Assembly: GCF_029227915.1 (NCBI RefSeq)
Contig: NC_079877.1
Span: forward strand, 8,432,001-8,496,000
DNA: 64,000 nt
Direction of reading: 5' to 3'
Source of the DNA: Hydractinia symbiolongicarpus
Taxonomy: Eukaryota > Cnidaria > Hydrozoa > Anthoathecata > Hydractiniidae
Below, piece after piece: positions 1-64,000 of the stretch. Under the pieces are notes generated by a model. It saw nothing but the letters and a program-made list of their open reading frames with translations. It had not been told where the DNA came from and did no database searches. The position numbers and the translations under genes were made by a program. The stretch's first letter is position 1; every line of letters begins with the position of its first letter.

Positions 1-29
1 CGGAGTGGCAAAGGCGAAGCAAACTTGAT

Positions 30-102
30 GGGGAACTAGCTCAGATGGTAGAGCGCTCGCTTAGCATGCGAGAGGTACCGGGATCGATGCCCGGGTTCTC
101 CA
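30..102 (+). tRNA. tRNA-Ala(AGC), unit 1
   Basis: Reference copy, 73 bases. Acceptor GGGGAAC pairs with GTTCTCC and keeps the G3:T70 wobble that is the alanine identity element; discriminator A73; anticodon loop TTAGCAT between CTCGC and GCGAG. The T loop is ATCGATG, with A54 in place of the usual T, as in other invertebrate tRNA-Ala genes I know. Box A lies at TAGCTCAGATGG and box B at the T arm. CCA is not encoded. A TTTT run follows at 108-111. Positions 8 to 65 differ from Ala(TGC) only at 15 and 34. Confidence 0.97.
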
Positions 103-107
103 ATGCC

Positions 108-111
108 TTTT
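108..111 (+). terminator. Pol III terminator of tRNA-Ala(AGC), unit 1
   Basis: TTTT six bases after the tRNA end, conserved in the other units (in units 35 and 37 it is five T). Confidence 0.8.
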
Positions 112-170
112 CCATAGGCGTAAAATAAATGAAATTTGCGCATAGCAATTTGCAGCAGCGTTCGTGTCAT

Positions 171-286
171 GTTGGGATGGCCGAGCGGTCTAAGGCGCCA
201 GACTCAAGACAAAATGTTCTTCCACTCATCGCGTGGAGAATTCTGGTCCTCGAATGAGGGCGTGGGTTCGAATCCCACTTCCGACA
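171..286 (+). tRNA. tRNA-Leu(CAA) with intron, unit 1
   Basis: Reference copy, 116 bases: 84-base mature tRNA plus a 32-base intron at 209-240, directly after position 37 as in eukaryotic nuclear tRNA-Leu(CAA). Anticodon stem CCAGA pairs with TCTGG across the intron. Long class II variable arm (CCTCGAATGAGGG). Box B is GGTTCGAATCC. The intron contains TTCTTCCAC and GTGGAGAA, able to form a hairpin with one bulged T. This unit has C3 changed to T (also in unit 3), giving a T3-G70 wobble. TTTT follows at 289-292. Confidence 0.96.
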
Positions 287-288
287 AC

Positions 289-292
289 TTTT
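289..292 (+). terminator. Pol III terminator of tRNA-Leu, unit 1
   Basis: TTTT three bases after the tRNA-Leu end; a second run on the same strand lies in the palindrome downstream. Confidence 0.8.
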
Positions 293-306
293 CCCTGCCA
301 CACAAA

Positions 307-322
307 ATTTTAGGCCTAAAAT
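307..322. terminator. Palindromic bidirectional terminator between Leu and Tyr, unit 1
   Basis: ATTTTAGGCCTAAAAT is a perfect 16-bp palindrome midway between the convergent Leu(+) and Tyr(-) genes. It presents TTTT on each strand: 308-311 for transcripts from Leu, and 318-321 read on the minus strand for transcripts from Tyr. It is unchanged in the units I read. Confidence 0.75.
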
Positions 323-327
323 GCAAG

Positions 328-421
328 TCCACCGAGCCGGATTTGAACCAGCGACCTAAGGATGCCTGAGTGGTATAAGTTCGTCTACAGTCCTCCGCTC
401 TACCAACTGAGCTATCGGTGG
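328..421 (-). tRNA. tRNA-Tyr(GTA) with intron, unit 1
   Basis: Reference copy on the minus strand, 94 bases: 73-base mature tRNA plus a 21-base intron at 364-384 after position 37. The eukaryotic tyrosine identity pair C1:G72 is present, with discriminator A73. The anticodon loop is CTGTAG-intron-A. The intron holds a TAC able to pair with the GTA anticodon, as is usual for eukaryotic tRNA-Tyr introns. Downstream TTTT on the minus strand lies at 318-321. Confidence 0.96.
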
Positions 422-491
422 ATGTAGCATCGTACAGTTCTTGTGAAGGACTATGCAGGTCATGTCACGTTTGTAGTATGACGTGGTTTTT

Positions 492-495
492 AAAA
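492..495 (-). terminator. Pol III terminator of initiator tRNA-Met, unit 1
   Basis: TTTT on the minus strand 19 bases beyond the iMet 3' end. Confidence 0.7.
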
Positions 496-514
496 TGATG
501 CGATAGCTCGCACG

Positions 515-586
515 TAGCAGAGGGTGGTTTCGATCCACCGACCTCTGGGTTATGGGCCCAGCACGCTTCCTCTGCGCCACTCTGCT
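515..586 (-). tRNA. Initiator tRNA-Met(CAT), unit 1
   Basis: Reference copy on the minus strand, 72 bases. Initiator marks: A1:T72 pair, three consecutive G-C pairs in the anticodon stem (CTGGG with CCCAG), loop CCCATAA with C33, and T loop ATCGAAA with A54 and A60. The sequence is very close to the animal initiator as I know it. Its 5' end faces Ala(TGC) across an 88-bp divergent spacer. Confidence 0.97.
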
Positions 587-674
587 GAAGGTAGGTAAGC
601 TGAAATGTGTCTGATGTAAGGTGTAGTTTAGTATTGCGAACAGCAATCGAACTATGACATTTTTACCAGTTCCA

Positions 675-747
675 GGGGGATTAGCTCACATGGTAGAGCG
701 CTCGCTTTGCATGCGAGAGGTACCGGGATCGATGCCCGGATCCTCCA
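675..747 (+). tRNA. tRNA-Ala(TGC), unit 1
   Basis: Reference copy, 73 bases. Acceptor GGGGGAT pairs with ATCCTCC and keeps G3:T70; anticodon loop TTTGCAT. The body from 8 to 65 is that of Ala(AGC) except C15 and T34, so the two isoacceptors look like products of duplication plus an anticodon change. TTTTT follows at 756-760. Confidence 0.97.
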
Positions 748-755
748 AGACGATG

Positions 756-760
756 TTTTT
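756..760 (+). terminator. Pol III terminator of tRNA-Ala(TGC), unit 1
   Basis: TTTTT eight bases after the tRNA end, followed by further T-rich sequence (771-775). Confidence 0.8.
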
Positions 761-841
761 AATTTATTTATTTTTATACTAATTTCAGTAGTTGCCAATG
801 GTCCTAAGAGGATTTATGATGCTCCTAAGATTACCTGGTAT

Positions 842-865
842 TAATAATAATAATAATAATAATAA
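842..865 (+). repeat. (TAA)8 microsatellite, unit 1
   Basis: Eight TAA repeats in the Ala(TGC)-Asp spacer. The count per unit, inferred from spacer length and reading, is 8, 11, 8 in units 1 to 3, mostly 6 or 7 elsewhere, and 9 in unit 40. In units 44 to 46 the tract ends in an AATTATAC variant. This is the main source of unit length variation. Confidence 0.95.
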
Positions 866-1012
866 TACTAAACCGCGCTGCATATGTCTAGAGCATTTCT
901 TGCTGTTTAATTTCGATTTGACAATATACACAGTTTCAGCTTTTAACATGATCGACCGTGTGGCATTCGGGCATTGACGCCATCGCGAACATATTATTTA
1001 AATATGAACTCG

Positions 1013-1084
1013 TCCTCGGTAGTATAGTGGTAAGTATCCCCGCCTGTCACGCGGGAGACCGGGGTTCGATTCCCCGCCGAGGAG
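1013..1084 (+). tRNA. tRNA-Asp(GTC), unit 1
   Basis: Reference copy, 72 bases. Acceptor TCCTCGG pairs with CCGGGGA (here CCGAGGA), discriminator G73 as expected for aspartate. Anticodon stem CCCGC/GCGGG with loop CTGTCAC; box B GGTTCGATTCC. An AT-rich block (991-1005) sits just upstream. TTTTT follows at 1089-1093. This copy has G69 changed to A, which turns a T4-G69 wobble into a Watson-Crick pair. Confidence 0.97.
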
Positions 1085-1088
1085 GTTC

Positions 1089-1093
1089 TTTTT
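1089..1093 (+). terminator. Pol III terminator of tRNA-Asp, unit 1
   Basis: TTTTT four bases after the tRNA end, between Asp and Lys. Confidence 0.8.
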
Positions 1094-1157
1094 ATCTTGT
1101 CAATGTTTCGTTTCACGTCAGTAGCGTTCGCGGGACTGTCCGGGAATACAGATTTAC

Positions 1158-1230
1158 GCCCGGTTAGCTCAGTCGGTAGAGCATCAGACTTTTAATCTGA
1201 GGGTCGCGGGTTCGAGTCCCTCATCGGGCG
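1158..1230 (+). tRNA. tRNA-Lys(TTT), unit 1
   Basis: Reference copy, 73 bases. Acceptor GCCCGGT/ATCGGGC, discriminator G73, anticodon loop CTTTTAA, box A TTAGCTCAGTCGG, box B GGTTCGAGTCC. The T stem is GCGGG against CCCTC, so C50 faces T64, an unpaired position kept in essentially all copies. Unlike the other six genes there is no TTTT run in the 107 bases before the next Ala(AGC), only TTT. Confidence 0.96.
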
Positions 1231-1337
1231 TAACAATTATTTGGTACGATGGTGAACTAACTTTCACCACAATGTCTTGTCGAAAGAGGATGAATAACGT
1301 AACATTTGCGGAGTGGCAAAGGCGAAGCAAACTTGAT

Positions 1338-1410
1338 GGGGAACTAGCTCAGATGGTAGAGCGCTCGCTTAGCATGCGAGAGGTACCGGGATCGATGCCC
1401 GGGTTCTCCA
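1338..1410 (+). tRNA. tRNA-Ala(AGC), unit 2
   Basis: Matches consensus. Confidence 0.95.
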
Positions 1411-1478
1411 ATGCCTTTTCCATAGGCGTAAAATAAATGAAATTTGCGCAGAGCAATTTGCAGCAGCGTTCGTGTCAT

Positions 1479-1594
1479 GTCGGGATGGCCGAGCGGTCTA
1501 AGGCGCCAGACTCAAGACAAAATGTTCTTCCACTCATCGCGTGGAGAATTCTGGTCCTCGAATGAGGGCGTGGGTTCGAATCCCACTTCCGACA
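1479..1594 (+). tRNA. tRNA-Leu(CAA) with intron, unit 2
   Basis: Matches consensus; intron 1517-1548. Confidence 0.95.
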
Positions 1595-1635
1595 ACTTTT
1601 CCCTGCCACACAAAATTTTAGGCCTAAAATGCAAG

Positions 1636-1729
1636 TCCACCGAGCCGGATTTGAACCAGCGACCTAAGGATGCCGGAGTGGTATAAGTTCGTCTACAGTC
1701 CTCCGCTCTACCAACTGAGCTATCGGTGG
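1636..1729 (-). tRNA. tRNA-Tyr(GTA) with intron, unit 2
   Basis: Exons match consensus; one intron substitution at 1675, shared with unit 21. Confidence 0.95.
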
Positions 1730-1822
1730 ATGTAGCATCGTACAGTTCTTGTGCAGGACTATGCAGGTCATGTCACGTTTGTAGTATGACGTGGTTTTTA
1801 AAATGATGCGATAGCTCGCACG

Positions 1823-1894
1823 TAGCAGAGGGTGGTTTCGATTCACCGACCTCTAATTTATGGGCCCAGCACGCTTCCTCTGCGCCACTCTGCT
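1823..1894 (-). pseudogene. Initiator tRNA-Met, unit 2, probably a pseudogene
   Basis: Three adjacent changes at 1855-1857 turn the 3' anticodon stem CCCAG into ATTAG, removing all three initiator-type G-C pairs (one mismatch, two wobbles). T1843 changes G53 to A, breaking the last T-stem pair inside box B. The anticodon is still CAT. Correct folding looks doubtful. Confidence 0.7.
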
Positions 1895-1982
1895 GAAGGT
1901 AGGTAAGCTGAAATGTGTCTGATGTAAGGTGTAGTTTAGTATTGCGAACAGCATTTGAACTATGACCTTTTTACCATTTCCA

Positions 1983-2055
1983 GGGGGATTAGCTCACATG
2001 GTAGAGCGCTCGCTTTGCATGCGAGAGGTACCGGGATCGATGGCCGGATCCTCCA
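1983..2055 (+). tRNA. tRNA-Ala(TGC), unit 2
   Basis: C61 changed to G at 2043, losing the G53-C61 pair. Confidence 0.85.
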
Positions 2056-2147
2056 AGACGATGTTTTTAATTTATTTATTTTTATACTAATTTCAGTAGT
2101 TGCCAATGGTCATAAGAGGATTTATGATGCTCCTAAGATTACCTGGT

Positions 2148-2149
<2 letters not shown>

Positions 2150-2182
<33 letters not shown>
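2150..2182 (+). repeat. (TAA)11 microsatellite, unit 2
   Basis: Longest TAA tract in the window, in the same spacer as in every other unit. Confidence 0.95.
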
Positions 2183-2186
<4 letters not shown>

Positions 2187-2329
2187 AAACCGCGCTGCAT
2201 ATGTGTAGAGCATTTCTTGCTGTTTAATTTCGCATTGACAATATACACAGTTTGAGCTTTTAACATGATCGAACGTGTGGCATTCGGGCATTGACGCCAT
2301 CGCGAACATATTATTTAAATATGAACTCG

Positions 2330-2401
2330 TCCTCGGTAGTATAGTGGTAAGTATCCCTGCCTGTCACGCGGGAGACCGGGGTTCGATTCCCCGCCGGGGA
2401 G
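2330..2401 (+). tRNA. tRNA-Asp(GTC), unit 2
   Basis: C29 changed to T at 2358, leaving a T-G wobble in the anticodon stem. Confidence 0.93.
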
Positions 2402-2474
2402 GTTCTTTTTATCTTGTCAATGTTTCGTTTCACGTCAGTAGCGTTCGCGGGACTGTCCGGGAATACAGATTTAC

Positions 2475-2547
2475 GCCCGGTTAGCTCAGTCGATAGAGCA
2501 TCAGACTTTTAATCTGAGGGTCGCGGGTTCGAGTCCCTCATCGGGCG
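2475..2547 (+). tRNA. tRNA-Lys(TTT), unit 2
   Basis: Conserved G19 changed to A at 2493, which would weaken the D loop-T loop contact. Confidence 0.88.
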
Positions 2548-2654
2548 TAACAATTATTTGGTACGATGGTGAACTAACTTTCACCACAATGTCTTGTCGA
2601 AAGAGGATGAATAACGTAACATTTGCGGAGTGGCAAAGGCGAAGCAAACTTGAT

Positions 2655-2727
2655 GGGGAACTAGCTCAGATGGTAGAGCGCTCGCTTAGCATGCGAGAGG
2701 TACTGGGATCGATGCCCGGGTTCTCCA
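2655..2727 (+). tRNA. tRNA-Ala(AGC), unit 3
   Basis: C50 changed to T, leaving a T-G wobble in the T stem. Confidence 0.93.
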
Positions 2728-2795
2728 ATGCCATTTCCATAGGCGTAAAATAAATGAAATTTGCGCAGAGCAATTTGCAGCAGCGTTCGTGTCAT

Positions 2796-2911
2796 GTTGG
2801 GATGGCCGAGAGGTCTAAGGCGCCAGACTCAAGACAAAATGTTCTTCCACTCATCGCGTGGAGAATTCTGGTCCTCGAATGAGGGCGTGGGTTCGAATCC
2901 CACTTCCGACA
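2796..2911 (+). tRNA. tRNA-Leu(CAA) with intron, unit 3
   Basis: C3 changed to T (as unit 1) and C16 to A at 2811; intron 2834-2865. Confidence 0.93.
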
Positions 2912-2952
2912 ACTTTTCCCTGCCACACAAAATTTTAGGCCTAAAATGCAAG

Positions 2953-3046
2953 TCCACCGAGCCGGATTTGAACCAGCGACCTAAGGATGCCTGAGTGGTA
3001 TAAGTTCGTCTACAGTCCTCCGCTCTACCAACTGAGCTATCGGTGG
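2953..3046 (-). tRNA. tRNA-Tyr(GTA) with intron, unit 3
   Basis: Matches consensus. Confidence 0.95.
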
Positions 3047-3139
3047 ATGTAGCATCGTACAGTTCTTGTGAAGAACTATGCAGGTCATGTCACGTTTGTA
3101 GTATGACGTGGTTTTTAAAATGATGCTATAGCTCGCACG

Positions 3140-3211
3140 TAGCAGAGGGTGGTTTCGATCCACTGACCTCTGGGTTATGGGCCCAGCACGCTTCCTCTGC
3201 GCCACTCTGCT
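3140..3211 (-). tRNA. Initiator tRNA-Met(CAT), unit 3
   Basis: G49 changed to A (plus-strand T3164), losing one T-stem pair; the same change occurs in unit 39. Confidence 0.88.
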
Positions 3212-3299
3212 GAAGGTAGGTAAGCTGAAATGTGTCTGATGTAAGGTGTAGTTTAGTATTGCGAACAGCACTCGAACTATGACATTTTTACCAGTTCCA

Positions 3300-3372
3300 G
3301 GGGGATTAGCTCACATGGTAGAGCGCTCGCTTTGCATGCGAGAGCTACTGGGATCGATGCCCGGATCCTCCA
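3300..3372 (+). tRNA. tRNA-Ala(TGC), unit 3
   Basis: G46 changed to C and C50 to T (T-G wobble). Confidence 0.9.
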
Positions 3373-3637
3373 AGACGATGTTTTTAATTTATTTATTTTT
3401 ATACTAATTTCAGTAGTTGCCAATGGTCCTAAGAGGATTTATGATGCTCCTAAGATTACCTGGTATTAATAATAATAATAATAATAATAATACTAAACCG
3501 CGCTGCATATGTCTAGAGCATTTCTTGCTGTTTAATTTCGATTTGACAATATACACAGTTTCAGCTTTTAACATGATCGACCGTGTGGCATTCGGGCATT
3601 GACGCCATCGCGAACATATTATTTAAATATGAACTCG

Positions 3638-3709
3638 TCCTCGGTAGTATAGTGGTAAGTATCCCCGCCTGTCACGCGGGAGACCGGGGTTCGATTCCCC
3701 GCCGGGGAG
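3638..3709 (+). tRNA. tRNA-Asp(GTC), unit 3
   Basis: Matches consensus. Confidence 0.95.
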
Positions 3710-3782
3710 GTTCTTTTTATCTTGTCAATGTTTCGTTTCACGTCAGTAGCGTTCGCGGGACTGTCCGGGAATACAGATTTAC

Positions 3783-3855
3783 GCCCGGTTAGCTCAGTCG
3801 GTTGAGCATCAGACTTTTAATCTGAGGGTCGCGGGTTCGAGTCCCTCATCGGGCG
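3783..3855 (+). tRNA. tRNA-Lys(TTT), unit 3
   Basis: A21 changed to T at 3803, a conserved core position. Confidence 0.88.
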
Positions 3856-3962
3856 TAACAATTATTTGGTACGATGGTGAACTAACTTTCACCACAATGT
3901 CTTGTCGAAAGAGGATGAATAACGTAACATTTGCGGAGTGGCAAAGGCGAAGCAAACTTGAT

Positions 3963-4035
3963 GGGGAACTAGCTCAGATGGTAGAGCGCTCGCTTAGCAT
4001 GCGAGAGGTACCGGGATCGATGCCCGGGTTCTCTA
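3963..4035 (+). tRNA. tRNA-Ala(AGC), unit 4
   Basis: C72 changed to T, so the first acceptor pair becomes G1-T72. Confidence 0.88.
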
Positions 4036-4103
4036 ATGCCTTTTCCAGAGGCGTAAAATAAATGAAATTTGCGCAGAGCAATTTGCAGCAGCGTTCGTGT
4101 CAT

Positions 4104-4219
4104 GTCGGGATGGCCGAGCGGTCTAAGGCGCCAGACTCAAGACAAAATGTTCTTCCACTCATCGCGTGGAGAATTCTGGTCCTCGAATGAGGGCGTGGGT
4201 TCGAATCCCACTTCCGACA
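4104..4219 (+). tRNA. tRNA-Leu(CAA) with intron, unit 4
   Basis: Matches consensus. Confidence 0.95.
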
Positions 4220-4260
4220 ACTTTTCCCTGCCACACAAAATTTTAGGCCTAAAATGCAAG

Positions 4261-4354
4261 TCCACCGAGCCGGATTTGAACCAGCGACCTAAGGATGCCT
4301 GAGTGGTATAAGTTCGTCTACAGTCCTCCGCTCTACCAACTGAGCTATCGGTGG
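4261..4354 (-). tRNA. tRNA-Tyr(GTA) with intron, unit 4
   Basis: Matches consensus. Confidence 0.95.
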
Positions 4355-4447
4355 ATGTAGCATCGTACAGTTCTTGTGCAGGACTATGCAGGTCATGTCA
4401 CGTTTGTAGTATGACGTGGTTTTTAAAATGATGCGATAGCTCGCACG

Positions 4448-4519
4448 TAGCAGAGGGTGGTTTCGATCCACCGACCTCTGGGTTATGGGCCCAGCACGCT
4501 TCCTCTGCGCCACTCTGCT
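4448..4519 (-). tRNA. Initiator tRNA-Met(CAT), unit 4
   Basis: Matches consensus. Confidence 0.95.
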
Positions 4520-4607
4520 GAAGGTAGGTAAGCTGAAATGTGTCTGATGTAAGGTGTAGTTTAGTATTGCGAACAGCACTCGAACTATGACCTTTTTACC
4601 ATTTCCA

Positions 4608-4680
4608 GGGGGAATAGCTCACATGGTAGAGCGCTCGCTTTGCATGCGAGAGGTACCGGGATCGATGCCCGGATCCTCCA
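4608..4680 (+). tRNA. tRNA-Ala(TGC), unit 4
   Basis: T7 changed to A, losing the T7-A66 pair; also seen in unit 35. Confidence 0.88.
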
Positions 4681-4939
4681 AGACGATGTTTTTAATTTAT
4701 TTATTTTTATACTAATTTCAGTAGTTGCCAATGGTCATAAGAGGATTTATGATGCTCCTAAGATTACCTGGTATTAATAATAATAATAATAATACTAAAC
4801 CGCGCTGCATATGTCTAGAGCATTTCTTGCTGTTTAATTTCGCATTGACAGTATACACAGTTTCAGCTTTTAACATGATCGACCGTGTGACATTCGGGCA
4901 TTGACGCCATCGCGAACATATTATTTAAATATGAACTCG

Positions 4940-5011
4940 TCCTTGGTAGTATAGTGGTAAGTATCCCCGCCTGTCACGCGGGAGACCGGGGTTCGATTCC
5001 CCGCCGGGGAG
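4940..5011 (+). tRNA. tRNA-Asp(GTC), unit 4
   Basis: C5 changed to T at 4944 (T-G wobble), shared with unit 6. Confidence 0.93.
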
Positions 5012-5084
5012 GTTCTTTTTATCTTGTCAATGTTTCGTTTCACGTCAGTAGCGTTCGCGGGACTGTCCGGGATTACAGATTTAC

Positions 5085-5157
5085 GCCCGGTTAGATCAGT
5101 CGGTAGAGCATCAGACTTTTAAACTGAGGGTCGCGGGTTCGAGTCCCTCATCGGGCG
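5085..5157 (+). tRNA. tRNA-Lys(TTT), unit 4
   Basis: Box A change C11 to A (5095) and T39 to A (5123), giving an A-A mismatch next to the anticodon loop. Both are shared with unit 6. Function doubtful. Confidence 0.8.
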
Positions 5158-5264
5158 TAACAATTATTTGGTACGATGGTGAACTAACTTTCACCACAAT
5201 GTCTTGTCGAAAGAGGATGAATAACGTAACATTTGCGGAGTGGCAAAGGCGAAGCAAACTTGAT

Positions 5265-5337
5265 GGGGAACTAGCTCAGATGGTAGAGCGCTCGCTTAGC
5301 ATGCGAGAGGTACCGGGATCGATGCCCGGGTTCTCCA
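5265..5337 (+). tRNA. tRNA-Ala(AGC), unit 5
   Basis: Matches consensus. Confidence 0.95.
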
Positions 5338-5405
5338 ATGCCTTTTCCATAGGCGTAAAATAAATGAAATTTGCGCAGAGCAATTTGCAGCAGCGTTCGT
5401 GTCAT

Positions 5406-5521
5406 GTCGGGATGGCCGAGCGGTCTAAGGCGCCAGACTCAAGACAAAATGTTCTTCCACTCATCGCGTGGAGAATTCTGGTCCTCGAATGAGGGCGTGG
5501 GTTTGAATCCCACTTCCGACA
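5406..5521 (+). tRNA. tRNA-Leu(CAA) with intron, unit 5
   Basis: Invariant C56 of box B changed to T at 5504, shared with unit 7; transcription and folding probably impaired. Confidence 0.82.
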
Positions 5522-5562
5522 ACTTTTCCCTGCCACACAAAATTTTAGGCCTAAAATGCAAG

Positions 5563-5656
5563 TCCACCGAGCCGGATTTGAACCAGCGACCTAAGGATGC
5601 CTGAGTGGTATAAGTTCGTCTACAGTCCTCCGCTCTACCAACTGAGCTATCGGTGG
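5563..5656 (-). tRNA. tRNA-Tyr(GTA) with intron, unit 5
   Basis: Matches consensus. Confidence 0.95.
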
Positions 5657-5749
5657 ATGTAGCATCGTACAGTTCTTGTGCAGGACTATGCAGGTCATGT
5701 CACGTTTGTAGTATGACGTGGTTTTTAAAATGATGCGATAGCTCGCACG

Positions 5750-5821
5750 TAGCAGAGGGTGGTTTCGATCCACCGACCTCTGGGTTATGGGCCCAGCACG
5801 CTTCCTCTGCGCCACTCTGCT
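5750..5821 (-). tRNA. Initiator tRNA-Met(CAT), unit 5
   Basis: Matches consensus. Confidence 0.95.
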
Positions 5822-5909
5822 GAAGGTAGGTAAGCTGAAATGTGTCTGATGTAAGGTGTAGTTTAGTATTGCGAACAGCACTCGAACTATGACCTTTTTA
5901 CCATTTCCA

Positions 5910-5982
5910 GGGGGATTAGCTCACATGGTAGAGCGCTCGCTTTGCATGCGAGAGGTACCGGGATCGATGCCCGGATCCTCCA
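5910..5982 (+). tRNA. tRNA-Ala(TGC), unit 5
   Basis: Matches consensus. Confidence 0.95.
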
Positions 5983-6241
5983 AGACGATGTTTTTAATTT
6001 ATTTATTTTTATACTAATTTCAGTAGTTGCCAATGGTCATAAGAGGATTTATGATGCTCCTAAGATTACCTGGTATTAATAATAATAATAATAATACCAA
6101 ACTGCGCTGCATATGTCTAGAGCATTTCTTGCTGTTTAATTTCGCATTGACAGTATACACAGTTTCAGCTTTTAACACGATCGACCGTGTGGCATTCGGG
6201 CATTGACGCCATCGCGAACATATTATTTAAATATGAACTCG

Positions 6242-6313
6242 TCCTCGGTAGTATAGTGGTAAGTATCCCCGCCTGTCACGCGGGAGACCGGGGTTCGATT
6301 CCCCGCCGGGGAG
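6242..6313 (+). tRNA. tRNA-Asp(GTC), unit 5
   Basis: Matches consensus. Confidence 0.95.
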
Positions 6314-6386
6314 GTTCTTTTTATCTTGTCAATGTTTCGTTTCACGTCAGTAGCGTTCGCGGGACTGTCCGGGAATACAGATTTAC

Positions 6387-6459
6387 GCCCGGTTAGCTCA
6401 GTCGGTAGAGCATCAGACTTTTAATCTGAGGGTCGCGGGTTCGAGTCCCTCATCGGGCG
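6387..6459 (+). tRNA. tRNA-Lys(TTT), unit 5
   Basis: Matches consensus. Confidence 0.95.
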
Positions 6460-6566
6460 TAACAATTATTTGGTACGATGGTGAACTAACTTTCACCACA
6501 ATGTCCTGTCGAAAGAGGATGAATAACGTAACATTTGCGGAGTGGCAAAGGCGAAGCAAACTTGAT

Positions 6567-6639
6567 GGGGAACTAGCTCAGATGGTAGAGCGCTCGCTTA
6601 GCATGCGAGAGGTACCGGGATCGATGCCCGGCTTCTCCA
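6567..6639 (+). tRNA. tRNA-Ala(AGC), unit 6
   Basis: G66 changed to C, losing the C7-G66 pair. Confidence 0.88.
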
Positions 6640-6707
6640 ATGCCTTTTCCATAGGCGTAAAATAAATGAAATTTGCGCAGAGCAATTTGCAGCAGCGTTC
6701 GTGTCAT

Positions 6708-6823
6708 GTCGGGATGGCCGAGCGGTCTAAGGCGCCAGACTCAAGACAAAATGTTCTTCCACTCATCGCGTGGAGAATTCTGGTCCTCGAATGAGGGCGT
6801 GGGTTCGAATCCCACTTCCGACA
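6708..6823 (+). tRNA. tRNA-Leu(CAA) with intron, unit 6
   Basis: Matches consensus. Confidence 0.95.
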
Positions 6824-6864
6824 ACTTTTCCCTGCCACACAAAATTTTAGGCCTAAAATGCAAG

Positions 6865-6958
6865 TCCACCGAGCCGGATTTGAACCAGCGACCTAAGGAT
6901 GCCTGAGTGGTATAAGTTCGTCTACAGTCCTCCGCTCTACCAACTGAGCTATCGGTGG
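6865..6958 (-). tRNA. tRNA-Tyr(GTA) with intron, unit 6
   Basis: Matches consensus. Confidence 0.95.
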
Positions 6959-7051
6959 ATGTAGCATCGTACAGTTCTTGTGCAGGACTATGCAGGTCAT
7001 GTCACGTTTGTAGTATGACGTGGTTTTTAAAATGATGCGATAGCTCGCACG

Positions 7052-7123
7052 TAGCAGAGGGTGGTTTCGATCCACCGACCTCTGGGTTATGGGCCCAGCA
7101 CGCTTCCTCTGCGCCACTCTGCT
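7052..7123 (-). tRNA. Initiator tRNA-Met(CAT), unit 6
   Basis: Matches consensus. Confidence 0.95.
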
Positions 7124-7211
7124 CAAGGTAGGTAAGCTGAAATGTGTCTGATGTAAGGTGTAGTTTAGTATTGCGAACAGCACTCGAACTATGACCTTTT
7201 TACCATTTCCA

Positions 7212-7284
7212 GGGGGATTAGCTCACATGGTAGAGCGCTCGCTTTGCATGCGAGAGGTACCGGGATCGATGCCCGGATCCTCCA
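7212..7284 (+). tRNA. tRNA-Ala(TGC), unit 6
   Basis: Matches consensus. Confidence 0.95.
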
Positions 7285-7543
7285 AGACGATGTTTTTAAT
7301 TTATTTATTTTTATACTAATTTCAGTAGTTGCCAATGGTCATAAGAGGATTTATGATGCTCCTAAGATTACCTGGTATTAATAATAATAATAATAATACT
7401 AAACCGCGCTGCATATGTCTAGAGCATTTCTTGCTGTTTAATTTCGCATTGACAGTATACACAGTTTCAGCTTTTAACATGATCGACCGTGTGACATTCG
7501 GGCATTGACGCCATCGCGAACATATTATTTAAATATGAACTCG

Positions 7544-7615
7544 TCCTTGGTAGTATAGTGGTAAGTATCCCCGCCTGTCACGCGGGAGACCGGGGTTCGA
7601 TTCCCCGCCGGGGAG
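7544..7615 (+). tRNA. tRNA-Asp(GTC), unit 6
   Basis: C5 changed to T at 7548, as unit 4. Confidence 0.93.
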
Positions 7616-7688
7616 GTTCTTTTTATCTTGTCAATGTTTCGTTTCACGTCAGTAGCGTTCGCGGGACTGTCCGGGAATACAGATTTAC

Positions 7689-7761
7689 GCCCGGTTAGAT
7701 CAGTCGGTAGAGCATCAGACTTTTAAACTGAGGGTCGCGGGTTCGAGTCCCTCATCGGGCG
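7689..7761 (+). tRNA. tRNA-Lys(TTT), unit 6
   Basis: C11 to A (7699) and T39 to A (7727), as unit 4. Confidence 0.8.
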
Positions 7762-7868
7762 TAACAATTATTTGGTACGATGGTGAACTAACTTTCACCA
7801 CAATGTCTTGTCGAAAGAGGATGAATAACGTAACATTTGCGGAGTGGCAAAGGCGAAGCAAACTTGAT

Positions 7869-7941
7869 GGGGAACTAGCTCAGATGGTAGAGCGCTCGCT
7901 TAGCATGCGAGAGGTACCGGGATCGATGCCCGGGTTCTCCA
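7869..7941 (+). tRNA. tRNA-Ala(AGC), unit 7
   Basis: Matches consensus. Confidence 0.95.
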
Positions 7942-8009
7942 ATGCCTTTTCCATAGGCGTAAAATAAATGAAATTTGCGCAGAGCAATTTGCAGCAGCGT
8001 TCGTGTCAT

Positions 8010-8125
8010 GTCGGGATGGCCGAGCGGTCTAAGGCGCCAGACTCAAGACAAAATGTTCTTCCACTCATCGCGTGGAGAATTCTGGTCCTCGAATGAGGGC
8101 GTGGGTTTGAATCCCACTTCCGACA
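8010..8125 (+). tRNA. tRNA-Leu(CAA) with intron, unit 7
   Basis: Box B C56 changed to T at 8108, as unit 5. Confidence 0.82.
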
Positions 8126-8166
8126 ACTTTTCCCTGCCACACAAAATTTTAGGCCTAAAATGCAAG

Positions 8167-8260
8167 TCCACCGAGCCGGATTTGAACCAGCGACCTAAGG
8201 ATGCCTGAGTGGTATAAGTTCGTCTACAGTCCTCCGCTCTACCAACTGAGCTATCGGTGG
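8167..8260 (-). tRNA. tRNA-Tyr(GTA) with intron, unit 7
   Basis: Matches consensus. Confidence 0.95.
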
Positions 8261-8353
8261 ATGTAGCATCGTACAGTTCTTGTGCAGGACTATGCAGGTC
8301 ATGTCACGTTTGTAGTATGACGTGGTTTTTAAAATGATGCGATAGCTCGCACG

Positions 8354-8425
8354 TAGCAGAGGGTGGTTTCGATCCACCGACCTCTGGGTTATGGGCCCAG
8401 CACGCTTCCTCTGCGCCACTCTGCT
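8354..8425 (-). tRNA. Initiator tRNA-Met(CAT), unit 7
   Basis: Matches consensus. Confidence 0.95.
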
Positions 8426-8513
8426 GAAGGTAGGTAAGCTGAAATGTGTCTGATGTAAGGTGTAGTTTAGTATTGCGAACAGCACTCGAACTATGACCTT
8501 TTTACCATTTCCA

Positions 8514-8586
8514 GGGGGATTAGCTCACATGGTAGAGCGCTCGCTTTGCATGCGAGAGGTACCGGGATCGATGCCCGGATCCTCCA
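8514..8586 (+). tRNA. tRNA-Ala(TGC), unit 7
   Basis: Matches consensus. Confidence 0.95.
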
Positions 8587-8845
8587 AGACGATGTTTTTA
8601 ATTTATTTATTTTTATACTAATTTCAGTAGTTGCCAATGGTCATAAGAGGATTTATGATGCTCCTAAGATTACCTGGTATTAATAATAATAATAATAATA
8701 CCAAACTGCGCTGCATATGTCTAGAGCATTTCTTGCTGTTTAATTTCGCATTGACAGTATACACAGTTTCAGCTTTTAACACGATCGACCGTGTGGCATT
8801 CGGGCATTGACGCCATCGCGAACATATTATTTACATATGAACTCG

Positions 8846-8917
8846 TCCTCGGTAGTATAGTGGTAAGTATCCCCGCCTGTCACGCGGGAGACCGGGGTTC
8901 GATTCCCCGCCGGGGAG
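8846..8917 (+). tRNA. tRNA-Asp(GTC), unit 7
   Basis: Matches consensus; one base of the AT-rich block upstream is changed (TTTACATATG). Confidence 0.95.
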
Positions 8918-8990
8918 GTTCTTTTTATCTTGTCAATGTTTCGTTTCACGTCAGTAGCGTTCGCGGGACTGTCCGGGAATACAGATTTAC

Positions 8991-9063
8991 GCCCGGTTAG
9001 CTCAGTCGGTAGAGCATCAGACTTTTAATCTGAGGGTCGCGGGTTCGAGTCCCTCATCGGGCG
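8991..9063 (+). tRNA. tRNA-Lys(TTT), unit 7
   Basis: Matches consensus. Confidence 0.95.
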
Positions 9064-9170
9064 TAACAATTATTTGGTACGATGGTGAACTAACTTTCAC
9101 CACAATGTCCTGTCGAAAGAGGATGAATAACGTAACATTTGCGGAGTGGCAAAGGCGAAGCAAACTTGAT

Positions 9171-9243
9171 GGGGAACTAGCTCAGATGGTAGAGCGCTCG
9201 CTTAGCATGCGAGAGGTACCGGGATCGATGCCCGGGTTCTCCA
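9171..9243 (+). tRNA. tRNA-Ala(AGC), unit 8
   Basis: Matches consensus. Confidence 0.95.
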
Positions 9244-9311
9244 ATGCCTTTTCCATAGGCGTAAAATAAATGAAATTTGCGCAGAGCAATTTGCAGCAGC
9301 GTTCGTGTCAT

Positions 9312-9427
9312 GTCGGGATGGCCGAGCGGTCTAAGGCGCCAGACTCAAGACAAAATGTTCTTCCACTCATCGCGTGGAGAATTCTGGTCCTCGAATGAGG
9401 GCGTGGGTTCGAATCCCACTTCCGACA
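9312..9427 (+). tRNA. tRNA-Leu(CAA) with intron, unit 8
   Basis: Matches consensus. Confidence 0.95.
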
Positions 9428-9468
9428 ACTTTTCCCTGCCACACAAAATTTTAGGCCTAAAATGCAAG

Positions 9469-9562
9469 TCCACCGAGCCGGATTTGAACCAGCGACCTAA
9501 GGATGCCTGAGTGGTATAAGTTCGTCTACAGTCCTCCGCTCTACCAACTGAGCTATCGGTGG
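9469..9562 (-). tRNA. tRNA-Tyr(GTA) with intron, unit 8
   Basis: Matches consensus. Confidence 0.95.
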
Positions 9563-9655
9563 ATGTAGCATCGTACAGTTCTTGTGCAGGACTATGCAGG
9601 TCATGTCACGTTTGTAGTATGACGTGGTTTTTAAAATGATGCGATAGCTCGCACG

Positions 9656-9727
9656 TAGCAGAGGGTGGTTTCGATCCACCGACCTCTGGGTTATGGGCCC
9701 AGCACGCTTCCTCTGCGCCACTCTGCT
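9656..9727 (-). tRNA. Initiator tRNA-Met(CAT), unit 8
   Basis: Matches consensus. Confidence 0.95.
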
Positions 9728-9815
9728 GAAGGTAGGTAAGCTGAAATGTGTCTGATGTAAGGTGTAGTTTAGTATTGCGAACAGCACTCGAACTATGACC
9801 TTTTTACCATTTCCA

Positions 9816-9888
9816 GGGGGATTAGCTCACATGGTAGAGCGCTCGCTTTGCATGCGAGAGGTACCGGGATCGATGCCCGGATCCTCCA
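9816..9888 (+). tRNA. tRNA-Ala(TGC), unit 8
   Basis: Matches consensus. Confidence 0.95.
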
Positions 9889-10150
9889 AGACGATGTTTT
9901 TAATTTATTTATTTTTATACTAATTTCAGTAGTTGCCAATGGTCATAAGAGGATTTATGATGCTCCTAAGATTACCTGGTATTAATAATAATAATAATAA
10001 TAATACTAAACCGCGCTGCATATGTCTAGAGCATTTCTTGCTGTTTAATTTCGCATTGACAGTATACACAGTTTCAGCTTTTAACATGATCGACCGTGTG
10101 GCATTCGGGCATTGACGCCATCGCGAACATATTATTTAAATATGAACTCG

Positions 10151-10222
10151 TCCTCGGTAGTATAGTGGTAAGTATCCCCGCCTGTCACGCGGGAGACCGG
10201 GGTTCGATTCCCCGCCGGGGAG
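10151..10222 (+). tRNA. tRNA-Asp(GTC), unit 8
   Basis: Matches consensus. Confidence 0.95.
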
Positions 10223-10295
10223 GTTCTTTTTATCTTGTCAATGTTTCGTTTCACGTCAGTAGCGTTCGCGGGACTGTCCGGGAATACAGATTTAC

Positions 10296-10368
10296 GCCCG
10301 GTTAGCTCAGTCGGTAGAGCATCAGACTTTTAATCTGAGGGTCGCGGGTTCGAGTCCCTCATCGGGCG
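10296..10368 (+). tRNA. tRNA-Lys(TTT), unit 8
   Basis: Matches consensus. It is followed by a TTTT at 10413-10416, the only one I found in a Lys-Ala(AGC) spacer. Confidence 0.95.
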
Positions 10369-10412
10369 TAACAATTATTTGGTACGATGGTGAACTAACT
10401 GTCACCACAATG

Positions 10413-10416
10413 TTTT
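10413..10416 (+). terminator. Private TTTT in the Lys-Ala(AGC) spacer before unit 9
   Basis: A C to T change turns the consensus TGTCTTG into TGTTTTG. This copy alone has a potential Pol III stop between Lys and Ala(AGC). Confidence 0.6.
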
Positions 10417-10475
10417 GTCGAAAGAGGATGAATAACGTAACATTTGCGGAGTGGCAAAGGCGAAGCAAACTTGAT

Positions 10476-10548
10476 AGGGAACTAGCTCAGATGGTAGAGC
10501 GCTCGCTTAGCATGCGAGAGGTACCGGGATCGATGCCCGGGTTCTCCA
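10476..10548 (+). tRNA. tRNA-Ala(AGC), unit 9
   Basis: G1 changed to A at 10476, an A1-C72 mismatch at the RNase P cleavage end. Confidence 0.85.
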
Positions 10549-10616
10549 ATGCCTTTTCCATAGGCGTAAAATAAATGAAATTTGCGCGGAGCAATTTGCA
10601 GCAGCGTTCGTGTCAT

Positions 10617-10732
10617 GTCGGGATGGCCGAGCGGTCTAAGGCGCCAGACTCAAGACAAAATGTTCTTCCACTCATCGCGTGGAGAATTCTGGTCCTCGAA
10701 TGAGGGCGTGGGTTCGAATCCCACTTCCGACA
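10617..10732 (+). tRNA. tRNA-Leu(CAA) with intron, unit 9
   Basis: Matches consensus. Confidence 0.95.
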
Positions 10733-10773
10733 ACTTTTCCCTGCCACACAAAATTTTAGGCCTAAAATGCAAG

Positions 10774-10867
10774 TCCACCGAGCCGGATTTGAACCAGCGA
10801 CCTAAGGATGCCTGAGTGGTATAAGTTCGTCTACAGTCCTCCGCTCTACCAACTGAGCTATCGGTGG
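10774..10867 (-). tRNA. tRNA-Tyr(GTA) with intron, unit 9
   Basis: Matches consensus. Confidence 0.95.
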
Positions 10868-10960
10868 ATGTAGCATCGTACAGTTCTTGTGCAGGACTAT
10901 GCAGGTCATGTCACGTTTGTAGTATGACGTGGTTTTTAAAATGATGCGATAGCTCGCACG

Positions 10961-11032
10961 TAGCAGAGGGTGGTTTCGATCCACCGACCTCTGGGTTATG
11001 GGCCCAGCACGCTTCCTCTGCGCCACTCTGCT
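10961..11032 (-). tRNA. Initiator tRNA-Met(CAT), unit 9
   Basis: Matches consensus. Confidence 0.95.
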
Positions 11033-11120
11033 GAAGGTAGGTAAGCTGAAATGTGTCTGATGTAAGGTGTAGTTTAGTATTGCGAACAGCACTCGAACTA
11101 TGACCTTTTTACCATTTCCA

Positions 11121-11193
11121 GGGGGATTAGCTCACATGGTAGAGCGCTCGCTTTGCATGCGAGAGGTACCGGGATCGATGCCCGGATCCTCCA
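11121..11193 (+). tRNA. tRNA-Ala(TGC), unit 9
   Basis: Matches consensus. Confidence 0.95.
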
Positions 11194-11455
11194 AGACGAT
11201 GTTTTTAATTTATTTATTTTTATACTAATTTCAGTAGTTGCCAATGGTCATAAGAGGATTTATGATGCTCCTAAGATTACCTGGTATTAATAATAATAAT
11301 AATAATAATACTAAACCGCGCTGCATATGTCTAGAGCATTTCTTGCTGTTTAATTTCGCATTGACAGTATACACAGTTTCAGCTTTTAACATGATCGACC
11401 GTGTGGCATTCGGGCATTGACGCCATCGCGAACATATTATTTAAATATGAACTCG

Positions 11456-11527
11456 TCCTCGGTAGTATAGTGGTAAGTATCCCCGCCTGTCACGCGGGAG
11501 ACCGGGGTTCGATTCCCCGCCGGGGAG
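11456..11527 (+). tRNA. tRNA-Asp(GTC), unit 9
   Basis: Matches consensus. Confidence 0.95.
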
Positions 11528-11600
11528 GTTCTTTTTATCTTGTCAATGTTTCGTTTCACGTCAGTAGCGTTCGCGGGACTGTCCGGGAATACAGATTTAC

Positions 11601-11673
11601 GCCCGGTTAGCTCAGTCGGTAGAGCATCAGACTTTTAATCTGAGGGTCGCGGGTTCGAGTCCCTCATCGGGCG
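11601..11673 (+). tRNA. tRNA-Lys(TTT), unit 9
   Basis: Matches consensus. Confidence 0.95.
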
Positions 11674-11780
11674 TAACAATTATTTGGTACGATGGTGAAC
11701 TAACTTTCACCACAATGTCTTGTCGAAAGAGGATGAATAACGTAACATTTGCGGAGTGGCAAAGGCGAAGCAAACTTGAT

Positions 11781-11853
11781 GGGGAACTAGCTCAGATGGT
11801 AGAGCGCTCGCTTAGCATGCGAGAGGTACCGGGATCGATGCCCGGGTTCTCCA
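11781..11853 (+). tRNA. tRNA-Ala(AGC), unit 10
   Basis: Matches consensus. Confidence 0.95.
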
Positions 11854-11921
11854 ATGCCTTTTCCATAGGCGTAAAATAAATGAAATTTGCGCAGAGCAAT
11901 TTGCAGCAGCGTTCGTGTCAT

Positions 11922-12037
11922 GTCGGGATGGCCGAGCGGTCTAAGGCGCCAGACTCAAGACAAAATGTTCTTCCACTCATCGCGTTGAGAATTCTGGTCC
12001 TCGAATGAGGGCGTGGGTTCGAATCCCACTTCCGACA
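11922..12037 (+). tRNA. tRNA-Leu(CAA) with intron, unit 10
   Basis: Exons match consensus; intron G to T at 11986 breaks a pair of the intron hairpin. Confidence 0.93.
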
Positions 12038-12078
12038 ACTTTTCCCTGCCACACAAAATTTTAGGCCTAAAATGCATG

Positions 12079-12172
12079 TCCACCGAGCCGGATTTGAACC
12101 AGCGACCTAAGGATGCCTGAGTGGTATAAGTTCGTCTACAGTCCTCCGCTCTACCAACTGAGCTAACGGTGG
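12079..12172 (-). tRNA. tRNA-Tyr(GTA) with intron, unit 10
   Basis: A7 changed to T (plus-strand A12166), losing the last acceptor pair; the same change recurs in units 44 and 45. Confidence 0.88.
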
Positions 12173-12265
12173 ATGTAGCATCGTACAGTTCTTGTGCAGG
12201 ACTATGCAGGTCATGTCACGTTTGTAGTATGACGTGGTTTTTAAAATGATGCGATAGCTCGCACG

Positions 12266-12337
12266 TAGCAGAGGGTGGTTTCGATCCACCGACCTCTGGG
12301 TTATGGGCCCAGCACGCTTCCTCTGCGCCACTCTGCT
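12266..12337 (-). tRNA. Initiator tRNA-Met(CAT), unit 10
   Basis: Matches consensus. Confidence 0.95.
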
Positions 12338-12425
12338 GAAGGTAGGTAAGCTGAAATGTGTCTGATATAAGGTGTAGTTTAGTATTGCGAACAGCACTCG
12401 AACTATGACCTTTTTACCATTTCCA

Positions 12426-12498
12426 GGGGGATTAGCTCACATGGTAGAGCGCTCGCTTTGCATGCGAGAGGTACCGGGATCGATGCCCGGATCCTCCA
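12426..12498 (+). tRNA. tRNA-Ala(TGC), unit 10
   Basis: Matches consensus. Confidence 0.95.
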
Positions 12499-12763
12499 AG
12501 ACGATGTTTTTAATTTATTTATTTTTATACTAATTTCAGTAGTTGCCAATGGTCATAAGAGGATTTATGATGCTCCTAAGATTACCTGGTATTAATAATA
12601 ATAATAATAATAATAATACTAAACCGCGCTGCATATGTCTAGAGCATTTCTTGCTGTTTAATTTCGCATTGACAGTATACACAGTTTCAGCTTTTAACAT
12701 GATCGACCGTGTGGCATTCGGGCATTGACGCCATCGCGAACATATTATTTAAATATGAACTCG

Positions 12764-12835
12764 TCCTCGGTAGTATAGTGGTAAGTATCCCCGCCTGTCA
12801 CGCGGGAGACCGGGGTTCGATTCCCCGCCGGGGAG
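12764..12835 (+). tRNA. tRNA-Asp(GTC), unit 10
   Basis: Matches consensus. Confidence 0.95.
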
Positions 12836-12908
12836 GTTCTTTTTATCTTGTCAATGTTTCGTTTCACGTCAGTAGCGTTCGCGGGACTGTCCGGGAATAC
12901 AGATTTAC

Positions 12909-12981
12909 GCCCGGTTAGCTCAGTCGGTAGAGCATCAGACTTTTAATCTGAGGGTCGCGGGTTCGAGTCCCTCATCGGGCG
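12909..12981 (+). tRNA. tRNA-Lys(TTT), unit 10
   Basis: Matches consensus. Confidence 0.95.
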
Positions 12982-13088
12982 TAACAATTATTTGGTACGA
13001 TGGTGAACTAACTTTCACCACAATGTCTTGTCGAAAGAGGATGAATAACGTAACATTTGCGGAGTGGCAAAGGCGAAGCAAACTTGAT

Positions 13089-13161
13089 GGGGAACTAGCT
13101 CAGATGGTAGAGCGCTCGCTTAGCATGCGAGAGGTACCGGGATCGATGCCCGGGTTCTCCA
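13089..13161 (+). tRNA. tRNA-Ala(AGC), unit 11
   Basis: Matches consensus. Confidence 0.95.
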
Positions 13162-13229
13162 ATGCCTTTTCCATAGGCGTAAAATAAATGAAATTTGCGC
13201 AGAGCAATTTGCAGCAGCGTTCGTGTCAT

Positions 13230-13345
13230 GTCGGGATGGCCGAGCGGTCTAAGGCGCCAGACTCAAGACAAAATGTTCTTCCACTCATCGCGTGGAGAAT
13301 TCTAGTCCTCGAATGAGGGCGTGGGTTCGAATCCCACTTCCGACA
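13230..13345 (+). tRNA. tRNA-Leu(CAA) with intron, unit 11
   Basis: G42 changed to A at 13304, a C28-A42 mismatch in the anticodon stem. Confidence 0.87.
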
Positions 13346-13386
13346 ACTTTTCCCTGCCACACAAAATTTTAGGCCTAAAATGCAAG

Positions 13387-13480
13387 TCCACCGAGCCGGA
13401 TTTGAACCAGCGACCTAAGGATGCCTGAGTGGTATAAGTTCGTCTACAGTCCTCCGCTCTACCAACTGAGCTATCGGTGG
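13387..13480 (-). tRNA. tRNA-Tyr(GTA) with intron, unit 11
   Basis: Matches consensus. Confidence 0.95.
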
Positions 13481-13573
13481 ATGTAGCATCGTACAGTTCA
13501 TGTGCAGGACTATGCAGGTCATGTCACGTTTGTAGTATGACGTGGTTTTTAAAATGATGCGATAGCTCGCACG

Positions 13574-13645
13574 TAGCAGAGGGTGGTTTCGATCCATCGA
13601 CCTCTGGGTTATGGGCCCAGCACGCTTCCTCTGCGCCACTCTGCT
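13574..13645 (-). tRNA. Initiator tRNA-Met(CAT), unit 11
   Basis: G50 changed to A (plus-strand T13597), a T-stem mismatch. Confidence 0.88.
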
Positions 13646-13733
13646 GAAGGTAAGTAAGCTGAAATGTGTCTGATGTAAGGTGTAGTTTAGTATTGCGAAC
13701 AGCACTCGAACTATGACCTTTTTACCATTTCCA

Positions 13734-13806
13734 GGGGGATTAGCTCACATGGTAGAGCGCTCGCTTTGCATGCGAGAGGTACCGGGATCGATGCCCGGAT
13801 CCTCCA
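13734..13806 (+). tRNA. tRNA-Ala(TGC), unit 11
   Basis: Matches consensus. Confidence 0.95.
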
Positions 13807-14068
13807 AGACGATGTTTTTAATTTATTTATTTTTATACTAATTTCAGTAGTTGCCAATGGTCATAAGAGGATTTATGATGCTCCTAAGATTACCTGGTAT
13901 TAATAATAATAATAATAATAATACTAAACCGCGCTGCATATGTCTAGAGCATTTCTTGCTGTTTAATTTCGCATTGACAGTATACACAGTTTCAGCTTTT
14001 AACATGATCGACCGTGTGGCATTCGGGCATTGACGCCATCGCGAACATATTATTTAAATATGAACTCG

Positions 14069-14140
14069 TCCTCGGTAGTATAGCGGTAAGTATCCCCGCC
14101 TGTCACGCGGGAGACCGGGGTTCGATTCCCCGCCGGGGAG
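14069..14140 (+). tRNA. tRNA-Asp(GTC), unit 11
   Basis: D-loop T16 changed to C at 14084, shared with units 12, 18 and 20. Confidence 0.94.
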
Positions 14141-14213
14141 GTTCTTTTTATCTTGTCAATGTTTCGTTTCACGTCAGTAGCGTTCGCGGGACTGTCCGGG
14201 AATACAGATTTAC

Positions 14214-14286
14214 GCCCGGTTAGCTCAGTCGGTAGAGCATCAGACTTTTAATCTGAGGGTCGCGGGTTCGAGTCCCTCATCGGGCG
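14214..14286 (+). tRNA. tRNA-Lys(TTT), unit 11
   Basis: Matches consensus. Confidence 0.95.
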
Positions 14287-14393
14287 TAACAATTATTTGG
14301 TACGATGGTGAACTAACTTTCACCACAATGTCTTGTCGAAAGAGGATGAATAACGTAACATTTGCGGAGTGGCAAAGGCGAAGCAAACTTGAT

Positions 14394-14466
14394 GGGGAAC
14401 TAGCTCAGATGGTAGAGCGCTCGCTTAGCATGCGAGAGGTACCGGGATCGATGCCCGGGTTCTCCA
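14394..14466 (+). tRNA. tRNA-Ala(AGC), unit 12
   Basis: Matches consensus. Confidence 0.95.
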
Positions 14467-14534
14467 ATGCCTTTTCCATAGGCGTAAAGTAAATGAAATT
14501 TGCGCAGAGCAATTTGCAGCAGCGTTCGTGTCAT

Positions 14535-14650
14535 GTCGGGATGGCCGAGCGGTCTAAGGCGCCAGACTCAAGACAAAATGTTCTTCCACTCATCGCGTGG
14601 AGAATTCTGGTCCTCGAATGAGGGCGTGGGTTCGAATCCCACTTCCGACA
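14535..14650 (+). tRNA. tRNA-Leu(CAA) with intron, unit 12
   Basis: Matches consensus. Confidence 0.95.
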
Positions 14651-14691
14651 ACTTTTCCCTGCCACACAAAATTTTAGGCCTAAAATGCAAG

Positions 14692-14785
14692 TCCACCGAG
14701 CCGGATTTGAACCAGCGACCTAAGGATGCCTGAGTGGTATAAGTTCGTCTACAGTCCTCCGCTCTACCATCTGAGCTATCGGTGG
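14692..14785 (-). tRNA. tRNA-Tyr(GTA) with intron, unit 12
   Basis: D-loop T16 changed to A (plus-strand T14770). Confidence 0.93.
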
Positions 14786-14878
14786 ATGTAGCATCGTACA
14801 GTTCTTGTGCAGGACTATGCAGGTCATGTCACGTTTGTAGTATGACGTGGTTTTTAAAATGATGCGATAGCTCGCACG

Positions 14879-14950
14879 TAGCAGAGGGTGGTTTCGATCC
14901 ACCGACCTCTGGGTTATGGGCCCAGCACGCTTCCTCTGCGCCACTCTGCT
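14879..14950 (-). tRNA. Initiator tRNA-Met(CAT), unit 12
   Basis: Matches consensus. Confidence 0.95.
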
Positions 14951-15038
14951 GAAGGTAGGTAAGCTGAAATGTGTCTGATGTAAGGTGTAGTTTAGTATTG
15001 CGAACAGCACTCGAACTATGACCTTTTTACCATTTCCA

Positions 15039-15111
15039 GGGGGATTAGCTCACATGGTAGAGCGCTCGCTTTGCATGCGAGAGGTACCGGGATCGATGCC
15101 CGGATCCTCCA
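15039..15111 (+). tRNA. tRNA-Ala(TGC), unit 12
   Basis: Matches consensus. Confidence 0.95.
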
Positions 15112-15373
15112 AGACGATGTTTTTAATTTATTTATTTTTATACTAATTTCAGTAGTTGCCAATGGTCATAAGAGGATTTATGATGCTCCTAAGATTACCT
15201 GGTATTAATAATAATAATAATAATAATACTAAACCGCGCTGCATATGTCTAGAGCATTTCTTGCTGTTTAATTTCGCATTGACAGTATACACAGTTTCAG
15301 CTTTTAACATGATCGACCGTGTGGCATTCGGGCATTGACGCCATCGCGAACATATTATTTAAATATGAACTCG

Positions 15374-15445
15374 TCCTCGGTAGTATAGCGGTAAGTATCC
15401 CCGCCTGTCACGCGGGAGACCGGGGTTCGATTCCCCGCCGGGGAG
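15374..15445 (+). tRNA. tRNA-Asp(GTC), unit 12
   Basis: T16 to C at 15389, as unit 11. Confidence 0.94.
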
Positions 15446-15518
15446 GTTCTTTTTATCTTGTCAATGTTTCGTTTCACGTCAGTAGCGTTCGCGGGACTGT
15501 CCGGGAATACAGATTTAC

Positions 15519-15591
15519 GCCCGGTTAGCTCAGTCGGTAGAGCATCAGACTTTTAATCTGAGGGTCGCGGGTTCGAGTCCCTCATCGGGCC
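15519..15591 (+). tRNA. tRNA-Lys(TTT), unit 12
   Basis: Discriminator G73 changed to C at 15591. Confidence 0.88.
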
Positions 15592-15698
15592 TAACAATTA
15601 TTTGGTACGATGGTGAACTAACTTTCACCACAATGTCTTGTCGAAAGAGGATGAATAACGTAACATTTGCGGAGTGGCAAAGGCGAAGCAAACTTGAT

Positions 15699-15771
15699 GG
15701 GGAACTAGCTCAGATGGTAGAGCGCTCGCTTAGCATGCGAGAGGTACCGGGATCGATGCCCGGGTTCTCCA
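15699..15771 (+). tRNA. tRNA-Ala(AGC), unit 13
   Basis: Matches consensus. Confidence 0.95.
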
Positions 15772-15839
15772 ATGCCTTTTCCATAGGCGTAAAATAAATG
15801 AAATTTGCGCAGAGCAATTTGCAGCAGCGTTCGTGTCAT

Positions 15840-15955
15840 GTCGGGATGGCCGAGCGGTCTAAGGCGCCAGACTCAAGACAAAATGTTCTTCCACTCATCG
15901 CGTGGAGAATTCTGGTCCTCGAATGAGGGCGTGGGTTCGAATCCCACTTCCGACA
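15840..15955 (+). tRNA. tRNA-Leu(CAA) with intron, unit 13
   Basis: Matches consensus. Confidence 0.95.
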
Positions 15956-15996
15956 ACTTTTCCCTGCCACACAAAATTTTAGGCCTAAAATGCAAG

Positions 15997-16090
15997 TCCA
16001 CCGAGCCGGATTTGAACCAGCGACCTAAGGATGCCTGAGTGGTATAAGTTCGTCTACAGTCCTCCGCTCTACCAACTGAGCCATCGGTGG
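15997..16090 (-). tRNA. tRNA-Tyr(GTA) with intron, unit 13
   Basis: A9 changed to G (plus-strand C16082). Confidence 0.92.
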
Positions 16091-16183
16091 ATGTAGCATC
16101 GTACAGTTCTTGTGCAGGACTATGCAGGTCATGTCACGTTTGTAGTATGACGTGGTTTTTAAAATGATGCGATAGCTCGCACG

Positions 16184-16255
16184 TAGCAGAGGGTGGTTTC
16201 GATCCACCGACCTCTGGGTTATTGGCCCAGCACGCTTCCTCAGCGCCACTCTGCT
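16184..16255 (-). tRNA. Initiator-type tRNA with anticodon AAT, unit 13
   Basis: The body is initiator tRNA-Met, but C34 is changed to A (plus-strand T16223), so the anticodon is AAT (isoleucine codon AUU) instead of CAT. The invariant A14 is also changed to T (plus-strand A16242), which should disturb the T8-A14 core pair. Either a decaying initiator or an anticodon-shifted tRNA; decay is more likely. Confidence 0.8.
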
Positions 16256-16343
16256 GAAGGTAGGTAAGCTGAAATGTGTCTGATGTAAGGTGTAGTTTAG
16301 TATTGCGAACAGCACTCGAACTATGACCTTTTTACCATTTCCA

Positions 16344-16416
16344 GGGGGATTAGCTCACATGGTAGAGCGCTCGCTTTGCATGCGAGAGGTACCGGGATCG
16401 ATGCCCGGATCCTCCA
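16344..16416 (+). tRNA. tRNA-Ala(TGC), unit 13
   Basis: Matches consensus. Confidence 0.95.
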
Positions 16417-16675
16417 AGACGATGTTTTTAATTTATTTATTTTTATACTAATTTCAGTAGTTGCCAATGGTCATACGAGGATTTATGATGCTCCTAAGAT
16501 TACCTGGTATTAATAATAATAATAATAATACTAAACCGCGCTGCATATGTCTAGAGCATTTCTTGCTGTTTAATTTCGCATTGACAGTATACACAGTTTC
16601 AGCTTTTAACATGATCGACCGTGTGGCATTCGGGCATTGACGCCATCGCGAACATATTATTTAAATATGAACTCG

Positions 16676-16747
16676 TCCTCGGTAGTATAGTCGTAAGTAT
16701 CCCCGCCTGTCACGCGGGAGACCGGGGTTCGATTCCCCGCCGGGGAG
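16676..16747 (+). tRNA. tRNA-Asp(GTC), unit 13
   Basis: First G of the D-loop GG pair changed to C at 16692, shared with unit 15. Confidence 0.88.
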
Positions 16748-16820
16748 GTTCTTTTTATCTTGTCAATGTTTCGTTTCACGTCAGTAGCGTTCGCGGGACT
16801 GTCCGGGAATACAGATTTAC

Positions 16821-16893
16821 GCCCGGTTAGCTCAGTCGGTAGAGCATCAGACTTTTAATCTGAGGGTCGCGGGTTCGAGTCCCTCATCGGGCG
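16821..16893 (+). tRNA. tRNA-Lys(TTT), unit 13
   Basis: Matches consensus. Confidence 0.95.
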
Positions 16894-17000
16894 TAACAAT
16901 TATTTGGTACGATGGTGAACTAACTTTCACCACAATGTCTTGTCGAAAGAGGATGAATAACGTAACATTTGCGGAGTGGCAAAGGCGAAGCAAACTTGAT

Positions 17001-17073
17001 GGGGAACTAGCTCAGATGGTAGAGCGCTCGCTTAGCATGCGAGAGGTACCGGGATCGATGCCCGGGTTCTCCA
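17001..17073 (+). tRNA. tRNA-Ala(AGC), unit 14
   Basis: Matches consensus. Confidence 0.95.
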
Positions 17074-17141
17074 ATGCCTTTTCCATAGGCGTAAAATAAA
17101 TGAAATTTGCGCAGAGCAATTTGCAGCAGCGTTCGTGTCAT

Positions 17142-17257
17142 GTCGGGATGGCCGAGCGGTCTAAGGCGCCAGACTCAAGACAAAATGTTCTTCCACTCAT
17201 CGCGTGGAGAATTCTGGTCCTCGAATGAGGGCGTGGGTTCGAATCCCACTTCCGACA
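17142..17257 (+). tRNA. tRNA-Leu(CAA) with intron, unit 14
   Basis: Matches consensus. Confidence 0.95.
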
Positions 17258-17298
17258 ACTTTTCCCTGCCACACAAAATTTTAGGCCTAAAATGCAAG

Positions 17299-17392
17299 TC
17301 CACCGAGCCGGATTTGAACCAGCGACCTAAGGATGCCTGAGTGGTATAAGTTCGTCTACAGTCCTCCGCTCTACCAACTGAGCTATCGGTGG
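17299..17392 (-). tRNA. tRNA-Tyr(GTA) with intron, unit 14
   Basis: Matches consensus. Confidence 0.95.
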
Positions 17393-17485
17393 ATGTAGCA
17401 TCGTACAGTTCTTGTGCAGGACTATGCAGGTCATGTCACGTTTGTAGTATGACGTGGTTTTTAAAATGATGCGATAGCTCGCACG

Positions 17486-17557
17486 TAGCAGAGGGTGGTT
17501 TCGATCCACCGACCTCTGGGTTATCGGCCCAGCACGCTTCCTCTGCGCCACTCTGCT
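17486..17557 (-). tRNA. Initiator-type tRNA with anticodon GAT, unit 14
   Basis: Otherwise a consensus initiator tRNA-Met, but C34 is changed to G (plus-strand C17525), giving anticodon GAT, which would read the isoleucine codons AUC and AUU. Every other initiator mark is intact. Confidence 0.85.
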
Positions 17558-17645
17558 GAAGGTAGGTAAGCTGAAATGTGTCTGATGTAAGGTGTAGTTT
17601 AGTATTGCGAACAGCACTCGAACTATGACCTTTTTACCATTTCCA

Positions 17646-17718
17646 GGGGGATTAGCTCACATGGTAGAGCGCTCGCTTTGCATGCGAGAGGTACCGGGAT
17701 CGATGCCCGGATCCTCCA
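17646..17718 (+). tRNA. tRNA-Ala(TGC), unit 14
   Basis: Matches consensus. Confidence 0.95.
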
Positions 17719-17983
17719 AGACGATGTTTTTAATTTATTTATTTTTATACTAATTTCAGTAGTTGCCAATGGTCATAAGAGGATTTATGATGCTCCTAAG
17801 ATTACCTGGTATTAATAATAATAATAATAATAATAATACTAAACCGCACTGCATATGTCTAGAGCATTTCTTGCTGTTTAATTTCGCATTGACAGTATAC
17901 ACAGTTTCAGCTTTTAACATGATCGACCGTGTGGCATTCGGGCATTGACGCCATCGCGAACATATTATTTAAATATGAACTCG

Positions 17984-18055
17984 TCCTCGGTAGTATAGTG
18001 GTAAGTATCCCCGCCTGTCACGCGGGAGACCGGGGTACGATTCCCCGCCGGGGAG
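17984..18055 (+). tRNA. tRNA-Asp(GTC), unit 14
   Basis: Invariant T55 changed to A at 18037, inside box B. Confidence 0.82.
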
Positions 18056-18128
18056 GTTCTTTTTATCTTGTCAATGTTTCGTTTCACGTCAGTAGCGTTC
18101 GCGGGACTGTCCGGGAATACAGATTTAC

Positions 18129-18201
18129 GCCCGGTTAGCTCAGTCGGTAGAGCATCAGACTTTTAATCTGAGGGTCGCGGGTTCGAGTCCCTCATCGGCC
18201 G
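18129..18201 (+). tRNA. tRNA-Lys(TTT), unit 14
   Basis: G71 changed to C at 18199, a C2-C71 mismatch in the acceptor stem. Confidence 0.87.
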
Positions 18202-18308
18202 TAACAATTATTTGGTACGATGGTGAACTAACTTTCACCACAATGTCTTGTCGAAAGAGGATGAATAACGTAACATTTGCGGAGTGGCAAAGGCGAAGCA
18301 AACTTGAT

Positions 18309-18381
18309 GGGGAACTAGCTCAGATGGTAGAGCGCTCGCTTAGCATGCGAGAGGTACCGGGATCGATGCCCGGGTTCTCCA
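18309..18381 (+). tRNA. tRNA-Ala(AGC), unit 15
   Basis: Matches consensus. Confidence 0.95.
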
Positions 18382-18449
18382 ATGCCTTTTCCATAGGCGT
18401 AAAATAAATGAAATTTGCGCAGAGCAATTTGCAGCAGCGTTCGTGTCAT

Positions 18450-18565
18450 GTCGGGATGGCCGAGCGGTCTAAGGCGCCAGACTCAAGACAAAATGTTCTT
18501 CCACTCATCGCGTGGAGAATTCTGGTCCTCGAATGAGGGCGTGGGTTCGAATCCCACTTCCGACA
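18450..18565 (+). tRNA. tRNA-Leu(CAA) with intron, unit 15
   Basis: Matches consensus. Confidence 0.95.
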
Positions 18566-18606
18566 ACTTTTCCCTGCCACACAAAATTTTAGGCCTAAAA
18601 TGCAAG

Positions 18607-18700
18607 TCCACCGAGCCGGATTTGAACCAGCGACCTAAGGATGCCTGAGTGGTATAAGTTCGTCTACAGTCCTCCGCTCTACCAACTGAGCTATCGGTGG
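18607..18700 (-). tRNA. tRNA-Tyr(GTA) with intron, unit 15
   Basis: Matches consensus. Confidence 0.95.
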
Positions 18701-18793
18701 ATGTAGCATCGTACAGTTCTTGTGCAGGACTATGCAGGTCATGTCACGTTTGTAGTATGACGTGGTTTTTAAAATGATGCGATAGCTCGCACG

Positions 18794-18865
18794 TAGCAGA
18801 GGGTGGTTTCGATCCACCGACCTCTGGGTTATGGGCCCAGCACGCTTCCTCTGCGCCACTCTGCT
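18794..18865 (-). tRNA. Initiator tRNA-Met(CAT), unit 15
   Basis: Matches consensus. Confidence 0.95.
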
Positions 18866-18953
18866 GAAGGTAGGTAAGCTGAAATGTGTCTGATGTAAGG
18901 TGTAGTTTAGTATTGCGAACAGCACTCGAACTATGACCTTTTTACCATTTCCA

Positions 18954-19026
18954 GGGGGATTAGCTCACATGGTAGAGCGCTCGCTTTGCATGCGAGAGGT
19001 ACCGGGATCGATGCCCGGATCCTCCA
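18954..19026 (+). tRNA. tRNA-Ala(TGC), unit 15
   Basis: Matches consensus. Confidence 0.95.
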
Positions 19027-19285
19027 AGACGATGTTTTTAATTTATTTATTTTTATACTAATTTCAGTAGTTGCCAATGGTCATAAGAGGATTTATGATG
19101 CTCCTAAGATTACCTGGTATTAATAATAATAATAATAATACTAAACCGCGCTGCATATGTCTAGAGCATTTCTTGCTGTTTAATTTCGCATTGACAGTAT
19201 ACACAGTTTCAGCTTTTAACATGATCGACCGTGTGGCATTCGGGCATTGACGCCATCGCGAACATATTATTTAAATATGAACTCG

Positions 19286-19357
19286 TCCTCGGTAGTATAG
19301 TCGTAAGTATCCCCGCCTGTCACGCGGGAGACCGGGGTTCGATTCCCCGCCGGGGAG
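19286..19357 (+). tRNA. tRNA-Asp(GTC), unit 15
   Basis: D-loop G to C at 19302, as unit 13. Confidence 0.88.
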
Positions 19358-19430
19358 GTTCTTTTTATCTTGTCAATGTTTCGTTTCACGTCAGTAGCGT
19401 TCGCGGGACTGTCCGGGAATACAGATTTAC

Positions 19431-19503
19431 GCCCGGTTAGCTCAGTCGGTAGAGCATCAGACTTTTAATCTGAGGGTCGCGGGTTCGAGTCCCTCATCGG
19501 GCG
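19431..19503 (+). tRNA. tRNA-Lys(TTT), unit 15
   Basis: Matches consensus. Confidence 0.95.
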
Positions 19504-19610
19504 TAACAATTATTTGGTACGATGGTGAACTAACTTTCACCACAATGTCTTGTCGAAAGAGGATGAATAACGTAACATTTGCGGAGTGGCAAAGGCGAAG
19601 CAAACTTGTT

Positions 19611-19683
19611 GGGGAACTAGGTCAGATGGTAAAGCGCTCGCTTAGCATGCGAGAGGTACCGGGATCGATGCCCGGGTTCTCCA
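19611..19683 (+). tRNA. tRNA-Ala(AGC), unit 16
   Basis: Two D-stem changes, C11 to G and G22 to A; box A is hit and the D stem weakened. Confidence 0.8.
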
Positions 19684-19751
19684 ATGCCTTTTCCATAGGC
19701 GTAAAATAAATGAAATTTGCGCAGAGCAATTTGCAGCAGCGTTCGTGTCAT

Positions 19752-19867
19752 GTCGGGATGGCCGAGCGGTCTAAGGCGCCAGACTCAAGACAAAATGTTC
19801 TTCCACTCATCGCGTGGAGAATTCTGGTCCTCGAATGAGGGCGTGGGTTCGAATCCCACTTCCGACA
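19752..19867 (+). tRNA. tRNA-Leu(CAA) with intron, unit 16
   Basis: Matches consensus. Confidence 0.95.
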
Positions 19868-19908
19868 ACTTTTCCCTGCCACACAAAATTTTAGGCCTAA
19901 AATGCAAG

Positions 19909-20002
19909 TCCACCGAGCCGGATTTGAACCAGCGACCTAAGGATGCCTGAGTGGTATAAGTTCGTCTACAGTCCTCCGCTCTACCAACTGAGCTATCGGT
20001 GG
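19909..20002 (-). tRNA. tRNA-Tyr(GTA) with intron, unit 16
   Basis: Matches consensus. Confidence 0.95.
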
Positions 20003-20095
20003 ATGTAGCATCGTACAGTTCTTGTGCAGGACTATGCAGGTCATGTCACGTTTGTAGTATGACGTGGTTTTTAAAATGATGCGATAGCTCGCACG

Positions 20096-20167
20096 TAGCA
20101 GAGGGTGGTTTCGATCCACCGACCTCTAGGTTATGGGCCCAGCACGCTTCCTCTGCGCCACTCTGCT
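20096..20167 (-). tRNA. Initiator tRNA-Met(CAT), unit 16
   Basis: C41 changed to T (plus-strand A20128), so one of the three initiator G-C pairs becomes a wobble. Confidence 0.9.
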
Positions 20168-20255
20168 GAAGGTAGGTAAGCTGAAATGTGTCTGATGTAA
20201 GGTGTAGTTTAGTATTGCGAACAGCACTCGAACTATGACCTTTTTACCATTTCCA

Positions 20256-20328
20256 GGGGGATTAGCTCACATGGTAGAGCGCTCGCTTTGCATGCGAGAG
20301 GTACCGGGATCGATGCCCGGATCCTCCA
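20256..20328 (+). tRNA. tRNA-Ala(TGC), unit 16
   Basis: Matches consensus. Confidence 0.95.
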
Positions 20329-20587
20329 AGACGATGTTTTTAATTTATTTATTTTTATACTAATTTCAGTAGTTGCCAATGGTCATAAGAGGATTTATGA
20401 TGCTCCTAAGATTACCTGGTATTAATAATAATAATAATAATACTAAACCGTGCTGCATATGTCTAGAGCATTTCTTGCTGTTTAATTTCGCATTGACAGT
20501 ATACACAGTTTCAGCTTTTAACATGATCGACCGTGTGGCATTCAGGCATTGACGCCATCGCGAACATATTATTTAAATATGAACTCG

Positions 20588-20659
20588 TCCTCGGTAGTAT
20601 AGTGGTAAGTATCCCCGCCTGTCACGCGGGAGACCGGGGTTCGATTCCCCGCCGGGGAG
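20588..20659 (+). tRNA. tRNA-Asp(GTC), unit 16
   Basis: Matches consensus. Confidence 0.95.
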
Positions 20660-20732
20660 GTTCTTTTTATCTTGTCAATGTTTCGTTTCACGTCAGTAGC
20701 GTTCGCGGGACTGTCCGGGAATACAGATTTAC

Positions 20733-20805
20733 GCCCGGTTAGCTCAGTCGGTAGAGCATCAGACTTTTAATCTGAGGGTCGCGGGTTCGAGTCCCTCATC
20801 GGACG
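20733..20805 (+). tRNA. tRNA-Lys(TTT), unit 16
   Basis: G71 changed to A at 20803, an acceptor-stem mismatch at the same position as in unit 14 but a different base. Confidence 0.87.
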
Positions 20806-20912
20806 TAACAATTATTTGGTACGATGGTGAACTAACTTTCACCACAATGTCTTGTCGAAAGAGGATGAATAACGTAACATTTGCGGAGTGGCAAAGGCGA
20901 AGCAAACTTGAT

Positions 20913-20985
20913 GGGGAACTAGCTCAGATGGTAGAGCGCTCGCTTAGCATGCGAGAGGTACCGGGATCGATGCCCGGGTTCTCCA
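20913..20985 (+). tRNA. tRNA-Ala(AGC), unit 17
   Basis: Matches consensus. Confidence 0.95.
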
Positions 20986-21053
20986 ATGCCTTTTCCATAG
21001 GCGTAAAATAAATGAAATTTGCGCAGAGCAATTTGCAGCAGCGTTCGTGTCAT

Positions 21054-21169
21054 GTCGGGATGGCCGAGCGGTCTAAGGCGCCAGACTCAAGACAAAATGT
21101 TCTTCCACTCATCGCGTGGAGAATTCTGGTCCTCGAATGAGGGCGTGGGTTCGAATCCCACTTCCGACA
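21054..21169 (+). tRNA. tRNA-Leu(CAA) with intron, unit 17
   Basis: Matches consensus. Confidence 0.95.
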
Positions 21170-21210
21170 ACTTTTCCCTGCCACACAAAATTTTAGGCCT
21201 AAAATGCAAG

Positions 21211-21304
21211 TCCACCGAGCCGGATTTGAACCAGCGACCTAAGGATGCCTGAGTGGTATAAGTTCGTCTACAGTCCTCCGCTCTACCAACTGAGCTATCG
21301 GTGG
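21211..21304 (-). tRNA. tRNA-Tyr(GTA) with intron, unit 17
   Basis: Matches consensus. Confidence 0.95.
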
Positions 21305-21397
21305 ATGTAGCATCGTACAGTTCTTGTGCAGGACTATGCAGGTCATGTCACGTTTGTAGTATGACGTGGTTTTTAAAATGATGCGATAGCTCGCACG

Positions 21398-21469
21398 TAG
21401 CAGAGGGTGGTTTCGATCCACCGACCTCTGGGTTATGGGCCCAGCACGCTTCCTCTGCGCCACTCTGCT
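21398..21469 (-). tRNA. Initiator tRNA-Met(CAT), unit 17
   Basis: Matches consensus. Confidence 0.95.
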
Positions 21470-21557
21470 GAAGGTAGGTAAGCTGAAATGTGTCTGATGT
21501 AAGGTGTAGTTTAGTATTGCGAACAGCACTCGAACTATGACCTTTTTACCATTTCCA

Positions 21558-21630
21558 GGGGGATTAGCTCACATGGTAGAGCGCTCGCTTTGCATGCGAG
21601 AGGTACCGGGATCGATGCCCGGATCCTCCA
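21558..21630 (+). tRNA. tRNA-Ala(TGC), unit 17
   Basis: Matches consensus. Confidence 0.95.
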
Positions 21631-21889
21631 AGACGATGTTTTTAATTTATTTATTTTTATACTAATTTCAGTAGTTGCCAATGGTCATAAGAGGATTTAT
21701 GATGCTCCTAAGATTACCTGGTATTAATAATAATAATAATAATACTAAACCGCGCTGCACATGTCTAGAGCATTTCTTGCTGTTTAATTTCGCATTGACA
21801 GTATAGACAGTTTCAGCTTTTAACATGATCGACCGTGTGGCATTCGGGCATTGACGCCATCGCGAACATATTATTTAAATATGAACTCG

Positions 21890-21961
21890 TCCTCGGTAGT
21901 ATAGTGGTAAGGTTCCCCGCCTGTCACGCGGGAGACCGGGGTTCGACTCCCCCCCGGGGAG
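21890..21961 (+). tRNA. tRNA-Asp(GTC), unit 17, divergent
   Basis: Four changes in one gene: T21912 to G and A21913 to T in the D arm, T59 to C (21947) and G65 to C (21953, a C49-C65 mismatch). The last two are shared with unit 23. This is the most divergent Asp copy in the window. Confidence 0.82.
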
Positions 21962-22034
21962 GTTCTTTTTATCTTGTCAATGTTTCGTTTCACGTCAGTA
22001 GCGTTCGCGGGACTGTCCGGGAATACAGATTTAC

Positions 22035-22107
22035 GCCCGGTTAGCTCAGTCGGTAGAGCATCAGACTTTTAATCTGAGGGTCGCCGGTTCGAGTCCCTCA
22101 TCGGGCG
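22035..22107 (+). tRNA. tRNA-Lys(TTT), unit 17
   Basis: G51 changed to C at 22085, adding a second mismatch beside C50-T64; shared with unit 32. Confidence 0.84.
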
Positions 22108-22214
22108 TAACAATTATTTGGTACGATGGTGAACTAACTTTCACCACAATGTCTTGTCGAAAGAGGATGAATAACGTAACATTTGCGGAGTGGCAAAGGC
22201 GAAGCAAACTTGAT

Positions 22215-22287
22215 GGGGAACTAGCTCAGATGGTAGAGCGCTCGCTTAGCATGCGAGAGGTACCGGGATCGATGCCCGGGTTCTCCA
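22215..22287 (+). tRNA. tRNA-Ala(AGC), unit 18
   Basis: Matches consensus. Confidence 0.95.
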
Positions 22288-22355
22288 ATGCCTTTTCCAT
22301 AGGCGTAAAATAAATGAAATTTGCGCAGAGGAATTTGCAGCAGCGTTCGTGTCAT

Positions 22356-22471
22356 GTCGGGATGGCCGAGCGGTCTAAGGCGCCAGACTCAAGACAAAAT
22401 GTTCTTCCACTCATCGCGTGGAGAATTCTGGTCCTCGAATGAGGGCGTGGGTTCGAATCCCACTTCCGACA
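22356..22471 (+). tRNA. tRNA-Leu(CAA) with intron, unit 18
   Basis: Matches consensus; the downstream T run is longer (TTTTT). Confidence 0.95.
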
Positions 22472-22512
22472 ACTTTTTCTTGCCACACAAAATTTTAGGC
22501 CTAAAATGCAAG

Positions 22513-22606
22513 TCCACCTAGCCGGATTTGAACCAGCGACCTAAGGATGCCTGAGTGGTATAAGTTCGTCTACAGTCCTCCGCTCTACCAACTGAGCTAT
22601 CGGTGG
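22513..22606 (-). tRNA. tRNA-Tyr(GTA) with intron, unit 18
   Basis: C67 changed to A (plus-strand T22519), losing the G6-C67 acceptor pair. Confidence 0.87.
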
Positions 22607-22699
22607 ATGTAGCATCGTACAGTTCTTGTGCAGGACTATGCAGGTCATGTCACGTTTGTAGTATGACGTGGTTTTTAAAATGATGCGATAGCTCGCACG

Positions 22700-22771
22700 T
22701 AGCAGAGGGTGGTTTCGATCCACCGACCTCTGGGTTATGGGCCCAGCACGCTTCCTCTGCGCCACTCTGCT
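22700..22771 (-). tRNA. Initiator tRNA-Met(CAT), unit 18
   Basis: Matches consensus. Confidence 0.95.
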
Positions 22772-22859
22772 GAAGGTAGGTAAGCTGAAATGTGTCTGAT
22801 GTAAGGTGTAGTTTAGTATTGCGAACAGCACTCGAACTATGACCTTTTTACCATTTCCA

Positions 22860-22932
22860 GGGGGATTAGCTCACATGGTAGAGCGCTCGCTTTGCATGCG
22901 AGAGGTACCGGGATCGATGCCCGGATCCTCCA
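22860..22932 (+). tRNA. tRNA-Ala(TGC), unit 18
   Basis: Matches consensus. Confidence 0.95.
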
Positions 22933-23194
22933 AGACGATGTTTTTAATTTATTTATTTTTATACTAATTTCAGTAGTTGCCAATGGTCATAAGAGGATTT
23001 ATGATGCTCCTAAGATTACCTGGTATTAATAATAATAATAATAATAATACTAAACCGCGCTGCATATGTCTAGAGCATTTCTTGCTGTTTAATTTCGCAT
23101 TGACAGTATACACAGTTTCAGCTTTTAACATGATCGACCGTGTGGCATTCGGGCATTGACGCCATCGCGAACATATTATTTAAATATGAACTCG

Positions 23195-23266
23195 TCCTCG
23201 GTAGTATAGCGGTAAGTATCCCCGCCTGTCACGCGGGAGACCGGGGTTCGATTCCCCGCCGGGGAG
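23195..23266 (+). tRNA. tRNA-Asp(GTC), unit 18
   Basis: T16 to C at 23210. Confidence 0.94.
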
Positions 23267-23339
23267 GTTCTTTTTATCTTGTCAATGTTTCGTTTCACGT
23301 CAGTAGCGTTCGCGGGACTGTCCGGGAATACAGATTTAC

Positions 23340-23412
23340 GCCCGGTTAGCTCAGTCGGTGGAGCATCAGACTTTTAATCTGAGGGTCGCGGGTTCCAGTC
23401 CCTCATCGGGCG
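23340..23412 (+). tRNA. tRNA-Lys(TTT), unit 18
   Basis: A21 to G (23360) and box B G57 to C (23396), both shared with unit 20; activity doubtful. Confidence 0.8.
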
Positions 23413-23519
23413 TAACAATTATTTGGTACGATGGTGAACTAACTTTCACCACAATGTCTTGTCGAAAGAGGATGAATAACGTAACATTTGCGGAGTGGCA
23501 AAGGCGAAGCAAACTTGAT

Positions 23520-23592
23520 GGGGAACTAGCTCAGATGGTAGAGCGCTCGCTTAGCATGCGAGAGGTACCGGGATCGATGCCCGGGTTCTCCA
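23520..23592 (+). tRNA. tRNA-Ala(AGC), unit 19
   Basis: Matches consensus. Confidence 0.95.
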
Positions 23593-23660
23593 ATGCCTTT
23601 TCCATAGGCGTAAAATAAATGAAATTTGCGCAGAGCAATTTGCAGCAGCGTTCGTGTCAT

Positions 23661-23776
23661 GTCGGGATGGCCGAGCGGTCTAAGGCGCCAGACTCAAGAC
23701 AAAATGTTCTTCCACTCATCGCGTGGAGAATTCTGGTCCTCGAATGAGGGCGTGGGTTCGAATCCCACTTCCGACA
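23661..23776 (+). tRNA. tRNA-Leu(CAA) with intron, unit 19
   Basis: Matches consensus. Confidence 0.95.
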
Positions 23777-23817
23777 ACTTTTCCCTGCCACACAAAATTT
23801 TAGGCCTAAAATGCAAG

Positions 23818-23911
23818 TCCACCGAGCCGGATTTGAACCAGCGACCTAAGGATGCCTGAGTGGTATAAGTTCGTCTACAGTCCTCCGCTCTACCAACTGA
23901 GCTATCGGTGG
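23818..23911 (-). tRNA. tRNA-Tyr(GTA) with intron, unit 19
   Basis: Matches consensus. Confidence 0.95.
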
Positions 23912-24004
23912 ATGTAGCATCGTACAGTTCTTGTGCAGGACTATGCAGGTCATGTCACGTTTGTAGTATGACGTGGTTTTTAAAATGATGCGATAGCTCG
24001 CACG

Positions 24005-24076
24005 TAGCAGAGGGTGGTTTCGATCCACCGACCTCTGGGTTATGGTCCCAGCACGCTTCCTCTGCGCCACTCTGCT
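24005..24076 (-). tRNA. Initiator tRNA-Met(CAT), unit 19
   Basis: C32 changed to A in the anticodon loop (plus-strand T24046). Confidence 0.9.
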
Positions 24077-24164
24077 GAAGGTAGGTAAGCTGAAATGTGT
24101 CTGATGTAAGGTGTAGTTTAGTATTGCGAACAGCACTCGAACTATGACCTTTTTACCATTTCCA

Positions 24165-24237
24165 GGGGGATTAGCTCACATGGTAGAGCGCTCGCTTTGC
24201 ATGCGAGAGGTACCGGGATCGATGCCCGGATCCTCCA
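24165..24237 (+). tRNA. tRNA-Ala(TGC), unit 19
   Basis: Matches consensus. Confidence 0.95.
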
Positions 24238-24499
24238 AGACGATGTTTTTAATTTATTTATTTTTATACTAATTTCAGTAGTTGCCAATGGTCATAAGAG
24301 GATTTATGATGCTCCTAAGATTACCTGGTATTAATAATAATAATAATAATAATACTAAACCGCGCTGCATATGTCTAGAGCATTTCTTGCTGTTTAATTT
24401 CGCATTGACAGTAAACACAGTTTCAGCTTTTAACATGATCGACCGTGTGGCATTCGGGCATTGACGCCATCGCGAACATATTATTTAAATATGAACTCG

Positions 24500-24571
24500 T
24501 CCTCGGTAGTATAGTGGTAAGTATCCCCGCCTGTCACGCGGGAGACCGGGGTTCGATTCCCCGCCGGGGAG
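24500..24571 (+). tRNA. tRNA-Asp(GTC), unit 19
   Basis: Matches consensus. Confidence 0.95.
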
Positions 24572-24644
24572 GTTCTTTTTATCTTGTCAATGTTTCGTTT
24601 CACGTCAGTAGCGTTCGCGGGACTGTCCGGGAATACAGATTTAC

Positions 24645-24717
24645 GCCCGGTTAGCTCAGTCGGTAGAGCATCAGACTTTTAATCTGAGGGTCGCGGGTTC
24701 GAGTCCCTCATCGGGCG
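24645..24717 (+). tRNA. tRNA-Lys(TTT), unit 19
   Basis: Matches consensus. Confidence 0.95.
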
Positions 24718-24824
24718 TAACAATTATTTGGTACGATGGTGAACTAACTTTCACCACAATGTCTTGTCGAAAGAGGATGAATAACGTAACATTTGCGGAG
24801 TGGCAAAGGCGAAGCAAACTTGAT

Positions 24825-24897
24825 GGGGAACTAGCTCAGATGGTAGAGCGCTCGCTTAGCATGCGAGAGGTACCGGGATCGATGCCCGGGTTCTCCA
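24825..24897 (+). tRNA. tRNA-Ala(AGC), unit 20
   Basis: Matches consensus. Confidence 0.95.
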
Positions 24898-24965
24898 ATG
24901 CCTTTTCCATAGGCGTAAAATAAATGAAATTTGCGCAGAGCAATTTGCAGCAGCGTTCGTGTCAT

Positions 24966-25081
24966 GTCGGGATGGCCGAGCGGTCTAAGGCGCCAGACTC
25001 AAGACAAAATGTTCTTCCACTCATCGCGTGGAGAATTCTGGTCCTCGAATGAGGGCGTGGGTTCGAATCCCTCTTCCGACA
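24966..25081 (+). tRNA. tRNA-Leu(CAA) with intron, unit 20
   Basis: A64 changed to T at 25072, a T-T mismatch in the T stem. Confidence 0.88.
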
Positions 25082-25122
25082 ACTTTTCCCTGCCACACAA
25101 AATTTTAGGCCTAAAATGCAAG

Positions 25123-25216
25123 TCCACCGAGCCGGATTTGAACCAGCGACCTAAGGATGCCTGAGTGGTATAAGTTCGTCTACAGTCCTCCGCTCTACCA
25201 ACTGAGCTATCGGTGG
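25123..25216 (-). tRNA. tRNA-Tyr(GTA) with intron, unit 20
   Basis: Matches consensus. Confidence 0.95.
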
Positions 25217-25309
25217 ATGTAGCATCGTACAGTTCTTGTGCAGGACTATGCAGGTCATGTCACGTTTGTAGTATGACGTGGTTTTTAAAATGATGCGATA
25301 GCTCGCACG

Positions 25310-25381
25310 TAGCAGAGGGTGGTTTCGATCCACCGACCTCTGGGTTATGGGCCCAGCACGCTTCCTCTGCGCCACTCTGCT
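25310..25381 (-). tRNA. Initiator tRNA-Met(CAT), unit 20
   Basis: Matches consensus. Confidence 0.95.
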
Positions 25382-25469
25382 GAAGGTAGGTAAGCTGAAA
25401 TGTGTCTGATGTAAGGTGTAGTTTAGTATTGCGAACAGCACTCGAACTATGACCTTTTTACCATTTCCA

Positions 25470-25542
25470 GGGGGATTAGCTCACATGGTAGAGCGCTCGC
25501 TTTGCATGCGAGAGGTACCGGGATCGATGCCCGGATCCTCCA
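25470..25542 (+). tRNA. tRNA-Ala(TGC), unit 20
   Basis: Matches consensus; the downstream T run is extended to seven by a G to T change, as in unit 22. Confidence 0.95.
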
Positions 25543-25804
25543 AGACGATTTTTTTAATTTATTTATTTTTATACTAATTTCAGTAGTTGCCAATGGTCAT
25601 AAGAGGATTTATGATGCTCCTAAGATTACCTGGTATTAATAATAATAATAATAATAATACTAAACCGCGCTGCATATGTCTAGAGCATTTCTTGCTGTTT
25701 AATTTCGCATTGACAGTATACACAGTTTCAGCTTTTAACATGATCGACCGTGTGGCATTCGGGCATTGACGCCATCGCGAACATATTATTTAAATATGAA
25801 CTCG

Positions 25805-25876
25805 TCCTCGGTAGTATAGCGGTAAGTATCCCCGCCTGTCACGCGGGAGACCGGGGTTCGATTCCCCGCCGGGGAG
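25805..25876 (+). tRNA. tRNA-Asp(GTC), unit 20
   Basis: T16 to C at 25820. Confidence 0.94.
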
Positions 25877-25949
25877 GTTCTTTTTATCTTGTCAATGTTT
25901 CGTTTCACGTCAGTAGCGTTCGCGGGACTGTCCGGGAATACAGATTTAC

Positions 25950-26022
25950 GCCCGGTTAGCTCAGTCGGTGGAGCATCAGACTTTTAATCTGAGGGTCGCG
26001 GGTTCCAGTCCCTCATCGGGCG
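25950..26022 (+). tRNA. tRNA-Lys(TTT), unit 20
   Basis: A21 to G (25970) and G57 to C (26006), as unit 18. Confidence 0.8.
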
Positions 26023-26129
26023 TAACAATTATTTGGTACGATGGTGAACTAACTTTCACCACAATGTCTTGTCGAAAGAGGATGAATAACGTAACATTTG
26101 CGGAGTGGCAAAGGCGAAGCAAACTTGAT

Positions 26130-26202
26130 GGGGAACTAGCTCAGATGGTAGAGCGCTCGCTTAGCATGCGAGAGGTACCGGGATCGATGCCCGGGTTCTC
26201 CA
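26130..26202 (+). tRNA. tRNA-Ala(AGC), unit 21
   Basis: Matches consensus. Confidence 0.95.
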
Positions 26203-26270
26203 ATGCCTTTTCCATAGGCGTAAAATAAATGAAATTTGCGCAGAGCAATTTGCAGCAGCGTTCGTGTCAT

Positions 26271-26386
26271 GTCGGGATGGCCGAGCGGTCTAAGGCGCCA
26301 GACTCAAGACAAAATGTTCTTCCACTCATCGCGTGGAGAATTCTGGTCCTCGAATGAGGGCGTGGGTTCGAATCCCACTTCCGACA
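26271..26386 (+). tRNA. tRNA-Leu(CAA) with intron, unit 21
   Basis: Matches consensus. Confidence 0.95.
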
Positions 26387-26427
26387 ACTTTTCCCTGCCA
26401 CACAAAATTTTAGGCCTAAAATGCAAG

Positions 26428-26521
26428 TCCACCGAGCCGGATTTGAACCAGCGACCTAAGGATGCCGGAGTGGTATAAGTTCGTCTACAGTCCTCCGCTC
26501 TACCAACTGAGCTATCGGTGG
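26428..26521 (-). tRNA. tRNA-Tyr(GTA) with intron, unit 21
   Basis: Exons match consensus; intron substitution at 26467 as in unit 2. Confidence 0.95.
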
Positions 26522-26614
26522 ATGTAGCATCGTACAGTTCTTGTGCAGGACTATGCAGGTCATGTCACGTTTGTAGTATGACGTGGTTTTTAAAATGATG
26601 CGATAGCTCGCACG

Positions 26615-26686
26615 TAGCAGAGGGTGGTTTCGATCCACCGACCTCTGGGTTATGGGCCCAGCACGCTTCCTCTGCGCCACTCTGCT
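26615..26686 (-). tRNA. Initiator tRNA-Met(CAT), unit 21
   Basis: Matches consensus. Confidence 0.95.
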
Positions 26687-26774
26687 GAAGGTAGGTAAGC
26701 TGAAATGTGTCTGATGTAAGGTGTAGTTTAGTATTGCGAACAGCACTCGAACTATGACCTTTTTACCATTTCCA

Positions 26775-26847
26775 GGGGGATTAGCTCACATGGTAGAGCG
26801 CTCGCTTTGCATGCGAGAGGTACCGGGATCGATGCCCGGATCCTCCA
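26775..26847 (+). tRNA. tRNA-Ala(TGC), unit 21
   Basis: Matches consensus. Confidence 0.95.
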
Positions 26848-27109
26848 AGACGATGTTTTTAATTTATTTATTTTTATACTAATTTCAGTAGTTGCCAATG
26901 GTCATAAGAGGATTTATGATGCTCCTAAGATTACCTGGTATTAATAATAATAATAATAATAATACTAAACCGCGCTGCACATGTCTAGAGCATTTCTTGC
27001 TGTTTAATTTCGCATTGACAGTAAACACAGTTTCAGCTTTTAACATGATCGACCGTGTGGCATTCGGGCATTGACGCCATCGCGAACATATTATTTAAAT
27101 ATGAACTCG

Positions 27110-27181
27110 TCCTCGGTAGTATAGTGGTAAGTATCCCCGCCTGTCACGCGGGAGACCGGGGTTCGATTCCCCGCCGGGGAG
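27110..27181 (+). tRNA. tRNA-Asp(GTC), unit 21
   Basis: Matches consensus. Confidence 0.95.
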
Positions 27182-27254
27182 GTTCTTTTTATCTTGTCAA
27201 TGTTTCGTTTCACGTCAGTAGCGTTCGCGGGACTGTCCGGGAATACAGATTTAC

Positions 27255-27327
27255 GCCCGGTTAGCTCAGTCGGTAGAGCATCAGACTTTTGATCTGAGGG
27301 TCGCGGGTTCGAGTCCCTCATCGGGCG
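27255..27327 (+). tRNA. tRNA-Lys(TTT), unit 21
   Basis: A37 changed to G at 27291, directly 3' of the anticodon, where tRNA-Lys normally carries a modified adenosine. Confidence 0.88.
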
Positions 27328-27434
27328 TAACAATTATTTGGTACGATGGTGAACTAACTTTCACCACAATGTCTTGTCGAAAGAGGATGAATAACGTAAC
27401 ATTTGCGGAGTGGCAAAGGCGAAGCAAACTTGAT

Positions 27435-27507
27435 GGGGAACTAGCTCAGATGGTAGAGCGCTCGCTTAGCATGCGAGAGGTACCGGGATCGATGCCCGGG
27501 TTCTCCA
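27435..27507 (+). tRNA. tRNA-Ala(AGC), unit 22
   Basis: Matches consensus. Confidence 0.95.
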
Positions 27508-27575
27508 ATGCCTTTTCCATAGGCGTAAAATAAATGAAATTTGCGCAGAGCAATTTGCAGCAGCGTTCGTGTCAT

Positions 27576-27691
27576 GTCGGGATGGCCGAGCGGTCTAAGG
27601 CGCCAGACTCAAGACAAAATGTTCTTTCACTCATCGCGTGGAGAATTCTGGTCCTCGAATGAGGGCGTGGGTTCGAATCCCACTTCCGACA
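27576..27691 (+). tRNA. tRNA-Leu(CAA) with intron, unit 22
   Basis: Exons match consensus; intron C to T at 27627. Confidence 0.94.
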
Positions 27692-27732
27692 ACTTTTCCC
27701 TGCCACACAAAATTTTAGGCCTAAAATGCAAG

Positions 27733-27826
27733 TCCACCGAGCCGGATTTGAACCAGCGACCTAAGGATGCCTGAGTGGTATAAGTTCGTCTACAGTCCTC
27801 CGCTCTACCAACTGAGCTATCGGTGG
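27733..27826 (-). tRNA. tRNA-Tyr(GTA) with intron, unit 22
   Basis: Matches consensus. Confidence 0.95.
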
Positions 27827-27919
27827 ATGTAGCATCGTACAGTTCTTGTGCAGGACTATGCAGGTCATGTCACGTTTGTAGTATGACGTGGTTTTTAAAA
27901 TGATGCGATAGCTCGCACG

Positions 27920-27991
27920 TAGCAGAGGTAGGTTTCGATCCACCGACCTCTGGGTTATGGGCCCAGCACGCTTCCTCTGCGCCACTCTGCT
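27920..27991 (-). tRNA. Initiator tRNA-Met(CAT), unit 22
   Basis: A63 to T and C64 to A (plus-strand 27929-27930), two T-stem mismatches. Confidence 0.82.
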
Positions 27992-28079
27992 GAAGGTAGG
28001 TAAGCTGAAATGTGTCTGATGTAAGGTGTAGTTTAGTATTGCGAACAGCACTCGAACTATGACCTTTTTACCATTTCCA

Positions 28080-28152
28080 GGGGGATTAGCTCACATGGTA
28101 GAGCGCTCGCTTTGCATGCGAGAGGTACCGGGATCGATGCCCGGATCCTCCA
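28080..28152 (+). tRNA. tRNA-Ala(TGC), unit 22
   Basis: Matches consensus. Confidence 0.95.
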
Positions 28153-28411
28153 AGACGATTTTTTTAATTTATTTATTTTTATACTAATTTCAGTAGTTGC
28201 CAATGGTCATAAGAGGATTTATGATGCTCCTAAGATTACCTGGTATTAATAATAATAATAATAATACTAAACCGCGCTGCATATGTCTAGAGCATTTCTT
28301 GCTGTTTAATTTCGCATTGACAGTATACACAGTTTCAGCTTTTAACATGATCGACCGTGTGGCATTCGGGCATTGACGCCATCGCGAACATATTATTTAA
28401 ATATGAACTCG

Positions 28412-28483
28412 TCCTCGGTAGTATAGTGGTAAGTATCCCCGCCTGTCACGCGGGAGACCGGGGTTCGATTCCCCGCCGGGGAG
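28412..28483 (+). tRNA. tRNA-Asp(GTC), unit 22
   Basis: Matches consensus. Confidence 0.95.
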
Positions 28484-28556
28484 GTTCTTTTTATCTTGTC
28501 AATGTTTCGTTTCACGTCAGTAGCGTTCGCGGGACTGTCCGGGAATACAGATTTAC

Positions 28557-28629
28557 GCCCGGTTAGCTCAGTCGGTAGAGCATCAGACTTTTAATCTGAG
28601 GGTCGCGGGTTCGAGTCCCTCATCGGGCG
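28557..28629 (+). tRNA. tRNA-Lys(TTT), unit 22
   Basis: Matches consensus. Confidence 0.95.
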
Positions 28630-28736
28630 TAACAATTATTTGGTACGATGGTGAACTAACTTTCACCACAATGTCTTGTCGAAAGAGGATGAATAACGTA
28701 ACATTTGCGGAGTGGCAAAGGCGAAGCAAACTTGAT

Positions 28737-28809
28737 GGGGAACTAGCTCAGATCGTAAAGCGCTCGCTTAGCATGCGAGAGGTACCGGGATCGATGCCCG
28801 GGTTCTCCA
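28737..28809 (+). tRNA. tRNA-Ala(AGC), unit 23
   Basis: Conserved G18 changed to C and D-stem G22 to A; probably impaired. Confidence 0.8.
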
Positions 28810-28877
28810 ATGCCTTTTCCATAGGCGTAAAATAAATGAAATTTGCGCAGAGCAATTTGCAGCAGCGTTCGTGTCAT

Positions 28878-28993
28878 TTCGGGATGGCCGAGCGGTCTAA
28901 GGCGCCAGACTCAAGACAAAATGTTCTTCCACTCATCGCGTGGAGAATTCTGGTCCTCGAATGAGGGCGTGGGTTCGAATCCCACTTCCGACA
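28878..28993 (+). tRNA. tRNA-Leu(CAA) with intron, unit 23
   Basis: G1 changed to T at 28878, losing the terminal acceptor pair. Confidence 0.85.
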
Positions 28994-29034
28994 ACTTTTC
29001 CCTGCCACACAAAATTTTAGGCCTAAAATGCAAG

Positions 29035-29128
29035 TCCACCGAGCCGGATTTGAACCAGCATCCTAAGGATGCCTGAGTGGTATAAGTTCGTCTACAGTCC
29101 TCCGCTCTACCAACTGAGCTATCGGTGG
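29035..29128 (-). tRNA. tRNA-Tyr(GTA) with intron, unit 23
   Basis: T47 to A and C48 to T (plus-strand 29060-29061) in the variable loop; C48 normally makes the Levitt pair. Confidence 0.86.
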
Positions 29129-29221
29129 ATGTAGCATCGTACAGTTCTTGTGCAGGACTATGCAGGTCATGTCACGTTTGTGGTATGACGTGGTTTTTAA
29201 AATGATGCGATAGCTCGCACG

Positions 29222-29293
29222 TAGCAGAGGGTGGTTTCGATCCACCGACCTCTGGGTTATGGGCCCAGCACGCTTCCTCTGCGCCACTCTGCT
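29222..29293 (-). tRNA. Initiator tRNA-Met(CAT), unit 23
   Basis: Matches consensus. Confidence 0.95.
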
Positions 29294-29381
29294 GAAGGTA
29301 GGTAAGCTGAAATGTGTCTGATGTAAGGTGTAGTTTAGTATTGCGAACAGCACTCGAACTATGACCTTTTTACCATTTCCA

Positions 29382-29454
29382 GGGGGATTAGCTCACATGG
29401 TAGAGCGCTCGCTTTGCATGCGAGAGGTACCGGGATCGATGCCCGGATCCTCCA
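29382..29454 (+). tRNA. tRNA-Ala(TGC), unit 23
   Basis: Matches consensus. Confidence 0.95.
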
Positions 29455-29712
29455 AGACGATGTTTTTAATTTATTTATTTTTATACTAATTTCAGTAGTT
29501 GCCAATGGTCATAAGAGGATTTATGATGCTCCTAAGATTACCTGGTATTAATAATAATAATAATAATACTAAACCGCGCTGCATTTGTCTAGAGCATTTC
29601 TTGCTGTTTAATTTCGCATTGACAGTATACACAGTTTCAGCTTTTAACATGATCGACCGTGTGGCATTCGGGCATTGACGCCATCGCGAACATATTATTT
29701 AAAATGAACTCG

Positions 29713-29784
29713 TCCTCGGTAGTATAGTGGTAAGTATCCCCGCCTGTCACGCGGGAGACCGGGGTTCGACTCCCCCCCGGGGAG
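29713..29784 (+). tRNA. tRNA-Asp(GTC), unit 23
   Basis: T59 to C (29770) and G65 to C (29776), as unit 17. One base is deleted in the AT-rich block just upstream. Confidence 0.85.
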
Positions 29785-29857
29785 GTTCTTTTTATCTTGT
29801 CAATGTTTCGTTTTACGTCAGTAGCGTTCGCGGGACTGTCCGGGAATACAGATTTAC

Positions 29858-29930
29858 GCCCGGTTAGCTCAGTCGGTAGAGCATCAGACTTTTAATCTGA
29901 GGGTCGCGGGTTCGAGTCCCTCATCGGGCG
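29858..29930 (+). tRNA. tRNA-Lys(TTT), unit 23
   Basis: Matches consensus. Confidence 0.95.
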
Positions 29931-30037
29931 TAACAATTATTTGGTACGATGGTGAACTAACTTTCACCACAATGTCTTGTCGAAAGAGGATGAATAACGT
30001 AACATTTGCGGAGTGGCAAAGGCGAAGCAAACTTGAT

Positions 30038-30110
30038 GGGGAACTAGCTCAGATGGTAGAGCGCTCGCTTAGCATGCGAGAGGTACCGGGATCGATGCCC
30101 GGGTTCTCCA
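30038..30110 (+). tRNA. tRNA-Ala(AGC), unit 24
   Basis: Matches consensus. Confidence 0.95.
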
Positions 30111-30178
30111 ATGCCTTTTCCATAGGCGTAAAATAAATGAAATTTGCGCAGAGCAATTTGCAGCAGCGTTCGTGTCAT

Positions 30179-30294
30179 GTCGGGATGGCCGAGCGGTCTA
30201 AGGCGCCAGACTCAAGACAAAATGTTCTTCCACTCATCGCGTGGAGAATTCTGGTCCTCGAATGAGGGCGTGGGTTAGAATCCCACTTCCGACA
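30179..30294 (+). tRNA. tRNA-Leu(CAA) with intron, unit 24
   Basis: Box B C56 changed to A at 30277; probably poorly transcribed. Confidence 0.82.
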
Positions 30295-30335
30295 ACTTTT
30301 CCCTGCCACACAAAATTTTAGGCCTAAAATGCAAT

Positions 30336-30429
30336 TCCACCGAGCTGGATTTGAACCAGCGACCTAATGATGCCTGAGTGGTATAAGTTCGTCTACAGTC
30401 CTCCGCTCTACCAACTGAGCTATCGGTGG
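30336..30429 (-). tRNA. tRNA-Tyr(GTA) with intron, unit 24
   Basis: G63 to A (plus-strand T30346, restoring a Watson-Crick T51-A63 pair) and C41 to A (plus-strand T30368, an anticodon-stem mismatch). Confidence 0.87.
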
Positions 30430-30522
30430 ATGTAGCATCGTACAGTTCTTGTGCAGGACTATGCAGGTCATGTCACGTTTGTAGTATGACGTGGTTTTTA
30501 AAATGATGCGATAGCTCGCACG

Positions 30523-30594
30523 TAGCAGAGGGTGGTTTCGATCCACCGACCTCTGGGTTATGGGCCCAGCACGCTTCCTCTGCGCCACTCTGCT
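30523..30594 (-). tRNA. Initiator tRNA-Met(CAT), unit 24
   Basis: Matches consensus. Confidence 0.95.
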
Positions 30595-30682
30595 GAAGGT
30601 AGGTAAGCTGAAATGTGTCTGATGTAAGGTGTAGTTTAGTATTGCGAACAGCACTCGAACTATGACCTTTTTACCATTTCCA

Positions 30683-30755
30683 GGGGGATTAGCTCACATG
30701 GTAGAGCGCTCGCTTTGCATGCGAGAGGTACCGGGATCGATGCCCGGATCCTCCA
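30683..30755 (+). tRNA. tRNA-Ala(TGC), unit 24
   Basis: Matches consensus. Confidence 0.95.
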
Positions 30756-31014
30756 AGACGATGTTTTTAATTTATTTATTTTTATACTAATTTCAGTAGT
30801 TGCCAATGGTCATAAGAGGATTTATGATGCTCCTAAGATTACCTGGTATTAATAATAATAATAATAATACTAAACCGCGCTGCATATGTCTAGAGCATTT
30901 CTTGCTGTTTAATTTCGCATTGACAGTATACACAGTTTCAGCTTTTAACATGATCGACCGTGTGGCATTCGGGCATTGACGCCATCGCGAACATATTATT
31001 TAAATATGAACTCG

Positions 31015-31086
31015 TCCTCGGTAGTATAGTGGTAAGTATCCCCGCCTGTCACGCGGGAGACCGGGGTTCGATTCCCCGCCGGGGAG
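31015..31086 (+). tRNA. tRNA-Asp(GTC), unit 24
   Basis: Matches consensus. Confidence 0.95.
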
Positions 31087-31159
31087 GTTCTTTTTATCTT
31101 GTCAATGTTTCGTTTCACGTCAGTAGCGTTCGCGGGACTGTCCGGGAATACAGATTTAC

Positions 31160-31232
31160 GCCCGGTTAGCTCAGTCGGTAGAGCATCAGACTTTTAATCT
31201 GAGGGTTGCGGTTTCGAGTCCCTCATCGGGCG
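31160..31232 (+). tRNA. tRNA-Lys(TTT), unit 24
   Basis: C48 to T (31207) and G53 to T (31212); the invariant G53-C61 pair and box B are damaged. Confidence 0.8.
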
Positions 31233-31339
31233 TAACAATTATTTGGTACGATGGTGAACTAACTTTCACCACAATGTCTTGTCGAAAGAGGATGAATAAC
31301 GTAACATTTGCGGAGTGGCAAAGGCGAAGCAAACTTGAT

Positions 31340-31412
31340 GGGGAACTAGCTCAGATGGTAGAGCGCTCGCTTAGCATGCGAGAGGTACCGGGATCGATGC
31401 CCGGGTTCTCCA
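31340..31412 (+). tRNA. tRNA-Ala(AGC), unit 25
   Basis: Matches consensus. Confidence 0.95.
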
Positions 31413-31480
31413 ATGCCTTTTCCATAGGCGTAAAATAAATGAAATTTGCGCAGAGCAATTTGCAGCAGCGTTCGTGTCAT

Positions 31481-31596
31481 GTCGGGATGGCCGAGCGGTC
31501 TAAGGCGCCAGACTCAAGACAAAATGTTCTTCCACTCATCGCGTGGAGAATTCTGGTCCTCGAATGAGGGCGTGGGTTCGAATCCCACTTCCGACA
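31481..31596 (+). tRNA. tRNA-Leu(CAA) with intron, unit 25
   Basis: Matches consensus. Confidence 0.95.
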
Positions 31597-31637
31597 ACTT
31601 TTCCCTGCCACACAAAATTTTAGGCCTAAAATGCAAG

Positions 31638-31731
31638 TCCACCGAGCCGGATTTGAACCAGCGACCTAAGGATGCCTGAGTGGTATAGGTTCGTCTACAG
31701 TCCTCCGCTCTACCAACTGAGCTATCGGTGG
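31638..31731 (-). tRNA. tRNA-Tyr(GTA) with intron, unit 25
   Basis: Exons match consensus; intron change at 31688, shared with unit 27. Confidence 0.95.
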
Positions 31732-31824
31732 ATGTAGCATCGTACAGTTCTTGTGCAGGACTATGCAGGTCATGTCACGTTTGTAGTATGACGTGGTTTT
31801 TAAAATTATGCGATAGCTCGCACG

Positions 31825-31896
31825 TAGCAGAGGGTGGTTTCGATCCACCGACCTCTGGGTTATGGGCCCAGCACGCTTCTTCTGCGCCACTCTGAA
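31825..31896 (-). tRNA. Initiator tRNA-Met(CAT), unit 25, 5' end damaged
   Basis: An 18-bp deletion spans the 5' end and its upstream flank, replacing A1-G2 by T-T. The A1:T72 pair essential to initiators and the G2-C71 pair are lost. G18 is also changed to A (plus-strand T31880). Probably not a working initiator. Confidence 0.72.
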
Positions 31897-31966
31897 ATGT
31901 GTCTGATGTAAAGTGTAGTTTAGTATTGCGAACAGCACTCGAACTATGACCTTTTTACCATTTCCA

Positions 31967-32039
31967 GGGGGATTAGCTCACATGGTAGAGCGCTCGCTTT
32001 GCATGCGAGAGGTACCGGGATCGATGCCCGGATCCTCCA
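31967..32039 (+). tRNA. tRNA-Ala(TGC), unit 25
   Basis: Matches consensus. Confidence 0.95.
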
Positions 32040-32298
32040 AGACGATGTTTTTAATTTATTTATTTTTATACTAATTTCAGTAGTTGCCAATGGTCATAAG
32101 AGGATTTATGATGCTCCTAAGATTACCTGGTATTAATAATAATAATAATAATACTAAACCGCGCTGCATATGTCTAGAGCATTTTTTGCTGTTTAATTTC
32201 GCATTGACAGTATACACAGTTTCAGCTTTTAACATGATCGACCGTGTGGCATTCGGGCATTGACGCCATCGCGAACATATTATTTAAATATGAACTCG

Positions 32299-32370
32299 TC
32301 CTCGGTAGTATAGTGGTAAGTATCCCCGCCTGTCACGCGGGAGACCGGGGTTCGATTCCCCGCCGGGGAG
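32299..32370 (+). tRNA. tRNA-Asp(GTC), unit 25
   Basis: Matches consensus. Confidence 0.95.
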
Positions 32371-32443
32371 GTTCTTTTTATCTTGTCAATGTTTCGTTTC
32401 ACGTCAGTAGCGTTCGCGGGACTGTCCGGGAATACAGATTTAC

Positions 32444-32516
32444 GCCCGGTTAAATCAGTCGGTAGAGCATCAGACTTTTAATCTGAGGGTCGCGGGTTCG
32501 AGTCCCTCATCGGGCG
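32444..32516 (+). tRNA. tRNA-Lys(TTT), unit 25
   Basis: G10 and C11 both changed to A (32453-32454), inside box A; the D stem loses two pairs. Confidence 0.78.
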
Positions 32517-32623
32517 TAACAATTATTTGGTACGATGGTGAACTAACTTTCACCACAATGTCTTGTCGAAAGAGGATGAATAACGTAACATTTGCGGAGT
32601 GGCAAAGGCGAAGCAAACTTGAT

Positions 32624-32696
32624 GGGGAACTAGCTCAGATGGTAGAGCGCTCGCTTAGCATGCGAGAGGTACCGGGATCGATGCCCGGGTTCTCCA
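32624..32696 (+). tRNA. tRNA-Ala(AGC), unit 26
   Basis: Matches consensus. Confidence 0.95.
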
Positions 32697-32764
32697 ATGC
32701 CTTTTCCATAGGCGTAAAATAAATGAAATTTGCGCAGAGCAATTTGCAGCAGCGTTCGTGTCAT

Positions 32765-32880
32765 GTCGGGATGGCCGAGCGGTCTAAGGCGCCAGACTCA
32801 AGACAAAATGTTCTTCCACTCATCGCGTGGAGAATTCTGGTCCTCGAATGAGGGCGTGGGTTCGAATCCCACTTCCGACA
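32765..32880 (+). tRNA. tRNA-Leu(CAA) with intron, unit 26
   Basis: Matches consensus. Confidence 0.95.
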
Positions 32881-32921
32881 ACTTTTCCCTGCCACACAAA
32901 ATTTTAGGCCTAAAATGCAAG

Positions 32922-33015
32922 TCCACCGAGCCGGATTTGAACCAGCGACCTAAGGATGCCTGAGTGGTATGAGTTCGTCTACAGTCCTCCGCTCTACCAA
33001 CTGAGCTATCGGTGG
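32922..33015 (-). tRNA. tRNA-Tyr(GTA) with intron, unit 26
   Basis: Exons match consensus; intron change at 32971. Confidence 0.95.
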
Positions 33016-33108
33016 ATGTAGCATCGTACAGTTCTTGTGCAGGACTATGCAGGTCATGTCACGTTTGTAGTATGACGTGGTTCTTAAAATGATGCGATAG
33101 CTCGCACG

Positions 33109-33180
33109 TAGCAGAGGGTGGTTTCGATCCACCGACCTCTGGGTTATGGGCCCAGCACGCTTCCTCTGCGCCACTCTGCT
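33109..33180 (-). tRNA. Initiator tRNA-Met(CAT), unit 26
   Basis: Matches consensus. Confidence 0.95.
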
Positions 33181-33268
33181 GAAGGTAGGTAAGCTGAAAT
33201 GTGTCTGATGTAAGGTGTAGTTTAGTATTGCGAACAGCACTCGAACTATGACCTTTTTACCATTTCCA

Positions 33269-33341
33269 GGGGGATTAGCTCACATGGTAGAGCGCTCGCT
33301 TTGCATGCGAGAGGTACCGGGATCGATGCCCGGATCCTCCA
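33269..33341 (+). tRNA. tRNA-Ala(TGC), unit 26
   Basis: Matches consensus. Confidence 0.95.
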
Positions 33342-33600
33342 AGACGATGTTTTTAATTTATTTATTTTTATACTAATTTCAGTAGTTGCCAATGGTCATA
33401 AGAGGATTTATGATGCTCCTAAGATTACCTGGTATTAATAATAATAATAATAATACTAAACTGCGCTGCATATGTCTAGAGCATTTCTTGCTGTTTAATT
33501 TCGCATTGACAGTATACACAGTTTCAGCTTTTAACATGATCGACCGTGTGGCATTCGGGCATTGACGCCATCGCGAACATATTATTTAAATATGAACTCG

Positions 33601-33672
33601 TCCTCGGTAGTATAGTGGTAAGTATCCCCGCCTGTCACGCGGGAGACCGGGGTTCGATTCCCCGCCGGGGAG
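33601..33672 (+). tRNA. tRNA-Asp(GTC), unit 26
   Basis: Matches consensus. Confidence 0.95.
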
Positions 33673-33745
33673 GTTCTTTTTATCTTGTCAATGTTTCGTT
33701 TCACGTCAGTAGCGTTCGCGGGACTGTCCGGGAATACAGATTTAC

Positions 33746-33818
33746 GCCCGGTTAGCTCAGTCGGTAGAGCATCAGACTTTTAATCTGAGGGTCGCGGGTT
33801 CGAGTCCCTCATCGGGCG
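33746..33818 (+). tRNA. tRNA-Lys(TTT), unit 26
   Basis: Matches consensus. Confidence 0.95.
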
Positions 33819-33925
33819 TAACAATTATTTGGTACGATGGTGAACTAACTTTCACCACAATGTCTTGTCGAAAGAGGATGAATAACGTAACATTTGCGGA
33901 GTGGCAAAGGCGAAGCAAACTTGAT

Positions 33926-33998
33926 GGGGAACTAGCTCAGATGGTAGAGCGCTCGCTTAGCATGCGAGAGGTACCGGGATCGATGCCCGGGTTCTCCA
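33926..33998 (+). tRNA. tRNA-Ala(AGC), unit 27
   Basis: Matches consensus. Confidence 0.95.
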
Positions 33999-34066
33999 AT
34001 GCCTTTTCCATAGGCGTAAAATAAATGAAATTTGCGCAGAGCAATTTGCAGCAGCGTTCGTGTCAT

Positions 34067-34182
34067 GTCGGGATGGCCGAGCGGTCTAAGGCGCCAGACT
34101 CAAGACAAAATGTTCTTCCACTCATCGCGTGGAGAATTCTGGTCCTCGAATGAGGGCGTGGGTTCGAATCCCACTTCCGACA
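34067..34182 (+). tRNA. tRNA-Leu(CAA) with intron, unit 27
   Basis: Matches consensus. Confidence 0.95.
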
Positions 34183-34223
34183 ACTTTTCCCTGCCACACA
34201 AAATTTTAGGCCTAAAATGCAAG

Positions 34224-34317
34224 TCCACCGAGCCGGATTTGAACCAGCGACCTAAGGATGCCTGAGTGGTATAGGTTCGTCTACAGTCCTACGCTCTACC
34301 AACTGAGCTATCGGTGG
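34224..34317 (-). tRNA. tRNA-Tyr(GTA) with intron, unit 27
   Basis: Intron change at 34274 as unit 25; G27 to T (plus-strand A34291) breaks the first anticodon-stem pair. Confidence 0.88.
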
Positions 34318-34410
34318 ATGTAGCATCGTACAGTTCTTGTGCAGGACTATGCAGGTCATGTCACGTTTGTAGTATGACGTGGTTTTTAAAATGATGCGAT
34401 AGCTCGCACG

Positions 34411-34482
34411 TAGCAGAGGGTGGTTTCGATCCACCGACCTCTGGGTTATGGGCCCAGCACGCTTCCTCTGCGCCACTCTGAA
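34411..34482 (-). tRNA. Initiator tRNA-Met(CAT), unit 27, 5' end damaged
   Basis: Carries the same 18-bp deletion as unit 25: A1-G2 replaced by T-T, so A1:T72 and G2-C71 are lost. Confidence 0.74.
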
Positions 34483-34552
34483 ATGTGTCTGATGTAAGGT
34501 GTAGTTTAGTATTGCGAACAGCACTCGAACTATGACCTTTTTACCATTTCCA

Positions 34553-34625
34553 GGGGGATTAGCTCACATGGTAGAGCGCTCGCTTTGCATGCGAGAGGTA
34601 CCGGGATCGATGCCCGGATCCTCCA
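34553..34625 (+). tRNA. tRNA-Ala(TGC), unit 27
   Basis: Matches consensus. Confidence 0.95.
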
Positions 34626-34884
34626 AGACGATGTTTTTAATTTATTTATTTTTATACTAATTTCAGTAGTTGCCAATGGTCATAAGAGGATTTATGATGC
34701 TCCTAAGATTACCTGGTATTAATAATAATAATAATAATACTAAACCGCGCTGCATATGTCTAGAGCATTTCTTGCTGTTTAATTTCGCATTGACAGTATA
34801 CACAGTTTCAGCTTTTAACATGATCGACCGTGTGGCATTCGGGCATTGACGCCATCGCGAACATATTATTTAAATATGAACTCG

Positions 34885-34956
34885 TCCTCGGTAGTATAGT
34901 GGTAAGTATCCCCGCCTGTCACGCGGGAGACCGGGGTTCGATTCCCCGCCGGGGAG
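34885..34956 (+). tRNA. tRNA-Asp(GTC), unit 27
   Basis: Matches consensus. Confidence 0.95.
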
Positions 34957-35029
34957 GTTCTTTTTATCTTGTCAATGTTTCGTTTCACGTCAGTAGCGTT
35001 CGCGGGACTGTCCGGGAATACAGATTTAC

Positions 35030-35102
35030 GCCCGGTTAGATCAGTCGGTAGAGCATCAGACTTTTAATCTGAGGGTCGCGGGTTCGAGTCCCTCATCGGG
35101 CG
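35030..35102 (+). tRNA. tRNA-Lys(TTT), unit 27
   Basis: Box A C11 to A at 35040. Confidence 0.86.
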
Positions 35103-35209
35103 TAACAATTATTTGGTACGATGGTGAACTAACTTTCACCACAATGTCTTGTCGAAAGAGGATGAATAACGTAACATTTGCGGAGTGGCAAAGGCGAAGC
35201 AAACTTGAT

Positions 35210-35282
35210 GGGGAACTAGCTCAGATGGTAGAGCGCTCGCTTAGCATGCGAGAGGTACCGGGATCGATGCCCGGGTTCTCCA
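35210..35282 (+). tRNA. tRNA-Ala(AGC), unit 28
   Basis: Matches consensus. Confidence 0.95.
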
Positions 35283-35350
35283 ATGCCTTTTCCATAGGCG
35301 TAAAATAAATGAAATTTGCGCAGAGCAATTTGCAGCAGCGTTCGTGTCAT

Positions 35351-35466
35351 GTCGGGATGGCCGAGCGGTCTAAGGCGCCAGACTCAAGACAAAATGTTCT
35401 TCCACTCATCGCGTGGAGAATTCTGGTCCTCGAATGAGGGCGTGGGTTCGAATCCCACTTCCGACA
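35351..35466 (+). tRNA. tRNA-Leu(CAA) with intron, unit 28
   Basis: Matches consensus. Confidence 0.95.
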
Positions 35467-35507
35467 ACTTTTCCCTGCCACACAAAATTTTAGGCCTAAA
35501 ATGCAAG

Positions 35508-35601
35508 TCCACCGAGCCGGATTTGAACCAGCGACCTAAGGATGCCTGAGTGGTATAAGTTCGTCTACAGTCCTCCGCTCTACCAACTGAGCTATCGGTG
35601 G
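35508..35601 (-). tRNA. tRNA-Tyr(GTA) with intron, unit 28
   Basis: Matches consensus. Confidence 0.95.
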
Positions 35602-35694
35602 ATGTAGCATCGTACAGTTCTTGTGCAGGACTATGCAGGTCATGTCACGTTTGTAGTATGACGTGGTTTTTAAAATGATGCGATAGCTCGCACG

Positions 35695-35766
35695 TAGCAG
35701 AGGGTGGTTTCGATCCACCGACCTCTGGGTTATGGGCCCAGCACGCTTCCTCTGCGCCACTCTGCT
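35695..35766 (-). tRNA. Initiator tRNA-Met(CAT), unit 28
   Basis: Matches consensus. Confidence 0.95.
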
Positions 35767-35854
35767 GAAGGTAGGTAAGCTGAAATGTGTCTGATGTAAG
35801 GTGTAGTTTAGTATTGCGAACAGCACTCGAACTATGACCTTTTTACCATTTCCA

Positions 35855-35927
35855 GGGGGATTAGCTCACATGGTAGAGCGCTCGCTTTGCATGCGAGAGG
35901 TACCGGGATCGATGCCCGGATCCTCCA
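35855..35927 (+). tRNA. tRNA-Ala(TGC), unit 28
   Basis: Matches consensus. Confidence 0.95.
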
Positions 35928-36186
35928 AGACGATGTTTTTAATTTATTTATTTTTATACTAATTTCAGTAGTTGCCAATGGTCATAAGAGGATTTATGAT
36001 GCTCCTAAGATTACCTGGTATTAATAATAATAATAATAATACCAAACCGCGCTGCATATGTCTAGAGCATTTCTTGCTGTTTAATTTCGCATTGACAGTA
36101 TACACAGTTTCAGCTTTTAACATGATCGACCGTGTGGCATTCGGGCATTGACGCCATCGCGAACATATTATTTAAATATGAACTCG

Positions 36187-36258
36187 TCCTCGGTAGTATA
36201 GTGGTAAGTATCCCCGCCTGTCACGCGGGAGACCGGGGTTCGATTCCCCGCCGGGGAG
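36187..36258 (+). tRNA. tRNA-Asp(GTC), unit 28
   Basis: Matches consensus. Confidence 0.95.
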
Positions 36259-36331
36259 GTTCTTTTTATCTTGTCAATGTTTCGTTTCACGTCAGTAGCG
36301 TTCGCGGGACTGTCCGGGAATACAGATTTAC

Positions 36332-36404
36332 GCCCGGTTAGCTCAGTCGGTAGAGCATCAGACTTTTAATCTGAGGGTCGCGGGTTCGAGTCCCTCATCG
36401 GGCG
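36332..36404 (+). tRNA. tRNA-Lys(TTT), unit 28
   Basis: Matches consensus. Confidence 0.95.
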
Positions 36405-36511
36405 TAACAATTATTTGGTACGATGGTGAACTAACTTTCACCACAATGTCTTGTCGAAAGAGGATGAATAACGTAACATTTGCGGAGTGGCAAAGGCGAA
36501 GCAAACTTGAT

Positions 36512-36584
36512 GGGGAACTAGCTCAGATGGTAGAGCGCTCGCTTAGCATGCGAGAGGTACCGGGATCGATGCCCGGGTTCTCCA
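36512..36584 (+). tRNA. tRNA-Ala(AGC), unit 29
   Basis: Matches consensus. Confidence 0.95.
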
Positions 36585-36652
36585 ATGCCTTTTCCATAGG
36601 CGTAAAATAAATGAAATTTGCGCAGAGCAATTTGCAGCAGCGTTCGTGTCAT

Positions 36653-36768
36653 GTCGGGATGGCCGAGCGGTCTAAGGCGCCAGACTCAAGACAAAATGTT
36701 CTTCCACTCATCGCGTGGAGAATTCTGGTCCTCGAATGAGGGCGTGGGTTCGAATCCCACTTCCGACA
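36653..36768 (+). tRNA. tRNA-Leu(CAA) with intron, unit 29
   Basis: Matches consensus. Confidence 0.95.
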
Positions 36769-36809
36769 ACTTTTCCCTGCCACACAAAATTTTAGGCCTA
36801 AAATGCAAG

Positions 36810-36903
36810 TCCACCGAGCCGGATTTGAACCAGCGACCTAAGGATGCCTGAGTGGTATAAGTTCGTCTACAGTCCTCCGCTCTACCAACTGAGCTATCGG
36901 TGG
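36810..36903 (-). tRNA. tRNA-Tyr(GTA) with intron, unit 29
   Basis: Matches consensus. Confidence 0.95.
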
Positions 36904-36996
36904 ATGTAGCATCGTACAGTTCTTGTGCAGGACTATGCAGGTCATGTCACGTTTGTAGTATGACGTGGTTTTTAAAATGATGCGATAGCTCGCACG

Positions 36997-37068
36997 TAGC
37001 AGAGGGTGGTTTCGATCCACCGACCTCTGGGTTATGGGCCCAGCGCGCTTCCTCTGCGCCACTCTGCT
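36997..37068 (-). tRNA. Initiator tRNA-Met(CAT), unit 29
   Basis: T25 to C (plus-strand G37045), turning the G10-T25 wobble into a G-C pair; shared with unit 30. Confidence 0.94.
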
Positions 37069-37156
37069 GAAGGTAGGTAAGCTGAAATGTGTCTGATGTA
37101 AGGTGTAGTTTAGTATTGCGAACAGCACTCGAACTATGACCTTTTTACCATTTCCA

Positions 37157-37229
37157 GGGGGATTAGCTCACATGGTAGAGCGCTCGCTTTGCATGCGAGA
37201 GGTACCGGGATCGATGCCCGGATCCTCCA
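37157..37229 (+). tRNA. tRNA-Ala(TGC), unit 29
   Basis: Matches consensus. Confidence 0.95.
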
Positions 37230-37487
37230 AGACGATGTTTTTAATTTATTTATTTTTATACTAATTTCAGTAGTTGCCAATGGTCATAAGAGGATTTATG
37301 ATGCTCCTAAGATTACCTGGTATTAATAATAATAATAATAATACCAAACCGCGCTGCATATGTCTAGAGCATTTTTGCTGTTTAATTTCGCATTGACAGT
37401 ATACACAGTTTCAGCTTTTAACATGATCGACCGTGTGGCATTCGGGCATTGACGCCATCGCGAACATATTATTTAAAAATGAACTCG

Positions 37488-37559
37488 TCCTCGGTAGTAT
37501 AGTGGTAAGTATCCCCGCCTGTCACGCGGGAGACCGGGGTTCGATTCCCCGCCGGGGAA
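37488..37559 (+). tRNA. tRNA-Asp(GTC), unit 29
   Basis: Discriminator G73 changed to A at 37559; G73 is an aspartate identity base. Confidence 0.88.
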
Positions 37560-37632
37560 GTTCTTTTTATCTTGTCAATGTTTCGTTTCACGTCAGTAGC
37601 GTTCGCGGGACTGTCCGGGAATACAGATTTAC

Positions 37633-37705
37633 GCCCGGTTAGCTCAGTCGGTAGAGCATCAGACTTTTAATCTGAGGGTCGCGGGTTCGAGTCCCTCATC
37701 GGGCG
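37633..37705 (+). tRNA. tRNA-Lys(TTT), unit 29
   Basis: Matches consensus. Confidence 0.95.
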
Positions 37706-37812
37706 TAACAATTATTTGGTACGATGGTGAACTAACTTTCACCACAATGTCTTGTCGAAAGAGGATGAATAACGTAACATTTGCGGAGTGGCAAAGGCGA
37801 AGCAAACTTGAT

Positions 37813-37885
37813 GGGGAACTAGCTCAGATGGTAGAGCGCTCGCTTAGCATGCGAGAGGTACCGGGATCGATGCCCGGGTTCTCCA
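37813..37885 (+). tRNA. tRNA-Ala(AGC), unit 30
   Basis: Matches consensus. Confidence 0.95.
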
Positions 37886-37953
37886 ATGCCTTTTCCATAG
37901 GCGTAAAATAAATGAAATTTGCGCAGAGCAATTTGCAGCAGCGTTCGTGTCAT

Positions 37954-38069
37954 GTCGAGATGGCCGAGCGGTCTAAGGCGCCAGACTCAAGACAAAATGT
38001 TCTTCCACTCATCGCGTGGAGAATTCTGGTCCTCGAATGAGGGCGTGGGTTCGAATCCCACTTCCGACA
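37954..38069 (+). tRNA. tRNA-Leu(CAA) with intron, unit 30
   Basis: G5 changed to A at 37958, an acceptor mismatch. Confidence 0.88.
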
Positions 38070-38110
38070 ACTTTTCCCTGCCACACAAAATTTTAGGCCT
38101 AAAATGCAAG

Positions 38111-38204
38111 TCCACCGAGCCGGATTTGAACCAGCGACCTAAGGATGCCTGAGTGGTATAAGTTCGTCTACAGTCCTCCGCTCTACCAACTGAGCTATCG
38201 GTGG
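38111..38204 (-). tRNA. tRNA-Tyr(GTA) with intron, unit 30
   Basis: Matches consensus. Confidence 0.95.
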
Positions 38205-38297
38205 ATGTAGCATCGTACAGTTCTTGTGCAGGACTATGCAGGTCATGTCACGTTTGTAGTATGACGTGGTTTTTAAAATGATGCGATAGCTCGCACG

Positions 38298-38369
38298 TAG
38301 CAGAGGGTGGTTTCGATCCACCGACCTCTGGGTTATGGGCCCAGCGCGCTTCCTCTGCGCCACTCTGCT
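38298..38369 (-). tRNA. Initiator tRNA-Met(CAT), unit 30
   Basis: T25 to C (plus-strand G38346), as unit 29. Confidence 0.94.
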
Positions 38370-38457
38370 GAAGGTAGGTAAGCTGAAATGTGTCTGATGT
38401 AAGGTGTAGTTTAGTATTGCGAACAGCACTCGAACTATGACCTTTTTACCATTTCCA

Positions 38458-38530
38458 GGGGGATTAGCTCACATGGTAGAGCGCTCGCTTTGCATGCGAG
38501 AGGTACCGGGATCGATGCCCGGATCCTCCA
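38458..38530 (+). tRNA. tRNA-Ala(TGC), unit 30
   Basis: Matches consensus. Confidence 0.95.
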
Positions 38531-38789
38531 AGACGATGTTTTTAATTTATTTATTTTTATACTAATTTCAGTAGTTGCCAATGGTCATAAGAGGATTTAT
38601 GATGCTCCTAAGATTACCTGGTATTAATAATAATAATAATAATACTAAACCGCGCTGCATATGTCTAGAGCATTTCTTGCTGTTTAATTTCGCATTGACA
38701 GTATACACAGTTTCAGCTTTTAACATGATCGACCGTGTGGCATTCGGGCATTGACGCCATCGCGAACATATTATTTAAATATGAACTCG

Positions 38790-38861
38790 TCCTCGGTAGT
38801 ATAGTGGTAAGTATCCCCGCCTGTCACGCGGGAGACCGGGGTTCGATTCCCCGCCGGGGAG
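38790..38861 (+). tRNA. tRNA-Asp(GTC), unit 30
   Basis: Matches consensus. Confidence 0.95.
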
Positions 38862-38934
38862 GTTCTTTTTATCTTGTCAATGTTTCGTTTCACGTCAGTA
38901 GCGTTCGCGGGACTGTCCGGGAATACAGATTTAC

Positions 38935-39007
38935 GCCCGGTTAGCTCAGTCGGTAGAGCATCAGACTTTTAATCTGAGGGTCGCGGGTTCGAGTCCCTCA
39001 TCGGGCG
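38935..39007 (+). tRNA. tRNA-Lys(TTT), unit 30
   Basis: Matches consensus. Confidence 0.95.
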
Positions 39008-39114
39008 TAACAATTATTTGGTACGATGGTGAACTAACTTTCACCGCAATGTCTTGTCGAAAGAGGATGAATAACGTAACATTTGCGGAGTGGCAAAGGC
39101 GAAGCAAACTTGAT

Positions 39115-39187
39115 GGGGAACTAGCTCAGATGGTAGAGCGCTCGCTTAGCATGCGAGAGGTACCGGGATCGATGCCCGGGTTCTCCA
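39115..39187 (+). tRNA. tRNA-Ala(AGC), unit 31
   Basis: Matches consensus. Confidence 0.95.
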
Positions 39188-39255
39188 ATGCCTTTTCCAT
39201 AGGCGTAAAATAAATGAAATTTGCGCAGAGCAATTTGCAGCAGCGTTCGTGTCAT

Positions 39256-39371
39256 GTCGGGATGGCCGAGCGGTCTAAGGCGCCAGACTCAAGACAAAAT
39301 GTTCTTCCACTCATCGCGTGGAGAATTCTGGTCCTCGAATGAGGGCGTGGGTTCGAATCACACTTCCGACA
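39256..39371 (+). tRNA. tRNA-Leu(CAA) with intron, unit 31
   Basis: C62 changed to A at 39360, a T-stem mismatch shared with unit 33. Confidence 0.86.
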
Positions 39372-39412
39372 ACTTTTCCCTGCCACACAAAATTTTAGGC
39401 CTAAAATGCAAG

Positions 39413-39506
39413 TCCACCGAGCCGGATTTGAACCAGCGACCTAAGGATGCCTGAGTGGTATAAGTTCGTCTACAGTCCTCCGCTCAACCAACTGAGCTAT
39501 CGGTGG
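39413..39506 (-). tRNA. tRNA-Tyr(GTA) with intron, unit 31
   Basis: A21 changed to T (plus-strand A39486), shared with units 33, 34 and 36. Confidence 0.88.
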
Positions 39507-39599
39507 ATGTAGCAACGTACAGTTCTTGTGCAGGACTATGCAGGTCATGTCACGTTTGTAGTATGACGTGGTTTTTAAAATGATGCGATAGCTCGCACG

Positions 39600-39671
39600 T
39601 AGCAGAGGGTGGTTTCGATCCACCGACCTCTGGGTTATGGGCCCAGCACGCTTCCTCTGCGCCACTCTGCT
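39600..39671 (-). tRNA. Initiator tRNA-Met(CAT), unit 31
   Basis: Matches consensus. Confidence 0.95.
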
Positions 39672-39759
39672 GAAGGTAGGTAAGCTGAAATGTGTCTGAT
39701 GTAAGGTGTAGTTTAGTATTGCGAACAGCACTCGAACTATGACCTTTTTACCATTTCCA

Positions 39760-39832
39760 GGGGGATTAGCTCACATGGTAGAGCGCTCGCTTTGCATGCG
39801 AGAGGTACCGGGATCGATGCCCGGATCCTCCA
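39760..39832 (+). tRNA. tRNA-Ala(TGC), unit 31
   Basis: Matches consensus; last gene before the insertion. Confidence 0.95.
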
Positions 39833-40096
39833 AGACGATGTTTTTAATTTATTTATTTTTATACTAATGTCAGTAGTTGCCAATGGTCATAAGAGGATTT
39901 ATGATGCTCCTAAGATTACCTGGTATTAATAATAATAATAATAATACTAAACCGCGCTGCATATGTCTAGAGCATTTCTTGCTGTTTAATTTCGCATTGA
40001 CAGTATACACAGTTCCAGCTTTTAACATGATCGACCGTGTGGCAATCGGGCATTGACGCCATCGCGAACATATTATTTAAATACTAGCTGTTTCCC

Positions 40097-40110
40097 GTGG
40101 AAGAATCCAC
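40097..40110 (-). other. Helitron 3'-terminal hairpin
   Basis: GTGGA (40097-40101) and TCCAC (40106-40110) form a perfect 5-bp stem with a 4-base loop. It is separated by nine bases from the CTAG at 40084-40087, as in the terminal hairpins of known Helitrons. Confidence 0.7.
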
Positions 40111-40559
40111 TGTATTCCATTTAATTTATGTAGCAGATATATGTCCATCAAAAATCAAACAATACAGCAGTGCGCATCTTACATCTGCATTATTATATAA
40201 ATGACCAAAAAAATTGAAGGTTTTCAACAACTGCAGTATTTATGTGACATTTAAAATCTAAATCTACTAAAATTACTTGCTCTGACCATCTGACAAATGC
40301 GAAAATTATTCGGAAAGAAGTTTTCAACATACATCTCACCCATAAAATTTAAATCACTCAAAACGCCACATATATACAAAAAAGCTGATCAATGTCAAAC
40401 ACAAATCTCTCTCATTGTATATGTTAAAATCAGTTAGTTTATTGCAAACCCTGCCAAAGGTTGACACACAATATGAAAAAAATAAAATAAATTGTGCCTC
40501 TGACAGAATTTTTTATCTAAGGTGAAAAAAAGGGATTTGCAAGGACAAATTATAATGCA

Positions 40560-41830
40560 ATGAAACATTATTTGATATATTGCATACAGTCCTTCTTCAC
40601 CAAACTTTAGACAAAATGCCAACAAAATAACGGTGTTTAAATCTAAAATTAATAAAGTCCTTTTAGCAATTTGCATGCTGTTTTACCATCAATAAAGTAA
40701 ACAAAATTTCAAATCTCACATAGTATTCTGTCACAAATTTTCATAAAATATATATATAAGTCATAATGAGTCATGTTAAACAACAGCAATCAATCTGTAT
40801 ATAAGTTCATTTTATGTCAATTTTTGCACCAATTTTGCAACACAAAATACAAATTCTAAATAATACTAAAATCTCTTATTTTGGTCCTTCGCATACCGAA
40901 GGTCTCCCACAAAAGTTTAATCAAAATGTAAAAAATGAGAGGTAACGACAAAATCAAAGTTTGCAAAATTTAACTATTTCAGTACATATATCTACTGCAT
41001 ATGCCCTCTAAAACAATATTTTAATCCAAAATGCCAAAGAAAAACAGTTTGCAACAAAAATCAGTTATTTCGATAATATTGCATACACTCTTTCCTCACA
41101 AAAGCTTCACAAACTGTAAAAAAAAGAATGGTTGTAGGGAGTGCTTCTGATTCAACAAAAAAAGTTTTTTTGACATATTGCATCTAGCCCTTACCCATTA
41201 AATCTTACACAAAATTTCCAAAACTATATACGATTTAGAACACATCAAATTTAAATCGAGAAGGATCAGTCATTTCGATATATTGCACGGAGTCCTCCCC
41301 AGTAAGAATTTATACAAAATATAGAAAAACAAAGCTTGCAAGGTGTAATATTGAATTCTTCTTCTGTGTATATATATATGGTCCTTCCTCGCAAAATTAA
41401 CATAAAATGTCAAAAAGGTTCAGATATAACATCTAACACAACAAAAATCAGTTATCAGTATATGTCATGCCATTGTCTTCCACCAAATGTTCCCCTTAAG
41501 GTTTCACAGACACAGCCTGTAAATTAAAAACAACTAAGATCAGGTATTTTGGTCTATTTCATACCATTCTGTTCCAAATAACTTATAAAATGTAAAAATT
41601 GAGTGGTAAAACAGAAATGTCAAAAAGAAGAAAAAAATAGCTTACAAAGAGTATAAAATTGAAATCAACAAAGTAGCTCTTTTGGTGTATTAAATATAAG
41701 CCATACGCACAAAAGTTTACACTAAATGTAAGAAAATGGTTGTGTTTAGTAATTTTAAATTAAGAAAAGTCAGTTCTTTTAGCATGCTGATTAAGGTTTT
41801 TGCCCACAATTTGAAACAAATTAAATTTAC
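40560..41830. repeat. Diverged tandem repeats inside the insertion
   Basis: A loose motif recurs at irregular spacing: TCAGTTATTT, then GATATATTGCATACAGTCC, then a C-rich stretch with CACAAAAGTTTACACAAAATGT, then A-rich sequence. I see versions beginning near 40569, 40869, 41062, 41165, 41267, 41448, 41541, 41675 and 41775. Similarity is low, so exact borders and period need self-alignment. No gene is visible here; the short reading frames are AT-rich and look accidental. Confidence 0.55.
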
Positions 41831-42075
41831 ATTTTAAAAATAAGTAATTTCTGAACTTTATTTTCAGAATATTTGGAGGAAAAGAACTTCGCAAACCAAA
41901 AAAAACCCAGGAAAATGTTTAAAATTTTCAGGGTTAATAACGTTAGATGTGTTTTGTGGGAATATATATACTGGGAATCTTTAGTTTAAAGCTAGCATTA
42001 GCTAGCTACAGCAGCTAATAGCTAGTCACTTAAATATAAACTGGAGACTTAGCTAGGTATAAAGAACATGGCTAC

Positions 42076-42093
42076 ATATATATATATATATAT
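42076..42093. repeat. (TA)n simple repeat
   Basis: Nine AT dinucleotides inside the insertion. Confidence 0.9.
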
Positions 42094-42096
42094 TCC

Positions 42097-42115
42097 TAGC
42101 TAGCTAGCTAGCTAG
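42097..42115. repeat. (TAGC)n simple repeat
   Basis: Nearly five perfect TAGC repeats. Scattered single and double TAGC copies lie upstream from about 41990. Confidence 0.9.
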
Positions 42116-42650
42116 TTGTTGGTGGTGGTTGGCTTTTTATGATGCTAGCTATAAAACATGTCTGGCAACAATAATATAATCAAAACTGAAAATAAAACAT
42201 GAAAAAACCTTACAGAACCTTGCTATGATTAATTTATAAAACCATGCTCTTCTTCAAATGTTTTTTTAAAGATTTATTTTGAATGAAAGAGTAGAGAATA
42301 CTCAAAAAGAACAGCCATCTTTTTCGTAAACACAATTTCCGTTTTATGCTAGGAACTTCATTTAACAGTCCGTATGCTTTGTGAATATCTAATACCGTTT
42401 CATATGTAGCGATACCTATATATATATGCTAACATAGAGTTTTTTTTGGCATAAGGGTATATATATTTATATCGTTATTAGCAGCGGGTTATATATTTAC
42501 ACCTTATGTGCGATTTCTATGCAGTACAACCCTAATTTTTTTAGTTAAATTTTAGCGTACGGCCACGTCATAAGAAAGTAACCCGTGATTTCCGTGTCGT
42601 GGACTCACAGTTTTAGTCACGCAAGGGAATTAATATATAAGATGAACTCG

Positions 42651-42722
42651 TCCTCGGTAGTATAGTGGTAAGTATCCCCGCCTGTCACGCGGGAGACCGG
42701 GGTTCGATTCCCCGCCGGGGAG
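42651..42722 (+). tRNA. tRNA-Asp(GTC), unit 31
   Basis: Matches consensus. It lies eight bases downstream of the Helitron end, which has replaced its usual upstream AT-rich block with TATATAA at 42634-42640. Confidence 0.95.
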
Positions 42723-42795
42723 GTTCTTTTTATCTTGTCAATGTTTCGTTTCACGTCAGTAGCGTTCGCGGGACTGTCCGGGAATACAGATTTAC

Positions 42796-42868
42796 GCCCG
42801 GTTAGCTCAGTCGGTAGAGCATCAGACTTTTAATCTGAGGGTCGCGGGTTCGAGTCCCTCATCGGGCG
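42796..42868 (+). tRNA. tRNA-Lys(TTT), unit 31
   Basis: Matches consensus. Confidence 0.95.
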
Positions 42869-42975
42869 TAACAATTATTTGGTACGATGGTGAACTAACT
42901 TTCACCACAATGTCTTGTCGAAAGAGGATGAATAACGTAACATTTGCGGAGTGGCAAAGGCGAAGCAAACTTGAT

Positions 42976-43048
42976 GGGGAACTAGCTCAGATGGTAGAGC
43001 GCTCGCTTAGCATGCGAGAGGTACCGGGATCGATGCCCGGGTTCTCCA
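42976..43048 (+). tRNA. tRNA-Ala(AGC), unit 32
   Basis: Matches consensus. Confidence 0.95.
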
Positions 43049-43116
43049 ATGCCTTTTCCATAGGCGTAAAATAAATGAAATTTGCGCAGAGCAATTTGCA
43101 GCAGCGTTCGTGTCAT

Positions 43117-43232
43117 GTCGGGATGGCCGAGCGGTCTAAGGCGCCAGACTCAAGACAAAATGTTCTTCCACTCATCGCGTGGAGAATTCTGGTCCTCGAA
43201 TGAGGGCGTGGGTTCGAATCCCACTTCCGACA
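43117..43232 (+). tRNA. tRNA-Leu(CAA) with intron, unit 32
   Basis: Matches consensus. Confidence 0.95.
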
Positions 43233-43273
43233 ACTTTTCCCTGCCACACAAAATTTTAGGCCTAAAATGCAAG

Positions 43274-43367
43274 TCCACCGAGCCGGATTTGAACCAGCGA
43301 CCTAAGGATGCCTGAGTGGTATAAGTTCGTCTACAGTCCTCCGCTCTACCAACTGAGCTATCGGTGG
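43274..43367 (-). tRNA. tRNA-Tyr(GTA) with intron, unit 32
   Basis: Matches consensus. Confidence 0.95.
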
Positions 43368-43460
43368 ATGTAGCATCGTACAGTTCTTGTGCAGGACTAT
43401 GCAGGTCATGTCACGTTTGTAGTATGACGTGGTTTTTAAAATGATGCGATAGCTCGCACG

Positions 43461-43532
43461 TAGCAGAGGGTGGTTTCGATCCACCGACCTCTGGGTTATG
43501 GGCCCAGCACGCTTCCTCTGCGCCACTCTGCT
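43461..43532 (-). tRNA. Initiator tRNA-Met(CAT), unit 32
   Basis: Matches consensus. Confidence 0.95.
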
Positions 43533-43620
43533 GAAGGTAGGTAAGCTGAAATGTGTCTGATGTAAGGTGTAGTTTAGTATTGCGAACAGCACTCGAACTA
43601 TGACCTTTTTACCATTTCCA

Positions 43621-43693
43621 GGGGGATTAGCTCACATGGTAGAGCGCTCGCTTTGCATGCGAGAGGTACCGGGATCGATGCCCGGATCCTCCA
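43621..43693 (+). tRNA. tRNA-Ala(TGC), unit 32
   Basis: Matches consensus. Confidence 0.95.
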
Positions 43694-43952
43694 AGACGAT
43701 GTTTTTAATTTATTTATTTTTATACTAATTTCAGTAGTTGCCAATGGTCATAAGAGGATTTATGATGCTCCTAAGATTACCTGGTATTAATAATAATAAT
43801 AATAATACTAAACCGCGCTGCATATGTCTAGAGCATTTCTTGCTGTTTAATTTCGCATTGACAGTATACACAGTTTCAGCTTTTAACATGATCGACCGTG
43901 TGGCATTCGGGCATTGACGCCATCGCGAACATATTATTTAAATATGAACTCG

Positions 43953-44024
43953 TCCTCGGTAGTATAGTGGTAAGTATCCCCGCCTGTCACGCGGGAGACC
44001 GGGGTTCGATTCCCCGCCGGGGAG
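43953..44024 (+). tRNA. tRNA-Asp(GTC), unit 32
   Basis: Matches consensus. Confidence 0.95.
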
Positions 44025-44097
44025 GTTCTTTTTATCTTGTCAATGTTTCGTTTCACGTCAGTAGCGTTCGCGGGACTGTCCGGGAATACAGATTTAC

Positions 44098-44170
44098 GCC
44101 CGGTTAGCTCAGTCGGTAGAGCATCAGACTTTTAATCTGAGGGTCGCCGGTTCGAGTCCCTCATCGGGCG
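44098..44170 (+). tRNA. tRNA-Lys(TTT), unit 32
   Basis: G51 to C at 44148, as unit 17. Confidence 0.84.
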
Positions 44171-44277
44171 TAACAATTATTTGGTACGATGGTGAACTAA
44201 CTTTCACCACAATGTCTTGTCGAAAGAGGATGAATAACGTAACATTTGCGGAGTGGCAAAGGCGAAGCAAACTTGAT

Positions 44278-44350
44278 GGGGAACTAGCTCAGATGGTAGA
44301 GCGCTCGCTTAGCATGCGAGAGGTACCGGGATCGATGCCCGGGTTCTCCA
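44278..44350 (+). tRNA. tRNA-Ala(AGC), unit 33
   Basis: Matches consensus. Confidence 0.95.
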
Positions 44351-44418
44351 ATGCCTTTTCCATAGGCGTAAAATAAATGAAATTTGCGCAGAGCAATTTG
44401 CAGCCACGTTCGTGTCAT

Positions 44419-44534
44419 GTCGGGATGGCCGAGCGGTCTAAGGCGCCAGACTCAAGACAAAATGTTCTTCCACTCATCGCGTGGAGAATTCTGGTCCTCG
44501 AATGAGGGCGTGGGTTCGAATCACACTTCCGACA
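44419..44534 (+). tRNA. tRNA-Leu(CAA) with intron, unit 33
   Basis: C62 to A at 44523, as unit 31. Confidence 0.86.
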
Positions 44535-44575
44535 ACTTTTCCCTGCCACACAAAATTTTAGGCCTAAAATGCAAG

Positions 44576-44669
44576 TCCACCGAGCCGGATTTGAACCAGC
44601 GACCTAAGGATGCCTGAGTGGTATAAGTTCGTCTACAGTCCTCCGCTCAACCAACTGAGCTATCGGTGG
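44576..44669 (-). tRNA. tRNA-Tyr(GTA) with intron, unit 33
   Basis: A21 to T (plus-strand A44649), as unit 31. Confidence 0.88.
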
Positions 44670-44762
44670 ATGTAGCAACGTACAGTTCTTGTGCAGGACT
44701 ATGCAGGTCATGTCACGTTTGTAGTATGACGTGGTTTTTAAAATGATGCGATAGCTCGCACG

Positions 44763-44834
44763 TAGCAGAGGGTGGTTTCGATCCACCGACCTCTGGGTTA
44801 TGGGCCCAGCACGCTTCCTCTGCGCCACTCTGCT
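44763..44834 (-). tRNA. Initiator tRNA-Met(CAT), unit 33
   Basis: Matches consensus. Confidence 0.95.
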
Positions 44835-44922
44835 GAAGGTAGGTAAGCTGAAATGTGTCTGATGTAAGGTGTAGTTTAGTATTGCGAACAGCACTCGAAC
44901 TATGACCTTTTTACCATTTCCA

Positions 44923-44995
44923 GGGGGATTAGCTCACATGGTAGAGCGCTCGCTTTGCATGCGAGAGGTACCGGGATCGATGCCCGGATCCTCCA
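44923..44995 (+). tRNA. tRNA-Ala(TGC), unit 33
   Basis: Matches consensus. Confidence 0.95.
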
Positions 44996-45254
44996 AGACG
45001 ATGTTTTTAATTTATTTATTTTTATACTAATGTCAGTAGTTGCCAATGGTCATAAGAGGATTTATGATGCTCCTAAGATTACCTGGTATTAATAATAATA
45101 ATAATAATACTAAACCGCGCTGCATATGTCTAGAGCATTTCTTGCTGTTTAATTTCGCATTGACAGTATACACAGTTCCAGCTTTTAACATGATCGACCG
45201 TGTGGCAATCGGGCATTGACGCCATCGCGAACATATTATTTAAATATGAACTCG

Positions 45255-45326
45255 TCCTCGGTAGTATAGTGGTAAGTATCCCCGCCTGTCACGCGGGAGA
45301 CCGGGGTTCGATTCCCCGCCGGGGAG
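45255..45326 (+). tRNA. tRNA-Asp(GTC), unit 33
   Basis: Matches consensus. Confidence 0.95.
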
Positions 45327-45399
45327 GTTCTTTTTATCTTGTCAATGTTTCGTTTCACGTCAGTAGCGTTCGCGGGACTGTCCGGGAATACAGATTTAC

Positions 45400-45472
45400 G
45401 CCCGGTTAGCTCAGTCGGTAGAGCATCAGACTTTTAATCTGAGGGTCGCGGGTTCGAGTCCCTCATCGGGCG
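45400..45472 (+). tRNA. tRNA-Lys(TTT), unit 33
   Basis: Matches consensus. Confidence 0.95.
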
Positions 45473-45579
45473 TAACAATTATTTGGTACGATGGTGAACT
45501 AACTTTCACCACAATGTCTTGTCGAAAGATGATGAATAACGTAACATTTGCGGAGTGGCAAAGGCGAAGCAAACTTGAT

Positions 45580-45652
45580 GGGGAACTAGCTCACATGGTA
45601 GAGCGCTCGCTTAGCATGCGAGAGGTACCGGGATCGATGCCCGGGTTCTCCA
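45580..45652 (+). tRNA. tRNA-Ala(AGC), unit 34
   Basis: G15 changed to C, the base Ala(TGC) carries there; shared with unit 36. May be a conversion from the isoacceptor. Confidence 0.92.
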
Positions 45653-45720
45653 ATGCCTTTTCCATAGGCGTAAAATAAATGAAATTTGCGCAGAGCAATT
45701 TGCAGCAGCGTTCGTGTCAT

Positions 45721-45836
45721 GTCGGGATGGCCGAGCGGTCTAAGGCGCCAGACTCAAGACAAAATGTTCTTCCACTCATCGCGTGGAGAATTCTGGTCCT
45801 CGAATGAGGGCGTGGGTTCGAATCCCACTTCCGACA
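45721..45836 (+). tRNA. tRNA-Leu(CAA) with intron, unit 34
   Basis: Matches consensus. Confidence 0.95.
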
Positions 45837-45877
45837 ACTTTTCCCTGCCACACAAAATTTTAGGCCTAAAATGCAAG

Positions 45878-45971
45878 TCCACCGAGTCGGATTTGAACCA
45901 GCGACCTAAGAATGCCTGAGTGGTATAAGTTTGTCTACAGTCCTCCGCTCAACCAACTGAGCTATCGGTGG
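45878..45971 (-). tRNA. tRNA-Tyr(GTA) with intron, unit 34
   Basis: Four changes: G64 to A (T45887), C40 to T (A45911, wobble), one intron base (T45932) and A21 to T (A45951). All are shared with unit 36. Confidence 0.85.
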
Positions 45972-46064
45972 ATGTAGCAACGTACAGTTCTTGTGCAGGA
46001 CTATGCAGGTCATGTCACGTTTGTAGTATGACGTGGTTTTTAAAATGATGCGATAGCTCGCACG

Positions 46065-46136
46065 TAGCAGAGGGTGGTTTCGATCCACCGACCTCTGGGT
46101 TATGGGCCCAGCACGCTTCCTCTGCGCCACTCTGCT
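46065..46136 (-). tRNA. Initiator tRNA-Met(CAT), unit 34
   Basis: Matches consensus. Confidence 0.95.
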
Positions 46137-46224
46137 GAAGGTAGGTAAGCTGAAATGTGTCTGATGTAAGGTGTAGTTTAGTATTGCGAACAGCACTCGA
46201 ACTATGACCTTTTTACCATTTCCA

Positions 46225-46297
46225 GGGGGATTAGCTCACATGGTAGAGCGCTCGCTTTGCATGCGAGAGGTACCGGGATCGATGCCCGGATCCTCCA
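46225..46297 (+). tRNA. tRNA-Ala(TGC), unit 34
   Basis: Matches consensus. Confidence 0.95.
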
Positions 46298-46559
46298 AGA
46301 CGATGTTTTTAATTTATTTATTTTTATACTAATTTCAGTAGTTGCCAATGGTCATAAGAGGATTTATGATGCTCCTAAGATTACCTGGTATTAATAATAA
46401 TAATAATAATAATACTAAACCGCGCTGCATATGTCTAGAGCATTTCTTGCTGTTTAATTTCGCATTGACAGTACACACAGTTTCAGTTTTTAACATGATC
46501 GACCGTGTGGCATTCGGGCATTGACGCCATCGCGAACATATTATTTAAATATGAACTCG

Positions 46560-46631
46560 TCCTCGGTAGTATAGTGGTAAGTATCCCCGCCTGTCACGCG
46601 GGAGACCGGGGTTCGATTCCCCGCCGGGGAG
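46560..46631 (+). tRNA. tRNA-Asp(GTC), unit 34
   Basis: Matches consensus. Confidence 0.95.
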
Positions 46632-46704
46632 GTTCTTTTTATCTTGTCAATGTTTCGTTTCACGTCAGTAGCGTTCGCGGGACTGTCCGGGAATACAGAT
46701 TTAC

Positions 46705-46777
46705 GCCCGGTTAGCTCAGTCGGTAGAGCATCAGACTTTTAATCTGAGGGTCGCGGGTTCGAGTCCCTCATCGGGCG
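46705..46777 (+). tRNA. tRNA-Lys(TTT), unit 34
   Basis: Matches consensus. Confidence 0.95.
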
Positions 46778-46884
46778 TAACAATTATTTGGTACGATGGT
46801 GAACTAACTTTCACCACAATGTCTTGTCGAAAGAGGATGAATAACGTAACATTTGCGGAGTGGCAAAGGCGAAGAAAACTTGAT

Positions 46885-46957
46885 GGGGAACAAGCTCAGA
46901 TGGTGGAGCGCTCGCTTAGCATGCGAGAGGTACCGGGATCGATGCCCGGGTTCTCCA
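46885..46957 (+). tRNA. tRNA-Ala(AGC), unit 35
   Basis: Invariant T8 changed to A, and A21 to G. T8 to A is shared with units 37 and 38; the T8-A14 core pair and box A start are affected. Confidence 0.8.
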
Positions 46958-47025
46958 ATGCTTTTTCCATAGGCGTAAAATAAATGAAATTTGCGCAGAG
47001 CAATTTGCAGCAGCGTTCGTGTCAT

Positions 47026-47141
47026 GTCGGGATGGCCGAGCGGTCTAAGGCGCCAGACTCAAGACAAAATGTTCTTCCACTCATCGCGTGGAGAATTCTG
47101 GTCCTCGAATGAGGGCGTGGGTTCGAATCCCACTTCCGACA
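47026..47141 (+). tRNA. tRNA-Leu(CAA) with intron, unit 35
   Basis: Matches consensus. Confidence 0.95.
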
Positions 47142-47182
47142 ACTTTTCCCTGCCACACAAAATTTTAGGCCTAAAATGCAAG

Positions 47183-47276
47183 TCCACCGAGCCGGATTTG
47201 AACCAGCGACCTAAGGATGCCTGAGTGGTATAAGTTCGTCTACAGTCCTCCGCTCTACCAACTGAGCTATCGGTGG
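47183..47276 (-). tRNA. tRNA-Tyr(GTA) with intron, unit 35
   Basis: Matches consensus. Confidence 0.95.
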
Positions 47277-47369
47277 ATGTAGCATCGTACAGTTCTTGTG
47301 CAGGACTATGCAGGTCATGTCACGTTTGTAGTATGACGTGGTTTTTAAAATGATGCCATAGCTCGCACG

Positions 47370-47441
47370 TAGCAGAGGGTGGTTTCGATCCACCGACCTC
47401 TGGGTTATGGGCCCAGCACGCTTCCTCTGCGCCACTCTGCT
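47370..47441 (-). tRNA. Initiator tRNA-Met(CAT), unit 35
   Basis: Matches consensus. Confidence 0.95.
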
Positions 47442-47529
47442 GAAGGTAGGTAAGCTGAAATGTGTCTGATGTAAGGTGTAGTTTAGTATTGCGAACAGCA
47501 CTCGAACTATGACCTTTTTACTATTTCCA

Positions 47530-47602
47530 GGGGGAATAGCTCACATGGTAGAGCGCTCGCTTTGCATGCGAGAGGTACCGGGATCGATGCCCGGATCCTC
47601 CA
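47530..47602 (+). tRNA. tRNA-Ala(TGC), unit 35
   Basis: T7 to A, as unit 4. Confidence 0.88.
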
Positions 47603-47861
47603 AGACGATGTTTTTAATTTATTTATTTTTATACTAATTTCAGTAGTTGCCAATGGTCATAAGAGGATTTATGATGCTCCTAAGATTACCTGGTATTAAT
47701 AATAATAATAATAATACTAAACCGCGCTGCATATGTCTAGAGCATTTCTTGCTGTTTAATTTCGCATTGACAGTATACACTGTTCCAGCTTTTAACATGA
47801 TCGACCGTGTGGCAATCGGGCATTGACGCCATCGCGAACATATTATTTAAATATGAACTCG

Positions 47862-47933
47862 TCCTCGGTAGTATAGTGGTAAGTATCCCCGCCTGTCACG
47901 CGGGAGACCGGGGTTCGATTCCCCGCCGGGGAG
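47862..47933 (+). tRNA. tRNA-Asp(GTC), unit 35
   Basis: Matches consensus. Confidence 0.95.
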
Positions 47934-48006
47934 GTTCTTTTTATCTTGTCAATGTTTCGTTTCACGTCAGTAGCGTTCGCGGGACTGTCCGGGAATACAG
48001 ATTTAC

Positions 48007-48079
48007 GCCCGGTTAGCTCAGTCGGTAGAGCATCAGACTTTTAATCTGAGGGTCGCGGGTTCGAGTCCCTCATCGGGCG
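48007..48079 (+). tRNA. tRNA-Lys(TTT), unit 35
   Basis: Matches consensus. Confidence 0.95.
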
Positions 48080-48186
48080 TAACAATTATTTGGTACGATG
48101 GTGAACTAACTTTCACCACAATGTCTTGTCGAAAGATGATGAATAACGTAACATTTGCGGAGTGGCAAAGGCGAAGCAAACTTGAT

Positions 48187-48259
48187 GGGGAACTAGCTCA
48201 CATGGTAGAGCGCTCGCTTAGCATGCGAGAGGTACCGGGATCGATGCCCGGGTTCTCCA
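48187..48259 (+). tRNA. tRNA-Ala(AGC), unit 36
   Basis: G15 to C, as unit 34. Confidence 0.92.
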
Positions 48260-48327
48260 ATGCCTTTTCCATAGGCGTAAAATAAATGAAATTTGCGCAG
48301 AGCAATTTGCAGCAGCGTTCGTGTCAT

Positions 48328-48443
48328 GTCGGGATGGCCGAGCGGTCTAAGGCGCCAGACTCAAGACAAAATGTTCTTCCACTCATCGCGTGGAGAATTC
48401 TGGTCCTCGAATGAGGGCGTGGGTTCGAATCCCACTTCCGACA
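48328..48443 (+). tRNA. tRNA-Leu(CAA) with intron, unit 36
   Basis: Matches consensus. Confidence 0.95.
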
Positions 48444-48484
48444 ACTTTTCCCTGCCACACAAAATTTTAGGCCTAAAATGCAAG

Positions 48485-48578
48485 TCCACCGAGTCGGATT
48501 TGAACCAGCGACCTAAGAATGCCTGAGTGGTATAAGTTTGTCTACAGTCCTCCGCTCAACCAACTGAGCTATCGGTGG
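48485..48578 (-). tRNA. tRNA-Tyr(GTA) with intron, unit 36
   Basis: Same four changes as unit 34, at 48494, 48518, 48539 and 48558. Confidence 0.85.
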
Positions 48579-48671
48579 ATGTAGCAACGTACAGTTCTTG
48601 TGCAGGACTATGCAGGTCATGTCACGTTTGTAGTATGACGTGGTTTTTAAAATGATGCGATAGCTCGCACG

Positions 48672-48743
48672 TAGCAGAGGGTGGTTTCGATCCACCGACC
48701 TCTGGGTTATGGGCCCAGCACGCTTCCTCTGCGCCACTCTGCT
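48672..48743 (-). tRNA. Initiator tRNA-Met(CAT), unit 36
   Basis: Matches consensus. Confidence 0.95.
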
Positions 48744-48831
48744 GAAGGTAGGTAAGCTGAAATGTGTCTGATGTAAGGTGTAGTTTAGTATTGCGAACAG
48801 CACTCGAACTATGACCTTTTTACCATTTCCA

Positions 48832-48904
48832 GGGGGATTAGCTCACATGGTAGAGCGCTCGCTTTGCATGCGAGAGGTACCGGGATCGATGCCCGGATCC
48901 TCCA
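48832..48904 (+). tRNA. tRNA-Ala(TGC), unit 36
   Basis: Matches consensus. Confidence 0.95.
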
Positions 48905-49166
48905 AGACGATGTTTTTAATTTATTTATTTTTATACTAATTTCAGTAGTTGCCAATGGTCATAAGAGGATTTATGATGCTCCTAAGATTACCTGGTATTA
49001 ATAATAATAATAATAATAATACTAAACCGCGCTGCATTTGTCTAGAGCATTTCTTGCTGTTTAATTTCGCATTGACAGTACACACAGTTTCAGCTTTTAA
49101 CATGATCGACCGTGTGGCATTCGGGCATTGACGCCATCGCGAACATATTATTTAAATATGAACTCG

Positions 49167-49238
49167 TCCTCGGTAGTATAGTGGTAAGTATCCCCGCCTG
49201 TCACGCGGGAGACCGGGGTTCGATTCCCCGCCGGGGAG
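49167..49238 (+). tRNA. tRNA-Asp(GTC), unit 36
   Basis: Matches consensus. Confidence 0.95.
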
Positions 49239-49311
49239 GTTCTTTTTATCTTGTCAATGTTTCGTTTCACGTCAGTAGCGTTCGCGGGACTGTCCGGGAA
49301 TACAGATTTAC

Positions 49312-49384
49312 GCCCGGTTAGCTCAGTCGGTAGAGCATCAGACTTTTAATCTGAGGGTCGCGGGTTCGAGTCCCTCATCGGGCG
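49312..49384 (+). tRNA. tRNA-Lys(TTT), unit 36
   Basis: Matches consensus. Confidence 0.95.
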
Positions 49385-49491
49385 TAACAATTATTTGGTA
49401 CGATGGTGAACTAACTTTCACCACAATGTCTTGTCGAAAGAGGATGAATAACGTAACATTTGCGGAGTGGCAAAGGCGAAGAAAACTTGAT

Positions 49492-49564
49492 GGGGAACAA
49501 GCTCAGATGGTAGAGCGCTCGCTTAGCATGCGAGAGGTACCGGGATCGATGCCCGGGTTCTCCA
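49492..49564 (+). tRNA. tRNA-Ala(AGC), unit 37
   Basis: T8 to A, as unit 35. Confidence 0.83.
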
Positions 49565-49632
49565 ATGCTTTTTCCATAGGCGTAAAATAAATGAAATTTG
49601 CGCAGAGCAATTTGCAGCAGCGTTCGTGTCAT

Positions 49633-49748
49633 GTCGGGATGGCCGAGCGGTCTAAGGCGCCAGACTCAAGACAAAATGTTCTTCCACTCATCGCGTGGAG
49701 AATTCTGGTCCTCGAATGAGGGCGTGGGTTCGAATCCCACTTCCGACA
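49633..49748 (+). tRNA. tRNA-Leu(CAA) with intron, unit 37
   Basis: Matches consensus. Confidence 0.95.
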
Positions 49749-49789
49749 ACTTTTCCCTGCCACACAAAATTTTAGGCCTAAAATGCAAG

Positions 49790-49883
49790 TCCACCGAGCC
49801 GGATTTGAACCAGCGACCTAAGGATGCCTGAGTGGTATAAGTTCGTCTACAGTCCTCCGCTCTACCAACTGAGCTATCGGTGG
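49790..49883 (-). tRNA. tRNA-Tyr(GTA) with intron, unit 37
   Basis: Matches consensus. Confidence 0.95.
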
Positions 49884-49976
49884 ATGTAGCATCGTACAGT
49901 TCTTGTGCAGGACTATGCAGGTCATGTCACGTTTGTAGTATGACGTGGTTTTTAAAATGATGCGATAGCTCGCACG

Positions 49977-50048
49977 TAGCAGAGGGTGGTTTCGATCCAC
50001 CGACCTCTGGGTTATGGGCCCAGCACGCTTCCTCTGCGCCACTCTGCT
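49977..50048 (-). tRNA. Initiator tRNA-Met(CAT), unit 37
   Basis: Matches consensus. Confidence 0.95.
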
Positions 50049-50136
50049 GAAGGTAGGTAAGCTGAAATGTGTCTGATGTAAGGTGTAGTTTAGTATTGCG
50101 AACAGCACTAAAACTATGACCTTTTTACCATTTCCT

Positions 50137-50209
50137 GGGGGATTAGCTCACATGGTAGAGCGCTCGCTTTGCATGCGAGAGGTACCGGGATCGATGCCCG
50201 GATCCTCCA
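50137..50209 (+). tRNA. tRNA-Ala(TGC), unit 37
   Basis: Matches consensus; the base just upstream is T instead of A. Confidence 0.95.
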
Positions 50210-50468
50210 AGACGATGTTTTTAATTTATTTATTTTTATACTAATTTCAGTAGTTGCCAATGGTCATAAGAGGATTTATGATGCTCCTAAGATTACCTGG
50301 TATTAATAATAATAATAATAATACTAAACCGCGCTGCTTATGTCTAGAGCATTTCTTGCTGTTTAATTTCGCATTGACAGTATACACAGTTTCAGCTTTT
50401 AACATGATCGACCGTGTGGCATTCGGGCATTGACGCCATCGCGAACATATTATTTAAATATGAACTCG

Positions 50469-50540
50469 TCCTCGGTAGTATAGTGGTAAGTATCCCCGCC
50501 TGTCACGCGGGAGACCGGGGTTCGATTCCCCGCCGGGGAG
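50469..50540 (+). tRNA. tRNA-Asp(GTC), unit 37
   Basis: Matches consensus. Confidence 0.95.
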
Positions 50541-50613
50541 GTTCTTTTTATCTTGTCAATGTTTCGTTTCACGTCAGTAGCGTTCGCGGGACTGTCCGGG
50601 AATACAGATTTAC

Positions 50614-50686
50614 GCCCGGTTAGCTCAGTCGGTAGAGCATCAGACTTTTAATCTGAGGGTCGCGGGTTCGAGTCCCTCATCGGGCG
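50614..50686 (+). tRNA. tRNA-Lys(TTT), unit 37
   Basis: Matches consensus. Confidence 0.95.
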
Positions 50687-50793
50687 TAACAATTATTTGG
50701 TACGATGGTGAACTAACTTTCACCACAATGTCTTGTCGAAAGAGGATGAATAACGTAACATTTGCGGAGTGGCAAAGGCGAAGAAAACTTGAT

Positions 50794-50866
50794 GGGGAAC
50801 AAGCTCAGATGGTAGAGCGCTCGCTTAGCATGCGAGAGGTACCGGGATCGATGCCCGGGTTCTCCA
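50794..50866 (+). tRNA. tRNA-Ala(AGC), unit 38
   Basis: T8 to A, as units 35 and 37. Confidence 0.83.
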
Positions 50867-50934
50867 ATGCCTTTTCCATAGGCGTAAAATAAATGAAATT
50901 TGCGCAGAGCAATTTGCAGCAGCGTTCGTGTCAT

Positions 50935-51050
50935 GTCGGGATGGCCGAGCGGTCTAAGGCGCCAGACTCAAGACAAAATGTTCTTCCACTCATCGCGTGG
51001 AGAATTCTGGTCCTCGAATGAGGGCGTGGGTTCGAATCCCACTTCCGACA
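50935..51050 (+). tRNA. tRNA-Leu(CAA) with intron, unit 38
   Basis: Matches consensus. Confidence 0.95.
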
Positions 51051-51091
51051 ACTTTTCCCTGCCACACAAAATTTTAGGCCTAAAATGCAAG

Positions 51092-51185
51092 TCCACCGAG
51101 CCGGATTTGAACCAGCGACCTAAGGATGCCTGAGTGGTATAAGTTCGTCTACAGTCCTCCGCTCTACCAACTGAGCTATCGGTGG
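51092..51185 (-). tRNA. tRNA-Tyr(GTA) with intron, unit 38
   Basis: Matches consensus. Confidence 0.95.
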
Positions 51186-51278
51186 ATGTAGCATCGTACA
51201 GTTCTTGTGCAGGACTATGCAGGTCATGTCACGTTTGTAGTATGACGTGGTTTTTAAAATGATGCGATAGCTCGCACG

Positions 51279-51350
51279 TAGCAGAGGGTGGTTTCGATCC
51301 ACCGACCTCTGGGTTATGGGCCCAGCACGCTTCCTCTGCGCCACTCTGCT
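51279..51350 (-). tRNA. Initiator tRNA-Met(CAT), unit 38
   Basis: Matches consensus. Confidence 0.95.
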
Positions 51351-51438
51351 GAAGGTAGGTAAGCTGAAATGTGTCTGATGTAAGGTGTAGTTTAGTATTG
51401 CGAACAGCACTCGAACTATGACCTTTTTACCATTTCCA

Positions 51439-51511
51439 GGGGGATTAGCTCACATGGTAGAGCGCTCGCTTTGCATGCGAGAGGTACCGGGATCGATGCC
51501 CGGATCCTCCA
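51439..51511 (+). tRNA. tRNA-Ala(TGC), unit 38
   Basis: Matches consensus. Confidence 0.95.
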
Positions 51512-51770
51512 AGACGATGTTTTTAATGTATTTATTTTTATACTAATTTCAGTAGTTGCCAATGGTCATAAGAGGATTTATGATGCTCCTAAGATTACCT
51601 GGTATTAATAATAATAATAATAATACTAAACCGCGCTGCATATGTCTAGAGCATTTCTTGCTGTTTAATTTTGCATTGACAGTATACACAGTTTCAGCTT
51701 TTAACATGATCGACCGTGTGGCATTCGGGCATTGACGCCATCGCGAACATATTATTTAAATATGAACTCG

Positions 51771-51842
51771 TCCTCGGTAGTATAGTGGTAAGTATCCCCG
51801 CCTGTCACGCGGGAGACCGGGCTTCGATTCCCCGCCGGGGAG
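51771..51842 (+). tRNA. tRNA-Asp(GTC), unit 38
   Basis: Invariant G53 of box B changed to C at 51822. Confidence 0.83.
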
Positions 51843-51915
51843 GTTCTTTTTATCTTGTCAATGTTTCGTTTCACGTCAGTAGCGTTCGCGGGACTGTCCG
51901 GGAATACAGATTTAC

Positions 51916-51988
51916 GCCCGGTTAGCTCAGTCGGTAGAGCATCAGACTTTTAATCTGAGGGTCGCGGGTTCGAGTCCCTCATCGGGCG
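51916..51988 (+). tRNA. tRNA-Lys(TTT), unit 38
   Basis: Matches consensus. Confidence 0.95.
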
Positions 51989-52095
51989 TAACAATTATTT
52001 GGTACGATGGTGAACTAACTTTCACCACAATGTCTTGTCGAAAGAGGATGAATAACGTAACATTTGCGGAGTGGCAAAGGCGAAGCAAACTTGAT

Positions 52096-52168
52096 GGGGA
52101 ACTAGCTCAGATGGTAGAGCGCTCGCTTAGCATGCGAGAGGTACCGGGATCGATGCCCGGGTTCTCCA
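52096..52168 (+). tRNA. tRNA-Ala(AGC), unit 39
   Basis: Matches consensus. Confidence 0.95.
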
Positions 52169-52236
52169 ATGCCTTTTCCATAGGCGTAAAATAAATGAAA
52201 TTTGCGCAGAGCAATCTGCAGCAGCGTTCGTGTCAT

Positions 52237-52352
52237 GTCGGGATGGCCGAGCGGTCTAAGGCGCCAGACTCAAGACAAAATGTTCTTCCACTCATCGCGT
52301 GGAGAATTCTGGTCCTCGAATGAGGGCGTGGGTTCGAATCCCACTTCCGACA
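52237..52352 (+). tRNA. tRNA-Leu(CAA) with intron, unit 39
   Basis: Matches consensus. Confidence 0.95.
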
Positions 52353-52393
52353 ACTTTTCCCTGCCACACAAAATTTTAGGCCTAAAATGCAAG

Positions 52394-52487
52394 TCCACCG
52401 AGCCGGATTTGAACCAGCGACCTAAGGATGCCTGAGTGGTATAAGTTCGTCTACAGTCCTCCGCTCTACCAACTGAGCTATCGGTGG
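52394..52487 (-). tRNA. tRNA-Tyr(GTA) with intron, unit 39
   Basis: Matches consensus. Confidence 0.95.
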
Positions 52488-52580
52488 ATGTAGCATCGTA
52501 CAGTTCTTGTGCAGGACTATGCAGGTCATGTCACGTTTGTAGTATGACGTGGTTTTTAAAATGATGCGATAGCTCGCACG

Positions 52581-52652
52581 TAGCAGAGGGTGGTTTCGAT
52601 CCACTGACCTCTGGGTTATGGGCCCAGCACGCTTCCTCTGCGCCACTCTGCT
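52581..52652 (-). tRNA. Initiator tRNA-Met(CAT), unit 39
   Basis: G49 to A (plus-strand T52605), as unit 3. Confidence 0.88.
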
Positions 52653-52740
52653 GAAGGCAGGTAAGCTGAAATGTGTCTGATGTAAGGTGTAGTTTAGTAT
52701 TGCGAACAGCACTCGAACTATGACCTTTTTACCATTTCCA

Positions 52741-52813
52741 GGGGGATTAGCTCACATGGTAGAGCGCTCGCTTTGCATGCGAGAGGTACCGGGATCGAAG
52801 CCCGGATCCTCCA
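52741..52813 (+). tRNA. tRNA-Ala(TGC), unit 39
   Basis: T-loop T59 to A at 52799. Confidence 0.92.
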
Positions 52814-53075
52814 AGACGATGTTTTTAATTTATTTATTTTTATACTAATTTCAGTAGTTGCCAATGGTCATAAGAGGATTTATGATGCTCCTAAGATTAC
52901 CTGGTATTAATAATAATAATAATAATAATACTAAACCGCGCTGCATATGTCTAGAGCATTTCTTGCTGTTTAATTTCGCATTGACAGTATACACAGTTTC
53001 AGCTTTTAACATGATCGACCGTGTGGCATTCGGGCATTGACGCCATCGCGAACATATTATTTAAATATGAACTCG

Positions 53076-53147
53076 TCCTCGGTAGTATAGTGGTAAGTAT
53101 CCCCGCCTGTCACGCGGGAGACCGGGGTTCGATTCCCCACTGGGGAG
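53076..53147 (+). tRNA. tRNA-Asp(GTC), unit 39
   Basis: G65 to A (53139, C-A mismatch) and C67 to T (53141, G-T wobble). Confidence 0.87.
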
Positions 53148-53220
53148 GTTCTTTTTATCTTGTCAATGTTTCGTTTCACGTCAGTAGCGTTCGCGGGACT
53201 GTCCGGGAATACAGATTTAC

Positions 53221-53293
53221 GCCCGGTTAGCTCAGTCGGTAGAGCATCAGACTTTTAATCTGAGGGTCGCGGGTTCGAGTCCCTCATCGGGCG
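53221..53293 (+). tRNA. tRNA-Lys(TTT), unit 39
   Basis: Matches consensus. Confidence 0.95.
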
Positions 53294-53400
53294 TAACAAT
53301 TATTTGGTACGATGGTGAACTAACTTTCACCACAATGTCTTGTCGAAAGAGGATGAATAACGTAACATTTGCGGAGTGGCAAAGGCGAAGCAAACTTGAT

Positions 53401-53473
53401 GGGGAACTAGCTCAGATGGTAGAGCGCTCGCTTAGCATGCGAGAGGTACCGGGATCGATGCCCGGGTTCTCCA
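53401..53473 (+). tRNA. tRNA-Ala(AGC), unit 40
   Basis: Matches consensus. Confidence 0.95.
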
Positions 53474-53541
53474 ATGCCTTTTCCATAGGCGTAAAATAAA
53501 TGAAATTTGCGCAGAGCAATTTGCAGCAGCGTTCGTGTCAT

Positions 53542-53657
53542 GTCGGGATGGCCGAGCGGTCTAAGGCGCCAGACTCAAGACAAAATGTTCTTCCACTCAT
53601 CGCGTGGAGAATTCTGGTCCTCGAATGAGGGCGTGGGTTCGAATCCCACTTCCGACA
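53542..53657 (+). tRNA. tRNA-Leu(CAA) with intron, unit 40
   Basis: Matches consensus. Confidence 0.95.
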
Positions 53658-53698
53658 ACTTTTCCCTGCCACACAAAATTTTAGGCCTAAAATGCAAG

Positions 53699-53792
53699 TC
53701 CACCGAGCCGGATTTGAACCAGCGACCTAAGGATGCCTGAGTGGTATAAGTTCGTCTACAGTCCTCCGCTCTACCAACTGAGCTATCGGTGG
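53699..53792 (-). tRNA. tRNA-Tyr(GTA) with intron, unit 40
   Basis: Matches consensus. Confidence 0.95.
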
Positions 53793-53885
53793 ATGTAGCA
53801 TCGTACAGTTCTTGTGCAGGACTATGCAGGTCATGTCACGTTTGTAGTATGACGTGGTTTTTAAAATGATGCGATAGCTCGCACG

Positions 53886-53957
53886 TAGCAGAGGGTGGTT
53901 TCGATCCACCGACCTCTGGGTTATGGGCCCAGCACGCTTCCTCTGCGCCACTCTGCT
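53886..53957 (-). tRNA. Initiator tRNA-Met(CAT), unit 40
   Basis: Matches consensus. Confidence 0.95.
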
Positions 53958-54045
53958 GAAGGTAGGTAAGCTGAAATGTGTCTGATGTAAGGTGTAGTTT
54001 AGTATTGCGAACAGCACTCGAACTATGACCTTTTTACCATTTCCA

Positions 54046-54118
54046 GGGGGATTAGCTCACATGGTAGAGCGCTCGCTTTGCATGCGAGACGTACCGGGAT
54101 CGATGCCCGGATCCTCCA
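54046..54118 (+). tRNA. tRNA-Ala(TGC), unit 40
   Basis: G45 to C at 54090 in the variable loop. Confidence 0.92.
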
Positions 54119-54210
54119 AGACGATGTTTTTAATTTATTTATTTTTATACTAATTTCAGTAGTTGCCAATGGTCATAAGAGGATTTATGATGCTCCTAAG
54201 ATTACCTGGT

Positions 54211-54212
<2 letters not shown>

Positions 54213-54239
<27 letters not shown>
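54213..54239 (+). repeat. (TAA)9 microsatellite, unit 40
   Basis: Second-longest TAA tract, after unit 2. Confidence 0.95.
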
Positions 54240-54243
<4 letters not shown>

Positions 54244-54386
54244 AAACCGCACTGCATATGTCTAGAGCATTTCTTGCTGTTTAATTTCGCATTGACAGTA
54301 TACACAGTTTCATCTTTTAACATGATCGACCGTGTGGCATTCGGGCATTGACGCCATCGCGAACATATTATTTAAATATGAACTCG

Positions 54387-54458
54387 TCCTCGGTAGTATA
54401 GTGGTAAGTATCCCCGCCTGTCACGCGGGAGACCGGGGTTCGATTCCCCGCCGGGGAG
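54387..54458 (+). tRNA. tRNA-Asp(GTC), unit 40
   Basis: Matches consensus. Confidence 0.95.
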
Positions 54459-54531
54459 GTTCTTTTTATCTTGTCAATGTTTCGTTTCACGTCAGTAGCG
54501 TTCGCGGGACTGTCCGGGAATACAGATTTAC

Positions 54532-54604
54532 GCCCGGTTAGCTCAGTCGGTAGAGCATCAGACTTTTAATCTGAGGGTCGCGGGTTCGAGTCCCTCATCG
54601 GGCG
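54532..54604 (+). tRNA. tRNA-Lys(TTT), unit 40
   Basis: Matches consensus. Confidence 0.95.
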
Positions 54605-54711
54605 TAACAATTATTTGGTACGATGGTGAACTAACTTTCACCACAATGTCTTGTCGAAAGAGGATGAATAACGTAACATTTGCGGAGTGGCAAAGGCGAA
54701 GCAAACTTGAT

Positions 54712-54784
54712 GGGGAACTAGCTCAGATGGTAGAGCGCTCGCTTAGCATGCGAGAGGTACCGGGATCGATGCCCGGGTTCTCCA
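54712..54784 (+). tRNA. tRNA-Ala(AGC), unit 41
   Basis: Matches consensus. Confidence 0.95.
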
Positions 54785-54852
54785 ATGCCTTTTCCATAGG
54801 CGTAAAATAAATGAAATTTGCGCAGAGCAATTTGCAGCAGCGTTCGTGTCAT

Positions 54853-54968
54853 GTCGGGATGGCCGAGCGGTCTAAGGCGCCAGACTCAAGACAAAATGTT
54901 CTTCCACTCATCGCGTGGAGAATTCTGGTCCTCGAATGAGGGCGTGGGTTCGAATCCCACTTCCGACA
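54853..54968 (+). tRNA. tRNA-Leu(CAA) with intron, unit 41
   Basis: Matches consensus. Confidence 0.95.
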
Positions 54969-55009
54969 ACTTTTCCCTGCCACACAAAATTTTAGGCCTA
55001 AAATGCAAG

Positions 55010-55103
55010 TCCACCGAGCCGGATTTGAACCAGCGACCTAAGGATGCCTGAGTGGTATAAGTTCGTCTACAGTCCTCCGCTCTACCAACTGAGCTATCGG
55101 TGG
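55010..55103 (-). tRNA. tRNA-Tyr(GTA) with intron, unit 41
   Basis: Matches consensus. Confidence 0.95.
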
Positions 55104-55196
55104 ATGTAGCATCGTACAGTTCTTGTGCAGGACTATGCAGGTCATGTCACGTTTGTAGTATGACGTGGTTTTTAAAATGATGCGATAGCTCGCACG

Positions 55197-55268
55197 TAGC
55201 AGAGGGTGGTTTCGATCCACCGACCTCTGGGTTATGGGCCCAGCACGCTTCCTCTGCGCCACTCTGCT
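55197..55268 (-). tRNA. Initiator tRNA-Met(CAT), unit 41
   Basis: Matches consensus. Confidence 0.95.
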
Positions 55269-55356
55269 GAAGGTAGGTAAGCTGAAATGTGTCTGATGTA
55301 AGGTGTAGTTTAGTATTGCGAACAGCACTCGAACTATGACCTTTTTACCATTTCCA

Positions 55357-55429
55357 GGGGGATTAGCTCACATGGTAGAGCGCTCGCTTTGCATGCGAGA
55401 GGTACCGGGATCGATGCCCGGATCCTCCA
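55357..55429 (+). tRNA. tRNA-Ala(TGC), unit 41
   Basis: Matches consensus. Confidence 0.95.
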
Positions 55430-55691
55430 AGACGATGTTTTTAATTTATTTATTTTTATACTAATTTCAGTAGTTGCCAATGGTCATAAGAGGATTTATG
55501 ATGCTCCTAAGATTACCTGGTATTAATAATAATAATAATAATAATAATAAACCGCGCTGCATATGTCTAGAGCATTTCTTGCTGTTTAATTTCGCATTGA
55601 CAGTATACACAGTTTCAGCTTTTAACATGATCGACCGTGTGGCATTCGGGCATTGACGCCATCGCGAACATATTATTTAAATATGAACACG

Positions 55692-55763
55692 TCCTCGGTA
55701 GTATAGTGGTAAGTATCCCCGCCTGTCACGCGGGAGACCGGGGTTCGATTCCCCGCCGGGGAG
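55692..55763 (+). tRNA. tRNA-Asp(GTC), unit 41
   Basis: Matches consensus; upstream GAACACG variant is shared with unit 42. Confidence 0.95.
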
Positions 55764-55836
55764 GTTCTTTTTATCTTGTCAATGTTTCGTTTCACGTCAG
55801 TAGCGTTCGCGGGACTGTCCGGGAATACAGATTTAC

Positions 55837-55909
55837 GCCCGGTTAGCTCAGTCGGTAGAGCATCAGACTTTTAATCTGAGGGTCGCGGGTTCGAGTCCCT
55901 CATCGGGCG
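55837..55909 (+). tRNA. tRNA-Lys(TTT), unit 41
   Basis: Matches consensus. Confidence 0.95.
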
Positions 55910-56016
55910 TAACAATTATTTGGTACGATGGTGAACTAACTTTCACCACAATGTCTTGTCGAAAGAGGATGAATAACGTAACATTTGCGGAGTGGCAAAG
56001 GCGAAGCAAACTTGAT

Positions 56017-56089
56017 GGGGAACTAGCTCAGATGGTAGAGCGCTCGCTTAGCATGCGAGAGGTACCGGGATCGATGCCCGGGTTCTCCA
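56017..56089 (+). tRNA. tRNA-Ala(AGC), unit 42
   Basis: Matches consensus. Confidence 0.95.
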
Positions 56090-56157
56090 ATGCCTTTTCC
56101 ATAGGCGTAAAATAAATGAAATTTGCGCAGAGCAATTTGCAGCAGCGTTCGTGTCAT

Positions 56158-56273
56158 GTCGGGATGGCCGAGCGGTCTAAGGCGCCAGACTCAAGACAAA
56201 ATGTTCTTCCACTCATCGCGTGGAGAATTCTGGTCCTCGAATGAGGGCGTGGGTTCGAATCCCACTTCCGACA
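56158..56273 (+). tRNA. tRNA-Leu(CAA) with intron, unit 42
   Basis: Matches consensus. Confidence 0.95.
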
Positions 56274-56314
56274 ACTTTTCCCTGCCACACAAAATTTTAG
56301 GCCTAAAATGCAAG

Positions 56315-56408
56315 TCCACCGAGCCGGATTTGAACCAGCGACCTAAGGATGCCTGAGTGGTATAAGTTCGTCTACAGTCCTCCGCTCTACCAACTGAGCT
56401 ATCGGTGG
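56315..56408 (-). tRNA. tRNA-Tyr(GTA) with intron, unit 42
   Basis: Matches consensus. Confidence 0.95.
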
Positions 56409-56501
56409 ATGTAGCATCGTACAGTTCTTGTGCAGGACTATGCAGGTCATGTCACGTTTGTAGTATGACGTGGTTTTTAAAATGATGCGATAGCTCGCAC
56501 G

Positions 56502-56573
56502 TAGCAGAGGGTGGTTTCGATCCACCGACCTCTGGGTTATGGGCCCAGCACGCTTCCTCTGCGCCACTCTGCT
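56502..56573 (-). tRNA. Initiator tRNA-Met(CAT), unit 42
   Basis: Matches consensus. Confidence 0.95.
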
Positions 56574-56661
56574 GAAGGTAGGTAAGCTGAAATGTGTCTG
56601 ATGTAAGGTGTAGTTTAGTATTGCGAACAGCACTCGAACTATGACCTTTTTACCATTTCCA

Positions 56662-56734
56662 GGGGGATTAGCTCACATGGTAGAGCGCTCGCTTTGCATG
56701 CGAGAGGTACCGGGATCGATGCCCGGATCCTCCA
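56662..56734 (+). tRNA. tRNA-Ala(TGC), unit 42
   Basis: Matches consensus. Confidence 0.95.
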
Positions 56735-56996
56735 AGACGATGTTTTTAATTTATTTATTTTTATACTAATTTCAGTAGTTGCCAATGGTCATAAGAGGAT
56801 TTATGATGCTCCTAAGATTACCTGGTATTAATAATAATAATAATAATAATACTAAACCGCGCTGCATATGTCTAGAGCATTTCTTGCTGTTTAATTTCGC
56901 ATTGACAGTATACACAGTTTCAGCTTTTAACATGATCGACCGTGTGGCATTCGGGCATTGACGCCATCGCGAACATATTATTTAAATATGAACACG

Positions 56997-57068
56997 TCCT
57001 CGGTAGTATAGTGGTAAGTATCCCCGCCTGTCACGCGGGAGACCGGGGTTCGATTCCCCGCCGGGGAG
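56997..57068 (+). tRNA. tRNA-Asp(GTC), unit 42
   Basis: Matches consensus. Confidence 0.95.
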
Positions 57069-57141
57069 GTTCTTTTTATCTTGTCAATGTTTCGTTTCAC
57101 GTCAGTGGCGTTCGCGGGACTGTCCGGGAATACAGATTTAC

Positions 57142-57214
57142 GCCCGGTTAGCTCAGTCGGTAGAGCATCAGACTTTTAATCTGAGGGTCGCGGGTTCGAG
57201 TCCCTCATCGGGCG
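57142..57214 (+). tRNA. tRNA-Lys(TTT), unit 42
   Basis: Matches consensus. Confidence 0.95.
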
Positions 57215-57321
57215 TAACAATTATTTGGTACGATGGTGAACTAACTTTCACCACAATGTCTTGTCGAAAGAGGATGAATAACGTAACATTTGCGGAGTGG
57301 CAAAGGCGAAGCAAACTTGAT

Positions 57322-57394
57322 GGGGAACTAGCTCAGATGGTAGAGCGCTCGCTTAGCATGCGAGAGGTACCGGGATCGATGCCCGGGTTCTCCA
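57322..57394 (+). tRNA. tRNA-Ala(AGC), unit 43
   Basis: Matches consensus. Confidence 0.95.
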
Positions 57395-57462
57395 ATGCCT
57401 TTTCCATAGGCGTAAAATAAATGAAATTTGCGCAGAGCAATTTGCAGCAGCGTTCGTGTCAT

Positions 57463-57578
57463 GTCGGGATGGCCGAGCGGTCTAAGGCGCCAGACTCAAG
57501 ACAAAATGTTCTTCCACTCATCGCGTGGAGAATTCTGGTCCTCGAATGAGGGCGTGGGTTCGAATCCCACTTCCGACA
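57463..57578 (+). tRNA. tRNA-Leu(CAA) with intron, unit 43
   Basis: Matches consensus. Confidence 0.95.
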
Positions 57579-57619
57579 ACTTTTCCCTGCCACACAAAAT
57601 TTTAGGCCTAAAATGCAAG

Positions 57620-57713
57620 TCCACTGAGCCGGATTTGAACCAGCGACCTAAGGATGCCTGAGTGGTATAAGTTCGTCTACAGTCCTCCGCTCTACCAACT
57701 GAGCTATCGGTGG
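57620..57713 (-). tRNA. tRNA-Tyr(GTA) with intron, unit 43
   Basis: G68 to A (plus-strand T57625), an acceptor mismatch. Confidence 0.88.
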
Positions 57714-57806
57714 ATGTAGCATCGTACAGTTCTTGTGCAGGATTATGCAGGTCATGTCACGTTTGTAGTATGACGTGGTTTTTAAAATGATGCGATAGCT
57801 CGCACG

Positions 57807-57878
57807 TAGCAGAGGGTGGTTTCGATCCACCGACCTCTGGGTTATGGGCCCAGCACGCTTCCTCTGCGCCACTCTGCT
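57807..57878 (-). tRNA. Initiator tRNA-Met(CAT), unit 43
   Basis: Matches consensus. Confidence 0.95.
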
Positions 57879-57966
57879 GAAGGTAGGTAAGCTGAAATGT
57901 GTCTGATGTAAGGTGTAGTTTAGTATTGCGAACAGCACTCGAACTATGACCTTTTTACCATTTCCA

Positions 57967-58039
57967 GGGGGATTAGCTCACATGGTAGAGCGCTCGCTTT
58001 GCATGCGAGAGGTACCGGGATCGATGCCTGGATCCTCCA
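57967..58039 (+). tRNA. tRNA-Ala(TGC), unit 43
   Basis: C63 to T at 58029 (G-T wobble). Confidence 0.93.
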
Positions 58040-58298
58040 AGACGATGTTTTTAATTTATTTATTTTTATACTAATTTCAGTAGTTGCCAATGGTCATAAG
58101 AGGATTTATGATGCTCCTAAGATTACCTGGTATTAATAATAATAATAATAATACTAAACCGCGCTGCATATGTTTAGAGCATTTCTTGCTGTTTAATTTC
58201 GCATTGACAGTATACACAGTTTCAGCTTTTAACATGATCGACCGTGTGGCATTCGGGCATTGACGCCATCGCGAACATATTATTTAAATATGAACTCG

Positions 58299-58370
58299 TC
58301 CTCGGTAGTATAGTGGTAAGTATCCCCGCCTGTCACTCGGGAGACCGGGGTTCGATTCCCCGCCGGGGAG
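58299..58370 (+). tRNA. tRNA-Asp(GTC), unit 43
   Basis: G39 to T at 58337, breaking the anticodon-stem pair next to the loop. Confidence 0.87.
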
Positions 58371-58443
58371 GTTCTTTTTATCTTGTCAATGTTTCGTTTC
58401 ACGTCAGTAGCGTTCGCGGGACTGTCCGGGAATCCAGATTTAC

Positions 58444-58516
58444 GCCCGGTTAGCTCAGTCGGTAGAGCATCAGACTTTTAATCTGAGGGTCGCGGGTTCG
58501 AGTCCCTCATCGGGCG
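58444..58516 (+). tRNA. tRNA-Lys(TTT), unit 43
   Basis: Matches consensus. Confidence 0.95.
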
Positions 58517-58623
58517 TAACAATTATTTGGTACGATGGTGAACTAAATTTCACCACAATGTCTTGTCGAAAGAGGATGAATAACGTAACATTTGCGGAGT
58601 GGCAAAGGCGAAGCAAACTTGAT

Positions 58624-58696
58624 GGGGAACTAGCTCAGATGGTAGAGCGCTCGCTTAGCATGCGAGAGGTACCGGGATCGATTCCCGGGTTCTCCA
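58624..58696 (+). tRNA. tRNA-Ala(AGC), unit 44
   Basis: T-loop G60 to T at 58683. Confidence 0.92.
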
Positions 58697-58764
58697 ATGC
58701 CTTTTCCATAGGCGTAAAATAGATGAAATTTGCGCAGAGCAATTTGCAGCAGCGTTCGTGTCAT

Positions 58765-58880
58765 GTCGGGATGGCCGAGCGGTCTAAGGCGCCAGACTCA
58801 AGACAAAATGTTCTTCCACTCATCGCGTGGAGAATTCTGTTCCTCGAATGAGGGCGTGGGTTCGAATCCCACTTCCGACA
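58765..58880 (+). tRNA. tRNA-Leu(CAA) with intron, unit 44
   Basis: G43 to T at 58840, losing the first anticodon-stem pair; shared with unit 45. Confidence 0.88.
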
Positions 58881-58921
58881 ACTTTTCCCTGCCACACAAA
58901 ATTTTAGGCCTAAAATGCAAG

Positions 58922-59015
58922 TCCACCGAGCCGGATTTGAACCAGCGACCTAAGGATGCCTGAGTGGTATAAGTTCGTCTACAGTCCTCCGCTCTACCAA
59001 CTGAGCTAACGGTGG
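58922..59015 (-). tRNA. tRNA-Tyr(GTA) with intron, unit 44
   Basis: A7 to T (plus-strand A59009), shared with units 45 and 10. Confidence 0.88.
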
Positions 59016-59108
59016 ATGTAGCATCGTACAGTTCTTGTGCAGGACTATGCAGGTCATGTCACGTTTGTAGTATGACGTGGTTTTAAAAATGATGCGATAG
59101 CTCGCACG

Positions 59109-59180
59109 TAGCAGAGGGTGGTTTCGATCCACCGACCTCTGGGTTATGGGCCCAGCACGCTTCCTCTGCGCCACTCTGCT
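59109..59180 (-). tRNA. Initiator tRNA-Met(CAT), unit 44
   Basis: Matches consensus. Confidence 0.95.
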
Positions 59181-59268
59181 GAAGGTAGGTAAGCTGAAAT
59201 GTGTCTGATGTAAGGTGTAGTTTAGTATTGCGAACAGCACTCGAACTATGACCTTTTTACCATTTCCA

Positions 59269-59341
59269 GGGGGATTAGCTCACATGGTAGAGCGCTCGCT
59301 TTGCATGCGAGAGGTACCGGGATCGATGCCCGGATCCTCCA
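59269..59341 (+). tRNA. tRNA-Ala(TGC), unit 44
   Basis: Matches consensus. Confidence 0.95.
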
Positions 59342-59600
59342 AGACGATGTTTTTAATTTATTTATTTTTATACTAATTTCAGTAGTTGCCAATGGTCATA
59401 AGAGGATTTATGATGCTCCTAAGATTACCTGGTATTAATAATAATAATAATTATACTAAACCGCGCTGCATATGTCTAGAGCATTTCTTGCTGTTTAATT
59501 TCGCATTGACAGTATACACAGTTTCAGCTTTTAACATGATCGACCGTGTGGCATTCGGGCATTGACGCCATCGCGAACATATTATTTAAATATGAACTCG

Positions 59601-59672
59601 TCCTCGGTAGTATAGTGGTAAGTATCCCCGCCTGTCACGCGGGAGACCGGGGTTCGATTCCCCGCCGGGGAG
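59601..59672 (+). tRNA. tRNA-Asp(GTC), unit 44
   Basis: Matches consensus. Confidence 0.95.
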
Positions 59673-59745
59673 GTTCTTTTTATCTTGTCAATGTTTCGTT
59701 TCACGTCAGTAGCGTTCGCGGGACTGTCCGGGAATCCAGATTTAC

Positions 59746-59818
59746 GCCCGGTTAGCTCAGTCGGTAGAGCATCAGACTTTTAATCTGAGGGTCGCGGGTT
59801 CGAGTCCCTCATCGGGCG
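59746..59818 (+). tRNA. tRNA-Lys(TTT), unit 44
   Basis: Matches consensus. Confidence 0.95.
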
Positions 59819-59925
59819 TAACAATTATTTGGTACGATGGTGAACTAAATTTCACCACAATGTCTTGTCGAAAGAGGATGAATAACGTAACATTTGCGGA
59901 GTGGCAAAGGCGAAGCAAACTTGAT

Positions 59926-59998
59926 GGGGAACTAGCTCAGATGGTAGAGCGCTCGCTTAGCATGCGAGAGGTACCGGGATCGATGCCCGGGTTCTCCA
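59926..59998 (+). tRNA. tRNA-Ala(AGC), unit 45
   Basis: Matches consensus. Confidence 0.95.
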
Positions 59999-60066
59999 AT
60001 GCCTTTTCCATAGGCGTAAAATAGATGAAATTTGCGCAGAGCAATTTGCAGCAGCGTTCGTGTCAT

Positions 60067-60182
60067 GTCGGGATGGCCGAGCGGTCTAAGGCGCCAGACT
60101 CAAGACAAAATGTTCTTCCACTCATCGCGTGGAGAATTCTGTTCCTCGAATGAGGGCGTGGGTTCGAATCCCACTTCCGACA
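60067..60182 (+). tRNA. tRNA-Leu(CAA) with intron, unit 45
   Basis: G43 to T at 60142, as unit 44. Confidence 0.88.
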
Positions 60183-60223
60183 ACTTTTCCCTGCCACACA
60201 AAATTTTAGGCCTAAAATGCAAG

Positions 60224-60317
60224 TCCACCGAGCCGGATTTGAACCAGCGACCTAAGGATGCCTGAGTGGTATAAGTTCGTCTACAGTCCTCCGCTCTACC
60301 AACTGAGCTAACGGTGG
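60224..60317 (-). tRNA. tRNA-Tyr(GTA) with intron, unit 45
   Basis: A7 to T (plus-strand A60311), as unit 44. Confidence 0.88.
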
Positions 60318-60410
60318 ATGTAGCATCGTACAGTTCTTGTGCAGGACTATGCAGGTCATGTCACGTTTGTAGTATGACGTGGTTTTAAAAATGATGCGAT
60401 AGCTCGCACG

Positions 60411-60482
60411 TAGCAGAGGGTGGTTTCGATCCACCGACCTCTGGGTTATGGGCCCAGCACGCTTCCTCTGCGCCACTCTGCT
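60411..60482 (-). tRNA. Initiator tRNA-Met(CAT), unit 45
   Basis: Matches consensus. Confidence 0.95.
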
Positions 60483-60570
60483 GAAGGTAGGTAAGCTGAA
60501 ATGTGTCTGATGTAAGGTGTAGTTTAGTATTGCGAACAGCACTCGAACTATGACCTTTTTACCATTTCCA

Positions 60571-60643
60571 GGGGGATTAGCTCACATGGTAGAGCGCTCG
60601 CTTTGCATGCGAGAGGTACCGGGATCGATGCCCGGATCCTCCA
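60571..60643 (+). tRNA. tRNA-Ala(TGC), unit 45
   Basis: Matches consensus. Confidence 0.95.
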
Positions 60644-60902
60644 AGACGATGTTTTTAATTTATTTATTTTTATACTAATTTCAGTAGTTGCCAATGGTCA
60701 TAAGAGGATTTATGATGCTCCTAAGATTACCTGGTATTAATAATAATAATAATTATACTAAACCGCGCTGCATATGTCTAGAGCATTTCTTGCTGTTTAA
60801 TTTCGCATTGACAGTATACACAGTTTCAGCTTTTAACATGATCGACCGTGTGGCATTCGGGCATTGACGCCATCGCGAACATATTATTTAAATATGAACT
60901 CG

Positions 60903-60974
60903 TCCTCGGTAGTATAGTGGTAAGTATCCCCGCCTGTCACGCGGGAGACCGGGGTTCGATTCCCCGCCGGGGAG
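60903..60974 (+). tRNA. tRNA-Asp(GTC), unit 45
   Basis: Matches consensus. Confidence 0.95.
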
Positions 60975-61047
60975 GTTCTTTTTATCTTGTCAATGTTTCG
61001 TTTCACGTCAGTATCGTTCGCGGGACTGTCCGGGAATACAGATTTAC

Positions 61048-61120
61048 GCCCGGTTAGCTCAGTCGGTAGAGCATCAGACTTTTAATCTGAGGGTCGCGGG
61101 TTCGAGTCCCTCATCGGGCG
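61048..61120 (+). tRNA. tRNA-Lys(TTT), unit 45
   Basis: Matches consensus. Confidence 0.95.
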
Positions 61121-61227
61121 TAACAATTATTTGGTACGATGGTGAACTAACTTTCACCACAATGTCTTGTCGAAAGAGGATGAATAACGTAACATTTGCG
61201 GAGTGGCAAAGGCGAACCAAACTTGAT

Positions 61228-61300
61228 GGGGAACTAGCTCAGATGGTAGAGCGCTCGCTTAGCATGCGAGAGGTACCGGGATCGATGCCCGGGTTCTCCA
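61228..61300 (+). tRNA. tRNA-Ala(AGC), unit 46
   Basis: Matches consensus. Confidence 0.95.
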
Positions 61301-61368
61301 ATGCCTTTTCCATAGGCGTAAAATAAATGAAATTTGCGCAGAGCAATTTGCAGCAGCGTTCGTGTCAT

Positions 61369-61484
61369 GTCGGGATGGCCGAGCGGTCTAAGGCGCCAGA
61401 CTCAAGACAAAATGTTCTTCCACTCATCGCGTGGAGAATTCTGGTCCTCGAATGAGGGCGTGGGTTCGAATCCCACTTCCGACA
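61369..61484 (+). tRNA. tRNA-Leu(CAA) with intron, unit 46
   Basis: Matches consensus. Confidence 0.95.
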
Positions 61485-61525
61485 ACTTTTCCCTGCCACA
61501 CAAAATTTTAGGCCTAAAATGCAAG

Positions 61526-61619
61526 TCCACCGAGCCGGATTTGAACCAGCGACCTAAGGATGCCTGAGTGGTATAAGTTCGTCTACAGTCCTCCGCTCTA
61601 CCAACTGAGCTATCGGTGG
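61526..61619 (-). tRNA. tRNA-Tyr(GTA) with intron, unit 46
   Basis: Matches consensus. Confidence 0.95.
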
Positions 61620-61712
61620 ATGTAGCATCGTACAGTTCTTGTGCAGGACTATGCAGGTCATGTCACGTTTGTAGTATGACGCGGTTTTTAAAATGATGCG
61701 ATAGCTCGCACG

Positions 61713-61784
61713 TAGCAGAGGGTGGTTTCGATCCACCGACCTCTGGGTTATGGGCCCAGCACGCTTCCTCTGCGCCACTCTGCT
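61713..61784 (-). tRNA. Initiator tRNA-Met(CAT), unit 46
   Basis: Matches consensus. Confidence 0.95.
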
Positions 61785-61872
61785 GAAGGTAGGTAAGCTG
61801 AAATGTGTCTGATGTAAGGTGTAGTTTAGTATTGCGAACAGCACTCGAACTATGACCTTTTTACCATTTCCA

Positions 61873-61945
61873 GGGGGATTAGCTCACATGGTAGAGCGCT
61901 CGCTTTGCATGCGAGAGGTACCGGGATCGATGACCGGATCCTCCA
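61873..61945 (+). tRNA. tRNA-Ala(TGC), unit 46
   Basis: C61 to A at 61933, losing the G53-C61 pair. Confidence 0.84.
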
Positions 61946-62204
61946 AGACGATGTTTTTAATTTATTTATTTTTATACTAATTTCAGTAGTTGCCAATGGT
62001 CATAAGAGGATTTATGATGCTCCTAAGATTACCTGGTATTAATAATAATAATAATTATACTAAACCGCGCTGCATATGTCTAGAGCATTTCTTGCTGTTT
62101 AATTTCGCATTGACAGTATACACAGTTTCAGCTTTTAACATGATCGACCGTGTGGCATTCGGGCATTGACGCCATCGCGAACATATTATTTAAATATGAA
62201 CTCG

Positions 62205-62276
62205 TCCTCGGTAGTATAGTGGTAAGTATCCCCGCCTGTCACGCGGGAGACCGGGGTTCGATTCCCCGCCGGGGAG
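62205..62276 (+). tRNA. tRNA-Asp(GTC), unit 46
   Basis: Matches consensus. Confidence 0.95.
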
Positions 62277-62349
62277 GTTCTTTTTATCTTGTCAATGTTT
62301 CGTTTCACGTCAGTAGCGTTTGCGGGACTGTCCGGGAATCCAGATTTAC

Positions 62350-62422
62350 GCCCGGTTAGCTCAGTCGGTAGAGCATCAGACTTTTAATCTGAGGGTCGCG
62401 GGTTCGAGTCCCTCATCGGGCG
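62350..62422 (+). tRNA. tRNA-Lys(TTT), unit 46
   Basis: Matches consensus. Confidence 0.95.
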
Positions 62423-62529
62423 TAACAATTATTTGGTACGATGGTGAACTAACTTTCACCACAATGTCTTGTCGAAAGAGGATGAATAACGTAACATTTG
62501 CGGAGTGGCAAAGGCGAAGCAAACTTGAT

Positions 62530-62602
62530 GGGGAACTAGCTCAGATGGTAGAGCGCTCGCTTAGCATGCGAGAGGTACCGGGATCGATGCCCGGGTTCTC
62601 CA
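62530..62602 (+). tRNA. tRNA-Ala(AGC), unit 47
   Basis: Matches consensus. Confidence 0.95.
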
Positions 62603-62670
62603 ATGCCTTTTCCATAGGCGTAAAATAAATGAAATTTGCGCAGAGCAATTTGCAGCAGCGTTCGTGTCAT

Positions 62671-62786
62671 GTCGGGATGGCCGAGCGGTCTAAGGCGCCA
62701 GACTCAAGACAAAATGTTCTTCCACTCATCGCGTGGAGAATTCTGGTCCTCGAATGAGGGCGTGGGTTCGAATCCCACTTCCGACA
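62671..62786 (+). tRNA. tRNA-Leu(CAA) with intron, unit 47
   Basis: Matches consensus. Confidence 0.95.
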
Positions 62787-62827
62787 ACTTTTCCCTGCCA
62801 CACAAAATTTTAGGCCTAAAATGCAAG

Positions 62828-62921
62828 TCCACCGAGCCGGATTTGAACCAGCGACCTAAGGATGCCTGAGTGGTATAAGTTCGTCTACAGTCCTCCGCTC
62901 TACCAACTGAGCTATCGGTGG
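62828..62921 (-). tRNA. tRNA-Tyr(GTA) with intron, unit 47
   Basis: Matches consensus. Confidence 0.95.
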
Positions 62922-63014
62922 ATGTAGCATCGTACAGTTCTTGTGCAGGACTATGCAGGTCATGTCACGTTTGTAGTATGACGTGGTTTTTAAAATGATG
63001 CGATAGCTCGCACG

Positions 63015-63086
63015 TAGCAGAGGGTGGTTTCGATCCACCGACCTCTGGGTTATGGGCCCAGCACGCTTCCTCTGCGCCACTCTGCT
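63015..63086 (-). tRNA. Initiator tRNA-Met(CAT), unit 47
   Basis: Matches consensus. Confidence 0.95.
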
Positions 63087-63174
63087 GAAGGTAGGTAAGC
63101 TGAAATGTGTCTGATGTAAGGTGTAGTTTAGTATTGCGAACAGCACTCGAACTATGACCTTTTTACCATTTCCA

Positions 63175-63247
63175 GGGGGATTAGCTCACATGGTAGAGCG
63201 CTCGCTTTGCATGCGAGAGGTACCGGGATCGATGCCCGGATCCTCCA
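63175..63247 (+). tRNA. tRNA-Ala(TGC), unit 47
   Basis: Matches consensus. Confidence 0.95.
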
Positions 63248-63506
63248 AGACGATGTTTTTAATTTATTTATTTTTATACTAATTTCAGTAGTTGCCAATG
63301 GTCATAAGAGGATTTATGATGCTCCTAAGATTACCTGGTATTAATAATAATAATAATAATACTAAACCGCGCTGCATATGTCTAGAGCATTTCTTGCTGT
63401 TTAATTTCGCATTGACAGTATACACAGTTTCAGCTTTTAACATGATCGACCGTGTGGCATTCGGGCATTGACGCCATCGCGAACATATTATTTAAATATG
63501 AACTCG

Positions 63507-63578
63507 TCCTCGGTAGTATAGTGGTAAGTATCCCCGCCTGTCACGCGGGAGACCGGGGTTCGATTCCCCGCCGGGGAG
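63507..63578 (+). tRNA. tRNA-Asp(GTC), unit 47
   Basis: Matches consensus. Confidence 0.95.
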
Positions 63579-63651
63579 GTTCTTTTTATCTTGTCAATGT
63601 TTCGTTTCACGTCAGTAGCGTTCGCGGGACTGTCCGGGAATACAGATTTAC

Positions 63652-63724
63652 GCCCGGTTAGCTCAGTCGGTAGAGCATCAGACTTTTAATATGAGGGTCG
63701 CGGGTTCGAGTCCGTCATCGGGCG
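63652..63724 (+). tRNA. tRNA-Lys(TTT), unit 47
   Basis: C40 to A (63691) and C63 to G (63714), mismatches in the anticodon and T stems; probably impaired. Confidence 0.82.
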
Positions 63725-63831
63725 TAACAATTATTTGGTACGATGGTGAACTAACTTTCACCACAATGTCTTGTCGAAAGAGGATGAATTACGTAACATT
63801 TGCGGAGTGGCAAAGGCGAAGCAAACTTGAT

Positions 63832-63904
63832 GGGGAACTAGCTCAGATGGTAGAGCGCTCGCTTAGCATGCGAGAGGTACCGGGATCGATGCCCGGGTTC
63901 TCCA
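63832..63904 (+). tRNA. tRNA-Ala(AGC), unit 48
   Basis: Matches consensus. Confidence 0.95.
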
Positions 63905-63972
63905 ATGCCTTTTCCATAGGCGTAAAATAAATGAAATTTGCGCAGAGCAATTTGCAGCAGCGTTCGTGTCAT

Positions 63973-64000
63973 GTCGGGATGGCCGAGCGGTCTAAGGCGC
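63973..64000 (+). tRNA. tRNA-Leu(CAA), unit 48, cut by the window end
   Basis: First 28 bases (acceptor strand and D arm) match consensus. Confidence 0.9.

Follow-up and report, generated by a model that had tools for sequence, protein, structure and literature searches.

How do multicopy RNA genes stay functional if no individual copy is essential? A locus of Hydractinia symbiolongicarpus turns this old question into a countable case, with 489 marker matches, units of two divergence classes, natural mutants for each of its genes, and two bases that tell its initiator tRNA from a dispersed one. We analyzed a window of 64,000 nucleotides (C3:8,432,001-8,496,000 of the assembly), of which a first-pass annotation had assigned about 96 percent to one unit repeated head to tail. 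A 1,302-bp unit indeed accounts for 96.0% of the window, its multi-gene copies arranged head to tail as in a tandem multi-tRNA gene array. The gene order is Ala-AGC, Leu-CAA, Tyr-GTA (-), initiator Met (-), Ala-TGC, Asp-GTC, Lys-TTT, with introns in Leu-CAA and Tyr-GTA (Table 1), which confirms the set that the annotation had named: two Ala, Leu, Tyr, initiator Met, Asp and Lys. Rfam places 330 tRNAs in the window at or above the gathering threshold (the 150 matches listed are all RF00005), and the 331 loci reported earlier correspond, by our own count, to these plus one Leu-CAA gene truncated where the window stops. ARAGORN finds 329 tRNA genes with introns allowed and 271 without, Leu-CAA then being missed and Tyr miscalled as Leu-TAG. 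The tRNA genes make up about 44% of the unit (aligned-column counts), and the only short repeat detected within it by Tandem Repeats Finder is a TAA microsatellite in one spacer. The one gap longer than 30 bp in the unit-derived sequence of the window, at 40084-42628, is filled by an insert with diverged ~47-nt repeats, a longest stop-to-stop frame of 82 aa, and nothing that itself reaches the Rfam gathering threshold.

Table 1. Features of the tRNA array, in window coordinates; the seven genes are those of a representative unit.
Feature	Position	Strand	Remarks
Tandem array of 1,302-bp unit, left of insert	1..40083	+
Final units of the left edge (more diverged)	1..3961	+	Edge/core change at ~3,962
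tRNA-Ala-AGC	5265..5337	+	ARAGORN
tRNA-Leu-CAA, 32-nt intron	5406..5521	+	ARAGORN with introns
tRNA-Tyr-GTA, 21-nt intron	5563..5656	-	Leu-TAG if introns ignored
Initiator tRNA-Met-CAT	5750..5821	-	B box GGATCGAAACC; initiator identity judged by eye
tRNA-Ala-TGC	5910..5982	+	ARAGORN
tRNA-Asp-GTC	6242..6313	+	ARAGORN
tRNA-Lys-TTT	6387..6459	+	ARAGORN
Initiator copy, anticodon now AAT	16183..16255	-
Initiator copy, anticodon now GAT	17485..17557	-
Insert, 2,545 bp, 30% GC	40084..42628	.	In spacer before Asp
Tandem array of 1,302-bp unit, right of insert	42629..64000	+	Continues past window

Neither end of the array lies in the window, as had been stated. The left end is at C3:8,379,684 and the right end falls between 9,021,456, where the final exact match of the marker among those listed lies, and 9,024,001; measured to about 9,021,456 the array spans 642 kb. 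A 36-mer marker occurring once per unit has 489 matches with no more than 3 mismatches genome-wide (480.89 Mb in 76 contigs, C3 being 37.0 Mb) and its reversed control has 0, excluding a chance origin; most of these nearly 500 copies form a single stretch of some 640,000 bases on one chromosome. As a side observation, COX1 of this assembly carries TGA codons. On its left the array adjoins 203-bp and 372-bp satellites, the latter also present at 8.30 Mb, and on its right the 16 kb of flank that was read contains no satellite and an otopetrin gene is present; otopetrins being an animal family, this gene and the TGA codons of COX1 both point to an animal origin.

The length of the array could in principle have been inflated or collapsed in assembly, and the units near 4.46 Mb, which form a small block in inverted orientation, could be a misplaced haplotype piece. 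A segment of the right flank (9,031,291-9,034,961) is, when inverted, 99.7% identical to 4,446,331-4,450,000, close to that block, and one marker match lies on the small contig C71. However, there is no N in 264 kb, and pairs of units from the contiguous stretch show about 12.6 differing positions, with a local structure that an assembler does not invent; furthermore, once the microsatellite is set aside, just one of the 200 aligned units matches the consensus, the mean being about six variants per unit, which argues against an artefact of copying. We therefore regard an assembly artefact as very unlikely and the least probable of the explanations weighed here; it could alter the copy count, but hardly the existence of the array itself. 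An element at 4.46 Mb was also considered as a Dada transposon, but its inverted arms and integrase core fit IS3EU better.

The aligned units, which were cut by a BLAST anchor and comprise 40 from the edge and 160 from the core (1,400 gene copies), have the near-identity of a tandem multi-tRNA array, and the patterns of their differences suggest that the array likely evolves like satellite DNA. At the left edge, which is the edge aligned, units are more diverged than in the core: blocks of ten units average 10.9-13.1 variants per unit at the edge versus 2.8-8.1 in the core, and substitutions per letter are 0.0099 (genes) and 0.0087 (spacers) at the edge, compared to 0.0036 and 0.0028 in the core. 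Variant 890 G>A is found in 38 of the 40 edge units and in none of the 160 core units. Rare variants are shared mainly between close neighbors (191 of 440 pairs lie at a lag of five units or fewer, against 19.6 expected), and units 26,030 bp (20 repeats) apart have the same odd variants in common. Distance between units has little effect on their mean difference, which suggested a strict star-like burst without exchange, but the local sharing of rare variants contradicts this. Gene conversion in short tracts between the unit's two Ala genes was rejected because no tracts were found in 204 units, a single partner-type base occurring in 5 of 204 and two in 0 of 204.

Genes in these units are no better conserved than the spacers between them. 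Site-variants per column number 0.601 in genes and 0.444 in spacers across the 200 units, and genes remain above spacers when context is matched (313 vs 284.6 +- 10.9, P = 0.005). Gene variants are also not rarer than spacer variants (65% and 61% are singletons, P = 0.41), and anticodons, A boxes and B boxes are likewise without conservation relative to spacers, with 0.649 events per column in B boxes, 0.590 in the rest of the genes and 0.444 in spacers. Purifying selection on single copies is thus rejected, whether tested by density, by frequency spectrum, by region or by position. Because the genes vary as freely as the spacers, single copies look dispensable, and this likely holds for each of them. 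Changed anticodons are present in 16 of the 1,400 gene copies, including a Leu copy reading UAG. Units located at 3.35 Mb may point in the direction of constraint, but not significantly: of seven informative near-fixed differences from the main array one is in genes and six are in spacers (P = 0.12), and in the four units there the gene/spacer density ratio is 0.69 (P = 0.88 for distinct changes).

The B-box counts bear on the proposal that dense A and B boxes bind TFIIIC and act as a compaction domain or boundary next to the satellites, with the tRNAs arising as a by-product. The array is positioned suitably, between the left satellites and the right-hand sequence with the otopetrin gene, and a human tRNA tandem repeat has been proposed as a boundary (PMC4041453), but B boxes show no more conservation than the remainder of the genes or than spacers, and a boundary has no obvious need for nearly 500 copies or for seven genes. 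We consider such a role highly improbable.

A more serious alternative, and the main rival to a supply of bulk tRNA, is that a seven-tRNA block was caught in a satellite expansion and spread by unequal exchange as an inert passenger, functionless and mostly silent in heterochromatin. The variability of the genes and the frequencies of their variants are both consistent with this, as are the satellites on the left side and at 8.30 Mb and the existence of Lys and initiator genes elsewhere in the genome. What such a passenger does not readily account for is that each of the seven genes has an intact consensus, that 78% of core copies equal it, that none of the seven gene kinds is missing at 3.35 Mb (where one Tyr slot reads Asn), and that the right flank has an otopetrin gene and no satellite in 16 kb. 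Moreover, gene variability is slightly above that of spacers, which is easier to reconcile with transcription than with silence. Such an excess might be explained by a mutability of tRNA genes linked to their transcription; a search for literature on transcription-associated mutagenesis found nothing. The Arabidopsis SYY cluster provides a precedent for a mostly silent cluster, although SYY is itself reactivated in some cells (PMC12308677). Overall, a passenger is a real possibility, but one that we think probably does not hold; if the array is silent it would, in our impression, be among the largest gene-rich passenger satellites.

The state of the consensus is informative here. Anticodon, A box and B box are intact in all seven consensus genes, and a run of at least four T lies within 19 nt in six of the seven; Lys-TTT has no such run for 185 nt downstream, past the next Ala-AGC gene. 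Copies identical to the consensus number 873 of 1,120 in the core and 141 of 280 at the edge. The array is not the sole source of its tRNAs, since a Lys-TTT gene with a body identical to the array's, and an initiator gene, lie outside it as well. Array and dispersed initiators differ by two bases, which, read by eye, constitute one T-stem pair, G-C in the array and A-U in the dispersed gene. A search with an initiator pattern that excludes array copies by the preceding base returned eight matches, all in the array, the pattern being blind to copies preceded by C such as two known dispersed ones.

Given intact consensus genes and an initiator difference that amounts to one compensatory stem pair, we favor bulk supply by Pol III, and lean, on a balance barely better than even, towards a 642-kb array that turns over as a satellite, serves as a bulk tRNA source, and is selected as a whole and not per copy. 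Unequal crossing-over between sister or homologous arrays would add and remove units and spread one unit type through the core, leaving older units at the edge. Each gene would be transcribed by Pol III through the A and B boxes it contains, and output would therefore follow the number of good copies. The likeness to rDNA drawn in the first-pass annotation is right as regards the copy-number principle, as far as this can be inferred. Decay of single copies would be tolerated, outpaced by unit turnover, as indicated by about four in five core copies equaling the consensus, with selection presumably acting on the whole array. The annotation's suggestion of bulk supply thus gains from the intact consensus genes and from a zebrafish parallel (PMC11417395), and is weakened by the lack of purifying selection on single copies, the satellite behavior and the left-side satellites. 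By analogy with zebrafish maternal tRNAs, supply to the growing oocyte or early embryo might be the first stage to consider. If the array is expressed, its length would offer a direct lever on the supply of initiator tRNA. A more specific version, which we find rather doubtful, is a translation-start kit selected only at the level of the array, in which the initiator and six elongators were amplified as a cassette, nearly all initiator genes reside in this satellite, array length sets translation capacity at one life stage, single genes are neutral, and changed-anticodon copies are tolerated by dilution.

The gene set and order had not been recognized in the first-pass annotation, and they do differ from those of Entamoeba and Xenopus, but the kind of array is known from cnidarians and fish. 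The tandem multi-tRNA unit of Xenopus is ~3.2 kb and includes Tyr, Ala, Leu, Lys and Met genes; with its 1,302-bp unit and other gene set and order, the array here is not of that type. We view it as a new, very large example of the large tRNA arrays known from Entamoeba, Nematostella, Hydractinia, zebrafish and Xenopus. Tandem ncRNA arrays have been reported in Hydractinia (PMC11067881), and the one described here may already be included in that tally. Nematostella has more than 17,000 tDNAs, 89% of them clustered, mostly with heterogeneous neighbors and in clusters of fifty and more; the likeness is in the clustering, no seven-gene unit being described for them in the parts of that source drawn on here (PMC2888827). 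The tRNA-STR arrays of Entamoeba are built from tandem units that each hold several tRNA genes and are mostly alike in any one isolate, but these units have at most five genes, which in E. histolytica and E. dispar are separated by complex short tandem repeats (PMC2652664), whereas the unit here has seven genes, one TAA microsatellite, and no complex short tandem repeats between adjacent genes. In zebrafish, a heterochromatic arm of chromosome 4 carries tRNA clusters that are highly repetitive, and maternally deposited tRNAs are encoded in highly repetitive regions (PMC11417395); the likeness lies in the repetitive clusters, for which expression is known in zebrafish. The human 1q23.3 VNTR, copy-number variable with 9-43 units of 7.3 kb and bound by CTCF, is similar in being a tandem repeat bearing tRNA genes (PMC4041453), but these occupy less than 6% of its unit, versus about 44% of the unit here.

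With default settings ARAGORN predicts 271 tRNA genes in the window, missing Leu-CAA and naming Tyr as Leu-TAG because both genes have introns; when introns are allowed the number is 329, and Rfam returns 330 matches at or above gathering, all of them tRNA among the 150 listed. The intron-tolerant set comprises 48 Ala-AGC, 47 each of Ala-TGC, Asp, Lys and Leu-CAA, 46 Tyr, with one further Tyr slot called Leu-CAG, and 44 Met plus two Met slots with Ile anticodons. Unit sequence, with a consensus length of 1,302 bp, makes up 96.0% of the window. The intervals between units are 1,284 to 1,317 bp in 46 of 47 cases, with a TAA microsatellite accounting for part of the length difference; the other, of 3,861 bp, contains an AT-rich insert without a long open reading frame, made up in part of diverged ∼47 nt repeats.

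The assembly contains 480.9 Mb in 76 contigs, of which C3, the contig carrying the array, is 37.0 Mb; the window corresponds to C3:8,432,001-8,496,000. A contiguous stretch (C3:8,372,001-8,636,000) contains 1,323 tRNA genes (ARAGORN) and zero N, and includes the left array end, which is adjoined by about ten copies of a 203 bp satellite, bordered in turn by about thirteen copies of a 372 bp satellite. To the right, array sequence is present in all 11 of the 700-base stretches sampled between 8.65 and 9.02 Mb, and in none of nine further samples (8.30 Mb, which is 372 bp satellite, and 9.04-10.0 Mb). In the right-flank stretch that was searched (see the table) the unit matches only in tRNA gene bodies, never over more than 300 bp, and no long satellite was found. 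A 36-mer marking one unit occurs 489 times genome-wide (481 forward and eight reverse), giving an estimate, not a count, of ∼3,400 tRNA genes (seven genes for each of the 489 matches). Among the matches listed, from which those with mismatches are mostly absent, all are on C3 except for one on contig C71; smaller blocks of units occur at 3.35 Mb and, in inverted orientation, at 4.46 Mb. Markers close to the right end are spaced at roughly half a unit, which suggests that units at this edge are rearranged.

Coordinates of features in and around the array (L015, L031 and L033 are further stretches of C3)
Feature	Contig position	Position in stretch
Left array end, inside an initiator gene	C3:8,379,684	
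Insert in spacer before Asp		window 40084-42628
4.3-kb non-LTR retrotransposon, just right of window, in array spacer before Asp	C3:8,496,716-8,500,988	L015 716-4988
451-bp shortened unit in array; only Ala-AGC and Lys detected	C3:8,851,689-8,852,139	L031 1689-2139
Marker matches 657 bp apart	C3:9,018,805-9,021,456	
Last exact marker match in main array, among those listed	C3:9,021,421-9,021,456	
Right-flank stretch, with otopetrin gene	C3:9,024,001-9,040,000	
Initiator-Pro-Lys trio and right flank	C3:9,031,291-9,034,961	
Inverted copy of trio and flank	C3:4,446,331-4,450,000	
Stretch containing four units between inverted arms of 132 nt	C3:4,464,001-4,474,000	L033 1-10000
First COX1 match	C2:9,924-11,264	
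Second COX1 match	C2:25,766-27,106	

The alignment comprises 204 whole units: four from 3.35 Mb and 200 from the main array, of which 184 lie in the contiguous stretch and 16 at four sampled loci. Five intervals were excluded as shorter than 1,250 bp or longer than 1,360 bp. The array evolves in the pattern of a satellite. Ten-unit block means are 10.9-13.1 variants per unit at the left edge (40 units) versus 2.8-8.1 in the core (the other 160), and the variant 890 G>A is carried by 38 of 40 edge units, none of 160 core units and all four units at 3.35 Mb, so that the core type is likely to be derived. Sharing of rare variants (2-4 carriers) is local, with 191 of 440 sharing pairs lying within five units (19.6 expected), while the mean difference between units is nearly independent of distance within 80 units; local exchange is therefore real but modest. 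Units at 8.93 and 8.96 Mb, separated by 26,030 bp, have the same odd changes in common. The edge/core contrast, the local sharing and this recurrence are all as predicted by unequal exchange involving whole units and blocks of units, which would be the cause of the pattern. The two Ala genes within a unit are alike at 67 of 73 bases, and no conversion tracts were found between them.

No selection is visible on single gene copies. Distinct site-variants per column are denser in genes than in spacers (0.601 versus 0.444; Fisher P = 0.0025). Genes contain more G, C and CpG, and with context matched the excess in genes persists (313 against 284.6 ± 10.9, P = 0.005), although no context class is significant singly. 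Among gene variants 65% are singletons, and among spacer variants 61% (P = 0.41); gene variants are thus not kept at lower frequency. Densities are 0.52 in the anticodon (21 columns only), 0.62 in the A box and 0.65 in the B box, and the gene/spacer ratio is 1.14 in the edge and 1.29 in the core taken apart. Copies identical to the consensus number 873 of 1,120 in the core and 141 of 280 in the edge; the anticodon is changed or lost in 16 of 1,400, one being a Leu with CTA.

For the array as a whole, near-fixed differences separating the main array from the 3.35 Mb units number one in genes and six in spacers (P = 0.12), and in the four 3.35 Mb units the gene/spacer ratio of variant density is 0.69 (P = 0.88 for distinct changes); the direction fits constraint on genes between arrays but is not significant. 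The array initiator differs from a dispersed initiator with unrelated flanks at two bases, which form one T-stem pair (G-C versus A-U, read by eye), a single compensatory pair that hints, and no more, that both lines stayed functional. The main rival to a role in tRNA supply is that the array is a passenger satellite. We infer that it makes tRNA, from the intact consensus and from precedents in which zebrafish maternal tRNAs are encoded by repeats (PMC11417395) and an Arabidopsis tRNA cluster, silent in most tissues, is used in some (PMC12308677).

A T-run lies within 19 nt of six of the seven consensus genes. The exception is Lys, which has no run of four T for 185 nt, the first one being beyond the next gene, so that Lys and the next Ala-AGC may form a single Pol III transcript; a dispersed Lys copy, unlike the array Lys, has a T-run. 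Because dispersed Lys and initiator genes exist, the array is not the sole source of these tRNAs. A search for initiators with a non-C base before the gene, which is blind to copies with C there, found eight, every one an array copy, and dispersed initiators may therefore be few. An initiator-Pro-Lys trio in the right flank recurs inverted 4.6 Mb away at 99.7% identity, either a recent duplication or a misplaced haplotype.

A tandem tRNA array is also present in Xenopus. Others are reported in Entamoeba (PMC2652664), Nematostella (PMC2888827), zebrafish (PMC11417395), human (PMC4041453) and, in outline, Hydractinia (PMC11067881). The array described here belongs among these, notable for its size and for unselected copies in two divergence classes; if the genome is that of Hydractinia symbiolongicarpus, arrays of like kind are already on record in outline.

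The non-LTR retrotransposon just right of the window has a 983-residue frame encoding endonuclease and reverse transcriptase domains and a 426-residue frame whose GDSL-like match is below its cut-off. At 4.46 Mb the four units share four differences from the consensus and span 5,214 bp, which is 6 bp more than four units; the ends are TA..TA, a 6 bp repeat (CTCGGC) falls within the tRNA-Leu A box, and the sequence flanking on the right contains an integrase-core frame. The structure resembles IS3EU elements lodged in tRNA-Leu genes, which could either be site-specific or have multiplied together with the units. Elsewhere, two COX1 matches near the start of contig C2, 15,842 bp apart and with eight TGA codons each, are possibly tandem mitochondrial copies, nuclear or from an assembly join.
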